DNA of 64,000 nt, from NCBI GenBank assembly GCA_030522415.1, contig CM060127.1, forward strand, positions 16,511,314 to 16,575,313. Direction: 5' to 3'. Below the pieces are notes generated by a model, which searched no databases, had not been told where the DNA came from, and saw only the letters and a program-made list of their open reading frames with translations. This stretch comes from Channallabes apus. Lineage: Eukaryota > Chordata > Actinopteri > Siluriformes > Clariidae. This document shows, piece by piece, positions 1 through 64,000 of this stretch; positions within the stretch are counted from its first letter, which is position 1, and each line of letters begins with the position of its first letter. Made by a program: the position numbers and the translations under genes.

Positions 1-307
1 TTACTGTACATGCTTGCTGTACACACACGTGTTTTACGCACACACGTGGTCACAATGTTATAGTAAACAGTACACACGTGGACGGTTGTTGATTATACCA
101 GTAAGAGACACGCACGATTACCCACAATTCTGCAGCACTAGAGAGAGAAAAACTGTTGGCTCAGTTGCGATCATGTGACGCTCGGCATTAAAACAAGAAG
201 TGCATACGTGATACATGATACTCGGTACTCGTAAACCAAATCAATAGTCAAAATGTATTAATCTTTGCTCGTCTTGCGGAACACTCGCAAACCGCTTTAC
301 TCGCAAT
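1..307 (+). repeat. MITE family copy A, cut by the window edge
   Basis: This is the right-hand part of a dispersed non-coding repeat that recurs at 27,643-28,304 (same orientation) and 33,039-33,615 (inverted). Shared blocks include TTGATTATACCAGTAAGAGA and the terminal block around CTTTGCTCGTCTTG, GGAACACTCGCAAACCG and TTACTCG. Full copies end in CAGTG next to TA, which suggests a Tc1/mariner-type non-autonomous element. The left part lies outside the window. Confidence 0.75.
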
Positions 308-310
308 CTG

Positions 311-863
311 AGGTTTCATTGGGGTTTTAAAAGAAACACATTTGATTGTAGAGCGCTATCACAGTGTTACCTTATCAGAAACAGTTATAGACTAGATCCT
401 ACTGTATTTACATAGCAACTAAAAACCCTAAAAAATACAAAGACAAGCTTGTTGTTAGGAGATTACTAAAGACAGGATATATTAAAATTTAATACCTTTT
501 AAGGGTATAACAAACTGTTCTTGTGGGAATTAAAAGATTTTACGTATATAAACAGGACCAGTTTAAGAAGCGTTGAATACTTAAATATCTATAGAATCTT
601 TGAACACGCCTAGCTCTGTACTCTGTACTGGCTCCTGAACAGTGCTCTAATTCAATTTAGTGCCACTTTAACAGCATTAAAGGGTATAAAACATCACAGG
701 ACAGTTCCAGGAATCAGGTCTTAATAAGATGCTTTCATGTTTATTGTTCTGCTTCTTACCTTTTGGTGAGGTGAATAATCATCCACAGTGCTGTAAGGAA
801 ACAGGAAAAGAGGAAAGACTGATTAGAAAGAGACGAATACATGAAAGAAGATAGTAACCACAC

Positions 864-936
<73 letters not shown>

Positions 937-1499
937 CTTCTGACACAGCTGTCAGACACAGAGACAGACTGAGCTTTTCACAGCTGGTGGTGTGAAGCAC
1001 TGAGTCATCGCACTGCAGCAAAGAGACACCACCCTGAACACGGCAACGAGGAGGCTCGCTCTGAATCCATAAGTCTGTCAGCGGCGTCAGACGTCCCTGC
1101 CTGTCTCCTTCTCTAAACCCTGTATAAAACACCCGAGCTCAGGAAGTGAAGGAGACAATGACTCTCCCTCAGCTGCTTTTTGGATTCGCTTAACACAGCT
1201 TCAGTGTGTGTAACAACACTGACTTTGTCTTTAGTGAACTAATAACAGACTCTGTATCTGACTTGCAGGTACAGAAAACAGTCTTTGTGCACCAACACAA
1301 AGACTGCAAACAGCCTAATAAACTGCCATTTATGCGATCATCGTGAAAGGATGCTTATATCACTTCACCAATTGCATGTTCTTTACCCACTATCATGTAA
1401 ACATTGCTGAAATACAGAATTAAACAAGAAGCTGTTGGCTCTTGTGTTCCTAAAACATTTTATCTGTACAGATCCTTCATGTATTCATTTTCTAACAAT
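311..1499. other. Non-coding stretch, nothing recognised except a CA microsatellite
   Basis: Likely intron or flank of the rapgef5 gene, since the next rapgef5 exons are expected further left. I see no splice-bounded coding block on either strand. Long open frames across 756-1132 are translations of the CA/TG microsatellite at 857-932. One TACTGTA heptamer lies at 400. Confidence 0.5.
857..932. repeat. (CA)n microsatellite
   Basis: About 36 nearly perfect CA units with one CG interruption near the left end. It creates false long open frames on the minus strand. Confidence 0.95.
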
Positions 1500-1524
1500 A
1501 ATCAGATTTTATAAAACTGGTTAT

Positions 1525-1680
1525 TTAATAATTAAAGCCCTTCCTGATGTGATCCTCCCATTTTATCCGGGGTTGGGACCGGCACTGCATCCAATGGTTG
1601 AGGTTTGGGCATTGGCTGGGAATTGAACATGGTCCTAATTCGTGCCAGGTGAGAAACCTACAGTACCACTAATGCCCGCA
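1525..1680 (-). repeat. tRNA-derived SINE-like fragment
   Basis: Read on the minus strand it has a SINE head of the type seen elsewhere in fish, with a TAGTGG box followed by GGTTTCTCACC and a B-box-like GTTCAATTCCC. A TACAGTA heptamer at 1659-1665 falls inside the promoter-like head. The body downstream of the B box is degenerate. Confidence 0.5.
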
Positions 1681-2087
1681 AGTGCAATGTTCATTAACCT
1701 TGTTGCGTGAAAAAATGCATTCCCAAGTTCAGCTGAGATGATCATATGAAGCTTCTGCACTCCTGCTCATTGAATTGATACCTTTTATATATAAAGTTGA
1801 GTAAAGTGTTGATAAGGGTGTATACAGTGTATATATAAGTTTTAGCTTTGTGGCCCTGGAAAACCAAAAGGCTTTGTGGGCAAGACAAGCCTAAGACTAT
1901 TATTTAGTCTTAGTAACGTTGTGCAAGATTACATAAGAGGTTCTTGTGATGGAATGGCTGTTTATAGCTGCTACAATGCACGGAACTCGTCTCAGAGACA
2001 CTCTACAGTACAACATTAAGTCTAATTACAAATGTATGAAAATAAGGCGGTTAAATTCCAGACTCAGTGTTAGTGTAAGGGACTCAC

Positions 2088-2179
2088 TGTCTGCGGCGTA
2101 TTAATTTCTGGAATTCCTTCAGGTCCTTTTCCAGTGTGGGGAACTCGTAGACGTCTTCCAGCACGTAGCGGTACAGTGT
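2088..2179 (-). CDS. rapgef5: rapgef5 internal exon: end of REM domain
   Basis: This is a 92-bp exon with acceptor CTCTACAG and donor GTGAGT. It starts at a codon boundary directly after the exon at 6342-6486. It reads TLYRYVLEDVYEF...LEKDLKEFQKLIRRR and ends with two bases (CA) of a split codon. The human RAPGEF5 protein, as I recall it, has TIYRNVLDDVYEY...LEKELKEFQKIL...RRH at the same place, so the split codon probably encodes the His. The segment is the last helical part of the REM domain, which braces the catalytic CDC25 domain that loads GTP on Rap. The following exons (linker, RA and GEF domains) are outside the window to the left. Confidence 0.85.
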
Positions 2180-4234
2180 CTGTAGAGAGGATTCATAAAC
2201 TGAGAGGCGAAAAATCTGTTTTGTAGTTTTTGCATGATTTAAGCATCTGCTGCAGGACAGATTAAATCGACTCATTGTTTTGCCTTAATGTCTTTGGAGA
2301 AGAATTATACGTAGGCTGATTGGATAATGTGTGTTTAATCCAAGGACAAACTGCACAAAATGACAGATGACAGATAAGCAAGTGTGGTTTTTATAGGTTA
2401 AATAAAATGATATGCTTCTACATATCAGCTGGACTGAGATATTCAACAAATACCGTACGTATTGAGCATCTGTCTACATGGGTGTGATATTTTGCCCCAC
2501 ATCATTCTTATCGTATTTTTAATTAGCCCTTTCTTTATTATGACACTTATCAACAATAATCGTTGAACTATTTATACGTCTAAGATAATGATCAGGTGTC
2601 ACTCCATGCAGATGATCTAGAACAATTTTCATAGCCATAAATTTACATAATTAACAAGGAGAAAGCCATCCTGCTACCTGGTATAATGCTTGAGTTGCCA
2701 TTTGGAATGAAGGTCTCTTTTAGTGATATACAGAACAATAACTCAGAATAAATTCCTCATTTCAAAGGAGTTTGAACTACATCCATGAAATATAGAGAAG
2801 TACACTGGGTGTTGCTGCCTCACACCTCTAGGTTTCCTTGTTCGATCCTGAGCTCAGGTTACTTTATGCTTTTTACAGTTCCCTCTTGCTGTCTGAAAAT
2901 CTGCAGTCTGGCAGTCTGGCTACAATAAATAGCTCTTCAGGTAAAATAGTTGGACCGAGGTGAACTCTTCTGCCTAGCACAACATCAGTGTTGATTGGAT
3001 ACGGCTATAGATCCACCAATAGTCATATTTCATGCTCTGATAAGAGGAACAGCGTAAACTGAAGAAACACACACTTCATGCCTTACATCTCTCCTCCACG
3101 GCTCTTATCTTTGTACCCGTAACAGCTCATATCCGGAGATGCTACACTCAGTGGGGTGACCTCCATAAACCTGCACAAGCGACTGGAGGACAGCCCGCCA
3201 TTGCGACGTCCCACGGTTGCCATGGGAACAAGTGAGTGGAAAAGGCAGCAGTACGAGATGTGTACTGTATATCTCACAACTGAAAGTGAGCACTGAGAAT
3301 CGAATTGGGCTTGGAAAAAAAAAAAAACACAGTAGCTTGAGAAAATGAGAACCCAGCTGCTAGAATAAGATCCAGTGTTGAGTGATTGATGTAGATCTCA
3401 GCTCAGCTCAGCTCATCGCACTAAAAATACCGCTGATCCATCTGCTCCCACACATCGCCCTCTGTTTCCCTCATCAGCGCAGTGAGCCGACCGGTTCTAA
3501 TCACCGCCGCCGTTATCACCATCCTCGACTCGTCCCCTTCCCGTCTTACACAGATCTAATGTCTTTCGCCCTGTACGACACGCTAAATAGTCTTCTAATG
3601 GCCGTGTTTGTTTGTATCCTCTGGCGGAATGTGTGGAACCCGAGCGAGGAGTAGGAGATGGATAGGGAGGAAAATAAGAGGCATCTGGAGGGAAAGCGGG
3701 AGGAAAACGATTAAAAGCATCAAGTCCCAGCATGTGGCGGTGGCATTCCCCAAAGAGCTAAAGTAATCTTGTGAACGTGTCGTGATACACAACACATGGT
3801 TAAGGGGGAGGTGTATGGAGTGATGGGCATGTAGGAAGACAGGTGCGATATACAGTACTAGGTGTTACAGCTCATTGCTGTAGTGGTGACGAGAACTCGG
3901 TGATCACACATGCAATTTATTACGTAGGAAGAACTGGGAACATCTCGAACCTGGCCACAAGAAAGGCTATAAACATCAAAAGTTCCAAAATGTTTGTTAA
4001 TGGTTGAGGTGAAAGACCCCTCAGATAATGGTGTGCTCCGAATGGCTAGTAGTTACCTGTAACGTGGACTGTAATTGTTCATCACTTTGGCAAGCAGACA
4101 AGCACAATTACCCAAAGAGACACAGAGCTCACATGAGACCTGCCATTAATTTTATGCACAGTTCATTTTAATCAGGGACAAGCAACATTAGTATTCCTTC
4201 TGAATAATAGCAATTTGCAGGGATGGGAATCACC

Positions 4235-4560
4235 CCAGCACGGTGGTGTAGTGGTTAGCACTGTCACCTTCACTTCAAGGGTCCAGGTTTTATTCCCAAT
4301 CTCTTCTGCATGGAGTTTGCATGTTCTCCCTGTGCTTTATGGGTTTCCTCTGGGTACTCCGGTCCATAGTCACTCCAAAAGCCTGCAGATTAGGCTAATT
4401 GTTGTTCCCAAATTGCCCGTAGTGTGTGTGTGTGCGCCCTGTGATGGATTGGCACCCAGTCTAGGGTGTACCCCGCCTCATGCCCTAAGCCTCCAGGGAT
4501 AGGCTCCAGGCCCCCCTCGACCCTGAATACAGGAAAAAGCGCTATAGATGATTGAGTGAG
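4235..4560 (+). repeat. tRNA-derived SINE, full length, plus strand
   Basis: It begins with CACGGTGGTGTAGTGGTTAG (tRNA-like A box), continues with a B-box-like GGTCCAGGTT, the common fish block GCATGGAGTTTGCATGTTCT and GATGGATTGGCACCC, and ends near AGCGCTATAGATGATTGAGTG. Other copies lie at 19,413-19,816 and 55,966-56,165 (both minus strand), with a stub near 59,408. Confidence 0.85.
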
Positions 4561-5228
4561 TGACGAAATCACCAGTGAATTTGAATAAGTCTGGTTTAAA
4601 ATGAATAATTATGCACTCGTCCTAATCCTTATTGTTTTTAAAATACTTGCTCACAGTCAGGGACTTGAACGCTGAACGCTACACATGATCCAAGACTAAG
4701 AAGCCGATAACACGAGCTGGCTTTACAACAAAGAAAACACAAGTCTCCAGTGTCAGCACTGAGTAACTGTATGTTTCCATTACTGGAAAGAAGTTGAATG
4801 CTCTTAGTGATGTAAAAAGCTGTGTTTTTTTTTTTTTTTAGCATCAAGATTGAAGGATAAAAAGAGACATCGGTAAGGAAGCACACTACAGCTGTAGCCG
4901 CCCGGGAAATAAACAAGAACAGAAACATTTCCAATAAAACGTACCTACAGTAAGAACAGTTCAAACGTACTAATTCATGAATTAAATATTGTATACAAAT
5001 TGATCATTTACGTATACAGTAGGCAGCATGGTCCAGTTGGTTCATATAGAGTACTTCTTGTTAATGCAAAGTCCCTTGAAGCTGCTTGTAGGGACTTTTT
5101 TTTATCTGCCCTATTAATTGGGTTGAAGAGCTAAGCAATGTTTAGAAAATCAGAATGTGGAAACAGTAACAAAGTACAGAAGAGGACTGCACAATTACTG
5201 TAACATTATTATACAGTATAACTCTAAT

Positions 5229-5229
<1 letters not shown>

Positions 5230-5277
<48 letters not shown>
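5230..5277. repeat. (CA)n microsatellite
   Basis: About 23 perfect CA units. The 85-residue open frame across it is a translation of the repeat. Confidence 0.95.
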
Positions 5278-5280
<3 letters not shown>

Positions 5281-5501
5281 CCTCACATTTCATACATTTC
5301 ATCCAACAAAATAAGCTATTTACCAGACTCAAGTCATATAAACGTCATTATATGAAAGAGTTGAAGAAATGCATAACACTATATATGGATAGTTTTTATA
5401 GATACTGTATATAAGCGTGTTTTTTTAATACAGTATATTGATAACATTATGACAAAGTGAGTGCCAAGCTGATATTATATATTGGCTATGTAAATAAAAT
5501 G

Positions 5502-5503
<2 letters not shown>

Positions 5504-5533
<30 letters not shown>
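5504..5533. repeat. (ATT)n microsatellite
   Basis: About ten ATT units inside the rapgef5 intron. Confidence 0.9.
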
Positions 5534-5534
<1 letters not shown>

Positions 5535-5639
5535 GGATGCCGTTATACCATTTCCAAAGATAATAATGATACTGAAACCTTGAGCATTCGAAAATTACCT
5601 TTCTGAGATTTATTTCTAACTAGAATCAGTTCATCAGAG

Positions 5640-5935
5640 GGACAACCCATGTGAGATGTTTTGGAGATAAAGTCAGAGAGGCCAGATTGAGGTGGTTTGG
5701 ACATGTTCAGAGGAGAGAATGTGAATATATCAGTTGAAGGATGCTGAGGTTGGAACTGCCAGGCAGGAGGTCTAGAGGAAGACCAAAGAGGAGATTTATG
5801 GATGCAGTGAGAGAGGACATGAAGTTAGTTGGTGTGAGAGAAGAGGATGCAGAGGATAGGGTTAGATGGAGGCAGATGAAAGACAAAGAAGAAAGGAGAA
5901 GATTTCTAACTTTAAAAAATATCATTGTGTAAATA
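5640..5935 (+). pseudogene. C-terminal fragment of a non-LTR retrotransposon ORF2
   Basis: The plus strand encodes RWFGHVQRRE, then LELPGRRSRGRPKRRFMDAV and REEDAEDRVRWRQM. In fish genomes this is the tail of a very common LINE reverse-transcriptase polyprotein. The reverse-transcriptase core is missing, so it is a 5'-truncated dead copy. I did not assign a clade. Confidence 0.75.
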
Positions 5936-6341
5936 TTTAAAAATTCTTATTGTGGAAGAATACATAATTAAACACCATGATAAAAAAATATGCAGCTGTC
6001 GCAACACTTGTGTGCACTGCAAATATAAAAAATATAAATAAAATAATATAATAAAATTCTATCAAATCTCTTTATTCCAACCAAACAAACAAAATAAGTC
6101 CCAAATGAAAGAACTGGAATACTTTTCTTCTTCACTTGTTACATAATTGGAGCAAATTTAATTTGATATCTGAGCTCTATTTTAGTATCGGCTCGATAGT
6201 ACTTTTGAATATCGGTTCAGCTTTAAGACAGCTGTTTAAAAACGCTCAAGAAATCTAAAACCTCAATCTAAACCCAGCACGAGTCTCTGTACCCTGTTCA
6301 TTGTAAAAGAATTCGAATGTCATCTGAAGGCTAGAAATTAC

Positions 6342-6486
6342 CTTCATGAAGAGTTTGACGTGCTCTTCCTCCCGCAGGAAGTCTTTATACAGAGAGGTCC
6401 ACTGTGAGACGAGGTGCAGGACCTTCCTCTTCCTGTAGAGGGCCTCCTTTCCTTCCTCCTTGCCACGGCAGCGCTTAGTGCAATAA
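6342..6486 (-). CDS. rapgef5: rapgef5 internal exon: REM domain, downstream of a U12 intron
   Basis: This is a 145-bp exon with a standard donor (AAG|GTAATT). Its upstream boundary is an AC acceptor of a U12-type intron. With that boundary the protein reads (H)YCTKRCRGKEEG, then YRKRKVLHLVSQWTSLYKDF and REEEHVKLFMK. It aligns without gaps to what I recall of human RAPGEF5 (HYSAKKYQGKEEN, then RKRKVLHLVSQW). An AG acceptor four bases downstream of the CACT at 6480-6477 would lose these residues and break the alignment. REM domains act as a structural support for the CDC25 catalytic domain. Confidence 0.85.
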
Positions 6487-6660
6487 GTGAGCCCATGTTA
6501 AGGGCCAAAACCAACAGAAATGTGAAGATAAGATACTGATGGTTACCAGATCTGGTACAGTATATCGTCTCTTATATAAAGATATATCAAAATAATAAAA
6601 ATGAATCTCATCATCTACAAAGCAATTCAGAAAGTTAATTTTTACAATCAGGAAGGATAT
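6487..6660 (-). other. rapgef5: U12-type AT-AC intron in rapgef5 (174 bp)
   Basis: On the minus strand the intron starts ATATCCTTCC (6660-6651), which matches the U12 AT-AC donor consensus ATATCCTT. A branch-site match CCCTTAAC lies at 6504-6497, and the intron ends CTCAC at 6487, about 11 nt after the branch adenosine, the usual spacing. No GT donor fits: reading on from the exon meets an in-frame TGA eight bases into the intron. Confidence 0.85.
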
Positions 6661-6739
6661 TGGCCAAGCAGCGCCTGGCAGAGATCGTTGGTGGACATGA
6701 AGACCAGATACGTGAGCAGAAAGTCATCCAGGAGCATCT
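6661..6739 (-). CDS. rapgef5: rapgef5 internal exon: start of REM domain
   Basis: This is a 79-bp exon with acceptor TTACAG. The first two bases complete a split Glu codon from the exon at 21,586. It reads (E)MLLDDFLLTYLVFM, then STNDLCQALLG, and ends with CA of a split His codon. This is the first helix pair of the REM domain. The related human segment is LLDDFLLTYTVFM...DDLCQALLRH. The 3' boundary is the ATATCC donor of the U12 intron. Confidence 0.88.
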
Positions 6740-7439
6740 CTGTAACACAACAAGAGAAAACATACAGTACAGTCACATGGCTGAAATGTAGAAAAAGCAA
6801 CACGCAGATTTTCAGGCACCTGCTCACATAAGGTGAACGCAAATAAATAAATAATAATAATAAAAAAAGTCATGAAATCTAAAACCAGTGCTGCGCTCAT
6901 TACCCAGACAGAGACATTAGCAAAATACAGTAATGAAAAAATAAACCCTTGTAATACCCAGGACAGCACGACACACTGAACTGAAGAGCTCGCAGGCTCG
7001 ATTAATCTGAAAAACCTGCATGTCTACACCAACTTGGCTTCGATGCGTTTACTGGTGTGTATGAGCCTGAGGGGAAGAACAAACCATAAACATGTTCTCG
7101 CTAATCTTTCTCATGCCTTGAGAGCGAACAGGCTTTGTTCTGCTCGTTTATCTGTCATTACTGTGCTGAATCTATTTTCTAATGGCTGCACAAAGCAGAC
7201 ACCTGATCCTTATCAGCATCAAATCCTCAGCTTCAGTTCATTCTTCAGTCAGACACTACGGTACACACCCACTATGTACTGTGCACAACTGTAAAAATGA
7301 CAAGTGAATTTTTATAGTACTGTATATACCTGATATTCCATATTGTGCATTATTGGGTTTTTACTACAATACACACTGATATATTCATATTTTCAAGATT
7401 AATAATGTCATTCATTGATCTAGTCACTAGATCATCTGT

Positions 7440-7800
7440 CCATTCACTAGTTTAATGTTCGTCCATCCATCCAACCATCTTCTCATCCAGTCACCATTTT
7501 GTCCAAGAAACCAACACTAATCCATCCAATTATGCAACAATCCATAGGTTTGATCATCCATCCATTGAATAATGTGTCCATCCATCAATACACCCATCCA
7601 TACTGTATATACTTCCATCCTTCCCTTTATCCAATCATGTATCCACACACTTAATGTATATCTTATATAACATTTATCCACTATTCACATTCTAAAATCT
7701 ATTTATCCATACATCTAATTATCCAACCATCCGTCCATTCACCTACTTATTTAATCATCCATCTGTCCCTCTCTCCCTCCCTCCCTCCATCCATCCCCAT
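7440..7800 (+). repeat. Degenerate (CCAT)n array
   Basis: Repeated CATCCATC-type words with many substitutions over about 360 bp, an old expanded tetranucleotide repeat. Confidence 0.75.
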
Positions 7801-7845
7801 TAACTTAAATACACACAGTTTTAACTACAATGATTATAAATGACA

Positions 7846-8485
7846 ATGCCTGGCCAAAAAAGAGGTTGTACACTCTAAGATTCCATTCAATTGTTTTGTT
7901 CACACTATGTGCAAAAAAAATCTTATTTGGATAAGAATTCCCTTATCGTCCTTTTCCTAAACCCCACTGGATTATATAGCGTGTGTCCAAATCAATTCTG
8001 TCTGTGCCATCAGGGAGGAAAAGTGGTACAGTGGCCACTATGCATGTTGGTTGCATCATGTCATGGCCTTCCCTTCTGACCGTGACATGCCTATTACTTT
8101 GGTATAGGGTCAGTCTGGACCGCATTGCTCCAAAGCCCAATGTCTATGCTCCCTAACAAATTGATGCATTTTAAAAAAAATTAGTCTCACTAACAAAATA
8201 TTGTACAGTATATACATCTTCTCATTGACACACAACTGGTTAATCCCAGTCCTGAGTCCTCATCACAGTGTGCGTATGCAAATGCTCTTACTTTCACTAT
8301 TTAACATATCACTACTTCTGTAAAGTTGATTCCTCAGCACTAACATTCCATTTTCTAATAAGGTGTTGAAGGTTTCATAACCCAGTTCCAGTCATTTCAA
8401 ATCTCCTTAGTTGTTTTCTTTAGTTGATGCAGCCCAATAATTTGACCCTTCTGAATCGGTGACTTGTTTTTGGCCAGGCATTGTG
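7846..8485. mobile_element. Tc1-like DNA transposon relic with TGCCTGGCCAAA ends
   Basis: The left end is ATGCCTGGCCAAAAA at 7846 and the right end TTTTTGGCCAGGCATT near 8470-8485, an inverted pair. The interior has no intact frame. A related relic starts at 18,552 and shares GTGCCATCAGGGA and the block GGTACAGTGGCCACTATG (8027-8044; 18,832-18,849). Confidence 0.65.
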
Positions 8486-8869
8486 TATCAAATAAGGATT
8501 ATACTGTATCTACATCTCTATTCGTAAACATAACGAGTTATTATATACTCTTATTTTAATACTCAATATGGAAGAAGACTTTTTATATATAGATTTCTTT
8601 TAATATATTCATATATTCCATATTCACATATTCTGTAATAAAAATATGTAAGGGTACTAATATACTAAAACAACAAAGATTAATTATGAAGGACATTACT
8701 TATGGTGTTAAAAACATTTGATAACGTAGCAATTTATTTAAAATGCAAAAACAATATTTACTGTTTTTGAAACATCCCTGAATTGTTAGTGACCTGTTCA
8801 TAAACAAAAGGACAGAAGTACTGACCATCATCCTGTGCATTAGTGAGAGCAAATACATTTCTAGGACAC

Positions 8870-8965
8870 ACACTATATAATCCAGTGGGGTTTAGGAAAA
8901 GGACGATAAGGCAATTTTTATCCAAATAAAAAAATTTTGTACATAGTGTGAACAAAACAACAGAA
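8870..8965. repeat. Inverted partial copy of the 7,893-7,988 segment
   Basis: The segment from GGACACACACTATATAATCC through AGTGTGAACAAAAC is the reverse complement of 7,893-7,988, with few differences. The two arms are separated by about 880 bp. The common translation (LIVLFLNPTGLYSVCP) is shared because of the repeat and does not show that it is a gene. Confidence 0.8.
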
Positions 8966-9137
8966 GTGCTGAAAGATTGATCTCTCTCTTTCTCTCTCAT
9001 ACACACAGGCATTAACACACGCCTCCTCCATTCCCTAGTGATGAATTTCCATTTTCATCTTTATCATACGTCTTCTCTGTGCTGACACAGCACGGCCCCA
9101 TGAGACAGCCAGCCGAGACCTGTCTCAGCTTTGACCC

Positions 9138-9178
9138 AGAGAGAGAGAGCGAGAGAGAGAGAGCGAGAGAGAGAGAGT
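9138..9178. repeat. GA microsatellite flanking the LINE 3' end
   Basis: An imperfect AGAGAG run with AGCG interruptions. A similar run with the same AGCGAGAGAG interruption sits at the other end of the LINE (14,659-14,682). Confidence 0.9.
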
Positions 9179-9280
9179 TAAATGCTCTTTATTACTAGAG
9201 ATTACGCTTTGTTAATTCACTTGTTTCAACAATTTCATCATATCATGTCACATCACATGGGTACCAAAGAAAAAAATAAA

Positions 9281-12200
9281 CTACAGCAAATGTGAAAACG
9301 ATAACTCTTCTTCAACAACTGAGCACAATGCCCCATTACGACACCATTTCATGTCAAAAGTTATCAAATCCTTTATAGACTTATAAAAACAAAAATCAAT
9401 CAGCACTCGTGATTTCACCAAATTTAAAAACATTGCCACCACGTCTCCACCACGCAGTCCTTCAACCTTATTTTTCCTGCTCATATAAATGGCTAACTTA
9501 GCCTGACCTAAAACAAAATTCAAAAGCTGACATGTAACTTCATTAGATCGAACAAACTTAAAACCAAAGATAAACATTTTCATTGAAAACAATTCATTAA
9601 AGGAGATGAAAATTTTTTCCATAAGTAAAAATAGAGGTTTTAGTCTGTCACATTCCATGAAGGCATGAAAGACGGTTTCTCTTTTTGAACAGAAAGGGCA
9701 ATCAGCAATGACTTCAGGATTAATGACTGAAACAAAAGCATTAACTGCAATGGCGCAGTGAAGAAGTCTCCACTGTATATCTCCTGCCCGTTTAGATAAC
9801 GGTGGCTTATACAGTGACCTCCATTCAGGTTTTACATTTTCTTCTAAACCCAGTACTTTACGCCAAGGCGTGTCAACTTTTTCATTCAGTACTTTTTTGT
9901 TAAAAACTTTAACACATATTTTATAAAAAGCTTTGCCAGTAGCTGTAGACAAGTTTAAACACAAGGGTTTATCAGCATCTAGATAAGGTCCCTTACAACC
10001 CTCCATTTTGGGTAGCAAGGTAAATAAAGGGAAACAATCTTCAGAGTTGGTATCATTTGTTCGTTCATCATTGTCCATCAGGAGATTTTTTTCTTCATCG
10101 CTGACCAGTGTCTTCCAGTTCTGTAACATCTGTTTAACAGTCCGCAAGGACCTGATTTTTAGACAAACGGCCACTTCTTCTGTTTTTTCAAGATCTATCC
10201 CAGCAACACGAATCAAGCGGCCAAAAGTAACAATCTGTGAGTTCATCAACAGTGCATTGAGTCCATGATAGAAGGAATTGTCCTTTGTTAAGTCAAAACG
10301 CGCTCCATTTATTAAAGGCTCTTCCAAAAGCCAGTGGAGAGAAGGTGTTGTCTCACTTCTCTGCAAATCAAATAGGCTCCAAACCTTAAAGAGATTATTA
10401 TAAAACACTGGCAGTCTACTCACATTCAGTTTAAGGGGGTCCATTAAAAACAAGGATTTATCCAACCCCAAACCTGCAACATTATGCAAAATGGAGCATG
10501 TAACAGCCCGCCAACCATTCATTGTGGATCCATACAAAAATCTTTGTAAAAATTGCAAACGGAATGCTGCTATTCTGCTTTTTAGTTGTATTAAACCATG
10601 ACCACCCTCTTCTTTAGGTAAATACAACACATTCTGTGGCACCCAATGCAAGTTATCCCAAAAAAAATTTATTAAGACTCCTTGAATTTCTATCAATAGT
10701 TGTGAGGGAGGATCTAAACAGGCAAGCCTGTGCCAAAGGCTGGAGGCTACTAAATTGTTCACAATTAATATTCTCCCTTTGTATGACATCTTTGGTATTA
10801 ACCATTTCCATTTGTCAAGTCTACCTTTCACTTTATCAGCAACCCCTTCCCAGTTTTTCTGGATGAACATTTCATCTCCCAAATACACACCTAGGTACTT
10901 AAACCCTCTTGTTCCCCAGTTCAAACCATCAGGAAGGCTAGGTTTCCCTTTTAGCCACTGTCCAATTAAAAGTGCTTCACTCTTGCTCCAATTAACTTTT
11001 GCAGATGATAAAGCTTTAAAATCTTCTAAGATTTCCATTAATACTTTGACGTCATTTTGCCCATTAATTAAAACCACCACATCATCAGCATAGGCAGATA
11101 AAATGATATTGTTTTTACAATCAGGAAGATTCAGTCCGCAAACTTTTTCTCTCAATTGTTGTAACAAAGGTTCTATAGCAAGAGAGTATAACATTCCAGA
11201 CAAGGAACAACCTTGTCTTATGCCCCTGTGAACCTTAAAAGGAGTGCATAAGCCACCGTTTATTTTCAGCACACTTTCAACATCACCATAGAGAACTTTC
11301 ACTTTGTCAATAAAATCCTGACAAATTCCAAAAGCTTCTAATGTTCTCCACAAGTAAGGGTGCTCAACCCTATCAAAAGCTTTTTCCTGGTCTAGAGAAA
11401 TAAGTCCAATATTAACACCAAGCAACTTGGAGACATCAAACATATCTCGCATAAGATTAATATTGTCAAAAATAGACCTACCCGGAACACAATAGGTCTG
11501 ATCTGGATGCACCACCTGATCAATTACCTTTGTTAACCTGTTAGCTAGAGCTTTAGAAAGCAGTTTATAGTCGGAGCATAAAAGTGAGACGGGACGCCAG
11601 TTCTTAATTTCTAAAAGGTCTCCTTTTTTGGGAAGAAGAGTGATGACCGCTCTACGGCTACTTACCGGCAACTTGCCTGAGGCCAAACTGTCATTGAGCA
11701 CGTGCAAAAGATCGTCCCCTACCTCTGTCCAAAAGAATTTATAAAATTCAACCGGAAGTCCATCGATTCCAGGGACTTTTCCAGAATCCATGTCTTGTAG
11801 GGCCTTGTACAGCTCATCCAGGCTTAAAGTGCCTGAGAGATCTGCATTGGCCCCCTCTGACATTTGGTTCAGGCCTACAAAGAAAGAATTCTCAGAATCC
11901 CACCCTGCTCTCAACTCATTCTTATACAAGTTTTCATAAAATGTACAAGCTCTTTTACGTATTTCTACGTGACTAGTTAAAATGTCTCCTGTCTCAGAGC
12001 GCAAAATATGCAGAAAACGTTTTTGCCCATTTTTCTTTTCAAGACTAAAAAAATATTTAGATGGTGCATCCATCTGTTCAGTGCTTAAAAAACGGGAACG
12101 AATCAGAGCTCCTTGTGTTTTTAATCCCAGTAGGTCTGCTAGCTGTGTTTTTTTGTTTGAGATCATCTCTGCGTAGTTTTTATTATTTGTGGATTCAACT

Positions 12201-13260
12201 AGACTTTGTAATTTGATTATATCCGTCTCCAAGGCTTTCATCGATTTATTTAACTCTTTGGTAATGTTATAAGTGTACTGTTGACAAAGTTGTTTTATTT
12301 GAACCTTTCCAAAGTCCCACCATTGCTTTAAATCTTGAAACAAATCTTTAGTTTTTCTAAAATCTTCCCAAAAGAACTTAAAGACATCCTTAAAGTCCTT
12401 ATTACACAATAAATTGGTGTTAAAATGCCAATAAGCACTGTGGGGCTTAATTTGACTTAAAACGAAGAAACACAAGATCATGTGATGATCAGAAAAACTG
12501 ACTGGAGAGATAACACAGCTTTTGAAAATGCCCAACTGATGTTTAAAACTATAAAAGCGATCTAATCTTGCAAGAGACAGAAAATTGTCACGAGCATGAG
12601 CCCATGTATATTGTCTCTGTCCGTCATGAAAATGCCTCCAAATATCACATAGATCATTCATGTTTATAACTCTAATAAGGCGTTTACGTGAAAGCATATG
12701 GGGCTCAGTGTGATTTCTGTCTATAGGACTTTCTGTGCAATTAAAGTCGCCGCCTAAGAATAAATATTCTTCTGTACTACAACTTTGTATTGTTGAACTA
12801 AGCGTATCCAAAAACAATACTCTTTCCATTGCCAATGTTGGTGCATAAGCACAGACAAAAATCAGAACATATTTTTCAAAAATTGCTCTTATTTTTAAAA
12901 GCCTTCCTTTCACAATCTCATCAACTTGATATGAAGTTGGACAAAAGTGTTTAGAAAACAAAATCCCCACACCACCACTAAGTGTGGTTTTGTGACTTAC
13001 AGTAGGACAGAAACACCATCCCATTCCTGCATCCAGTCAGCAACATTTGTAGCATCACTGTGTGTCTCTTGAATGAAAGTAACATCTATATTTTTTTGTT
13101 TAATAACTTCAAACAGTTCAGCTCTTTTTCTGCTATTTCTAGCACCATTCACATTAAGTGATGCAACACACACTTCAGTCATACTCATAAATAGAAGTAG
13201 AAGTACAACCAGACTACTATAATTCATTTTTGTTAATTTAAGCTTTTTCACCGCCATCAT
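9281..13260 (-). pseudogene. LINE ORF2: endonuclease-reverse transcriptase, one frameshift
   Basis: ORF2 copies the element into the genome by nicking DNA and reverse-transcribing its RNA. It starts at ATG 13,260 and is open to a stop at 12,998. The next frame is then open from 13,024 to 9281 (1,247 residues). Endonuclease motifs: VASLNVNGARNSRKRAEL, FIQETHSD, GGDFNCTESPIDR, ARLDRFY and SFSDHHM. Reverse-transcriptase motifs: GIDGLPVEFYK, KNWRPVSLLCSDYK, LDQEKAFDRVEH, RGIRQGCSLSGMLY and the catalytic YADDVVVL. A CPFCSKRETVFHAFMEC knuckle lies near the C-terminus. The break is the heptamer at 12,998-13,004, read as TACTGTA on the coding strand. Setting aside its last five bases leaves VLSHKTTLSGGVGI, which fits the family. 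The rest of the frame is intact. Confidence 0.92.
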
Positions 13261-14476
13261 TCAAGTCCATATTAAGTTTGCGCATTATGTTCTTTAACCG
13301 GGTCACTTCTTTATTTAAAAAACAGCCTTCATCCATGAAAGTTTTAGTTTTTTCTACAAACTGTACCACATCTGGGAAGTAATCACTGACTATGACCCCT
13401 CTCTTTTTCTTTATTAACTTAAGGAACAGTTTAATGTCATCTACGTCATAGTTACGGTTAGAAAAGCTACTTTGTGACAGAGTAGCGCTTGAGTCAGATA
13501 GCTCACTGTCACTCTCCGAATCGATCTGATCGGGAACATCTTCAAGATCTACTTTCTTAACCTGCCGAGGATTGTTTACTTTGTCTGATTTCTTCCTTTT
13601 CAGTGGCACCTTAAACACAGTTTGTTCTGCACCAGTTTCATTAGGCCTACTGTCAGCCTCCCGAGTGTCCGCGATGCCAATTTCTACATCCATTTTATCG
13701 CTTGACTCACCTTTGTCTCCCTCGTCTTCGGCATCTTTTGCACTTTGGATTTCCTCCTCCACTGAAACCACTGCACTCTCAGCGCCATGAGTGCCGTCAT
13801 GAGTGCTCACCTGCCCCGCCGCTGACTCCACCTCCGCGGGGTCTTTGGCCGATTGTTCTCCGTCATTAGCTGCGCTTTCCGCGCCAGCCACACGGCCACT
13901 CTTTCCTTGTTTGCCGGGACAAGATCGGACCAAGTGGCCGATTGTTCCACAGCCAAAACATTTGATCTTGTCAGTGGTTATAAAAACCACATAGTCAAAG
14001 TCATCCACTCGGAAATTCAGCGCGAGGTCCAGATCAGCGTCATTGTTTACAATCATGTAAACTGAGCGTCTGAAGGATACAACGTGTTTCAGTAAAGGAG
14101 AAACGCCACCAATTGGAATCTTTTTAATGGAGGAAACCAGTTTTCCGTAGCGAGACAGTGCTTGTACTAAGACTTCATCACTAATAAACGGCGGGACATT
14201 CGAGATGGTGACTCGTTTTGACGGTAATGAAAGTGGTAGAACGGGAGTGAGAACGCCGTCAAGTGCAACTCCTCTCTGAACTAACTCGTTAGCCTTTTCA
14301 ATTGTGCTTAAAAAGATAACGATGGCACTATTCATTCTTGAGGCAGACAGTACATTATCGTGTCCCACAATTTCACCCACAGCTAGACAGCAACTCTCCA
14401 CGCTCACTGCAGACGCCACTTTCACACCGTGACGACGCGTGAGTGAAGTCAAATCCTGCGCACCTGTAAGCGCCAT
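13238..14476 (-). CDS. LINE ORF1: nucleic-acid-binding protein with zinc knuckle
   Basis: A 412-residue intact frame. ORF1 proteins of this class bind the element RNA to form the retrotransposition particle. Residues about 165-185 hold a CX2CX4HX4C knuckle (CFGCGTIGHLVRSC). The N-terminal half resembles an RNA-recognition fold region (KRVTISNVPPFISDEVLVQA, YGKLVSS). The C-terminal half is acidic and low-complexity with a KRKK basic patch. The TAA stop overlaps the start of ORF2, so ORF2 may be translated by reinitiation. No lesion seen. Confidence 0.88.
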   Translation of the reverse strand: MALTGAQDLTSLTRRHGVKVASAVSVESCCLAVGEIVGHDNVLSASRMNSAIVIFLSTIEKANELVQRGVALDGVLTPVLPLSLPSKRVTISNVPPFISDEVLVQALSRYGKLVSSIKKIPIGGVSPLLKHVVSFRRSVYMIVNNDADLDLALNFRVDDFDYVVFITTDKIKCFGCGTIGHLVRSCPGKQGKSGRVAGAESAANDGEQSAKDPAEVESAAGQVSTHDGTHGAESAVVSVEEEIQSAKDAEDEGDKGESSDKMDVEIGIADTREADSRPNETGAEQTVFKVPLKRKKSDKVNNPRQVKKVDLEDVPDQIDSESDSELSDSSATLSQSSFSNRNYDVDDIKLFLKLIKKKRGVIVSDYFPDVVQFVEKTKTFMDEGCFLNKEVTRLKNIMRKLNMDLNDGGEKA

Positions 14477-14658
14477 GTTTCCCCTACACCCAAAAACCCA
14501 CCCCCCCTACAAAACCACAACCCCAAAAAAAGGTATCTAATTTAAGTCTCCACACTATCCAAATTGAATATAGAAAAAGGTTGAGAATAGGGGGGAAGAA
14601 AGAAACTCGCACAAGAGTCACCGCTCACGCAAACGCCCCACTCACTCCCAGCATGCAC

Positions 14659-14682
14659 AGAGAGAGAGAGAGAGCGAGAGAG
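14659..14682. repeat. GA microsatellite flanking the LINE 5' end
   Basis: AGAGAGAGAGAGAGAGCGAG directly upstream of the presumed LINE 5' end, matching the run at 9138-9178. Confidence 0.8.
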
Positions 14683-14915
14683 GAAAAAGGAGGGAGGGGA
14701 GACGGACAGAGTAACAAAGAGGTGCGGAGAATTGTAAAGAGAGAGCAAATTGGGTGGATAGAGAAAGATAGAGATACCATAATATATACTGTATATCTAG
14801 GGATAAATATTTTCTTTCTTTTGCCTACAGTATGTAGATATGGATATCTAGCACAGTTTAATGCTGAATTGTTGAGTCTTTATCACTTATACATGATTAT
14901 TGAAATTTTCCTCTA

Positions 14916-16047
14916 CAGGTCCTTCTCAAAAAATTAGCATATTGTGATAAAGTTCATTATTTTCTGTAAGGTACTGATAAACATTAGACTTTCATATAGT
15001 TTAGATTCATCACAAACAACTGAAGTAGTTCAAGCCTTTTATTGTTTTAATATTGATGATTGTGGCATACATTGTGACATGATTGTGGCATGAAAACCCA
15101 AAATCCCTATCTCAAAAAATTAGCATATCATGAAAAGCTTCTCTAAACGAGCTATTAACCTAATCATCTGAATCAACTAATTAACTCTAAACACCTGCAA
15201 AAGATTCCTGAGGCTTTTAAAAACTCCCAGCCTGGTTCATTACTCAAAACCGCAATCATGGGTAAGACTGCCGACCTGACTGCTGTCCAGAAGGCCATCA
15301 TTGACACCCTCAAGCAAGAGGGTAAGACACAGAAAGAAATTTCTGAACGAATAGCCTGTTCCCAGAGTGCTGTATCAAGGCACCTCAGTGGGAAGTCTGT
15401 GGGAAGGAAAAAGTGTGGCAGAAAACGCTGCACAACGAGAAGAGGTGACCGGGCCCTGAGGAAGATTGTGGAGAAGGACCGATTCCAGACCTTGGGGGAC
15501 CTGCGGAAGCAGTGGACTGAGTCTGGAGTAGAAACATCCAGAGCCACCGTGTACAGGCGTGTGCAGGAAATGGGCTACAGGTTGCAAATTTTGCATGTCA
15601 TTCGGAAATCAAGGTGCCAGAGTCTGGAGGAAGACTGGGGAGAGGGAAATGCCAAAATGCCTGAAGTCCAGTATCAAGTACCCACAGTCAGTGATGGTCT
15701 GGGGTGCCATGTCAGCTGCTGGTGTTGGTCCACTGTGTTTTATCAAGGGCAGGGTCAATGCAGCTAGCTATCAGGAGATTATGGAGCACTTCATGCTTCC
15801 ATCTGCTGAAAAGCTTTATGGAGATGAAGATTAAATTTTTCAGCACGACCTGGCACCTGCTCACATTTTGGGATTTTGGGTTTTCATGAGCTGTATGCCA
15901 CAATCATCAATATTAAAACAATAAAAGGCTTGAACTACTTCAGTTGTGTGTAATGAATCTAAAATATATGAAAGTCTAATGTTTATCAGTACATTACAGA
16001 AAATAATGAACTTTATCACAATATGCAAATTTTTTGAGAAGGACCTG
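14916..16047 (+). mobile_element. Tc1-like transposon with about 190-bp inverted repeats, internally deleted
   Basis: The left terminus is TA then CAGGTCCTTCTCAAAAAATT. The right terminus is its reverse complement, ending GGACCTG at 16,047 close to TA. The terminal repeats extend to about 15,110 and from about 15,870, and an extra AAAAAATTAGCATAT block lies at 15,113. This is a widespread fish Tc1 family. The copy is non-autonomous because its transposase gene is truncated. Confidence 0.9.
15258..15865 (+). pseudogene. Truncated Tc1-family transposase
   Basis: It starts at ATG 15,258 with MGKTADLTAVQKAII and a paired helix-turn-helix DNA-binding region (KEGKTQKEIS-like, QSAVSRHLSGKSVGRKKCGR). 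The frame breaks after about 110 family-like residues (ATVYRRVQEMGYRLQ). A shifted frame then has SVMVWGAMSAAGVGPL and FIKGRVNAASYQEIMEH. The sequence stops in CAGCACGACCTGGCACCTGC (second catalytic Asp region) and jumps straight to the right terminal repeat. The first Asp block and the final Glu block are missing, so no enzyme can be made. Confidence 0.88.
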
Positions 16048-16051
16048 TGTA

Positions 16052-16162
16052 TCCCAGCTTATTGGAGTCAAAGGTCTCCATGATAACCCTTGAGCTGGGG
16101 TTTGGACCGGCAACCTTCTGATCAGTAGCTCAGAGCCTTAACACAATGAGCTACCACTGCAA
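16052..16162 (-). repeat. tRNA-derived SINE head
   Basis: On the minus strand it has GTGGTAGCTCATTGTGTTAA (A box) and GGTCCAAACCCC (B box). It directly abuts the right end of the Tc1 element. I see no tRNA cloverleaf, so it is not a tRNA gene. Confidence 0.65.
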
Positions 16163-17330
16163 TGCAGTGGGTGCCAATATTTATACCTGGAGTAAAACAG
16201 AGATAAAATTTGACAGCATACTTTTAATAACACAATGTGCTTTTTAAAGAGAGAGGAGGGAGAGATTGAGAGAAACAGATGTTTGCGGCTATAATGTTAA
16301 TAATACCATCAACTAACAACTTGTCTTATGGGTGTTAAATAAGTTTTATATCTACTGTATATACAAACCATTTAACAAGTGATGAAGAAACTGTAATCTT
16401 TGATGAATCGCTATGGTGTAAACAGAATAACACTTCAGATCGTGCCGTTACACAGAAACTCACACACTTTGTACTGATACTGTATATCAGCATCTAGACG
16501 TGGATCATTCAATGCCAAAGTCTCCAAAAAGTTATGTAAGAAAAGCACCTTGTGGTGTTATTAAACTGAGAAATATTATGCAGACTGAGATCCATGCTAA
16601 AAGTATTTTCATACACACAATTTATTTATTATTATTATTATTTTTTTTTTAATTAAAATCTGTTGTATGAAGTTTTCATTTTGTAATATAATTTTAATGC
16701 CGTTTAATTTCGTTTAATGCCTTCTCTTTCCTTCTGTTTTCTTTCTTTCTCTTCATGCCTTCCTTCTCATTTTCTTATAAAATTTTATTCTTTAAATATA
16801 TAATTTAAATAAAATAATTTCTTGTTATTATCTTATTCAATTCTTGTTTAAAATCAGTTCTTATTTAATTCTGTTTTTACTTTGCATGTTTTGATATTTT
16901 TGAATATAATTTCATAATGATATACTGCATTAATGATATTTATATAATCATCATTTCTACTTGGTTCTTTTTATTACACATAGACACTGGTACTGTATTT
17001 GTATTAAGCCTCTACATTACTCAGTCCCTTAGGAAAAGGACAAGTCGAGAAAACTATTCCTATGTATTTTAAAAACAGCCCGCCTGTAAGCTGACATTTC
17101 ACACTGTTCTCTGTACTCAGTGTGTGTGTGAGAGAGAGATTACAGAATACCGTACGGTGACATTTCGTAAAAACAATAGCAGCTTCCACTTTGACATATT
17201 AAAGAGAATGATGTTGCTCTCGAGGCTGCTGTCTAAACGTCCCCCAGTCTCTACCCCTGTCTCCATACAGATCCGGTTACAAAAGCACAGCACCCCACCC
17301 CACTCTATTTATTCAGATGAGTGTGTGTGT

Positions 17331-17347
17331 GTGGGGGGGGGGGGGGT
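17331..17347. repeat. Poly-G run
   Basis: About 16 G residues. Similar G or C runs occur at 23,909 (C), 28,806 (C), 34,676 (G), 43,347 (G) and 54,360 (G). Lengths in the assembly may be unreliable. Confidence 0.8.
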
Positions 17348-18439
17348 TGCTGGCGAGTGTGTACCTGCGTGAACGTGTGTGATTAGTTGCCAGGTAATAC
17401 ACACTGAAGGAGAATACTAAACTCCAGGTATTAGCATGAGCTGTGCTACAATGCCGAAGAAGACCGCTAATTACCCAGAGGGCTGTTCAACACGACTCAC
17501 CACATTTATCACGCGAGCACATGCCAGCATAATTTACTTTCCTTTCTATCACTCTTTCTATCTCTCCTGTAGTACCTACAATCTGTTTTTTTTTTTTTTT
17601 CGAGAAACAATGTGTTGGTGCCTTTATTTTTATATTATTAAATATTTGAACAAAAGGAGACATTTTTAAAGCAGCAGCACACCAGGGTTCTTTCCAAGCT
17701 TTTCCCAAAACTGATGTTAAGGGATAGACACACAGTACTGTTGTGTGTTATTTAAAAAAAACAAAAACAAACATCATAAAGGTTTCTGAAATGAACATAC
17801 ATTTTTTTAATGAAACTTTAATTGTTTCATAATTGCACATAATTCAGTTTGACCTGTGAAGCCCAATTTTATGTGTCTGTTTTTCTTAATAATCTGCTGT
17901 TATAAATATGCAATAAGCACCACTTGGTTAAAAAAAAAACTAAATTACAAGAAAAGATGCCAATTTATTATTTGTTTTTAAACACACCCTTTTTAATAAT
18001 CGTCATATCCATATTACTCGCTGGATAACAAGCTCATTACTTCATGAGTCAACACGACTGCTTCCCGAACAAACTAAACAGATTTGGTCATTTTCAATTT
18101 GCATTGCAGACATTCAGTCTAAATCAGATTTGAGAAAGAAATCAGATTCCCGCTGCTGTGTGAACAAACCCTGGAGTACACCTCGAGTTAACAGGATTAG
18201 CAAACATACAGCTGGATCGTTTCTGGAGAGACTAATACATGGAGAGATTGCAGAAAGCACTCCTTAGTCCTTACTCATACTCATCCTGAACCAGGGCTCA
18301 GCATATAGGAGAAAGCTGCCGGATCCATAAAAAACAGAAAGAATCTCCCAAAGGTGTCGATGCCACTTTTTGTAACAGTTAAAGACATTCAAAAGGTTTT
18401 AATAAAAGAATTAGGTTAATCTTGGGAGTAGTTTCAATA

Positions 18440-18504
18440 CTGTGTGTGTATGTGTATATGTATATATGTGTGTGTGTGTATGTATGTATGTATGTATGTA
18501 TGTA

Positions 18505-18546
<42 letters not shown>
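18440..18546. repeat. Compound TG/TATG/TA microsatellite
   Basis: GTGTGT, GTAT and TATA words in tandem over about 105 bp, immediately before a Tc1 relic that starts at 18,552. Confidence 0.9.
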
Positions 18547-18551
18547 ATATA

Positions 18552-18880
18552 TACTGCCTGGCCAAATAAAAGTAAATTAATTAATTAGTTGATTAAAATA
18601 CACATTTAAATACAATAAAAATTTAATTCCATCACCTTTATCTTTGATTACAGCACACAATCTGCTCAGTTCATGTAAGAAAATGTTCCTTGTGCTCCCA
18701 GAACCACTCTTTCACAATTCGAGTCTCGTGCCATCAGGGAAGATTTGATGCCTCGTCATTCAGTACATTCATGTTGTCATAGACCTGACCAACTGATTCA
18801 ACCCCAGATCACAACACTGCCTCCAGAGGCTGGTACAGTAGCCACTATGAATGATGAATGCATCACTTCATCATTTTTAA
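18552..18880 (+). mobile_element. Tc1-like relic (TGCCTGGCCAAA family), right end not found
   Basis: The left end CTGCCTGGCCAAATAAAAG matches the 7,846 copy, and the interior shares GTGCCATCAGGGA and CACTATG blocks with it. No open frame remains. Confidence 0.55.
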
Positions 18881-19031
18881 TTAATCATATTTTTATTTAA
18901 ATGTTTTGATTCCTAATATTTAATTACACTTGTCTTTTTTTATCTAATTCATTTCACTGTTCTCAAATTGTCCATTTTTTTTCAAAATCGTATGCAGCAA
19001 TTCAATATTACTTCATATTCAGTTATTGATT

Positions 19032-19350
19032 TACAGTACTGTGCCAAAGTCTTGAGCCACTTATTATTTCTTCATCTTCAATTAAATAATTAAATAAAAG
19101 AAATTGAAACAATTGTTTTACCTAAAGGTACAAAGTGCCTAAAGGTACAATTTAAATATGGTTTGTTTATGTAAGAACCTCAGCAGCAACCTCATTTCCC
19201 CTCTCGTCTGTTATAACCACTCAGCATTCAGCATCACCAGTAGACTAATCACTAATCACCGGCCTGATCATCTGTCATCATCTGCACCTGACTGAAAATG
19301 GACTGAATGCCGGACAAAAAGTCTGAAGAAGTATTCCTCAAGACTGCATT
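19032..19350 (+). repeat. Dispersed repeat, possibly a Tc1-type MITE
   Basis: The start TTACAGTACTGTGCCAAAG resembles a fish Tc1 end of the ACAGTGCTGTGCAAAAGTCT type, also seen at 63,937. The part 19,171-19,275 is the reverse complement of 57,616-57,745, including GGCCTGATCATCTG and CTCGTCTGTT. Confidence 0.6.
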
Positions 19351-19412
19351 AAAATACAAAGTCTCTTTTGGAAGCAAAAATAAATAAATAAATGAGGAGG
19401 GCCTCGGGACTT

Positions 19413-19816
19413 TTAAACATTCATTCATTCATTCATTCATTCATTCATTTTCTATACCGCTTAATCCTGTGTTCAGGGTCGCGGGGGACCTGAAGCCTAT
19501 CCCAGGAGACTTCGGGCACTAGGCGGGGTACACCCTGGACAGGGTGCCAATCCATCGCAGGGCACACACACATACACACACACACTCACACACCCAATCA
19601 CACACTACGGGCAATTTAGTAACGCCAATTAGCCTAACCTGCATATCTTTGGACTGTGGGAGGAAACCGGAGTACCCAGAGGAAACCCACCAAGCACGGG
19701 GAGAACATGCAAACTCCATGCACACAGAGACGGGAATCGAGCCTGGCTGGGAAATCGAACCCAGACCCTGGAGGTGCAAGGCGACAGTGCTAACCACTAC
19801 GCCACCGCGCCGCTGA
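19413..19816 (-). repeat. tRNA-derived SINE, full length, minus strand
   Basis: The same family as 4235-4560. It has a (CATT)n tail, then TTTTCTATACCGCTTAATCC, the block GCAAACTCCATGCACACAGA, and a tRNA-like head that reads GGCGTAGTGGTTAGCACTGT on the minus strand. A CA stretch interrupts it at 19,563-19,600. Confidence 0.88.
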
Positions 19817-19819
19817 CTT

Positions 19820-21560
19820 TTAAACAGTACTGTAAAAATTTTTTTTTCTACAATTTAGTTTTTTCTGCACTCCTTAATCGTAACTTTTACTCTGACCCAC
19901 TCTTCATTAGAACCCTTAGCCCCACCCTTTCCTACTAATTATTTTTTTATGCCCCCAGCCTAACCCTGCCAGGGGATTTAAAACACAAAGCATTCCAGGT
20001 TGACAGCTATGCATGTTGACTCCTTTAGTTCTGACTTGCAGGAACATTCCTATATAATTGTTCGACCTTCAACTAACTACAGTACAGTAGCTCACAGTTC
20101 TCAGAACAATTTAAACATGTTTATGGACTGATCCTGCTGTCTCTGTAAATTTTTCAGATAAGCTAGTGTGCTGGTATGCAGGTGGGCGTGGCCAATATAA
20201 AAGTGACAAGCAAAGGCCACACCCCCATAATTTTAGTTCCGCCATTATGGTATGATAGTCACAATAAAAAGAAAGACGGTATTTTACAGTGTGATGCTCG
20301 GTTTATTTAACAACGGCTTGGATGTTTTTGTTTAAAAAAAAGAAAGCTCTGGTCTTGCCAAGGAATCTCAGTGACGTAACAGTACATCAATACTGCAATA
20401 TACACTATTAAAGTATTGTAGGGATCAAGAAAAAGCTACTGACTATCATTTTGTTAAATGCTTTCTATTTTTTTTTTTGGAAATATGCCTCCAGCCTTTG
20501 TTTACAACATTGTTTAGTAAAACCTTATCAATGGTCTTCACATATAAGTAAACATGATAATTAAGTCATATCAGTACGGCTGTGACACGGGCGTAGGCAC
20601 AAGATTTTAAAGCCATGCTGATATTCAGCACAACAGCTCAACATGAAGTTTTTATACAGCTGTTCCAAAAACACCATTTATTATCAACAGATTAGATTTG
20701 TTTGATTATTCAAACAAAATATTTTGCTCCGCCAACGCAGGCGATGGACAGTTAGTGTCATTAACAGGGTTCTCGGGTTAAATCCCAAATAGCGTTAAAT
20801 GGAAAGTTAGTGCGCTCTGTAGGGTATAAATCACATTTCCATACACAAAGTAGTGCCCTTGATCAGGGGTTAGAAAGCGATTTGGGATTCAGCCTTGTGT
20901 TAGAAGCTAGTCAGCTTTGTAGGTGCAAATAAAAGAACACAGCGGAATGATTTCGAAGCAAAGTGTTGTTTAAGATGACATAACATTATTACATGTGTTT
21001 TGTTGCTGAAAGTGCTTCTTGTATGCATGTTGTACTGTATGCTGAAATAATATCTTCACCACTGTTGTTTTCTTCTATAGAGGGATTTTTTGGGAGTTAT
21101 TTCGTGTTTATAATACAAGCTTTTAACTCTCTAAAATGATTTTATGGAAGGAGTCTCCAGTATCAGAGCTTTGTAACAATCAGGGATGATTCTGTAAATT
21201 TTATTTTTATTTTTTTACAAGCTATAAGAGAAATAAAACACTTGGGGCATGCTGTTATTGGAAATAACCGTCTGGGATATAGTGGTATCACCCCACACTA
21301 TCATTGTTATGTATAACCACATGCTCTCAAGTGATTCAGTACAAAGTTAAGCCAATGGTAGAAGAAAACCTTCTTAAATTTAATTTGTTTTAAATTGTGA
21401 TCATTGATACTGCATTACACGTAGCTAAGTGTGCTACTCTTTAAACATTCAATCTGCATATTTGCGGCATCTTTGAAAACGCGTAGCATGTTCACATAAA
21501 CAAAAAATACCTACCACGCTGCTTTGCATGAATTCAGATATTGCAATTAAAAACTGTTTA
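19820..21560. other. Intronic DNA, nothing recognised
   Basis: AT-rich DNA without splice-bounded coding blocks. It contains a doubled heptamer TACAGTACAGTA (20,078-20,089). Confidence 0.5.
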
Positions 21561-21585
21561 ATTGAATAAAGTGCGGCCAACTCAC

Positions 21586-22034
21586 CAGCTTCTTTGCCCT
21601 CCGTTGCCCCCTGGTGCTCGTCCAGCCTCAAGTCACTCAACAGGTGCTCCAGGATCTTATGGGGCGTCCCGGACACCACCACGTACCTGTCGGACACAGC
21701 AGAACATGAGGAATCGGATGGGTACTCGTCCTCAGTGGAGCAGCCCGAGTACAAACTGCTGCTCCTGTCCCTGCTGCTAAACACATCATCGTCTTCGTCG
21801 TCGTCGTCATCAATATAACGGAAGCGAGGGATGTCAAAAGTGCACGGTTTAAAATCGGCACTACAGCTGATACACTCAGACTCTGATCCTCCGTCATCGT
21901 CGTCGTCATCATCATTATCGTTATCATCATCCTCTTCCTGTTGCACGAGTGTCACTGGTTTGAGGTTCTGCATCTCTGTGACACTCCGGGTCATGCCGTC
22001 ATGCTCCAGGGGGAAGGCGGCGGACTCGTCCGAG
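21586..22034 (-). CDS. rapgef5: rapgef5 exon: acidic linker and start of REM domain
   Basis: The minus-strand frame is open from 22,081 to a GTGAGT donor after 21,586. It encodes an acidic stretch (QQEEDDDNDNDDDDDDD), then CTFDIPRFRYI followed by a second acidic run, SSSLYSGCSTEDEYPSDSS, SDRYVVVSGTPHKILEHLL and SDLRLDEHQG. Human RAPGEF5, as I recall it, has TFDVPYFKYIDEEDEDDE then SDRYVVVSGTPEKILEHLL, so identity is firm. SGTPxKILEHLL opens the REM region in this family and in EPAC proteins. The 5' boundary is uncertain. An acceptor before 22,034 (GGAG|C) fits the phase of the exon at 22,521 but has no good pyrimidine tract. The block could instead be a first exon starting at ATG 21,994 (MTRSVTEM). 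Confidence 0.85.
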
Positions 22035-22091
22035 CTCCAGGTACACACTGCTCTGCTCCAGCAGCTCTGGCCCAGTCTTGCTTAACACTAG

Positions 22092-22119
22092 GCTCTCTCT
22101 CTCTCTCTCTCTCTCTCTC
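22092..22119. repeat. (CT)n microsatellite
   Basis: About 14 CT units just upstream of the acidic-linker exon of rapgef5. Confidence 0.9.
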
Positions 22120-22520
22120 ATACACACAGCAGACACTCCCTACCCTGCGCAAAGCTCTAGTACACACATACAGTAGACACACTATACCTAGGCTTATATG
22201 TAAAGACACATAATTCGACTCATCTTGAACACACATAAATCACAAACACACACATACACACAAACTCTCAGTCTAACAGAGGCCACTGCACTGGTGAGCT
22301 CTGCAGCCGGAGTTTATTGAAATGTTAGAGGGAGGAAGAAAAGGAAGGAGGGAGGGACAGAAGGACAGAGAGAGAGTCAGAGAGAGTGGGGGGAGTGATT
22401 GGTGATTGGAAGGAGGAGGAAAGCGAGTAGCTCAGTGATGGTGATTGAGGGAGAAGGAGGAGGAAGAGGAGGCAGAAACTGTGGAATTACTGAGAAAAAA
22501 ACAGTGAGCAGTTCACTCAC

Positions 22521-22654
22521 CTCCTGTCACCGTCATCCTCTTTGACTCCTCCTGCTGTTTGAGGCGATGCTCGATCAGACGCCACTCTCTGGAGCACCAG
22601 CACATCCTGACCCCTCTCCTTCAAACACACTCGAACCGCTCCCTCACCCTGCGC
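22521..22654 (-). CDS. rapgef5: rapgef5 exon: region after the N-terminal domain
   Basis: A 134-bp exon with acceptor TGTGTCTCAG and donor GTGAGTG. It starts at a codon boundary, in phase with the 36,507 exon, and ends with two bases (AG). It reads AQGEGAVRVCLKERGQDVLV, LQRVASDRASPQTAG and GVKEDDGDR. The GQDVLVLQRV part resembles the HG..VLVLER motif between the cyclic-nucleotide-binding region and REM in EPAC/RAPGEF proteins. Splice sites, phase and motif all agree, so it is very likely real. I cannot tell whether every transcript uses it. Confidence 0.75.
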
Positions 22655-22995
22655 CTGAGACACAGAATCGAAACACAAGCTTATACATGTGGAGACACAT
22701 CCCACACTGCATTTCCTGCATTCTCCAAGACTTCTTGATTCGTCATGTTCGATATAGGAGCGAAAAATCTTGTCTACATTTTATATTAGGATAAAAGTTT
22801 CCATTTATGGCAGCCTGAGAAAACCCATTACATGGTCTTTTTTTTTTTTTTTACTTTTTCTAATAGGAGATATTTCGATATTTCTGTGATTTAATTATGT
22901 CATAGTAGACTTTTCTACAATATTTATGGTTTTACATTATACGTTTTAAAATATACCGATAAAAAAAATTAAGGGAACACTTATTGCTGGTTGAA

Positions 22996-23063
<68 letters not shown>
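22996..23063. repeat. (CA)n microsatellite
   Basis: About 34 perfect CA units in the rapgef5 intron. Confidence 0.95.
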
Positions 23064-23065
<2 letters not shown>

Positions 23066-24245
23066 GTGTTAACACTGTGTTAACTTTTTTTTAACACATA
23101 GTTAAATTCCAGCCTGGAATCAGCTGTTTTTGGTAAACTGTTGTCTTTTATTTTTCTTATTATGCAAAATGTATGATTTAGTCATTTTTAGACATTCAGA
23201 TGGGTCTCCTGTGCGCGCACAAACAAAAACGTCATGAAAAACTGCTTAATTCTTTTCCCTATTCTCCACCAAATAGAAGTGAACAATATTTCCTCTAATT
23301 GTGACATCATATGAGAAGAGCCCCTCCTTATATCGTCTGCTTCTCTGGAAAAAAAGAAAAGATTACAAGATCAGGAAAGGAAGCATTAGACATTTTTTTT
23401 AAAGGCTGGGAAGGTACTGTAAGGGGAAATGAGATCTACAGAACTACAGCTCTAATGCAACCTACTGGATTCCAACCGCCATTAAACAACAAGGAAGTAG
23501 AAAAAGAAAATGATCGATCTGTGGGGTATTTTAGCTGGAGTGTTAACACACACATTCAGACCTGAATAAAGGGAACTTGTAAAAGAAATATTAAAATATG
23601 GGACGTTTAAACTGCAAAATGTATTTATTACGAGTCATAGATTTAATTTGCACATACTGTAAATTATTATCTAATAAATAAAAATCTGAACAAAAAAATA
23701 AAAAGCTTATATTTATATATAGCCATACAGTATAAGGGTAAAAAGGTCCTACCCTGGGTCATATTCAGGCTGTATATGTTTTTGTTTAAAACATCCTTTA
23801 CAGTAGGTTAGTATAAAATCACTATACAGCATGTTGTTCTGCTAAAATACATTTGTCAGATGTGTCAGTGAATGTATTTGTTTTCCACTCAGCAGATGTC
23901 GACTGTTCCCCCCCCCCCCCCCCCCCAAACCTCCACACATTACTGTATGAATGCATGTATGCAAAACAGATCTTTTATGAAAAACTAATCTAAATCTGAT
24001 TACATCATAAATCATTCAAAGCAGTGCCATTTTAAACTCCCACTGCTATAATTTTGGATTTTTTTTTTTTGTGCTTATTTGTTAAACACCTTTTTGTCTG
24101 AAATACTTGTAAAAAGGACTCTAAAGAGTTCCCTTTGACCTGTAAAGAGGTGTCACATTCTAGGTCTAGATGGCCTGCATAGAAGCACACTGATAGCTGG
24201 GAGTGATGCATGACAGTACATGCCTCAAAATGTTCAACAAAAGAG

Positions 24246-24262
24246 AGCAACAGAGTGAGAGA

Positions 24263-24314
<52 letters not shown>
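24246..24314. repeat. (GA)n microsatellite
   Basis: A nearly perfect GA run. It produces a false Ser-Leu-rich open frame on the minus strand. Confidence 0.95.
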
Positions 24315-24316
<2 letters not shown>

Positions 24317-25579
24317 TGGGGAAAGCAGTAATCTGCAGGGGCGTAGGGCAGCCTGCTGAGGGCGCAGTGCTCCAGGGGGATGATGAAGTGAAGAGTGATT
24401 TCTATCAATATTTACATTACAGCACCACATCCACTCCCCGTGCTAGTGCACTGTTTAACCTGGCATTTAACCTTGCAATAAAATACTTAATTTAATACTT
24501 AATAAAAATACATTGGTGCAATTTGTTTTTCCCTGGTGTAAAATTTTCTTTCATGGTATAGTAGTTATCTATGCTCTATGCCCATTTACTCAATTTTGTC
24601 TCGCGCTCTCTCTCTCTCTCTTCAAGTATCTATCCATACCTTGACCCATTTTTGCACTTATTAGGATGCTATGATATTGTTTTATTCAATTAAATATTGA
24701 TTATTTAATTATTTACTGATTGACTTTTCCAAAAATTCTAGTCATCCATCTACCTTCTATTGCACGTTTATAGAACTTTACAAACCCACATCTAGCCATC
24801 TACTGTATCTATCTGACCTTTTCCCCTTCCTCTGGATCGTCACATCGGATCATTCAGAGCCCAAAAGTGGAAACTTGGCAATGGCAGAGCCCGAATCCTG
24901 TACTGTACACTCTGATCAGCAACTCAACCTCCTGCACCACCACTTTTTTTTCTGATTTTCTCCCTAATTTAGCTGTATCCAATTCCCACCTGTCACTAGG
25001 AGAGTCCCACATTAAGCTCACTCATTGTTGGGGTGTAACACACTCCTTCAGCTTGCTTGAGCTCACAGGTGCTGATGTAGCGATGATCTTACCACTGGTA
25101 AAGGTCCACAGGAGTTTAGAATGCATTATGCATACCCGGCATGTGTGTGTGTGCGTGTGCGCGCTCCATGTAACACCTGGCCAGTCACACATGCCGTCTC
25201 CTTGATGACTCATTCAGTTCTAAGCACCTGGCAGGTGAGCAGGTGAGTGATGTCATCAGAAGGAGTGGGCGGAGTCAGACAGGTAATAACCTGCTCTCAT
25301 TCTCTACCATGCTGCAGCTGCCGTCTGCTCAATCCTGTCCAGACATCAAAGTGCCAACCTGCGTGCGCGCGTGTATGTTCCCTAAATGATTATTTGCTTT
25401 ATTCATACTCATAACCATACTCAAGGCAATGAACAATGAAGAACAAGAATTCAACAATTCATTCATAATGTAAGAAATATATACACAGCCCTTATATGAT
25501 GCAAAACATTTATGAAACAAGTTTCTTGCAACAGATATAAAGAGTTGCTCTCTATTTTCTTTTGGCAAGGTGGAAAATT

Positions 25580-25890
25580 CTCAGGGGTGTTCAAGTCATA
25601 CAGTGACTTTTGATTGTATCTGAATAAAAGAACAGTTATCAGACTAAAAACGCCATTTCCGTCTGAAATTCTGGCCTCCTAGGAACTCCAATAATGGACC
25701 AAGCATGTAAAAATGAGGGTAGAAAACAACTATGCGATGTGGCAATATCTTCTAAAGATAAAAGTCTTCTATAAATGTCAATCGGTTTTAACCCTTCGTT
25801 CACAAGAAACCTATTTAAAAGTCCTGGTTTGACTTGAACACCCATTGTATACCGAAGCATGGACATTAGAACTTCTTCTATCAATGTTAA
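25580..25890 (-). mobile_element. Internally deleted mariner-like element
   Basis: The minus strand reads FLVNEGLKPIDIYRRL, which resembles the N-terminal helix-turn-helix of mariner transposases. Soon after it reads HAWSIIGVPRRPEF, matching the C-terminal part found at 61,010-61,200 (WPINGVPGRPAFR). The catalytic middle is deleted. Confidence 0.6.
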
Positions 25891-27289
25891 ATAAATATCT
25901 CCCTACAGAAAACCTCAACACATCAAAAACTATATGGATCTACTTGTTAAATAGTGACACAGAAACATGCTGGTGAGGGTTAGTTCATTATTTATTTCGA
26001 TTGAAAATAACTAGTCACATGGTGTTTTATAAAAGGTATGTTGTTTACACAATTACGTTTACAATCGCTGGCAATCGTGCACATCATGAGTCCAAGCAGA
26101 TATTAACAGCTCTCTCGCACAAACACACACATGCTTGGGCTGGGTTCAAGTCTCTCTCTCTCTCTCTCTCTCAGCAGCATGACCTTGCTGCCAGGCTCCA
26201 CAGGCTTGTGGAAGTGTGTGTTTAATCAAAAGATATTTTTCCCCATCTCCATTGCACAGTGACGGCTGATCAGACTTGGACTCAACAGGAAGCTTAAACA
26301 CCTGCAGGACGGAAACCTCTAGAACAGCTGGGCTCTTCTGCTCAGAGAGCACCCTCACCCTTTAGATGACCTCTAGCCTCAGCAAGGTCAAAGTTCAGTA
26401 GTCTGTTACAAATCTCTTTATAAAACAGGGCACACTTCCCAGCATTCCTACGAACCACTGATATCTCAGTACATCACTGTGTAGTCCTGTATGTGTGTAT
26501 GCAATTATGCAACGCAATGAAAACATTTAAATTAACAAACAAAGCTCTAGAGGGTAGTGGGAAAAAATTCTAGCGATGCACACGATAGCAAAAGCGTTTA
26601 TCTGTGCCGAGCACATTTCTTTAGTGTGCTTCCAAAGTCAACAGCGCACTCCTCCAGGAAGTGTGTGTAAGCTGTGCTTACACAGATGCAACCTCACAAA
26701 CTCACAAATTCTACTTCCAACGATTATACATTAACGTAAAACACTCAAATCTGCTCCTTCTAATCCAGCGCCAGGTTGGACCTGGCCGTGCACAGACATG
26801 CAGACGCGCACAGCGCAAAAACAACACTTGTGCATCAGGAGAGGAACCGCAGTAATGTGGTGAAAGGTGAAATGCGCAGTTCTGGCGTCAGAGATCTCAA
26901 CAATGTGAGGATTAAAACAAAGTGCACTAGTGCAAGGGAAAGAATTCTGAGGAAATGGAGCAGGAATGTTAATCATCTGTGTAATACAGACATCAGTGTT
27001 GAATTGTTGGAGTTGCTGTTACAGAAAGTAAATCAACACTCTCTGACCAATCAGATCCGACAGTATAAAAAAGATATAAAGGGGGACTATAGTAAGGTAC
27101 ATTAGGTACACCATATAACCTTAACTTTGTAATGAATGAGTTTTAACAGGTGAGTTTATCATCCAGTACTTTCTAGTTCCTTGTTCAAATGAAAAGCTGT
27201 ACTTTTGGTCAAAAATGATGCTGTTATATACTGATATTGTGTACCAATATTGTGTACCCTTGTGCCACCGGAACAGATGTGTTTGGGGA

Positions 27290-27600
27290 CCCGTCAGGGT
27301 GTGAAGACCTCTGGGGGTATGCTGTGGTGTCTGGCACTGAGACGCTAGCAGCGGATCCTTTGGATGTCGTAGGTTGCAGGGTGGAGCCTCAATGGTCGTA
27401 TATGTTTGTCCAGGGATGTCGTGCCATGGATGCTTGAAGAACAGATGAACAACCTTGAATTCTTTGCCTGCTAATCTGCATACTCAGCAGGCTGTGGTGC
27501 ACTGAGTGTTCTGATACCCTTCTATTATCCAGCTTTAGCATTTTCCAGTAAGCATTTCTGTAGGGTCAGACCAGACAGACTGCCCCTTAGTCCAAACAAA
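27290..27600 (+). repeat. Dispersed DNA-transposon-like repeat, partial
   Basis: Contains GTGTTCTGATACCCTTCTAT, a block common in fish repeats and similar to GTGTTCTGACACCTTTCTGT at 37,707. Confidence 0.5.
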
Positions 27601-27642
27601 AGTATAATCAAATGCAAGCATAAGGTCCATTTATGGACATTT

Positions 27643-28304
27643 CTATATTACGAGCATAATTGCGGGCTCGTATTCCAAAACACTCGTAAATAAAATTTTC
27701 CCAAAGGAAATAATGGAAACTCAAATTATTCGTTCCACTAACGGAATCACTGCTGTAAAGTAAAACAAACAAACAAATGAACCTGCACTTTACCTTTGAA
27801 AAGAATCATCGTGACAGAGAAGAGTTTCTGTCTAGAGCAGAGTGTGAGGAGGGAGTGTAAAGGCGAGAGTGTGTGTGTGAAGGGGCACAGTGTCAAATTA
27901 CGCACGTGCACACACATAACGACAGGCTGAAATGGAGAGAGAGAAAATGGATCTTTAACCTCTCTAATGAGACTTTCTTTAGCTTTACACGCACGCTCCA
28001 CACACACGTATACAAACAAAAAAGAAAATATGTTTTATGCAGACACACATGGTCACAGTGTAAACAGCACATACGTGCATGGATGTTGATTATACCAGTA
28101 AGAGACGTGCACTAAGACCCAGCAGGGGAAACCATTGGCCCAGTTGTTTTCATGTGACGCGCAGCATCAAAACAAGAAGTGTATGCGTGATACATAATAC
28201 TCGGTACTCGTAAACCAAGACTTGTTCGTTTTCCAAGTCAAAATTGATTAAAAATCTTTGCTCGTCTTGTGGAACACTCGCAAACCGCGTTACTCGTTTC
28301 ACTG
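27643..28304 (+). mobile_element. MITE family copy B
   Basis: The left part is ATTACGAGCATAATTGCGGG and GTATTCCAAAACACTCGTAA; the right end is TTACTCGTTTCACTG followed by TA. It is the same family as copies A and C. The right end CAGTG plus TA fits a Tc1/mariner-type element. No intact frame. Confidence 0.8.
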
Positions 28305-28309
28305 TATTT

Positions 28310-28575
28310 CATTTCATTTTGCATCTTTCCACATTTGTACAGCCATTATTGTCTATTTTTTTGTACAGCTAAGTTTTTTTTATTTCCTATATTTTATATT
28401 TTGTTCTGCAATATTTTTTTCTGCAGCTAAGGTTTTCTATATTTTTATTCTTATTCTATTCCATAATTTAATTCTTATTGATAATCTTGATTTTAAGGTC
28501 ACAAGCAGTCGAATAAGCATGTCACTGCATATCGTACTGTGTATGACAAAAAAAAGTTGAATTTGAAGATTGCAC
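28310..28575 (+). repeat. LINE 3'-tail remnant
   Basis: Ends CATATCGTACTGTGTATGAC then a short A run and TTGAATTTGAAG, the usual tail of a fish L2/Rex-type LINE. No coding part remains. Confidence 0.5.
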
Positions 28576-29276
28576 ATTTATGTTGCATATGATCTATATG
28601 AAAATGTTTTGTTTTAATTCAATGTGTTTTTCTTCTTCTTTTCTTTTTTTTTTTTAATTCAGAAGTGTTTTCCTGCCATAAACCAGTATATGGATGTTCA
28701 GATCCCTAATCAGACTGCCGCCTAACTCTGTTTACCTTCTAAGTGTATAAAAGTTACAGGAAGCATTTTTTTTTGAGCATGAGTTGCCAATATGGCCACC
28801 ACGCGCCCCCCCCCCCCCCTCTAATAACATGTCAGAGCACATGCTGTACTTCAGTGCTATTATTCCTCTGAGAAAACCCTCTAATGAAACTAATGACAGA
28901 GCAGACACAGCATCCAACACATCTCTCTCTCCTCCCCTTCCTTCCCTTCTTTCCTGTTCTCGTTGTCTGTTGATATCCATCACTCGTCAGGACATTACCT
29001 CGCCGAGCTTTCTGACACCATATCCCATCAGTCCCAGCTTTCTACTTCTCTTCCAAAAACGCCACTTCATCTACAGATCTGTAGCCCAAGAGAAACATCA
29101 TGAGGTCTGCACTCATTTCTCTTCCATTTTGTTTTACCTTGGCTCTGTCGCAGCTTCATAAATAACCCAGGAATGTGAAGGCAAAGAATTATTTATTTTT
29201 AATATGCAATACATGGGATCAAAGAATTGAGCTTCAAATAAACCTGCAAAGCATAGACTCTGTTTGACCCCACGGT

Positions 29277-29278
<2 letters not shown>

Positions 29279-29313
<35 letters not shown>
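29279..29313. repeat. (GT)n microsatellite
   Basis: About 17 GT units followed by a short GA run. Confidence 0.95.
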
Positions 29314-29317
<4 letters not shown>

Positions 29318-30080
29318 GAGAGAGAGAGTGAGAGAGAGGGGCTGACGTAAGACTTAGGACATAAAGGAAGGGAAAGGAGGGATTCATGGAAAGCCTGCAG
29401 GAAGCACTCTGTGTTTCTTTTCCTGTGTTCCTGAACACTGTGCAAATCTGGGAAACTGCGTGTCACTGCAAGAGTGTATCCGTATTCATGTCAGGGTGTG
29501 TGTGTAGTAGCTGCAGCCCACCATACATCCCAAATAAAGCTGCAACCGAAACTCCTTTTACTGGAAAATTCTACTGAACTAAAAGCAACAGGTCCTGGTC
29601 AGGAAAACCCCATCTAATCACAATCACATCCAGAACCGCTCTGAACAAGCACAGAAATCAGCAATACATCCTGCTGTAACATGTCAATTTTTGTACAGAA
29701 TTGTACAGAACACAGGAAATCCCTTTTCCATATAAAAGAAAGTAATCAAATTAGACAAACTGCAGAGGTTTCTTAGCCAGGAAGGGAGTGAAGACTAAAT
29801 CTCATTAATTATTCGAGCTAATTAGGTTAAAGCTGCACTAAGTAAGTCATGTATTAATGGCTTGCTAAGCCCAGACCCCAGAACTTCTGATAATCCTGCA
29901 CAATTTAAATGGTTGAAATGGAAATCTTGAATGAAAAAAATTGTAGGCCAAAATAAACAAAACAGTAAAAAAATAGTAAAAAAAAAAAAAAAGTTAAATA
30001 ATATTTAAATTATAAATAAAAATAGATACTTCATAATCACAGATAATTTTCTTGGTGCCATTAGCTTTTTATTCCTTATT

Positions 30081-30213
30081 TACATTTAGGAATTTGGCAG
30101 ACACCCTTATCTAGAGCGACTTACATTTTATTTTAATCTTGGTGGTTGTGGGATTTGAACCTGGGACCCTCCAAATTGTAGTCCAATGCCTTAACCACTG
30201 AGCTACCCCTGAC
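30081..30213 (-). repeat. tRNA-derived SINE, minus strand
   Basis: On the minus strand: GGGGTAGCTCAGTGGTTAAG (A box), GGTTCAAATCCC (B box) and the tail block GAGCGACTTACATTT (as written on plus). Same family as 37,424-37,580. Confidence 0.85.
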
Positions 30214-31339
30214 CATTTCAACAGAAAAATGTATGCATTTGATCAAGTGATACCAAGTTCGCCTGGCAAAGATGAGAATCCAGGAGCCGAGAGAGAGAAA
30301 CTGGGCGTGCTCTATTCCCCGTCAATCACAGCAACACTAGCGTATCCTGGAAGCCTGTAATCATCTCAAGTATGTGCAAGAGGGCAGGCTGTGCTTTCCT
30401 CTGGGAGAGAAAGATGAGATTTCTCTCCAAAGAAAAAAAAAAAAGAAAGATCATGCAAAATATTATCAGTTATTATATGCTAAAATGTTAATGTTTAATA
30501 CCGCTAGATAATGATGCCTTTCGCGCAAGAAGTTCATGGCATATTCTTCAAAAACTTATTGTTTTCATAAAAAATATTTTCTGCTATTTACATATCTTCT
30601 TTAAAGCATAAAATAATTTTTTTCATGCTATTTATTAAATTTCATTTTTAAGAGACAGCTTCAGCTTCCATCCAACATGTTACCTAGCAACCTTGATTTC
30701 CATGACTACATTGTGTTAAGGGTAAATTCATTCCCAGACTCAACAACAATCTCTACAGTCAGTGTTTAACATCATAATATTTTTTAAATGAAATTCAGTT
30801 TGAAGTCTCTAGAAATAACGAGCTGAGCATCCTGTTTAATGCTAAATGCCTGGCAGACAGCTATTCCTGCTGAGTCATTAAAGCTGCTCATGAATGCATT
30901 TACTGCGCCACAGTAAATGCAACTTTTTTTTTTTTATTGATGTATTTTTCTAATGATGTGGCCTTTAAAAGCGAGAAATAACCAACAGACTGTGGCAGAA
31001 ATTGTCTCAGCAATCTGAAAGAGACCCGAGCCTGTGTGACGTTTGTTGCTTTATCTTCTTTCATTCAACCTTCAAGGCTGAAAAGAGGTGAAAAAAACTC
31101 TATATGATGCATGGTCAATGTGACAGCAGCAGATTAGTGCAGAAGCAGGCATTTAGCCATGGGAGGAGAGAGAGAGAAAAAATGCTCGTACGTGAGGCAA
31201 ACAGTAATCACGCCTGGTCTCTCACCCTGTCAGTGACGTTTCTGTCACCGCTGATGACGGCAGGAGTCAATGGCAGGAAGGGAGAGACCGAGTCGTGGCT
31301 ATTGTGAGATTCGCTCTATGCTTGGTGCAACATCTATGT

Positions 31340-32275
31340 GTAAAGCGGATCCTAAATATGCTCAATGCATTGAAAATCCTAAATACACTGAATACTGAAT
31401 ACTAATTATGTTAAATCATGAATACAGTAAAAAAAAAATACAATGAATCCTGAATTGAATAACTCAATTGAATACTGAATAACTTGCATCCTAAGTACAC
31501 TGAATACTGTATATGTTGAATGCTTAATACTCTGGATCCTAAATACAATGAATACTTAAATATGTTAAGTACTAAATACCTTGGGTCCTACATACAGTGA
31601 ATACTAAATATGTTGAATACTGAACACTGGATCCTAATTACATTGAATAATGAAAACGCAATATAGAGTCTTTGTATACTCCACATTTCAATAAGCCTGA
31701 ATATACTCCATATTGAAAGAGTTTAATACTGAACATGCTATATAATAAATACACTGCTTACTTAATAAACTAAGTATTAAATACATGAAATACTAAATAG
31801 ACATGATATTGAATACAGTGAATACTGAATACATTGATTACTTAAAACTAAAAACCTTATACTTAATGATACTCTGTGTACAGAATACTGAATATGGAAT
31901 ACTGGATATATTACAGTAAATATGCATGCAGTACTAAATATCTAATATACTGAATACAAAATACTGAACAAATTGAATACCTAACAATAAATACTTAATG
32001 ACTAATACTGATTGGTAAATGCATTGTATCCTAACTACTGAATACATAATATATCGAATACAATACAAATATCGAATACAAAATATAAATCAAAAACTCA
32101 ACACTGATTACGGAATAAACTGACACCACTGAATACTAATTTTAACAAATGCAGAATTGTGACTACTTAATGTGCTGAATACTGAATAAACTAAATAGCA
32201 GTACACTGAACACAATGAATAATGTGTAATAAATAAACTGAATACTCTAGATGCCAATTAGTTGAAGTAAAGGAA
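31340..32275. repeat. Degenerate array of CTGAATACTAAATA-like words
   Basis: Words such as CTGAATAC, TACTAAATA, TGAATACTG and ATCCTAAATAC recur irregularly for about 930 bp. It looks like an old minisatellite that has diverged. No open frame longer than a few residues. Confidence 0.75.
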
Positions 32276-33038
32276 ACATATATGCCGGAAATATGAGGGT
32301 TTATAACCTCCGGGTTATAACTTCCTAAACTTTTCCATAGAATTGCATTCATGTGCGGAATTAGCATATTAATTTAATTTATAGTACATACGTAACTTTA
32401 AGAAAGAGACTTTAAGAGGGGCTTTAACTACAGAATTGGCATTTTAGGGTGCACAAGTAACAAGGAACAAATAAACATACAATAAGCAAGATAATTAATA
32501 CAGGTTAGAGAGAAAGTATGATTAAAGAGATAAAGATTCCTACATACTGTACGTATATAAACACATATGCCAGTCATATTTCTGAACACCTGTAGTGTCC
32601 GACACTTTATTACACTTTAATCACTATTATTGATGCAGGAACAGTGATACGCCATAGCAATTACATGCTGACTCTTTTACTGTACATGCCTAAACTTCTG
32701 AAACCTCCTGATGTCATCAGTGAATCCACATTCACATTCCTCACTCTTGTCACTACATATTTTTCCTATTATGGATAAGTCATACTGGGTACTGAATACA
32801 AAAGTCCAGAGAATAAGTTGTGGTGCTGCATGATGTGATGTGATTATTGAGGTCGCTAGGCGTGAGGTAATGGAGAATGTGTGCTTACTGTACTTAAATA
32901 TATCTTTTGTTTATCTGTGCTTTACTTAAGTTTAGAGGATACTTTTTTACTTTTACTCCTCTTAAAAGTACAGCAAATATAAGTACTCTTACTTAACTAC
33001 AACTGTGAATAGTGTTGCGTTACCGAATCACAGTAGTA

Positions 33039-33615
33039 CAGTGGAACCTCGGAGTGCAAGTAACGCGGTTTGTGAGTGTTCCGCAAGACGAGCAAAGATT
33101 TTGAATACATTTTTACTTGAAAAATGAAAAGTCTTGGTTTACGAGTAGCGAGTATCATGTATCACGCATGCGCTCCTTGTTTTGATGCCGAGCATCACGT
33201 GATCACAACTGAGCCAACGGTTTTTCTCTCTTGCGCTGCAGAATTGTGGGTAATCATCTCCCCTGCTGGGTCTTAGTGCACGTCTCTTACTGGTATAATC
33301 AACATCTGTGCACACATGTACTGCTTAATATAACACTGTGACCATGTGTGTGGGCGTAAAACATATTTATTTTGTGTTTGTATGCGTGTGTGTGCAGCGT
33401 GTGTGTAAAGCAAAAGACTCATTAGACTCATTAGTCTCATTAGAGAGGTTAAAGATCCATTTTCTCTCCCCCTCTCTCGCTGTATCAGCTTTGTGTCTGT
33501 GTGTGCGTGCGTCATTTGACACCGTGCCCCTTTTTCTTTTCAAAGGTAAAGATCAGGTTAATATGTTTTTTTTTGTTTTTTTTTTTACTTTTTACAGCAG
33601 TGATTCCGTTAGTGT
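33039..33615 (-). mobile_element. MITE family copy C, inverted relative to B
   Basis: Starts at TA then CAGTGGAACCTCGG and GCAAGTAACGCGGTTTG, and ends in GCAGTGATTCCGTTAGTG, which matches 27,736-27,755 on the other strand. About 85 bp of the far end present in copy B are missing. Confidence 0.8.
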
Positions 33616-33734
33616 GCGCTCATGCAAGAGTTATTAGCGATGTTCCTTGATAATTTTCCAGATAAAGCAGTCTTTCCATCAATGTGTGCGTGTGTGTGAA
33701 ACTCAAATAAGAGAAAAGTAAGGTTTACTGTTAT

Positions 33735-34345
33735 CTCATTTCCACTAGGCTGGTGCCAGGCCGGTGCTGGACTGGGAACCACAGAAAACCAGCCCACATT
33801 TACACTAGACAGGAGCTCAGTTGCATGATAATACATCACTGGTCACGCCCACTAAACAGAATCGAACATGGCCGAAGTCAGTTTACTCCAAACTATGAAA
33901 ATGTATTTCAGTATCCAAAGGCAGCTTATTCGCCGTGTTATAATCGTTATAAAAATCTTTTGCACCTCCACTGCCGCCACTTTTACACAGCCCCTTCTTT
34001 TTGTCCCTATAATTTTTTTTTAGCTTATTCATTATTTGGTCGGTTGATGCCTGCGACTATTAGTTCTTCTCTTATTTCCTCATACACTTTTTTTTTTTTT
34101 TTCCCCTTAAAGCACTTTCCAATTTCTGCTGAATCTCGGCGGATGTCCAAATTGCTAAAAGCGATTTTGTTTCGTCCGCACTCCACATTTATTTATTTAT
34201 AACTCGGCCCACCGCTCGTGACATCACGGGTTCTTGCGACTAGACCAGCAGAGTTTAGGGGCCGGTTCGGTGCTTATTTTAGGGCACCAGCACCAATTGT
34301 TTTCTGTGGAAAAGCGCGGCACTGGTTCCACTGTATGTGGTATTC
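33735..34345. repeat. GC-rich element with weak inverted ends
   Basis: CACTAGGCTGGTGCCAGGCC on the left and GGGCACCAGCACCAATTG then GGCACTGGTTCCACTG on the right form imperfect inverted repeats. Probably a non-autonomous DNA element. The family is not recognised. Confidence 0.4.
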
Positions 34346-35204
34346 AAAGGAGGAATTTCACCACCTGCTGATTTTTATGCATATTTGCATGACTTGCCTT
34401 TCTTTCGAGACATGCGTACTTAAGTAACAGGTGTTTTAAATTAGAAGCAAAGCTGGTTGTAGACAGCGACAAATCGGGAAGCAAAGACGTATAGAGAGAC
34501 TAAAACAGACTTAAATTACTGCTTAAAAGCTGGAACTGCCTGTCCATAGAGCACTGGTCAGGATATGTTAACCAACTCACAAAATATCTTTTATACTGTA
34601 TATCTATCCACAATATTGGCACTTGGGTTTTATTTGGAAAAAATAGGTCATATTGCTCATTCATGTATTACATCGGGGGGAGGGGGGGGGGGGGTCAGTA
34701 GATTGGATTCAAAAATTTGCAGGTGAAAGTGGGATCAGAATTGAATTTCTTGCAGAAGATCCTTCAAAGATTTCATCTTGCATCCAAAGCACAAAAACCT
34801 CATCACGTTATTTCCCCTAAAATTCAGCACTTTCTACATTATGCAATGATAGCATGCAAAGTACGTATTTTTTCGCAGCTCAACTCAACGTACCGTTTCC
34901 ATTCAGGCCAGTCTAAATATTTAATCCCCTTGGTCAACTCAATACCCAAACAAAGATTCTATATGCTTTTGGCCAGTGATTCTGTAATATTATAACCAGT
35001 ATCCAGTAACAACTCGACTGTCAAAAATTTGAATTCTTGCACACAATTATTATAAATCATGGACTTTAAATGATATAATGGATGAACTTTAAGCTCTTAA
35101 CCTCGCTGATAACAGAGACAGTCATTTTATCTGTATTTGGCGCTCTTTTAATGACCCATTCAGATGTGTGTCACCTTGCTGGAGGCTACAGAACACACTC
35201 ATGG

Positions 35205-35208
<4 letters not shown>

Positions 35209-35251
<43 letters not shown>
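35209..35251. repeat. (CA)n microsatellite
   Basis: About 20 CA units with CGCG at the left edge. Confidence 0.95.
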
Positions 35252-35254
<3 letters not shown>

Positions 35255-35959
35255 AGACTAAGTGAGTGCTTGTAGTGCAGGTCCAAACACAATTCCTCTG
35301 CTCCCTACAGACTAAACAGTGCCAGCTTTACTCAAATCATGTTACTCCATGGAGCTGCAGGTAATAGTGCAGCTGACCCGAGCAATAGAGACTCAGCCAC
35401 AGTCTACAACAAAACCAAACCTAACAATAACTAAAAACAGCTACTATTAAGACATGTGTGCGTGTGTACAGTATACATGGAGAAAAAGCTTAGGCATCCG
35501 ATAATGATCACACTTTGAAGTTGATTATTTTCAGTAAATAAAAATTAAATAAAAGTATTTAATTCCTCTTGCACAACAGCAATATTTATTTTAACTTATT
35601 AAAGAATGCTATTTTCATTCTTTTAGTACATTTGTAATTGAAAAATTGAAAAAGTAAAAATATATACTACTGTGTAAATCAAAATTTTGTTCACTCTGTG
35701 CATTACATCATAAAGTACAACACTCACCTTTTCTAAACCTGAAGCCTAACTTGTAACACTTTTTTTTTTTTTTTTTTTTGTTACTACTGTACTTCATCCT
35801 AACATTATGTGTAATGCAGTGTGTACTGTAGTTTCCATTTCCATGTGTAAGCTGGTGTGTGTTTGTGCTGTACTGTATGCAACTGAGTGCAACTGTGTAT
35901 AAAATGTAACGTTTTGTTTGTGTATTTGTAAATTGGTCTTTTCACTTTTCATTCCCCTC

Positions 35960-36070
35960 TAAATAAATAAACCACTCAATGAATCAATTAATGGATCAAT
36001 GAATGAATGAATGAATGAATGAGTCAGTCAGTCAATTAATCAATCAATAATTCAATCAGTGAATCAACCA
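35960..36070. repeat. Degenerate (AATG/AATC)n array
   Basis: Runs of GAATGAATGAATG then AGTCAGTCAGTC and AATCAATCAAT, a mutated tetranucleotide repeat. Confidence 0.75.
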
Positions 36071-36506
36071 AACATATCTACTAATAAATATATAATATAG
36101 TGGGTGGAATATTAAGACAAAAATAAAGAGAAAATATAGTAAAAAAATTTGTTCATTAACTGCAAATTTAGTTACCCAAATAAATAAACAAAGAAGAACT
36201 GGGTTGAAATCTTGTTTACTAACAGGTTATGGGAATAAAAAAAACAATTGGATTACGATGGGAAAAAATGTAAGTAAATTCTCTAGAAAATCTCAGCAAA
36301 ATCTCTATAATCCTATTTAAGGAAGCACAAAATATAACAACAAGGCTTGATGTTGGCATCAAATGATCATGTTACTAATGAAAATGATAATGCCACCTTA
36401 AAAAAAAAGTTAGATGTACACACTCCTGCAGCAAGCAATGACGCTACAGTAGCCCGACTATAAGCATGAGAGAAAGTAAAGCAGGTAGAGAGAGTCTCTC
36501 ACTGAC

Positions 36507-36698
36507 CTGTGTGGAGCGTTCAGGCAGTCTGTAGTTCTGGTTCTGGAGGAAGCGGCAGCCGTCCTTCGCCAGCCTTTGCACCATCTCCAGGCGTGAAAAC
36601 TCATCCGGGGACCTCAGCGCGCAGACATCACCCTGATGCAGAGCCGGAGGCAGAGAGAAGAGATACTTCAGCCCGCAGTCCCACGTCATACTGCCCAT
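36507..36698 (-). CDS. rapgef5: rapgef5 first coding exon (probable)
   Basis: ATG at 36,698 opens MGSMTWDCGLKYLFSLPPAL, then CALRSPDEFSRLEMVQRLAK and CRFLQNQNYRLPERSTQ, ending at a codon boundary before GTCAGTGAG. The RLEMVQRLAKDGCRFLQ part looks like a helical N-terminal domain of the RAPGEF5/EPAC group. The next exon in phase is 22,521-22,654. The start is chosen at the first ATG of the conserved-looking block. The frame stays open a little further upstream through a GT repeat (VCVSVCVEE), and a CTGTCTGCCAG acceptor-like site near 36,735 leaves the option that this is an internal exon. A GC box lies 300 bp upstream. Confidence 0.7.
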
Positions 36699-37030
36699 CT
36701 CTTCCACACACACACTCACACACACACGCACTGGCAGACAGAGCCAGATAAACTACAAGACACACTCTGAAGCAGGAGCACACACACTGTGCCGTAATGT
36801 GTAATAAACTCCTGATGAGTGTGGTGGAAAAACTGGAAGTCTCAGCGCTGTCAGAACGGTGGTGTGTACACGCTGCTCCCGTCTCGCTTTCATCCCCTGC
36901 TAGTTCTCTGCCTGTGTTAGTCTGAAGTATGAGCGAGCTCACTGTGTGTGTCTAACTTTCAATGAGTAAGTGTATGTTTGGCAAAGAGAGAAGGGGCGCG
37001 CTCATAACTCCGCCCAAAACAGGAGCAGGA
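36699..37030 (-). promoter_or_regulatory. rapgef5: Candidate 5' UTR and promoter of rapgef5
   Basis: GC-richer than its surroundings, with TTTTGGGCGGAGTTATGAGC on the minus strand (a GC-box type Sp1 site near 37,010) and several CpGs. No TATA box stands out. The call rests on position before the first coding exon. Confidence 0.35.
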
Positions 37031-37423
37031 AAGTGCCGAGAGAACGACTAAACTGCTGTGGGAAAGAGTACTTAGTTTCCTGAAAGGAAGCCGTTTTTAT
37101 CAGCCACAGGCTTCACATAATACACACAGCTACAGATTTGATCTGAGGTGTGTTTATGTTACTAGTGTGCAACCTAGATAGCAGGAGAGAAAAATAAAAG
37201 GGTTTGGGGCGGGGGGGGTAATATGCTTTGCAAAATGATTTACGCAATTATTTTATATCATTTCAAACTATACGGATTATAACATGTTTAACCATGTATG
37301 CTCTGGTGTTTTAAAGGACGTCTTTTTAATGTAGAATTCACTTTTCAATCATTGTCCCAAATTCAGATGGGTCGCCATTAGATACATTTTTGTCCTTGCG
37401 TTATGTGACCTCATATTTAGGGA

Positions 37424-37580
37424 TTAGGGGTAGCTCGGTGGTTAAGGCATTGGGCTACAGTTTGGAAGGTCCCAAGTTCAAATCCCACATCCCCCAAGTT
37501 GTCCCTCTTGAGCAAGGCATTTAACCCTCAACTGATTAGATCAAATAGTATAAAGATGTAAAAATGTAAGTCACTCTGGA
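37424..37580 (+). repeat. tRNA-derived SINE, plus strand
   Basis: GGGGTAGCTCGGTGGTTAAG (A box), AGTTCAAATCCC (B box) and tail AAAATGTAAGTCACTCTGGA. It is the same family as 30,081-30,213. A truncated head repeats at 38,138-38,160. Confidence 0.88.
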
Positions 37581-37689
37581 GCACTAGCTCATTAACACAG
37601 ACAATGAAACATTTGGAGGAGGAGTGAATTAAAGGGAGTTTGAGGTATAAAGAAAAAAGCCTTATCCCATGGGTATTGCAATAAAATTT

Positions 37690-38400
37690 AGGACAATGAT
37701 GCGCTGTGTGTTCTGACACCTTTCTGTGGGAAGCTGGGATTAACCTATTCAGCACTTCTATTGAATTGGACTACACTGGCCATGCATCAGTGAGCTTTGG
37801 CCACCCATGACCCTGTTCATCGCTTTTCCTTCTTTCGATCACTTTGGTATGTCCTGTCCGGGAACATCCCACAAGAGCTGCAGTTATAAAATAAAATATC
37901 TAATTACAATGGCATCTGAAAGCCGGTAAGATACATTAGGCAAGTGAGACTTTTCTCCTGAATTTCATTGGAAGCAGAAAACATGGGCAAACGTAAGGAT
38001 TTGAGTGACTCACAAGAGCAAGATTATGATAGCTAGATGACTACAGTAGGTGAGAGCCGAAACCACAGCTCATGTGGGATGTTTGCAGTCTGCAGTGTTC
38101 AGGACTTAACAAAAGTGGTTCAATGAAGAAAACTAGGGATTAGGGGTAGCTCAGTGCTCATAGGTGCATGCTCATGCTCATGCACATAGGACATGCTCAT
38201 AGGTGTCCAAGGCTCACTGATTCACATGGAGAGTGAAGCCTAGCCTACTGTAGAGCTACTGTAACTCAAACTGATAAAGTTTAAACCTGTTTCCAATAGA
38301 AAGATTTCAGAGCACAGTGCGTTACTGTTTTAGTGGCGAAAGTGGGGAGTTACGCAATATTAGGCGGGTGGTCATAATTTTATACTGGTTAGTGAATAGA
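37690..38400. mobile_element. DNA-transposon relic, non-coding
   Basis: Contains TGTGTTCTGACACCTTTCTG, TTTGGCCACCCATGACCCTG, GGAACATCCCACAAGAGCTG and, near the end, GGCGGGTGGTCATAATTTTA. These blocks are common together in fish repeat families. It is interrupted by a SINE head and has no open frame. Confidence 0.6.
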
Positions 38401-39657
38401 AGACAGTTGTGGGTGAAATAAAAAAAAACTTCATGTAAAAACATTTAAGAAATAATATTTACGATTCCAGTAAAAGATCAAATAGTTGAAATCCATCTTC
38501 ATTTTATTTTACAGACTACCACTATATAAATGTGGGAATGTTATGGTGGGTGGGGTCAAATGGAAAAACGTACTGTATGCAAGACGCTGTATGTAGATTA
38601 GAGTGAATACGTATTTTAATCTATTTTTACATTTTCCGCAGAAGGGAAACCCTAGACTAGATAACATGCAACCCCAGACACACCCATGGGACAGTAGTTG
38701 TGAGCTTCAGAAACATGAGGAGGGGGGCTATGACTACAGTATAAACTATCGTCTGAGCCAGAGGCCTGTTTTTGTTTATTGACACTCAGCTGTGAGACAA
38801 AAATGATCCGCACTCAGGCTGTAGAACTTTTTAGAAAAAACAAATGAATAATTTTTGGACATAATCTCCTTGCTTTTCAATACATTTTATCTATCTGTCA
38901 CCAAGCTTTCATATTCCCTCAATAAAATTGTTTTAGGCGGAGCTGTAAGCCACGAATGCACTGCTGTCTCTCCTCGTAGAACTGATTTCAGGGGATCAAA
39001 TGGATGAACATCAGATGCAGCGGGATCAGAACTATAGGGAGTGAGAGGAGTGGCAAAATGTACAGAAATTCCAAAATTGTAATAAACACTTTTGCGATTG
39101 AATAACTGCACGGGTCCAAGGACCTGTGCAATAATTACACATTCTAATTTCGATTTTTATGTTATTAATAATTAAGCACAACTTTCGGTTGTTTTTTGAT
39201 CCTTACAGTCAGATTCGTTCACTGATCTATGAATTAAACATCTGTATCAATATACAGTAGATATAAGCATAACATCCTTCCTAATACCTGCTGCAACCAA
39301 CACAGCACCAAACCTTTTACACTCTCTCGATGTATTAGTAAATTCACCTGCAGCCATTTATCCAATTCAACATATTAACAGTAAAAGCAAACACCTCGAG
39401 AGCAAAGTGTCCATTAATCAGCTGGTCTGGTCTATAATGACTGTGGAAAGGTAACTGGTTTTCATCAGTTCAGGGTGATGAGAGAGAGCGTTTAAACGCT
39501 TGCCGTGAGCGGTCTCTCATCAAAGGTTTTTTCGTTTTTAATAACGCCCCTCAGTGGAAGACTAGTGCGACTCAGCGAGTCCCTCAGAGAGGAAGCTCAC
39601 TTGTTATATTGGTTTCTGCTGGCCGTTTTTAAATGTATCTGACCACATTTGAGTAAA

Positions 39658-39660
<3 letters not shown>

Positions 39661-39688
<28 letters not shown>
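39661..39688. repeat. (GA)n microsatellite
   Basis: About 14 GA units. Confidence 0.95.
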
Positions 39689-39691
<3 letters not shown>

Positions 39692-39795
39692 TATTACCTA
39701 AGCTGTAATTACCTACATGGTAATAACCATACAGGCTGTGGGTGGAAGGAAACCACAGAGGAGCTCTAATCAGATGTAGCACAGCCAGGCTATAT

Positions 39796-39796
<1 letters not shown>

Positions 39797-39849
<53 letters not shown>
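39797..39849. repeat. (CA)n microsatellite
   Basis: About 26 CA units. Confidence 0.95.
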
Positions 39850-39852
<3 letters not shown>

Positions 39853-40198
39853 GAGCTCTGTTTGCTATCATTCAGTCTAATAAGACAAAGGGCCCCAAAA
39901 TTGCACGAGCTAATAACCACCAACGCAGAGCTAATAACCACACAACACAAAAACACACAAACTTTTTTTCATCATTTACGCACACACAGTGTAGTGTAAC
40001 AAACACCAAGAGAGTGTTGCAAGAGAATCAAAGAACAAAGTGAAAAAAACCCACCTTCATTATGGTCAAGCAAAATACACATATATTTGTCTGGAAAACT
40101 CAGACCACCTTATCCTAATAGGAAATCTATCTCCTTTCGCTGAAATGATGATACAGACCCAGTGAACCCTAAAACAGGTGTTTCTTTTTTTTAATTAA

Positions 40199-40641
40199 CC
40201 CTTTCCTACTACATGTAATGACATGGGTCATATATGACCCCTTGGGATATCCAGTATGTTTGACCAACTGGTAACTTTCACTCATGACATAAAGGCAGGA
40301 GTTCTTTCTTAGTAAGGAAAGACCAGATTCTCATTTCAAAATATATTTATTGATTTTAACTTTTCATCAATGACTATGCACATAAAATTTTGTTCTAAGG
40401 CAGGAACTAAAAACACTGGCATCAGCTTTTATATCACCAAATAAAAAGCACAGTAGCAGCCATGTTTGATGTGAAAAAAATCAGGTTAGTTCAGTCAGTT
40501 ACCACTAAATGTCAGTGTTATGGGTTCAGATAGGGCACACTGGGTTGTAATGCAAAAAGAAATCTTTACTTTAGTGTGTGGGTTGAATATGACGATGAAA
40601 TAAAGGTCTGGGTCAAATATGACCCCATGGGTTCTCCAGGG
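40199..40641. mobile_element. piggyBac-like MITE with TTAA target duplications
   Basis: TTAA at 40,195-40,198 and 40,642-40,645 flank the element. Ends are CCCTTTCC (left) and, reversed, CCCTGGAG (right). Matching subterminal inverted blocks GGGTCATATATGACCCC and GGGTCAAATATGACCCC lie near each end. It is about 443 bp with no coding capacity. TTAA targeting is diagnostic of piggyBac elements. Confidence 0.7.
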
Positions 40642-40664
40642 TTAAAATGAAGATGTTGTTGTTG

Positions 40665-40668
<4 letters not shown>

Positions 40669-40700
<32 letters not shown>
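40669..40700. repeat. (ATT)n microsatellite
   Basis: About ten ATT units just right of the piggyBac-like MITE. Confidence 0.9.
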
Positions 40701-40701
<1 letters not shown>

Positions 40702-41278
40702 ATATTCATTATGCTAAATTCTCAAGTCCTGATTGGACGGTAGGTCCAGCTGCCAGTCAGATGTGCTCATTCTAATCCATTAGTGTTGCTATGGTAAGAG
40801 CTAATTCACAGGGACTTGTAAGACGGATGTGCCACGGAATTGAAAACATTTTCTTAACAATCTGTGATCGCAGTATCTTTTCTGTAAGGAGGATTTTGAT
40901 TTACTGTAGCATTTGACTCCATAGCAGAATCTTCAGTTCACTAATGCTCGCCTACAAAAAGCAGCCCAGCACCCACTCAGCTCTAATCACACCCCGCACC
41001 GCAACACGTTCCCTCTGATCCTCCAGCACTGCTCAGCTGGTCCCAGACATCGAGACTCAACATACATCTAGACTGTTTTCTGTCCTGGCACCTACAGTAG
41101 TGGTGAAATGAACAACTTCTTCTAGATGTCCATAAAGCCAAGTCACTGCGTTAAAAGACGACTACACACCTATCTGTTCATTCAATATTTGTTTTAGGTT
41201 TCTTTCAATATTAATCTCTTCTCACCATAAAAAAACACTGTTTGACTGATGATACTTACTTAATAACCTAGTAACACA

Positions 41279-41280
<2 letters not shown>

Positions 41281-41309
<29 letters not shown>
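41281..41309. repeat. (TA)n microsatellite
   Basis: About 14 TA units. Confidence 0.9.
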
Positions 41310-41312
<3 letters not shown>

Positions 41313-41978
41313 ATATAAACTTCAAAGCACTTTTGACAGTCTGACGAATTTTCTTTTTCTTTTACTGATTATTTTACTTTATCAGCACAACCACAAGTGT
41401 ATTATACACGTACTTACAGTATGAGATCATAAAAACATCATAACATTTTCCAGCATTGTTTGCATCACATGTCGATGTTTCACTTTGTTTCATCATGTTC
41501 CATTGCTTTTTTCTTTTGTAAGTGAATTTAAAATCCCTTCTATAACAGACCCCTTTTTCCTGGGTTATAACTTTCACTAAAAGAAATAGTTCTTAATTTG
41601 TATTAATGTATTTGTATTTTTTTCTGTAAATGGGTTAACAAATTGATAAATTTCTTCCTATGGTGTAACAATTATGGTTAATTGTTCTGCTGAATGTCTG
41701 CTAACACTCCTAAAAAACATTCCACAAGAGTGAGTGCTGTTGTGATGAATATCAGCATGGCTGAAATCCGCAGCAAGAGCGCCTAAGGCTTCACTGCCAT
41801 GCTTATATCCAGCAATACTGCATGACCTCGAGTGTGATATTGCTTTTATACAACAGTTCTACAAACACATTGTTGAGGGATTTGGGATATACTGTAACCT
41901 TGTTTTAGAAGCTAGTTAGCTTTGTACTGTAGCTTGACTTAGTCATAAATAAAACAACACATACTGTACGGTTTGGAG

Positions 41979-44526
41979 CAGAGGTGTCAAGTAACGAAGT
42001 ACAAATACTTCGTTACCTTACTTGAGTAGAAATTTTGGGTATCTATACTTTATTGGAGTAATTATTTTTCAGCCAACTTTTTACTTCTACTCCTTACATT
42101 TTCACGAATTTATCTGTACTTTCTACTCCTTACATTTTAAAAATTGCCTCGTTACATCTATTTTATTATTAAAAAAATAAAAATAAAAATCGCGCCATCT
42201 GGGATCCGTTCTTCGTACGTCGTAGCTCAGTTAGCTGGATTTCATTGTTGATTGTTTCGTTCTACGATGCGCTTCTCGCATTTGCTGTCATAGTAACATG
42301 TCCGTAAGCTTGAACCTGCTCGGTAGCAGGTTTATTTCATGTAAACAGGATTTAGGCTGCGCTCCTGCCGGGTTATGATTGGTTGAAATGGGATTATTGA
42401 TTGGTTAAAGAGCACGACTGACGCAGACTGACTCAGGTGGGAAAAGAAAAGTATCCTGCATATATACACACACATAATCGCTATCAAATATTATATTAGA
42501 ACATGAATTCATAGGTTTATTATTATCAAATATGATATTCTTCAAGATTCAAAGATTCAAAGAACTTTATTAATCCCAGAGGGAAATTGCTTATGCTCGT
42601 TACAGGTGCTCACAGTTGTTATCTAATGAAAGGTAATAAAGGTAATAAATAATAATACTAATCTCCAAAAACAAAACAAAAAACAAAAAAAGGTTCCTAA
42701 AACAATAAGTACCAATGAAAATATGACTTTAGTAAAATAGTATTGCACTTAACATATTGTCCTGTTGTGTACCAGTCAGTGAAAAAAATCCACATACATG
42801 TGTGTACAGTATGAGTTACAGAGAAGAGTTGTAAACTTTTATGGCTGTTGGAAGAAAGGATCTCCTGTGACGCTCTGTAGAACACTTGACAGTAATCAGT
42901 CTCTGGCTGAAACTACTTCTCTCTTCAGCGAAAACACTATATAGCGGGTGAGAAGGATTACTATATAATATTACTATTACAGTATAATGAAGGCTAGGCA
43001 CGAGACAGCCGTCAAGACCATTTATACAAATGGTCTTGTATCTTGTATCATTGTATATGTATGTTTATTTTGTAACATTTATTTTTCAGGGGTTTGTCGT
43101 GAGTAAATATGCAAATAAATATTTATATATAATGAAACTAAATATTTTTTATAATGAAAAATTAGACAAAACCAATTTTATTATAAAATAAATAATATTA
43201 AAGCATATATGTATTTGAAAAAATAATAATATTTCAATAATCAATATTCATCATTATTCAATATTCATATACAACTTATATATTTGTAAACCATAAACCT
43301 TTGAATTTATGTTCTAATATAATATTTTATAGCGAATATGTAGCGGGGGGGGGGGGGGGGGCGGCAATCCAATCCAGGGGGCATTTCAGTGCATAACACA
43401 TGTTACAAAAAAAATTGAGCCACTCTTTTGCCATTTCGACAACCAATCGAAAGGGTTGTGATCAGTGTTTCTACTGTCGATACATATCGCCTTTTAAACC
43501 AACGCACGAACGCGAAATAATCCTAGACAACTCAATCCAGCTATACTAATCATCAACAACAGGTGTGCTTGAAGAACCAACTTAGCCGGATCGTAATTAG
43601 CACGATGATCTCATCTTAGATGTGTCAGTTCATCTCGGATGTGTCAAGCGACGTACGAAGAACAGACCCCCGGATGCAGCGAATTTGATTGTGGTTGGAT
43701 GAGAAGTATAAACATACCATTCTGACACCCTATTAGTTACCGATGTTTCATGGAAAAGAAGATATGATAACTAGTTGCCTATAAGTATTTTAATGGTGCA
43801 AAAAGTCAAACTTCAGAGGCATGTCATCGGTAACCTTTATTGGAATGTAAATGTACATCCAAGCTTAGCTGCAGGAATCTGTGAGGGCAACATACAAGAA
43901 AATTAGTGTACCAAGGGCAGGCTTAGTAACAATTACCCTTGTATGGTTGTCTACAATAAACATTAGTGCTGTCAGAATGAATGATTAATCCAAGCGATTC
44001 ATCAAAAAATAAATAAATAAACAAAAAATTACATATAGATAGATATATAGGGGTGTGTATGTATGTATGTGTATGTATGTATGTATGTGTGTATATATAT
44101 ATAATACTGTATATCATATCTTCTCCTCCATGAAACATGTTAATGCTCAGTAGTACACATACATGGTTCTTTAATGTATTTGCATTGTACTAAAATGCAT
44201 TCTTTTTCAATTGCCATATACAGTATCCCAAATCACTATGGCCGTTAAATACAACAAAAAAACAACAACACATTTTTCTATTTTTTTTATGATGTGTTAG
44301 TGCAGTATATAGGCCCGTGGCGCAGCCTAAGCTTTTATCCTTAATGCTTTTTTCCCCCTCATGTTACTTTTACTTTTATACTTTAAGTAGTTTTGAAACC
44401 AGTACTTTACACTTTTACTTGAGTAAAAAGCTTGAGTTGATACTTCAACTTCTAAAGAAGTCTTTTTAAACCCTAGTATCTATACTTCTACTCAAGTAAT
44501 GAATGTGAATACTTTTGACACCACTG
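41979..44526. mobile_element. hAT-type non-autonomous element, 2.5 kb, with 8-bp target duplication
   Basis: GTTTGGAG at 41,971-41,978 is repeated perfectly at 44,527-44,534. Ends are CAGAGGTGTCAA (left) and, reversed, CAGTGGTGTCAAAAG (right). Near both ends lie ACTTGAGTAGAA/ACTTCTACTC-type subterminal words. An 8-bp duplication and CAG-GTG ends are typical of hAT elements. No transposase is present. It carries a LINE tail (42,546-43,001) and an inner inverted pair (42,207 and 43,660). Confidence 0.88.
42546..43001 (-). pseudogene. LINE ORF2 tail inside the hAT element
   Basis: The minus strand reads SHPLYSVFAEERSSFSQRLI and TERHRRSFLPTAIKVYN, followed by the 3' tail CAATTTCCCTCTGGGATTAA and TTTGAATC repeats. 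This is a common end of a fish LINE ORF2. It is a 5'-truncated insertion. Confidence 0.7.
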
Positions 44527-45313
44527 GTTTGGAGACAATACTAAAAGCAATTATTACATAAACAAAGTTGTTTAAAATTACATTTTCAATGTGAGTTTTG
44601 GCAGGTAGATGCTCTCTCTTCGATACTGCAGACTGTACAGACTCACCTTCACCCTTCTTGCTACAGTTATAGGTATTACTGTAGTTAAACATCCCAGTGC
44701 TGTTACTGTCTATTATCACCACTCCTGGAATACTGTATCTCTAATCCAAAAAGATCGGTCGGAACAAAACCTTCTATAATCTACTTTATGAACTCCTTTC
44801 CTTTCTTTTAACAACAAATATTTATTCTATTTCAACCAGACACATTATAATAAATAAACCAATTCCCAAACTCTCTTCTGTTCAGTTCGCTGAAGTGCAG
44901 TTTCCAGTGAAAAATATTTTTCAACTCTTATTATCTAGTTTCCATCGAGCGCTTAGCATCCCTAAGGAAAACTGCATTTTTTCCCTGGGATTTGTATCAT
45001 TAGCTATAAATAACCATCTCTGATTTTGTCCCCTTCTCACCCACATGTAAACAGACAAGTAAACTCCCTCATCAGCACTTTCCTGCAGGAGTTTCCTCAA
45101 TAAATAAACATATCTGATAAGCAGCATCATAAGACCTGTTGCGCTCTCTCTCTCTGGCTGCTGAATTTCCTGTTACAACAACAACAATCATGCAAATACC
45201 TCAAACTGATACGAACTACAGCCATCGCTTCTGTCCACTGAGTTATGTAACAGTGACGCACTTTTATTTTGAGACAGTCCATACAGTACATGCATGTGGA
45301 TGAGGAAGACATA

Positions 45314-46920
45314 CAGTGGCTTGCAAAAGTATTCGGCCCCCTTGAACTTTTCCACATTTTGTCACATTACAGCCACAAACATGAATCAATTTTATTGGAA
45401 TTCCACGTGAAAGACCAATACAAAGTGGTGTACACGTGAGAAGTGGAACGAAACTCATACATGATTCCAAACATTTTTTACAAATAAATAACTGCAAAGT
45501 GGGGTGTGCGTAATTATTCAGTCCCCTGAGTCAATACTTTGTAGAACCACCTTTTGCTGCAATTACAGCTGCCAGTCTTTTAGGGTATGTCTCTACCAGC
45601 TTTGCACATCTAGAAACTGAAATCCTCGTCCATTCTTCTTTGCAAAACAGCTCCAGCTCAGTCAGATTAGATGGACAGCGTTTGTGAACAGCAGTTTTCA
45701 GATCTTGCCACAGATTCTCGATTGGATTTAGATCTGGACTTTGACTGGGCCATTCTAACACATGGATATGTTTTGTTATAAACCATTCCATTGTTGCCCT
45801 GGCTTTATGTTTAGGGTCGTTGTCCTGCTGGAAGGTGAACCTCCGCCCCAGTCTCAAGTCTTTTGCAGACTCCAAGAGGTTTTCTTCCAAGATTGCCCTG
45901 TATTTGGCTCCATCCATCTTCCCATCAACTCTGACCAGCTTCCCTGTCCCTGCTGAAGAAAAGCACCCCCAGAGCATGATGCTGCCACCACCATATTTGA
46001 CAGTGGGGATGGTGTGTTCAGAGTGATGTGCAGTGTTAGTTTTCCGCCACACATAGCGTTTTGCATTTTGGTCAAAAAGTTCCATTTTGGTCTCATCTGA
46101 CCAGAGCACCTTCTTCCACATGTTTGCTGTGTCCCCCACATGGCTTGTGGCAAACTGCAAACGGGACTTCTTATGGTTTTCTGTTAACAATGGCTTTCTT
46201 CTTGCCACTCTTCCATAAAGGCCAACTTTGTGCAGTGCACGACTAATAGTTGTCCTATGGACAGATTCCCCCACCTGAGCTGTAGATCTCTGCAGCTCGT
46301 CCAGAGTCACCATGGGCCTCTTGGCTGCATTTCTGATCAGCGCTCTCCTTGTTCAGCCTGTGAGTTTGGGTGGACGGCCTTGTCTTGGTAGGTTTACAGT
46401 TGTGCCATACTCGTTCCATTTCTGAATGATCGCTTGAACAGTGGCTCAGTGGGATGTTCAAGGCTTTGGAAATCTTTTTGTAGCCTAAGCCTGCTTTAAA
46501 TTTCTCAATAACTTTATCCCTGACCTGTCTGGTGTATTCTTTGGACTTCGTGGTGTTGTTGCTCCCAATATTCTCTTAGACAACCTCTGAGGCCATCACA
46601 GAGCAGCTGTATTTGTACTGACATTAGATTACACACAGGTGCACTCTATTTAGTCATTAGCACTCATCAGGCAATGTCTATGGGCAACTGACTGCACTCA
46701 GACCAAAGGGGGCTGAATAATAAAGCACACCCCACTTTTCAGTTATTTATTTGTAAAAAATGTTTGGAATCATGTATGATTTTCGTTCCACTTCCCACGT
46801 GTACACCACTTTGTATTGGTCTTTCACGTAGAATTCCAATAAAATTGATTCATGTTTGTGGCTGTAATGTGACAAAATGTGGAAAAGTTCAAGGAGGCCG
46901 AATACTTTTGCAAGCCACTG
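45314..46920 (-). mobile_element. Tc1-like transposon copy 1, complete ends
   Basis: TA|CAGTGGCTTGCAAAAGTATT at the left and the reverse complement ending GCAAGCCACTG|TA at 46,920. Terminal repeats are about 210 bp and the element is 1,607 bp. Its ends CAG...CTG would leave TACAGTA or TACTGTA after excision. The second copy is at 57,761-59,360. Confidence 0.95.
45531..46551 (-). pseudogene. Tc1 transposase, copy 1, broken at the N-terminus
   Basis: A 260-residue frame (46,313-45,531) holds the DD34E catalytic core: WSDETKMELF (first Asp), FQQDNDPKHKA (second Asp) and SPDLNPIENLW (Glu), with 34 residues between the second Asp and the Glu. The N-terminal DNA-binding part is broken. The usual start is ACG instead of ATG at 46,551-46,549. 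One extra base near 46,443 shifts the frame after LNIP. An in-frame TGA replaces the Arg of the GRTRR linker. No active enzyme is expected. Confidence 0.92.
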
Positions 46921-47866
46921 TATGCTGGGTTTTGCCCAAACTGCTCTGCTCTTTTTTTTTTTCTCTGTAATGCATGTAGTAAGTCTTTGCAATCTCAAGT
47001 TAGGGCAATGTAGTCTTAAATTTTTTTTGCATTCTTTTATCGATTCTTTCTATTCACATGCATGAGAAATGTTACTTTATTGTGTCTGATCTCAGACTAG
47101 AGGTATTAGACTGACTTAGTCTAGCGATCATTGTATGTCAGCGACAGCTTCCCATTCAAAACAATAGGCGGTCATACAGTATGACCGGTGAATTGCGTTA
47201 AAAGTGACACTGGCGCAGCGCTTCTAGTGTTAATCTGAGGCCTAGTCATTGTCAGTTCAATGTAGAATTGAAATAAACATATCTGATCTCAGATCTGTTG
47301 TATGGGTGAAAAACATCACTCTACTGCCTAATCCCAGGCTTGTACAGGTTATAAAGGATGTGGTATTGTAGTGATCATACAGACTCTGATCTCAGAGATC
47401 CATGGTGCATTGGTGGTGTATGTGTGGGACTGCAGTGAGCATGTGACCTATGACCTTATGACTCTATGACTACAGTATAATAGCACTGCTGTGGCAGTTT
47501 TGCATCATGTTTGTTCCAATGTGGTAGTGAACATGCAGATCTGATCTCAGATCTGTCATTTTACTGCAGCAACCTGCTCTTCTTAACAGTGTTTGTACAG
47601 CATGGGAGTGTAGCGAGCATAACAGATCACAGATAACAGATATTAGTGTTTCATTGTGGTGCTGAACATGTCTGATCCCAGATCTGTAGCTCTGGTGTAG
47701 TAGGTTCGTTTTCTGTCTGATCTCAGGCCTGTAGTATGTACAGTACTGAACTGTAGTGAGGAAGTCTGAAACCTTAAACCTTTCGCTGCAGTCTGGGCAC
47801 TGTTCTATTTTTAGATTTGTCTGATTTTAGATATAATCTGTTTGTTGTTGTTGTCCGATCTCAGGC

Positions 47867-48365
47867 CAGGGTTTGACATTAACTTTTTTGCTCACTGGCC
47901 AATGTGCCTAGTGGATTTCCGGAGTCACTCGCCATTCAGCCTTTTTACTAGCCACAATTTTGTTACCAGAAAATCGCAGTTTTTTCTTCACCATGATACG
48001 TTAATGTTTGTTATATCTAGATTTACATATAAATGACATCATACACTGTATCACTATAGTAGTAGTCAAGTATTCAGTACTGTTAAGATAACTCCCAATA
48101 TAAAAACATGCAAACATGAACAGTATATTCTGCTTATTGAACTTAAATTCAAGCCTCTTACCACATGAAATTGAAAACTCAGAACATTTATCATTTTAGT
48201 GTGTTGTGTACTATTATCAGGTATTATTATTCATTATGTATTATTATATCAGAATTCTGAGTTAGGATAATGGACTCTGGTCTATCTTGTTGTGTTGACT
48301 CTTTATAGTGTGAGGTAATTCAGTCATTCAACCAGAAATCTAAATAGATTTTAATAGTGATTACT

Positions 48366-48456
<91 letters not shown>

Positions 48457-49202
48457 TAAATAACATTTGCGAAAGGGGCAAACATTCTCATCCTGTTGAG
48501 AAGCAATAGCCCTTGAAGGAAATGATACACACACCAAACAGGAAGTAAAAGCGTGTGTGTGTGAGACTTTTAGTGACTCGGTTCTTTGAATCTCGTTCAT
48601 CAAAATGAACAAATCTTTTTTTGAGTCATTTCGTTCATTTGATCAGAAATAAATTAAAATGTTGCGTTTTCAATAAAAATACCCACAATACGTCTACATA
48701 CACAAATTTTTAGTTCCAGTTATGAAAATATTACAATGCAACTAAGGACATATTATAATAAACAGAATGAGTAACTCACCATATCTTCCAGTCGTTCGTT
48801 CTTTTGAATCTATTGTACATTGCACATAGCGTCTATGGGAGTCACGTGACAAAAGAACGAACGACTCGAGGTTTTGCGATGCTTTGCGCATGCGTGCCCA
48901 ATAGAAAATGAACGAATCACTCTCCGAGATACTTGTTCATCTGAGTCATGTTAAAGAGTCGTTCAAAAATAAGGAATCGTTCATAAACGACCCGTGTGTG
49001 CAATGCATGTGTGAACATGTGTAGAGAGAGGCATTAAGTGTCCTCATTACATTCATGCGCGTAATATTACGTTGCAATGCGTTTATTATATTGGATGACT
49101 TTAGAGAAAACTACAGCAAAAATAAATTGTCATACCAAAGAATAAACTACAGCTGAATTTTACCCGCATTGGTGGGTGGGCAGGTGCCAATGTCAAACCC
49201 TG
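47867..49202. mobile_element. hAT-type non-autonomous element, 1.3 kb, with 8-bp target duplication
   Basis: TCTCAGGC at 47,859-47,866 is repeated perfectly at 49,203-49,210. Ends are CAGGGTTTGACATT and its exact reverse complement AATGTCAAACCCTG. The inside holds a long TA microsatellite and no transposase. Confidence 0.9.
48372..48453. repeat. (TA)n microsatellite inside the hAT element
   Basis: About 40 TA units with one phase break near 48,397. Confidence 0.95.
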
Positions 49203-49674
49203 TCTCAGGCCTATGCCACTTTGGAGCCATGTGGTATTGCAATGTGAATGCAGCATGTCTGATCTTAGGTCTGTGAATTGTGGTATATTAGTGATCATGT
49301 GTTGGTGCAGTGTGGTGTACAGTATATCTAACATTAAGCTGGTGCAGTATGTCAATCTTTTTAGTCTGATCTCAGGTTTGTACAATCTGTGTACACTTTA
49401 TTAATGTACTGAGAATGGATGTCTGATCTCAGATTTGTGCTACATTGCATTGTGGCTCTTCTCTCTGATCTCATGACTGTGTGTGTGATTGCAGTAAAGA
49501 TGCCTGATCTCACGTACATATTGTGTTGCTGTAATAAGTGCTCTGTTGTGTTAGACTCTTCTGTCCGATCAAATCATGGTGAGCTGATGCATTATTGAGA
49601 CTCAGTAAGAGGTTTCTCATGTCTGAAATCCCGCCAAGCTCACTCGCCCACCCGCTCCGTCTTGTTTCCCGCCC

Positions 49675-49675
<1 letters not shown>

Positions 49676-49713
<38 letters not shown>

Positions 49714-49714
49714 T
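49676..49714. repeat. (CT)n(CA)n compound microsatellite
   Basis: CT units followed directly by CA units. Confidence 0.9.
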
Positions 49715-50005
49715 ACACAACTACAGACACATAAATGCACTCAGACAACCCCAACACCTACAGTTCACATTATTCCAGAAATCCACAGGAAACACACCTT
49801 TTTTTTTTAAATAAAGCAGCATGTTCCTCTTCAGACATGACCCCCTGTGCTCTTTATTCTTTACTAAGCTGCTGAGTCACTCTTTTTAAAAGCTAATTTG
49901 CTCTAAATTCTTTGTTCAGGAAACACGGATTGCAAAAAGACAAAAAAAAAGTTTCCTACAGCTGGCTAAGGGAAGTTTCTTACCACAATGTACTTACAGT
50001 ACATG

Positions 50006-50145
50006 CGCACACACACTCACACACACACACACACACACTCACACACACACACATACACACACTCTCACACGCACACACTCACATCCACACTCACTCTCAC
50101 ACACACACACACACACACACACACCTACATAAACACACCCACAGT
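50006..50145. repeat. Imperfect (CA)n array
   Basis: CA repeats interspersed with CTCA and CATA variants. Confidence 0.9.
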
Positions 50146-50329
50146 CACACAGTATTGATGGAATGTTTTACAATTATCTTAAATGGAATCACATCCTTTT
50201 TTCAATCAAATCCAATACACCACAATGGCAAAGTTAATGTGTTATAAAGTCAATAAATAAATAAAGAGAGGACTTCACTAGTAATCATTTGAAAAAGCAT
50301 GCACCTCTATACAATGTGTGTATGTCCGA

Positions 50330-50812
50330 GTTAAAACACGTGAAGCCATGAGAGACCCGAGAGCCAGGATTGTGTCAGGACACAGATCTGGAGAGAGATA
50401 CAAGAAACTCTACATCATTGAAAGCACCCAAGAGCACAATACCCTGCATCATTCTTAAATGGAAGAGATTTGGAATACCCTACAGTCTTCCTAGATCTGT
50501 CAGCCCAACCAATCTGAAGAATCGAAGATGAAGCACCCTGGTCTGACAGATTTGCCAGAAATCCAGTGATAGACTCTCAGACCATGAGAAACAAAATCAT
50601 CTGGGCTGATGCCACAAAGGTGGAACTCTTTGGAATCAGGCACTGCGTATCACCTTACTCTACCTCTTGAGCCTTGGACTGTACGTTACATTTTCTCTTC
50701 TCCATGTTTCACTTTATTAACATCTTTATGAGGTCTCAAGAGGTTAAAGTCATCCCTACAGTCAAACATGGTGGTGGCAGCATCATGCTGTGGGGATGTT
50801 CTTATGTGAACT
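50330..50812 (+). pseudogene. Left half of a Tc1-like transposon relic
   Basis: Nucleotide blocks typical of fish Tc1 transposase genes: GAGACCCGAGAGCCAGGATT, ATGAGAAACAAAATCATCTG with GGTGGAACTCTTTGG (DET region), and ATCCCTACAGTCAAACATGG with GGTGGCAGCATCATGCTGTG (IPTVKHGGGSIMLWG). It stops at GGGGATGTTC, where the inserted L2-like LINE begins. The right half resumes at about 54,220. Confidence 0.8.
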
Positions 50813-50905
50813 TGGAGTGTTTGAAATGCAGATGTCGTCTCCTGTGCTTTGCGCTATTGTCTATAGACCACCTGGATTTAATAAGAACTTTATTTCAGAG
50901 TTGTC

Positions 50906-52984
50906 TGTGTGCAACTGAAAATACTTAGACACACCTGAAAATACTTACTTACAAAATGGAACACCAATCAGCCAGCTACAAAAACACCTCACTTAAGCCA
51001 TTTTGAGAACTTTGCAAGCATGGAAGCAGGGAGAGCTAGAGGCAGAGGCAGAGGAAGACAGACAGAGAGAGAGAGAGGAGGAAGTGGTCGAAGAGGCCAT
51101 GCAAGGACCATTATTTCTGATGACATAAGAGCAACTTTGGTGGACCATGTCATAAACCATGGCTTGACTATGAGGGAAGCTGGGCAGAGAGTCCACCCTA
51201 ATCTACGCCGTTTCACAGTTTCATCCATAATAAGGACATTCCGACTGGAAAACAGGTATGTCTTCAACTCTATAGTCTACTCAGACTGTATAAAGAGTAT
51301 TTACAATACTGTACCATATCACATGTACTGCATTTCAGGGTGACTAATGCTCCTTTTTGAACAAAAGTAGTAGTTTTGTGAAACATACGATGATAACGTG
51401 TTGAGATGTTTCAGTACTATGTATGGTATACACAGTAAAGTACAGTATATACAGTACTGTAAAAAAGAAGCAAACCAATAACAATTTGAGGTTGCATTTT
51501 TCTACAGAATGGCTAGAAGACCTACAGTACTGGGGGTTGGACGCCAGCGCCTGTTCACACAACAGCAGGAACTTGCCATTGTGAACCTAGTGAGAGCAAA
51601 CAATGCAATCCGTCTCCACCAGCTACAGCAACAAATACTTGAAGATAGATAGGCAGGTATTCAACAACATAAATCGTGTAAGCATTACCACTATCAGACG
51701 CATCCTGGTAAAGCACAACATGACCATGAAGCAACTGTACAGGGTCCCATTTGAGAGGAACAGTGTCAGGGTCAAAGGACTTCAACATGAATATGTACAG
51801 GTAAGTGTTACAGTCCTTTACATTTACAATACAGAATGGGTGCAGTCCAGTAACAGCTGAATATGTACCATTTGATCAGTACCACATATTCGGAAATCTA
51901 CACACGTACCTGTGTGGTGGGGTGGGGTGGTTCTGTATGTGTAGTTGTGTGTTTTGAGTAATGCCATTCACAATATGTATTTTTTGTTGCAGAGAATCTT
52001 GGACATGGATGGAGCTGCTCAGCCTCATGAATTTATTTACATTGACGCGGCTGGATTCAACCTTAGCAAAAGTAGACGACGGGGACGTAATATACTTGGT
52101 CAAAGGGCGATTGTGCACGCCATAAGACTCCGAGGGCTACTGCACCATCATTCCAAACTGGGTCCATATAATGCGCAACACATAATCACATTTCTACTGT
52201 AGATGCACTTCATGATGCAGTTGTACAGGACAGACCAGAGCAGCCCAGGTTTGTTGTTGTCTGGGATAATGTCAGTTTCCATTGGGCTGCTATCGTCCGG
52301 AACTGGTTCACCAACCATGATCAATTTGAAGTTGTGTAATTGCCCCCTTACTCGCCGTTTCTCAACCCTATAGAAGAGTTTTTTTCTGCTTGGAGATGGC
52401 GCGTATATGACCGCCAACCACATGCCCGCATGCGTCTACTGCACGCAATAGAACAGACCTGCGGAGACATGGAGGTAAGGTCAATCCATGGATGGATTCG
52501 GCACACAAGGGGATATTTTCCCTGATGCTTAGCAAGAGAAGACATTGCTTGTGATGTTGATGAGATCCTGTGGCCAGACCCCAACAGACGGCAGGATCCA
52601 TAAGTCCACTTATGCACAATTGTGTTTTTCTGTGTTTACAGTAGTGTATTATTTGTTTTATTGTTGCTTTAACTAAAGTACACGACTGTAATGTACAGTA
52701 TTTAGTATTTCATTTTTTGGGTGTTGTGAAAACGTGCCTTCTGTGGAACTGAATAAAAACAGTGCAAACAAAAGCCTGCCGTGTTTTATATAAAGTAGAA
52801 TAGTGTGTTGCTGCTGATTTGTAAGTGTATTCATACTGTATGATGCAAGTGGGTTTCATTTTGTCATTAGAGCGACATTTTGACAAAGGATTGTTAGGTT
52901 TTGATAGCAGAGTTTCAATTTGACATAGATGTGAATGGTTTATTTCCCAGTGTTGTGTCTTATTTGCTTGTGTGTAGAGTTTTG
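50906..52984 (+). mobile_element. IS630/Tc1-superfamily element inserted inside the LINE
   Basis: It fills the gap in the LINE endonuclease frame and carries an intron-containing transposase gene. GAGTT sits at both borders (50,900s and 52,980s) and may be a target duplication or chance. I could not define clear terminal inverted repeats. Confidence 0.6.
51020..52603 (+). pseudogene. Spliced DD35E-type transposase, decayed
   Basis: Three exons fit together in phase. 51,020-51,255 is an Arg-Gly-rich start (MEAGRARGRGRGR) and helix-turn-helix. 51,508-51,800 has RRPTVLGVGRQRLFTQQQ and ITTIRRILVKHNMTMKQLYR. 51,993-52,603 is the DDE core. Introns are GTATGT...TTCTACAG and GTAAGT...TTGTTGCAG. Catalytic residues: YIDAAGFNL, VVWDNVSFH and SPFLNPIEEF, with 35 residues between the second Asp and the Glu. 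Lesions: a 4-bp GATA duplication at about 51,644, a TACTGTA insertion at 52,195-52,201, TAA at 52,337 and TGA at 52,523. This family belongs to the IS630/Tc1/mariner superfamily. Confidence 0.8.
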
Positions 52985-53225
52985 ACATGATGAGCCAAGT
53001 TTTGCAAAACGTGTTCAAGCAACGGGCAAAAACTGTAATACTGGGGGACTTCAATATTCATACTGTACTGTATATGCTGTCCAACAAATTATTTTTCAAA
53101 GGACTTTGTAAATCTTATTGATTCTGTTGGCCTTCAGCAAATGGTTAATGGTCCTATACATATTTATGGTCACACGTTGGACTTGATCGTGTCACTTGGT
53201 TTATCAGTCAGTGACATTATCATAG

Positions 53226-54030
53226 ATGATCTCTTGGTTGCTGATCACATTCCTGTTTTATTTACTGTCTTCCCTCCATGTCAACCAAAAAAAAGTTAGT
53301 ACTACAAAGAGACTGGTTCGCTCGATAAAATCAACTACACATGGGGATTTTAATGAAATTTTTATGGACTCTTTGCAAAATATAAAAATGGACCTCTTAT
53401 CACCCCACCTTAGTGTGGAGGAGTTGGCTACTATGTTTAATTCTGTGTGTTTGGATACACTTGATCAGGTAGCGCCTCTTAGGCAGGTACATAGAAAACA
53501 CAAACCAACTCCATGGTTAAATGGACAAATTAGGTCCCTAAGAAGGGAATGTAGAAGATGTGAACGGAAATGGAAGAAAGATAAGCTGCAAATCTCTTAC
53601 GAAATGTTGAAAGTTTCCTTGTCTAAATTTCAACGGGCTGTAAAATCTCCTAGGATGAGCTTTCTTGCAAATGTAATCCATGCATATATTGCGGCTGCAA
53701 GACTGCTTACAAGCACATGCACATTTGCACATATTACTCCGGTGTTAAAAGCTTTGCATTGGTTGCCTGTTACTTTTAGGATAAATTTTTTAATTTTATT
53801 ATTTGTTTTCAAATCTTTACATGGTTTAGCATTAACGTATATTGCTGATCAAATCCAGGAACAAACGTCAACGAGATTATTACGATCTCAATCACAGAAA
53901 CTTCTTGTTGTTCAAGATGAGGTCTAGAGGAGATCGCGCTTATGGAACAGTTTATCTTCATATACTGTATTAGGAACCATCCTACACTTGGCCATAAAAG
54001 CCATTTGAAGACATACAGTATCTTTGATCG
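53226..54030 (+). pseudogene. L2-like LINE ORF2 remnant, 3' part
   Basis: The frame open to 53,927 includes SVEELATMFNSVCLDTLDQV, HKPTPWLNGQIRSLRREC and, after an internal deletion, VLKALHWLPVTFRINFL. Past the stop, LWNSLSSY is followed by two TACTGTA/TACAGTA insertions (53,963-53,969 and 54,014-54,020). Ignoring five bases of each leaves YIRNHPTLGH and SHLKTYL, the usual C-terminus of this group. Confidence 0.78.
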
Positions 54031-54219
54031 AACGCTATCATAGAAAAATGTGTGAAGGGCGTTGGTGTCATGTATTTCTTTTTTTAAACTCTATTTTAGA
54101 TATATGGCTATATTCTGTCTTTTATCTGTCTTTTGCTGTTTGTGTTATTGTCTGTACAGCACTATGGTCAACATTGTTGTTTTATTCAGTGCTTTAGAAA
54201 TAAATTTGAACTTTGAACT

Positions 54220-54640
54220 TCTGGGACTGTGAGACTAGTAAGAATGCAGGGAAAAAACTGATGCAGGGAAAAAAAAGCTATCCTACAGGAGGTGAAAACC
54301 TTCTCCAGTGTGATAAGGCTGCCAGACTGGGGAGATGGTCTACATTCCCAAAATTGTGAGGGGGGGGGGGTGAAAAAACATAGAACGACCTGAAGCATAC
54401 CACCAAGAAAACGCAGGACTGGCTCCAGAACAACACTCTGTGAAAGTGAGAGTGCCAGCGAGAGTCTGGATCTGACCCCAATAGAGCATCTCTGGAGAGA
54501 TCTGAAAATGGCTGTTCCCATCTAACCCGGATGAACTTGGACGATTCTGCCAAGAAGAATGGAAGAACCTTCCAAAAGAAAGGTATGCCAAGCTTGTAGC
54601 ATCATCCACAAACAGACCTGAGGCTGCCATGTAGATTTAC
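54220..54640 (+). pseudogene. Right half of the Tc1-like relic
   Basis: Resumes with GGGACTGTGAGACTAGTAAG and continues to ATAGAGCATCTCTGGAGAGA (PIEHLWRDLK, the Glu motif) and AAGAATGGAAGAACCTTCC, CCAAGCTTGTAGCATCATCC (family EEW...AKLVAS). Together with 50,330-50,812 it is one ancient element split by the LINE. Confidence 0.8.
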
Positions 54641-54813
54641 TGTACAGTAAGTTAAAAACCCAGGATACTGTTTAGCTACTTAAACAGGTGTTCAACAGGT
54701 GTTAAAATACACATGGCAATACACAAACACACACAAATTTAAAAAAGTTAATGTGACAAAGACAACGTGAGGAAGAAAGCACAGAAATCAGATTTTCCCA
54801 ACGTATTCTGTAC

Positions 54814-54890
54814 CTTGGCTTTGTCTTCAATTGGTTTCTGTGGCTCTTGTGGCGAAGTCTCTCCTGTCTCTGAACTGTCATCCTCAGACA
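54814..54890 (-). CDS. Exon of an unrecognised minus-strand gene (third seen)
   Basis: A 77-bp block with acceptor GATTGCAG and donor AAG|GTACAG. It reads (M)SEDDSSETGETSPQEP then QKPIEDKAK and ends at a codon boundary. The two bases at its start complete the split codon left by the exon at 55,001-55,049. Acidic, Ser/Pro/Glu-rich and probably disordered. I do not recognise the protein. Confidence 0.6.
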
Positions 54891-55000
54891 CTGCAATCAA
54901 TCAGCATGCAATCTATTAGTCTAACAGTGTTTACTAAACACACCCGTAAAAACAAGACACTCATTTATTTGCCTCCCATCAGAAAGCTCATTAATCTTAC

Positions 55001-55049
55001 TTGATTTCCTGGCTTTCCTCGCCAGTGCAGCAGCGAGTTCATTTTGTAC
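55001..55049 (-). CDS. Exon of an unrecognised minus-strand gene (second seen)
   Basis: A 49-bp micro-exon between acceptor CTTCACAG and donor GTAAGA. It reads VQNELAAALARKARKS, an Ala-rich amphipathic basic helix, and leaves one base for the next exon. It directly extends the helix LQMKALERLTST of the 59,820-59,901 exon. All three exons keep the same phase, which is unlikely by chance. It could be a scaffold or actin-linked helical protein, but that is only a guess. Confidence 0.62.
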
Positions 55050-55965
55050 CTGTGAAGAAAAGGAAATAGGTTTCTGCTACACGTTAAAAGGAAGAGGATA
55101 AAGGAAAAAAAAAACCTCATCGTACTGAACTAAGGTCACTAAGGAGAAAGTGCATGATGCAGTATCTAAGACAGAGCTACTGTAGAACGCAAAGAGAAAC
55201 GCCCAGACTGATAAATACTGCACAGCTTTTTCTTCATGGAGAATTGCAGTCGAGTTTTCTCTGAACAGGACTCCTGAACTCGACGAGGACGTGTCTCACC
55301 CCAGGACACTACAGCTGACCTTTTTTTTTATTTATTCTTTATGCTAAAATGTTCAAAGCAATCTGGCAGTGCTGACTGCAGAACCCATTGGTTAGTCAGA
55401 GTAGGGAATAAAGCATGTGAAATAGATGCTGAGATCAAATTCAATCAGCAAGAAATGCACGAAACCATCTATTTTTAGACATTATAGTTCAAGCACTAGG
55501 TTTACTCAGCGTGCGCTTTTGAAGACAACAAGGACTGTGTTCATTTTATGTCTGCCGAGAAGAGGTTATATGATGATCGGTGAGGGAGGCGTGAATTTTT
55601 GAACGGTGGGGGAATGCTCTTTAGCATTTACGTTTTTTAACATAAATTGTGATGCTTCCTGACAATTTCTATTGTTAAAAGTGCTGTATAGATAGAATAA
55701 TAGAGAATAAATTGGCAATGCAAAGAAACATGACTACATGACCTTTTTCCATTGCTCCAAGCCCAATATTTATATATTTTCCCCTGATTATCCTCAATAA
55801 GAAGTGGTTTTCTGTTGGAAAAAAAAAACTGGCTGGGAAGAACGGTTGGTTCTTATGACCATCAGTGGTGACACTGTGCTTACCCATAAAAAATAAGAAA
55901 TAATCTTATTTATTTACATTTGTTAGCTGATTGAATGCCAAAAGTTGCTAGTTCATTTATAATAG

Positions 55966-56165
55966 CTGGACAGGGTGCCAATCCAGCGCAGGGCACACAC
56001 ACACACACACTACGGGAACGCCAAATAGCCTAACCTGCATATCTTTTGGACTGTGGGAGGAAACCCACCAAGCACGTGGAGAACACGCAAACTCCATGCA
56101 CACAGACGGGAATCGAACCCGGATCCTGGAGGTGCAAGGCAACATTGCTAACCACTACACCACGT
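55966..56165 (-). repeat. tRNA-derived SINE, truncated, minus strand
   Basis: ACAGGGTGCCAATCCAGCGC, GCAAACTCCATGCACACAGA and a tRNA-like head (TGGTGTAGTGGTTAGCAATG read on minus). It is the same family as 19,413-19,816 with internal deletions. Confidence 0.85.
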
Positions 56166-57615
56166 GTCAACTCTTATGTGTTTCTGTGGAATGAAATTCA
56201 TGGCAGAAATGTGCAATACTCGGAAAGTTAGCCAGCCTCTTTCAGCACGTTATGCATTTTTATATTATTTTTGAACTATTTTTAGGTATTCTATTACGCT
56301 CTAATATTACAGCTGCAAAATCTGGTGTTAAGAGTGTAAGCAGTTTCATCCACAGAGAAGACTTTTGTTCAAATTATTCTTTAGCTAACTGCCTCGACAA
56401 GAAGATTTATACAGAATTTCAATGAGTGTGTCTTCTACTCCTGCTGAATACACACCTTTCTAGCCTATAAATTACAGCCGTTTATGTCACCGCTCAGGAG
56501 CGAAACAATCAGCGCTTAACTGAACATGATTTATTGTATAATTTATCCATGTTATTAATCTGTTCAGAAATCAATACAGACATTTGCTATGGGAAATTTA
56601 CACTAAGCAGCATTTTCATGCTCAACTCATCAGTCCTGTCTCACTGGTTCGCTGCTGGATGTACTGTACTGTACACTGTATGCCAAGAAAAAAGGATAAA
56701 TGTAAAACCATTAGGTTTCACTTATCTTGAATACAGACAAATTTCTTTCTAAATCATTTATGTCCAATCAGACCTCCTGAGTTTGTGTAAAATTGCATAA
56801 AAAGAATTTTGACTGCTGTAAATGGTGCTTGATCAACTTCAAATCGTATAACAGAGTTATTGTGGTTTTAGACAAGGATTATTAGATTCAGCATTAAAAT
56901 TCTTATTTGTTTTTCCTCCACGCAAATTTAAACATTTTCATCTCTCCGTAAGCGTTATCTTTATGGCATTTGTGGGTGTCATTAAATGTAAATCAGCTGT
57001 GCTTGTGAAACACACATGCAAAATTATACCTAACTGGCATTTAGCAACATTTGAAAAAGGTGAAGAGAAGCATTAACGAATTTTTATGGATTTTTGCATT
57101 TGATGATAACATCTATGTGAAACTTTGCTAAAAGAAAAACGAGGCCCATTGAGTCTGCTTTTTTCCCCTCAATCACCGATCAGGTTGAAAGACGTGAGAA
57201 AAACCAACAGAGGACAAAATAAATGCAGGTAGGAAGATTGATGACATTTCTAATTAGAGATATTTCAAAGTCAAAAAGCTTCCTTCTTTTCATCATTAGA
57301 TGAGCTAGGCTAACTATTAAGAAATAAATCTAATCATTGTTTAAAGATTTTTTTTTTATTGAATTAAATAAACATATGACAGTATGGGTTTTAACAAATA
57401 AATGTCAGTTTTTCAAATAGGAATTACAACCTTGGCCGAACTGGTTGGTTAATTAAGTTTTGAGGAATAATTCTCCAGACTTTTTCCACTCTCAGTTTTT
57501 ACTTTTTTTTCATTCCCTGTACCTGACCAGTTTCAGATTAATGTTTGTTTGTTAAGCCACACAGTGACTTATGAGCCACTTAAGCATAAACATCTAACTT
57601 AAGAACTTAAGGCAA

Positions 57616-57745
57616 AAACCAGTGAGATACAGGTGCAGATGATAACAGATGATCAGGCCGGTGGTCACTATACTTATGGTGCTAAATGCAGAGTGGTTGG
57701 AACAGACGAGAGGGGAAATGAGGTCACTGCTGAGGTTGTTACATG
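57616..57745 (-). repeat. Dispersed repeat shared with 19,171-19,275
   Basis: GATGATCAGGCCGGTGGTCA, CAGACGAGAGGGGAAATGAG and GTCACTGCTGAGGTTGTTAC match the 19.2-kb repeat in reverse. The second Tc1 copy sits right at its edge. Confidence 0.7.
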
Positions 57746-57760
57746 AACTAAGTTATTAAA

Positions 57761-59360
57761 TTGCAAAAGTATTCGGCCCCATTGAACTTTTCCACATTTT
57801 GTCACATTACAGCCACAAACATGAATCAATTTTATTGGAATTCCATGTGAGAGACCAATACAAAGTGGTGTACACGTGAGAAGTGAAACGAAAATCATAC
57901 ATGATTCCAAACATTTTTTATAAATAAATAACTGCAAAGTGGGGTGTGCGTAATTATTCAGCCCCCTGAGTCAATACTTTGTAGAACCACCTTTTGCTGC
58001 AATTACAGCTGCCAGTCTTTTAGGGTATGTCTCTACCAGCTTTGCACATCTAGAGACTGAAATCGTTGCCCATTCTTCTTTGCAAAACAGCTCCAGCTCA
58101 GTCAGATTAGATGGACAGCGTTTGTGAACAGCAGTTTTCAGATCTTGCCACAGATTCTCGATTGGATTTAGATCTGGACTTTGACTGGGCCATTCTAACA
58201 CATGGATATGTTTTGTTTTAAACCATTCCATTGTTGCCCTGGCTTTATGTTTAGGGTCGTTGTCCTGCTGGAAGGTGAACCTCCACCCCAGTCTCAAGTC
58301 TTTTGCAGACTCCAAGAGGTTTTCTTCCAAGATTGCCCTGTATTTGGCTCCATCCATCTTCCCATCAACTCTGACCAGCTTCCCTGTCCCTGCTGAAGAG
58401 AAGCACCCCCAGAGCATGATGCTGCCACCACCATATTTGACAGTGGGGATGGTGTGTTCAGAGTGATGTGCAGTGTTAGTTTTCCACCACACATAGCGTT
58501 TTGCATTTTGGTCAAAAAGTTCCATTTTGGTCTCATCTGACCAGAGCACCTTCTTCCACATGTTTGCTGTGTCCCCCACATGGCTTGTGGCAAACTGCAA
58601 ACAGGACTTCTTATGGTTTTCTGTTAACAATGGCTTTCTTCTTGCCACTCTTCCATAAATGCCAACTTTGTACGGTGCACGACTAATAGTTGTCCTATGG
58701 ACAGATTCCACCACCTGAGCTGTAGATCTCTGCAGCTCGTCCAGAGTCACCATGGGCCTCTTGGCTGCATTTCTGATCAGCGCTCTCCTTGTTCGGCCTG
58801 TGAGTTTAGGTGGACGGCCTTGTCTTGGTAGGTTTACAGTTGTGCCATACTCCTTCCATTTCTGAATGATCGCTTGAACAGTGGCTCAGTGGGATGTTCA
58901 AGGCTTTGGAAATCATTTTGTAGCCTAAGCCTGCTTTAAATTTCTCAGTAACTTTATCCCTGACCTGTCTGGTGTGTTCTTTGGACTTCATGGTGTTGTT
59001 GCTCCCAATATTCTCTTAGACAACCTCTGAGGCCATCACAGAGCAGCTGTATTTGTACTGACATTAGATTACACACAGGTGCACTCTATTTAGTCATTAG
59101 CACTCATCAGGCAATGTCTATGGGCAACTGACTGCACTCAGACCAAAGTGGGCTGAATAATTACGCACACCCCACTTTTCAGTTATTTATTTGGAAAAAA
59201 TGTTTGGAATCATGTATGATTTTCGTTCCACTTCTCACGTGTACACCACTTTGTATTGGTCTTTCACGTGGAATTCCAATGAAATTGATTCATGTTTGTG
59301 GCTGTAATGTGACAAAATGTGGAAAAGTTCAAGGGGGCCGAATACTTTTGCAAGCCATTG
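57761..59360 (-). mobile_element. Tc1-like transposon copy 2, left tip lost
   Basis: Starts within the terminal repeat at TTGCAAAAGTATTCGGCCCC (the first seven bases of the tip are missing or replaced) and ends TTTGCAAGCCATTG at 59,360. Very similar to copy 1 along its length. The right-tip change CACTG to CATTG and the lost left tip suggest it can no longer move. Confidence 0.93.
57971..58991 (-). pseudogene. Tc1 transposase, copy 2, one frameshift
   Basis: ATG at 58,991 opens MKSKEHTRQVRDKV...LGYKMISKALNIP (helix-turn-helix). One extra base near 58,883 then shifts the frame. The downstream frame runs unbroken to 57,971 with WSDETKMELF, FQQDNDPKHKA and SPDLNPIENLW (DD34E). Unlike copy 1 it keeps its start codon and the GRTRR linker, so the single extra base is the main lesion. 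The same extra base is present in copy 1. Confidence 0.92.
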
Positions 59361-59407
59361 ATATATTATTATATTGATTCATATGATAATACTATCATAA
59401 TATTATC

Positions 59408-59448
59408 TTTCATTCATTCATTTTCTATACCGCTTAATCCTGTGTTAT
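59408..59448 (-). repeat. SINE tail stub
   Basis: TTTTCTATACCGCTTAATCC preceded by CATT repeats, the same tail as the SINE at 19,413. Confidence 0.6.
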
Positions 59449-59819
59449 ATGAATCAATACAGTATATCACGTATATCAATACATTTAGTATTAAACCATT
59501 AACACACGTTTATTTACAGTATGTGTGTGTCTGTGTCAGTGCTGTGTGTTTCGGAACTCTGCTACATGACAGTTGCTGAGTGTGAGATAAGTGCAGCTGA
59601 TCTCTGTGCCACAGGGACAAGAGTGCATGATAAAATGACAGATGGCCCTCCTTTCGGTTTAAATGGCAGACATGAGCTGAACTGCACAGATACAGAGGGA
59701 CCGAGACACAGGGGGACTTGCATTGGTCACTCCATCTCCCTCTCTTGCTCTCTCACACACTCGCACAGAGTACACTGACAAACACAGACAAGCCCAGTAC
59801 AGTGAGGTCACACACTCAC

Positions 59820-59901
59820 GGTGGATGTGAGTCTTTCCAAAGCTTTCATCTGCAGAATTTCTCCACAGATATCTCGTTTTCCTTCGGGATCCTCTTCAGG
59901 A
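59820..59901 (-). CDS. Exon of an unrecognised minus-strand gene (first seen)
   Basis: An 82-bp block with acceptor TTTTCTTCCCCAG and donor GTGAGTGTG. It reads PEEDPEGKRDICGEILQMKA then LERLTST and ends at a codon boundary, followed in phase by 55,001-55,049. Strong splice sites and a predicted helix support it. Upstream exons must lie right of this point. None was found before the window edge. Confidence 0.62.
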
Positions 59902-60940
59902 CTGGGGAAGAAAAGAAAAAAAAAGTGTTGTATAATACACAAGGGCAATGGTAACACACACACACATATACTGTACACAGGATTAACGCCTCAGCTCTGT
60001 ACTGCCCCCTCCTGACCTGTGCACACCACTCTCAGCATGACAAACCTTAACAAGCCATTTGTCTCCATTTCAGCATTTTGCACACACGGTCTTGACTCAA
60101 GCATCCATGAAAATACCAGAACAAACTGAACATGTCCCACTGAGAATTTGCTACACGAGGATAAAGTGCCTATAACACCAAGCTGTTACAAGAGGACAAA
60201 ACACATATAAGGAAAAAGAAATAAAGCAGACAGGAGAGGTCCTGAGAGGCTCATATAACAGGTAGCAAAATAACAAGTAGAATGTTTCAGACATGACCAA
60301 ATTTTCTCAGCAACACCTCAGCTAAAATGGTCCAATAACCATATATGGCTTGGACATGATATTTGGAACAAGCACTGGGTCGAATACTGTACAGTAGGTC
60401 AACAACACCCTTTATGCTTGAAACAGAAGGGAACAAAGGCCAATCAGAAAAGAAAAAGCATAAGGGTTTGTGAGAGGGTTTTAATGATCAGATCGTTTTA
60501 TTCTCTACACTACATTTGATCTCGCTAGTGTCAGTTGTTTCACTTTTATTTCTCCTGAAGATGCACAGAGACAAATATGATATTAAGAATTTCTTTGGCC
60601 GAAGAAACAACATATTTGTATTTACTGCTTATGCAATCTAAACTCATGGTGTGGTCAGTACAGTTACATCTAGGTTTTCATTTACACATTTGGCAATTTT
60701 AAAGGAATTTCAAGAAGAAATTCAATCTGCAAATAAATCTGTTTATATCAATTGATGTCATTTAAAAATGATGCAAAATGATCACAGGGAAAATCTCAAC
60801 AAGTCCCTATATGATAATTAGTTTTATTTTGTTATTATTATTACCCTTTTTTTTGTTAATTATCTTTATCAAGTGCTTGATTTTCCCATCTTGCAAAACT
60901 GTTCTCCTCTTATAGTATATATGAAAATGTAATTTTATGA
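59902..60940. other. Non-coding stretch
   Basis: No exon or known repeat recognised. A paired heptamer TACTGTACAGTA lies at 60,385-60,396. Confidence 0.4.
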
Positions 60941-61009
60941 GGGGACGTACTATACTGTACAAGTCTAACTAGTATTTGGATGATCACAATAAACTCTCTT
61001 TATTTCTCT

Positions 61010-61200
61010 ATATAATCCCCTGCTGCACTAATGCACTTTTCCCAGTGTTTCACTAGTGTTTGGATCCCATCAAAGTTGAAAGATTTCTCAGGCGGGATCG
61101 GTCTGATTGCTTCCCATCTGAACGCTGGCCTCCCAGGAACTCCGTTAATGGGCCAACTGTAAAAATGGCTTGGGGCTGGACTGCGTCCAAGACTGTGCGG
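61010..61200 (-). pseudogene. C-terminal fragment of a mariner-like transposase
   Basis: The minus strand reads WPINGVPGRPAFRWEA, EKSFNFDGIQTLVKHWEKCI and SAAGDYIEK before a stop and AATAAA. W..C....GDY.EK is a typical mariner C-terminus. It is the same family as the deleted copy at 25,580. Confidence 0.65.
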
Positions 61201-61269
61201 GAGATGTGATAATAACTCCCAGAGTCCCTCTCAATGAATGTTCACGAGAACGACTGCAGCATGCTCCGA

Positions 61270-62520
61270 GACATTTACATATTACACAAAAACATTTACA
61301 CCATTCAAATAATGAAGAAGAGTCTAAAGGCTAAGAGTCTAAGTCACAGGAGGCTAATAGTAATAACTAGAAATAAAAGAAACAGCACAGAATATTGTTG
61401 ATTGTTCATGTTTGAATGTCTTTGGGTCTTATGAATGCTAAAATCTTTAAAGTGATTAAAGCTACCATTTGCTTTTTAAAGAAACTTGACATCCCTGTGT
61501 GTGCACACAGTGTTTTTTAGCACTCACACCCACATCCACCCACCCGTCGACCGACCCACACCCACACAACTTTCAACAGTTCTGGCCAAACTGGTAAGAG
61601 TAAAGCGATGAGCAATATGCAAACTGGATGCAAAAGATGTCAAGCAGTTGGAAGGCTGTGTGTGTGACTGGAATATCCAACCAGCTCATTTGGAAAGAAA
61701 ACAGAAGTTCACTGAAGGAAAATGAAGAAATTATTTACATACAAGCTGCAAAAAAAAAAGAAGCAACCCAAGGAAAACTCTCCGTCTCCTCCACGGCCCC
61801 AATTGTGATTTATTTAAATTCTCCAGTGTGCACTTTTTATAACTCTGTCAGCTCACAGAGATGAAGTGAGCAGAATCCAATCCAACGGGTCTGATTGACA
61901 GTTAGTGTCAGGTCGGGGAAGGAGGCCCGCATTGGACGACTGATGTCACACGGTCCGCCACGCGTCACGTTCGATTCCGTCAGGGTGAAATTGGAGTCGC
62001 TGGCGCATCCTGTCTTCCCTCAACCCCATCAAAATTCCCTGCTCTCATTCGACGTGTCTATTCCCGGCTGGCAGTGAAGCCCGCGGACACAGATGTGCTG
62101 TCAGGACACAATGACGAAGATCAAATCAACCGAGCCGTGCGTCACTTTGCCTCATAATTTCAGATAAAAATACATGGCCGGGCAGTACTGTATATGTGAC
62201 GTTCAGGCAATACCGGATCTCTAGAGCGGAATTAAAAATAGACTTTGCAGCAGTGCAGGTAGGATTCCTGGACTGGAGATATTACCAGTAACGTGATATT
62301 ATTACATATACATACTGTAACCTGATGAATTTCAGATTTTCATCAGACTGCAGCTGTCACGAGGACCCCTGCATTTTCACTTCATCAGTCTTGTAGTCAA
62401 CTGAAAAAAGATGTGATCTCTGACCGCCAGATGTTTATTCTAACAGCTGTGGCTCGAATTTGCATCTCAGGAGACAAGCCTTGTTCACCAACTGAGTGCC
62501 TACACACTAACACACTCACA
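61270..62520. other. Non-coding stretch with a GC-richer block
   Basis: 61,890-62,160 is CpG-containing and lacks repeat signatures. It could be a conserved non-coding element or an old regulatory region. Nothing else is recognised. Confidence 0.35.
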
Positions 62521-62549
62521 GTGTGTAAAAGAAAGACTAGACTAAAGAA

Positions 62550-63170
62550 AGACTAAATGCAGATTTTGAAAGAAAGGAAGAGAGGAAGACAGTGGGGAAG
62601 ACAGGCAAAGGACTGAGATGCAGAAAAAGAGGATAGTGAAAGAGCAGACAGAGACCTATAAAGATCATGAAGGATAGTCAGAGACAAGATAGAGGTAACA
62701 AGACATGAGAGACAAACAAGCTCTGAAGAGAGACAGGGAAAGAAAGACTTTAAGACATCAAAAGACACAGTGACAGAAAGGGCAGAAAGGTGAAAGACGA
62801 TGAGTCAGAGAGAGAGCAAAAAAAAAGAGACGGCGAGAAAGATAATGAGAGCAAGAAAGATTAGGTAGAGACAGGGAAAGAAAATGAAAGACGAGATAAA
62901 AATGAAATGAAAGAAAGAGAACGACGAGAGATACAGTAATGAGACAATCTGACAGACAGCATTAAAAATGAGACACAATTAAGGAGACAGCAAGAAAGAT
63001 TAGAGACTGTAGAGATTAGACACAATGGAAGAGAAATATAAAAGACAATGTGACGGGCACTGAGAAAGACAGCGAAAAAGATATGACAAAGACCAAGTCA
63101 GAAAAAAGCGAAAGAGAAAAAACCAAAGAGACGCGAGAAACCATGTGAGGGAGACAAACAAACTGAAACA
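62550..63170. repeat. Purine-rich degenerate GAAAGA/GAGACA array
   Basis: The plus strand is dominated by A and G (GAAAGA, AGAGAC, GACAGAG words) for about 600 bp without an exact unit. Confidence 0.8.
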
Positions 63171-63179
63171 AATTTTCCG

Positions 63180-63436
63180 TTTCTTTTTTATCTATTTACA
63201 AAAATATTTCCCTCCTTCCCTCTCGGTCTCTCTAAATACCTCCCATCCTGATTTTCACTTCGTCGTTTCTACTCCTGCTACCTCAACTGTCTCTCTCTGC
63301 CTCTACACTGCTCTGTCTCTCACTCACTTTTTACCTCTATCTGCCCTTTCTCTCTAAATCTTTTACACACCCCATTCTCTCTAATAACCTTTCTGTATAA
63401 CTCTTTCACCTTTTCCTATTTCTTCTCTCTTGACAC

Positions 63437-63511
<75 letters not shown>

Positions 63512-63830
63512 CACTCTCGCTCCTCTCTGCCTGTACTCTGTCTATACTTTTGAATTTCCTTCAGGAACAATAAAGTATCTATCTATTTATCTCCCTCTCT
63601 CTCCTGCTACCTGCTGCCACCCCCCACCCTGCCTCCACACACACACACGCGCGCGCACGCACACACACCTACCTCTACATATAGCTCTCTTGCTCCTTCT
63701 CTCTACTCTCTCTAAACACACACACACCTCACCCACCCACTCTCCATACATCATCCTCCCTCCAGAAATACCCCTCTCTCTCTCTCTCTCTCTCTCTTTT
63801 CGCAGACTGATATTTTTGACATTTTTAGTT
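63180..63830. repeat. Pyrimidine-rich region with TA, CA and CT microsatellites
   Basis: CT-rich sequence follows the purine array. It contains a TA-to-CA compound run (63,439-63,509), a CA/CG run (63,637-63,668), a CT run (63,775-63,797) and a LINE-like tail GAACAATAAAGTATCTATCT at 63,564. Confidence 0.85.
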
Positions 63831-63936
63831 CAGCTAGTGGTAGCATTGCATGTTTTAACACAACCCACAGGACTGGAGTTCTCATTAAAAATACATACAG
63901 AGACATAAGCACTTTCACAATACATACATTATTTAC

Positions 63937-64000
63937 AGTGCTGCGCAAAAATCTTAGGCACATAAATGCAGAAGAGCCAGAATGTTTAAAAAGAAATAAA
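63937..64000 (+). mobile_element. Left end of a Tc1-like element, cut by the window edge
   Basis: TTACAGTGCTGCGCAAAAAT then CTTAGGCAC matches a widespread fish Tc1-type terminus (CAGTGCTGTGCAAAAGTCTT). Nearly all of the element lies outside. Confidence 0.6.

Follow-up and report, generated by a model that had tools for sequence, protein, structure and literature searches.

The window analysed here, a stretch of 64,000 nt to which all heptamer counts and tests are confined, contains 102 TACTGTA/TACAGTA heptamers spread over positions 1-64,000, most of which are, with a probability of about 0.93, canonical footprints left upon excision by CAG...CTG-ended transposons of the Tc1/Sleeping Beauty type. 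This interpretation is supported by the excess of the word, by exact insertions at TA, of 5 bp at one place and of 10 bp at another, by the target preference, by the nesting of heptamers, by their scarcity in resident elements and by one resident element with the exact ends. The excision record of departed elements proposed in the preliminary description is thus backed by the word excess, the AYA flanks and the exact insertions at TA.

According to the proposed mechanism, an element would enter at a TA, which would be duplicated, and the transposase would subsequently excise the element, leaving CAG overhangs from both ends. The A:A mismatch at joined CAG overhangs resolves to either letter, and the vacated site would be sealed by end joining as TA-CAG-TA or TA-CTG-TA, the net outcome being 5 bp inserted at the old TA. 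A CAG footprint arising via end joining has been published for Sleeping Beauty (PMC8151067), and TACAGTA and TACTGTA are given as its consensus footprints (PMC4378557), according to excerpts of both papers.

On the + strand, TACTGTA occurs 53 times and TACAGTA 49 times, the first heptamer being located at 2-8 and the last at 62,932-62,938, in agreement with the end points and the count of about 100 reported initially. Base composition alone predicts 12.8 heptamers and 100 dinucleotide shuffles give a mean of 10.4 (sd 3.2, maximum 18), close to the roughly 12 that had been anticipated. With the two strands collapsed, the motif ranks first among the 420 equal-composition heptamers present in the window; ranks 2 and 3 are occupied by the same motif in shifted register (ACTGTAT, 54; ACAGTAT, 47), and CTGAATA (32) comes next. 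Among TA-N3-TA words, those with CAG or CTG are alone in large excess (102 vs 14.0 expected), the runner-up being TATAATA (28 vs 19.6 expected). Comparison with composition-matched words, suggested in the preliminary description, thus reveals equal enrichment neither in the other heptamers nor in the other TA-N3-TA words. Of the 105 TACNGTA on the + strand, 102 have A (49) or T (53) in the middle, the others having C (two) or G (one). About 10 of the 102 heptamers correspond to the share expected by chance, which counts against excision as the origin of those. The absence of heptamers from host exons, also put forward initially, holds for the candidate exon ORF 21,449-22,081, the one ORF compared.

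AYA flanks are found at 35 of the 202 TAs of the heptamers (101 heptamers, after omission of one that touches the edge of the window). When random TAs are drawn from non-simple sequence, AYA flanks number 8.9 on average and 22 at most, and none of the 20,000 draws reaches 35; with the same filter applied to them, the heptamers have 33/194, vs 20/514 for other TA-N3-TA words. The contrast shrinks when all TAs, including those of simple sequence, are considered (17.3% vs 6.5%), and AYA is present on both sides at 1 of 101 sites and on neither at 67, two points that count against excision. The bias is limited to positions -3 to -1, where it resembles the ATATATAT target preference described for ZB, SB and Bari in an excerpt of PMC7913693. 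The heptamers therefore display a ATATATAT-like, Tc1/Sleeping Beauty target preference as a set, not site by site.

Comparison of lengths with protein relatives, which covered 8 of the 102 heptamers, shows net insertion of 5 bp at an ancestral TA at 12,998 and, as a +10 difference, at 53,061 together with 53,066. The heptamer at 12,998-13,004 (- strand), located in a LINE ORF2, is an exact 5-bp insertion at TA that shifts the frame in the endonuclease part: the difference is +5 bp in 83 of 85 testable relatives and +2 in the other two, and two-frame matches around this position are obtained with 86 of 91 relatives. The double footprint TACTGTACTGTA at 53,061-53,072 (+ strand), in an older LINE endonuclease fragment, likewise represents an exact 10-bp insertion at one TA, its two heptamers jointly giving +10 bp in both testable relatives (P0121 and P0125). 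An IS630/Tc1-like transposase carries in its exon 2 the heptamer at 51,523-51,529, which is associated with +6 bp in 7 of 8 testable relatives and +3 in the eighth, the +6 being probably 5 plus one separate base. Four heptamers of an intron of the same element behave differently, as the +5 difference sought there against relatives was not found at 51,307, 51,441, 51,450 or 51,455, which counts against excision at these sites. Within 51,307-51,447, the first of them shows a difference of 0 in 5 of 10 relatives, the other five being scattered, and the second a difference of 0 in 4 of 5 and +15 in the fifth. The heptamer at 31,505-31,511 (+ strand) aligns by substitution within a 48-bp minisatellite, which explains it better than insertion and also counts against excision. 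The earlier proposal of insertion at TA rather than substitution is thus upheld exactly at 12,998, 53,061 and 53,066 and with +6 at 51,523; it fails at the four intronic heptamers and at 31,505. Length values were obtained at two further heptamers, 44,731 and 52,694, each from a single relative and with a difference of 0; these protein matches were discarded as spurious, on their low scores alone, and the other 92 heptamers yielded no value.

The Tc1-like element at 45,314-46,920 (- strand) begins with CAG, ends with CTG and is flanked by TA, and constitutes a candidate source family. A second copy at 57,761-59,360 (- strand), 97.75% identical over 1,600 bp, contains Tc3-type and DDE_3 transposase domains; both its termini are damaged, the left end lacking the first 7 bases and the right end being altered, so that the initial description of complete Tc1 elements with CAG/CTG ends applies to the first copy and not to the second. 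Matching 3-bp ends are also carried by a further CAG...CTG-ended element at 14,916-16,047 (+ strand), which matches a Tc3-type transposase weakly, at 28.3 bits vs a curated cut-off of 31.5. The LINE at 9,281-14,506 (- strand), with long open frames, comprises ORF2 (9,281-13,036; RVT_1 and endonuclease) and a frame at 13,238-14,506 that has no Pfam match and is probably ORF1. As noted initially, both Tc1 copies are devoid of heptamers and the LINE contains one; none lies within 14,919-16,045 of the CAG-ended element. These four stretches, which were picked after looking, together contain 1 heptamer vs 16.5 expected, and heptamers are therefore scarce in this recently arrived DNA. No related DNA was confirmed when viral contigs were scanned with the IS630-like and Tc1 proteins, nor when genome contigs were scanned with the LINE protein, and Rfam at gathering thresholds gave no match.

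A 6.5-kb stretch at 24,908-31,422 is also free of heptamers, whereas the density elsewhere would predict 11.5; this counts against excision. No exon was recognised by eye among its listed open frames of at least 50 aa and in its composition profile, three of its open frames have no Pfam match, and its TA density (63 per kb) is inside the range of the other measured stretches (46-87 per kb).

The elements that left the footprints are probably of the resident kinds. They could alternatively be other TA-targeting, CAG-ended elements (ZB-like, pogo/Passer or lost families), which we consider unlikely without being negligible; this is a question of source and is compatible with excision itself. As the window houses two or more kinds of element with CAG ends, the footprint does not identify its maker. 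However, excerpts give footprints of 0-3 bp for ZB (PMC7913693) and 0-4 bp for Passer (PMC9976928), and other footprint lengths are without clear excess in the window, TACTA/TAGTA being found 88 times vs 81 expected and TACGTA 10 times vs 5.3. As 3 of 18 TACGTA flanks are AYA, TACGTA could possibly constitute a minor footprint class.

Far less probable is that the heptamer belongs to the consensus of a repeat family and was multiplied by copying, without excision at these sites. The four intronic heptamers without a +5 difference fit this explanation, as do the position of 31,505 inside the minisatellite and that of 31,423 beside it, and genome repeats that are single-copy in the window are not recognisable from the window alone. 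Copying would nevertheless lead one to expect neither the AYA flanks nor insertions of exactly 5 bp, and the heptamer flanks appear unrelated to one another. Self-alignment of the 150-bp flanks, with low complexity masked, an E threshold of 1e-4 and a minimum of 6 aligned bases to either side, yields 3 alignments, and 2 of the 102 heptamers lie within an alignment to another place of the window.

Six pairs of heptamers have a TA in common, three of them being of mixed orientation, a modest excess over the 2.3 expected (analytic figure, 2.26; P 0.03). Same-orientation pairs are located at 20,078-20,089 (TACAGTACAGTA) and 56,662-56,673 (TACTGTACTGTA), and mixed ones at 54,638-54,649 and 60,385-60,396 (both TACTGTACAGTA) and, in the transposase intron, at 51,450-51,461 (TACAGTACTGTA). 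The length of the latter pair is equal to that of relatives, and it was therefore inherited with the element, is older or is due to chance; that one of the six pairs sits in this intron without a +5 difference counts against excision. Tandem units such as that at 20,078 are what slippage or another mutational hotspot creating 5-bp CAGTA/CTGTA units could produce. This is hardly credible, as half of the tandem pairs combine CAG and CTG, which single-unit slippage would not yield, and as the bias at -3 to -1 agrees with transposase targets. A selected binding site, such as a protein site or a microRNA-101-type seed match, would account for the strong over-representation of a single word and can be practically dismissed, as both strands are alike, the heptamer is also found in LINE and transposon remains, the LINE insertion breaks a reading frame, and the flanks are AYA.

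If the heptamers are indeed excision footprints, the 64 kb hold about 91 of them beyond chance, compared with 3 recognised elements with CAG ends, and about 2% of all TAs in the window are scarred. It is somewhat favoured, on these figures, that cut-and-paste excision far outruns retention in this lineage. The excisions were presumably germline events that became fixed, and the remaining genome probably resembles the window in heptamer content. Transposon history is mostly inferred from remaining copies; if one word counts the departed ones, past cut-and-paste activity could be measured by sequence alone, in terms of the number of footprints per TA, the target preference, the outcome of repair (CAG vs CTG, canonical or not) and the excision/retention ratio. 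Transposon excision would then contribute notably to short insertions that break reading frames, of which the LINE of the window offers an example. Should excision far outrun retention, 5-bp insertions would come to a major extent from departed Tc1 elements, and transposition would have left in the genome a clock that can be read and a record of germline repair, both missed by copy counts.

Tc1/Sleeping Beauty-type footprints are themselves already known. Among the matches listed (titles and abstract starts, with few subscription papers), no natural genome-wide footprint excess is announced, and a heptamer density of this order in natural DNA was not found. The heptamers share with the canonical Sleeping Beauty footprint its seven letters, the TA duplication and the kind of target preference; that footprint stems, in the excerpts considered, from elements mobilised by engineering in tumours and in cells, whereas here it is found in natural DNA, at 1.6 per kb. 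The mouse genome has a size of 2.7 Gb. With the over 300,000 heptamer places given for it, its density would be about 0.11 per kb, vs 1.6 per kb in the window. As for fish Tc1-like elements (SB, ZB and kin), the window likewise has residents with CAG...CTG ends at TA; the excerpts considered on these elements treat resident copies, whereas the present record is one of departed copies. Finally, in the Stowaway MITEs of grasses, excision footprints have been used as historical evidence (PMC1925063), as the heptamers of the window are here. Judging by the start of that abstract, the Stowaway footprints are those of loci of known elements, whereas the window displays a word-level excess across unrelated flanks.

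The heptamer TACTGTA/TACAGTA, a candidate Tc1/Sleeping Beauty (SB) excision footprint, occurs 102 times in the 64-kb window (TACTGTA 53 and TACAGTA 49 on the + strand), close to the figure of about 100 given in the preliminary description, whereas 100 dinucleotide-preserving shuffles average 10.4 and reach 18 at most. It ranks first by count among the 420 same-composition, strand-collapsed heptamers present in the window, no other being equally enriched: the next two, with 54 and 47 occurrences, are its own shifted registers, and the fourth, the highest independent word, is found 32 times. Among TA-N3-TA words, the large excess is limited to this heptamer (102 vs 14.0 expected), the runner-up, TATAATA, being observed 28 times vs 19.6 expected, and the centre base of TACNGTA on the + strand is A in 49 cases, T in 53, C in 2 and G in 1. 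The best overall reading is that most of the ~91 heptamers beyond chance are excision footprints.

Copying of repeats within the window would account for little of this excess. The 25-bp flanks appear mutually unrelated. A comparison of the 150-bp flanks with the whole window, at E 1e-4 with low-complexity masking and a minimum of 6 aligned bases per side, placed only 2 of the 102 heptamers, at 31,423 and 31,505, inside an alignment to a second place. Judged on families with more than one copy in the window, the heptamers are not copies of one repeat. The 31,505 heptamer is probably no footprint, since a second copy aligned with it shows substitution and no 5-bp gap. The stretch 31,376-32,081 is rich in minisatellite, GAATACT-like units and holds one heptamer fitting substitution. 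Across the window as a whole, TACTGAATA is present 9 times vs 1.0 expected. One repeat has three related copies (1-239, 28,060-28,294 and 33,059-33,352), whose reported pieces are 82-91% alike.

Slippage of one 5-bp unit could produce nested pairs, that is, heptamers with a common TA, but leaves mixed-orientation pairs unexplained. There are six nested pairs, three single-orientation and three mixed, where random-TA insertion would give 2.3 (Poisson P(>=6) = 0.03). One mixed pair (51,450) sits in the apparent intron of an IS630/Tc1-like transposase, an intron whose four heptamers show no +5 difference, and the pair at 53,061 proves to be a 10-bp insertion.

These insertions were judged from protein relatives, using tblastn on the unaltered window. 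For ORF2 of the LINE, 120 of the 548 relatives found were used, the matches listed including Triplophysa, Coilia, Danio, Prochilodus, Ictalurus and others, names which point to the window being fish DNA; 91 of these 120 match 12,800-13,300, in two frames in 86 of the 91. The relatives have a contiguous leucine-serine junction where the window adds five bases, after TA, and at this heptamer (12,998) the window is 5 bp longer than 83 of the 85 relatives giving a value and 2 bp longer than the other 2. At the double heptamer at 53,061, in an older LINE fragment, the difference is +10 in 2/2 relatives, the length expected from two insertions in succession. Exon 2 of the IS630/Tc1-like transposase contains the heptamer at 51,523, where the difference is +6 in 7/8 relatives and +3 in one; we read this as the 5 bp of a footprint and one independent extra base. 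The proposal of a 5-bp insertion at an ancestral TA is borne out at 12,998 and, for both heptamers of the pair, at 53,061. At four heptamers of the transposase intron no +5 is seen, which counts against the footprint reading. This apparent intron (51,256-51,508) is placed from the fact that relatives join both exons directly. The difference is 0 in 5/10 relatives at 51,307 (the others giving +3, -3, +9, -13 and +18), in 4/5 at 51,441 (+15 in one), in 3/3 at 51,450 and in 1/1 at 51,455, in weaker alignments that pass through intron translated in protein predictions. These four heptamers may have been inherited with the element, be older than it, or be due to chance. Altogether, eight heptamers were judged testable, with three exact insertions, one insertion of 6 and four without insertion. 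Two more, at 44,731 and 52,694 (difference 0, one relative each), were discarded as spurious; with them the tally is 4/10, from values obtained for 10 of the 102 heptamers.

The bases beside a footprint would be the former neighbours of the TA target. In 202 flanks from 101 heptamers (a window-edge one being excluded), compared to all TAs, position -3 is A in 43% vs 32% (chi-square 12.4), position -2 is C or T in 65% vs 53% (15.2), and position -1 is A in 40% vs 32% and T in 15% vs 32% (28.1), chi-square being just 1.3 to 4.2 at positions -4 to -8. The resulting triplet, AYA, is found at 35/202 flanks (17.3%). Over 20,000 draws, random TAs in non-simple sequence average 8.9 and never exceed 22, and the share at all TAs, including those in simple sequence, is 6.5%. 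With the non-simple filter also applied to heptamers, it is found in 33/194, and in 20/514 for all other TA-N3-TA words. Both sides contribute similarly (16 and 19); AYA lies on both sides of 1/101 sites and on neither side of 67/101. A palindromic ATATATAT preference is mentioned for ZB, SB and Bari in a passage of PMC7913693.

Heptamers are scarce in young elements, in line with the reported absence from both Tc1 copies and single occurrence in the LINE. The LINE stretch 8,509-14,600 holds 1 vs 11.1 expected at the remainder's rate, the Tc1 copies and a CAG-ended element (counted 14,919-16,045) hold none, and all combined hold 1 vs 16.5 expected, for stretches defined after looking and a remainder rate excluding the empty stretch 24,908-31,422. 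Single-substitution neighbours of the heptamer number 269, 42 to 52 above footprint-free background (sd about 15); AYA accompanies 32/512 (6.2%) vs 4.4-4.7% in background, which is weakly in keeping with the decay of a few tens of footprints. Setting this excess against the ~91 intact heptamers beyond chance would give, very roughly, a change per site of ~5 to 7%, more than the two Tc1 copies differ from each other (2.25%). The empty stretch (6.5 kb, 411 TAs) holds 0 heptamers vs 11.5 expected at the remainder's rate, with a simulated P of 0.005 for a gap that long; no explanation was found in the features examined, and either a large insertion of recent date or regulatory DNA under selection is possible. 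A heptamer-free open frame at 21,449-22,081 (-) that weakly matches Rap guanine nucleotide exchange factor 4 (E 0.038) is possibly a host exon.

Of the complete CAG...CTG-ended elements described, the Tc1-like element 45,314-46,920 fits, with TA on both flanks. The second Tc1 copy (57,761-59,360; 97.75% identical, with HTH_Tnp_Tc3_2 and DDE_3 domains) does not, its left end lacking the first 7 bases and its right end being altered; it may have survived because these damaged termini prevent excision. The CAG-ended element 14,916-16,047 has CAG as its first and CTG as its last three bases; TA adjoins it on the left and TG on the right, and its transposase match is under the curated cut-off. Two short Tc1 fragments are also present. 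There are ~30 beyond-chance heptamers per recognised CAG-ended element (n=3), an upper bound, as old copies were left unmasked and the short fragments exist. The maker family is unreadable from the footprint itself. Since other footprint lengths are without clear excess (TACTA/TAGTA 88 vs 81; TACGTA 10 vs 5.3, with AYA at 3/18 flanks), repair looks mostly canonical, in a test blind to larger deletions.

Excision footprints as such are already known; no natural record of comparable density was found among the literature matches listed. The mouse genome measures 2.7 Gb. TACTGTA and TACAGTA together are put at >300,000 places in it in a passage of a Sleeping Beauty paper (PMC4378557). At the genome size given, this makes ~0.11 per kb vs 1.6 per kb in the window. 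Sleeping Beauty excision followed by end joining is described, in part of PMC8151067, as leaving a CAG footprint; few heptamers were tested individually, and as a set they match the tested features of that footprint.
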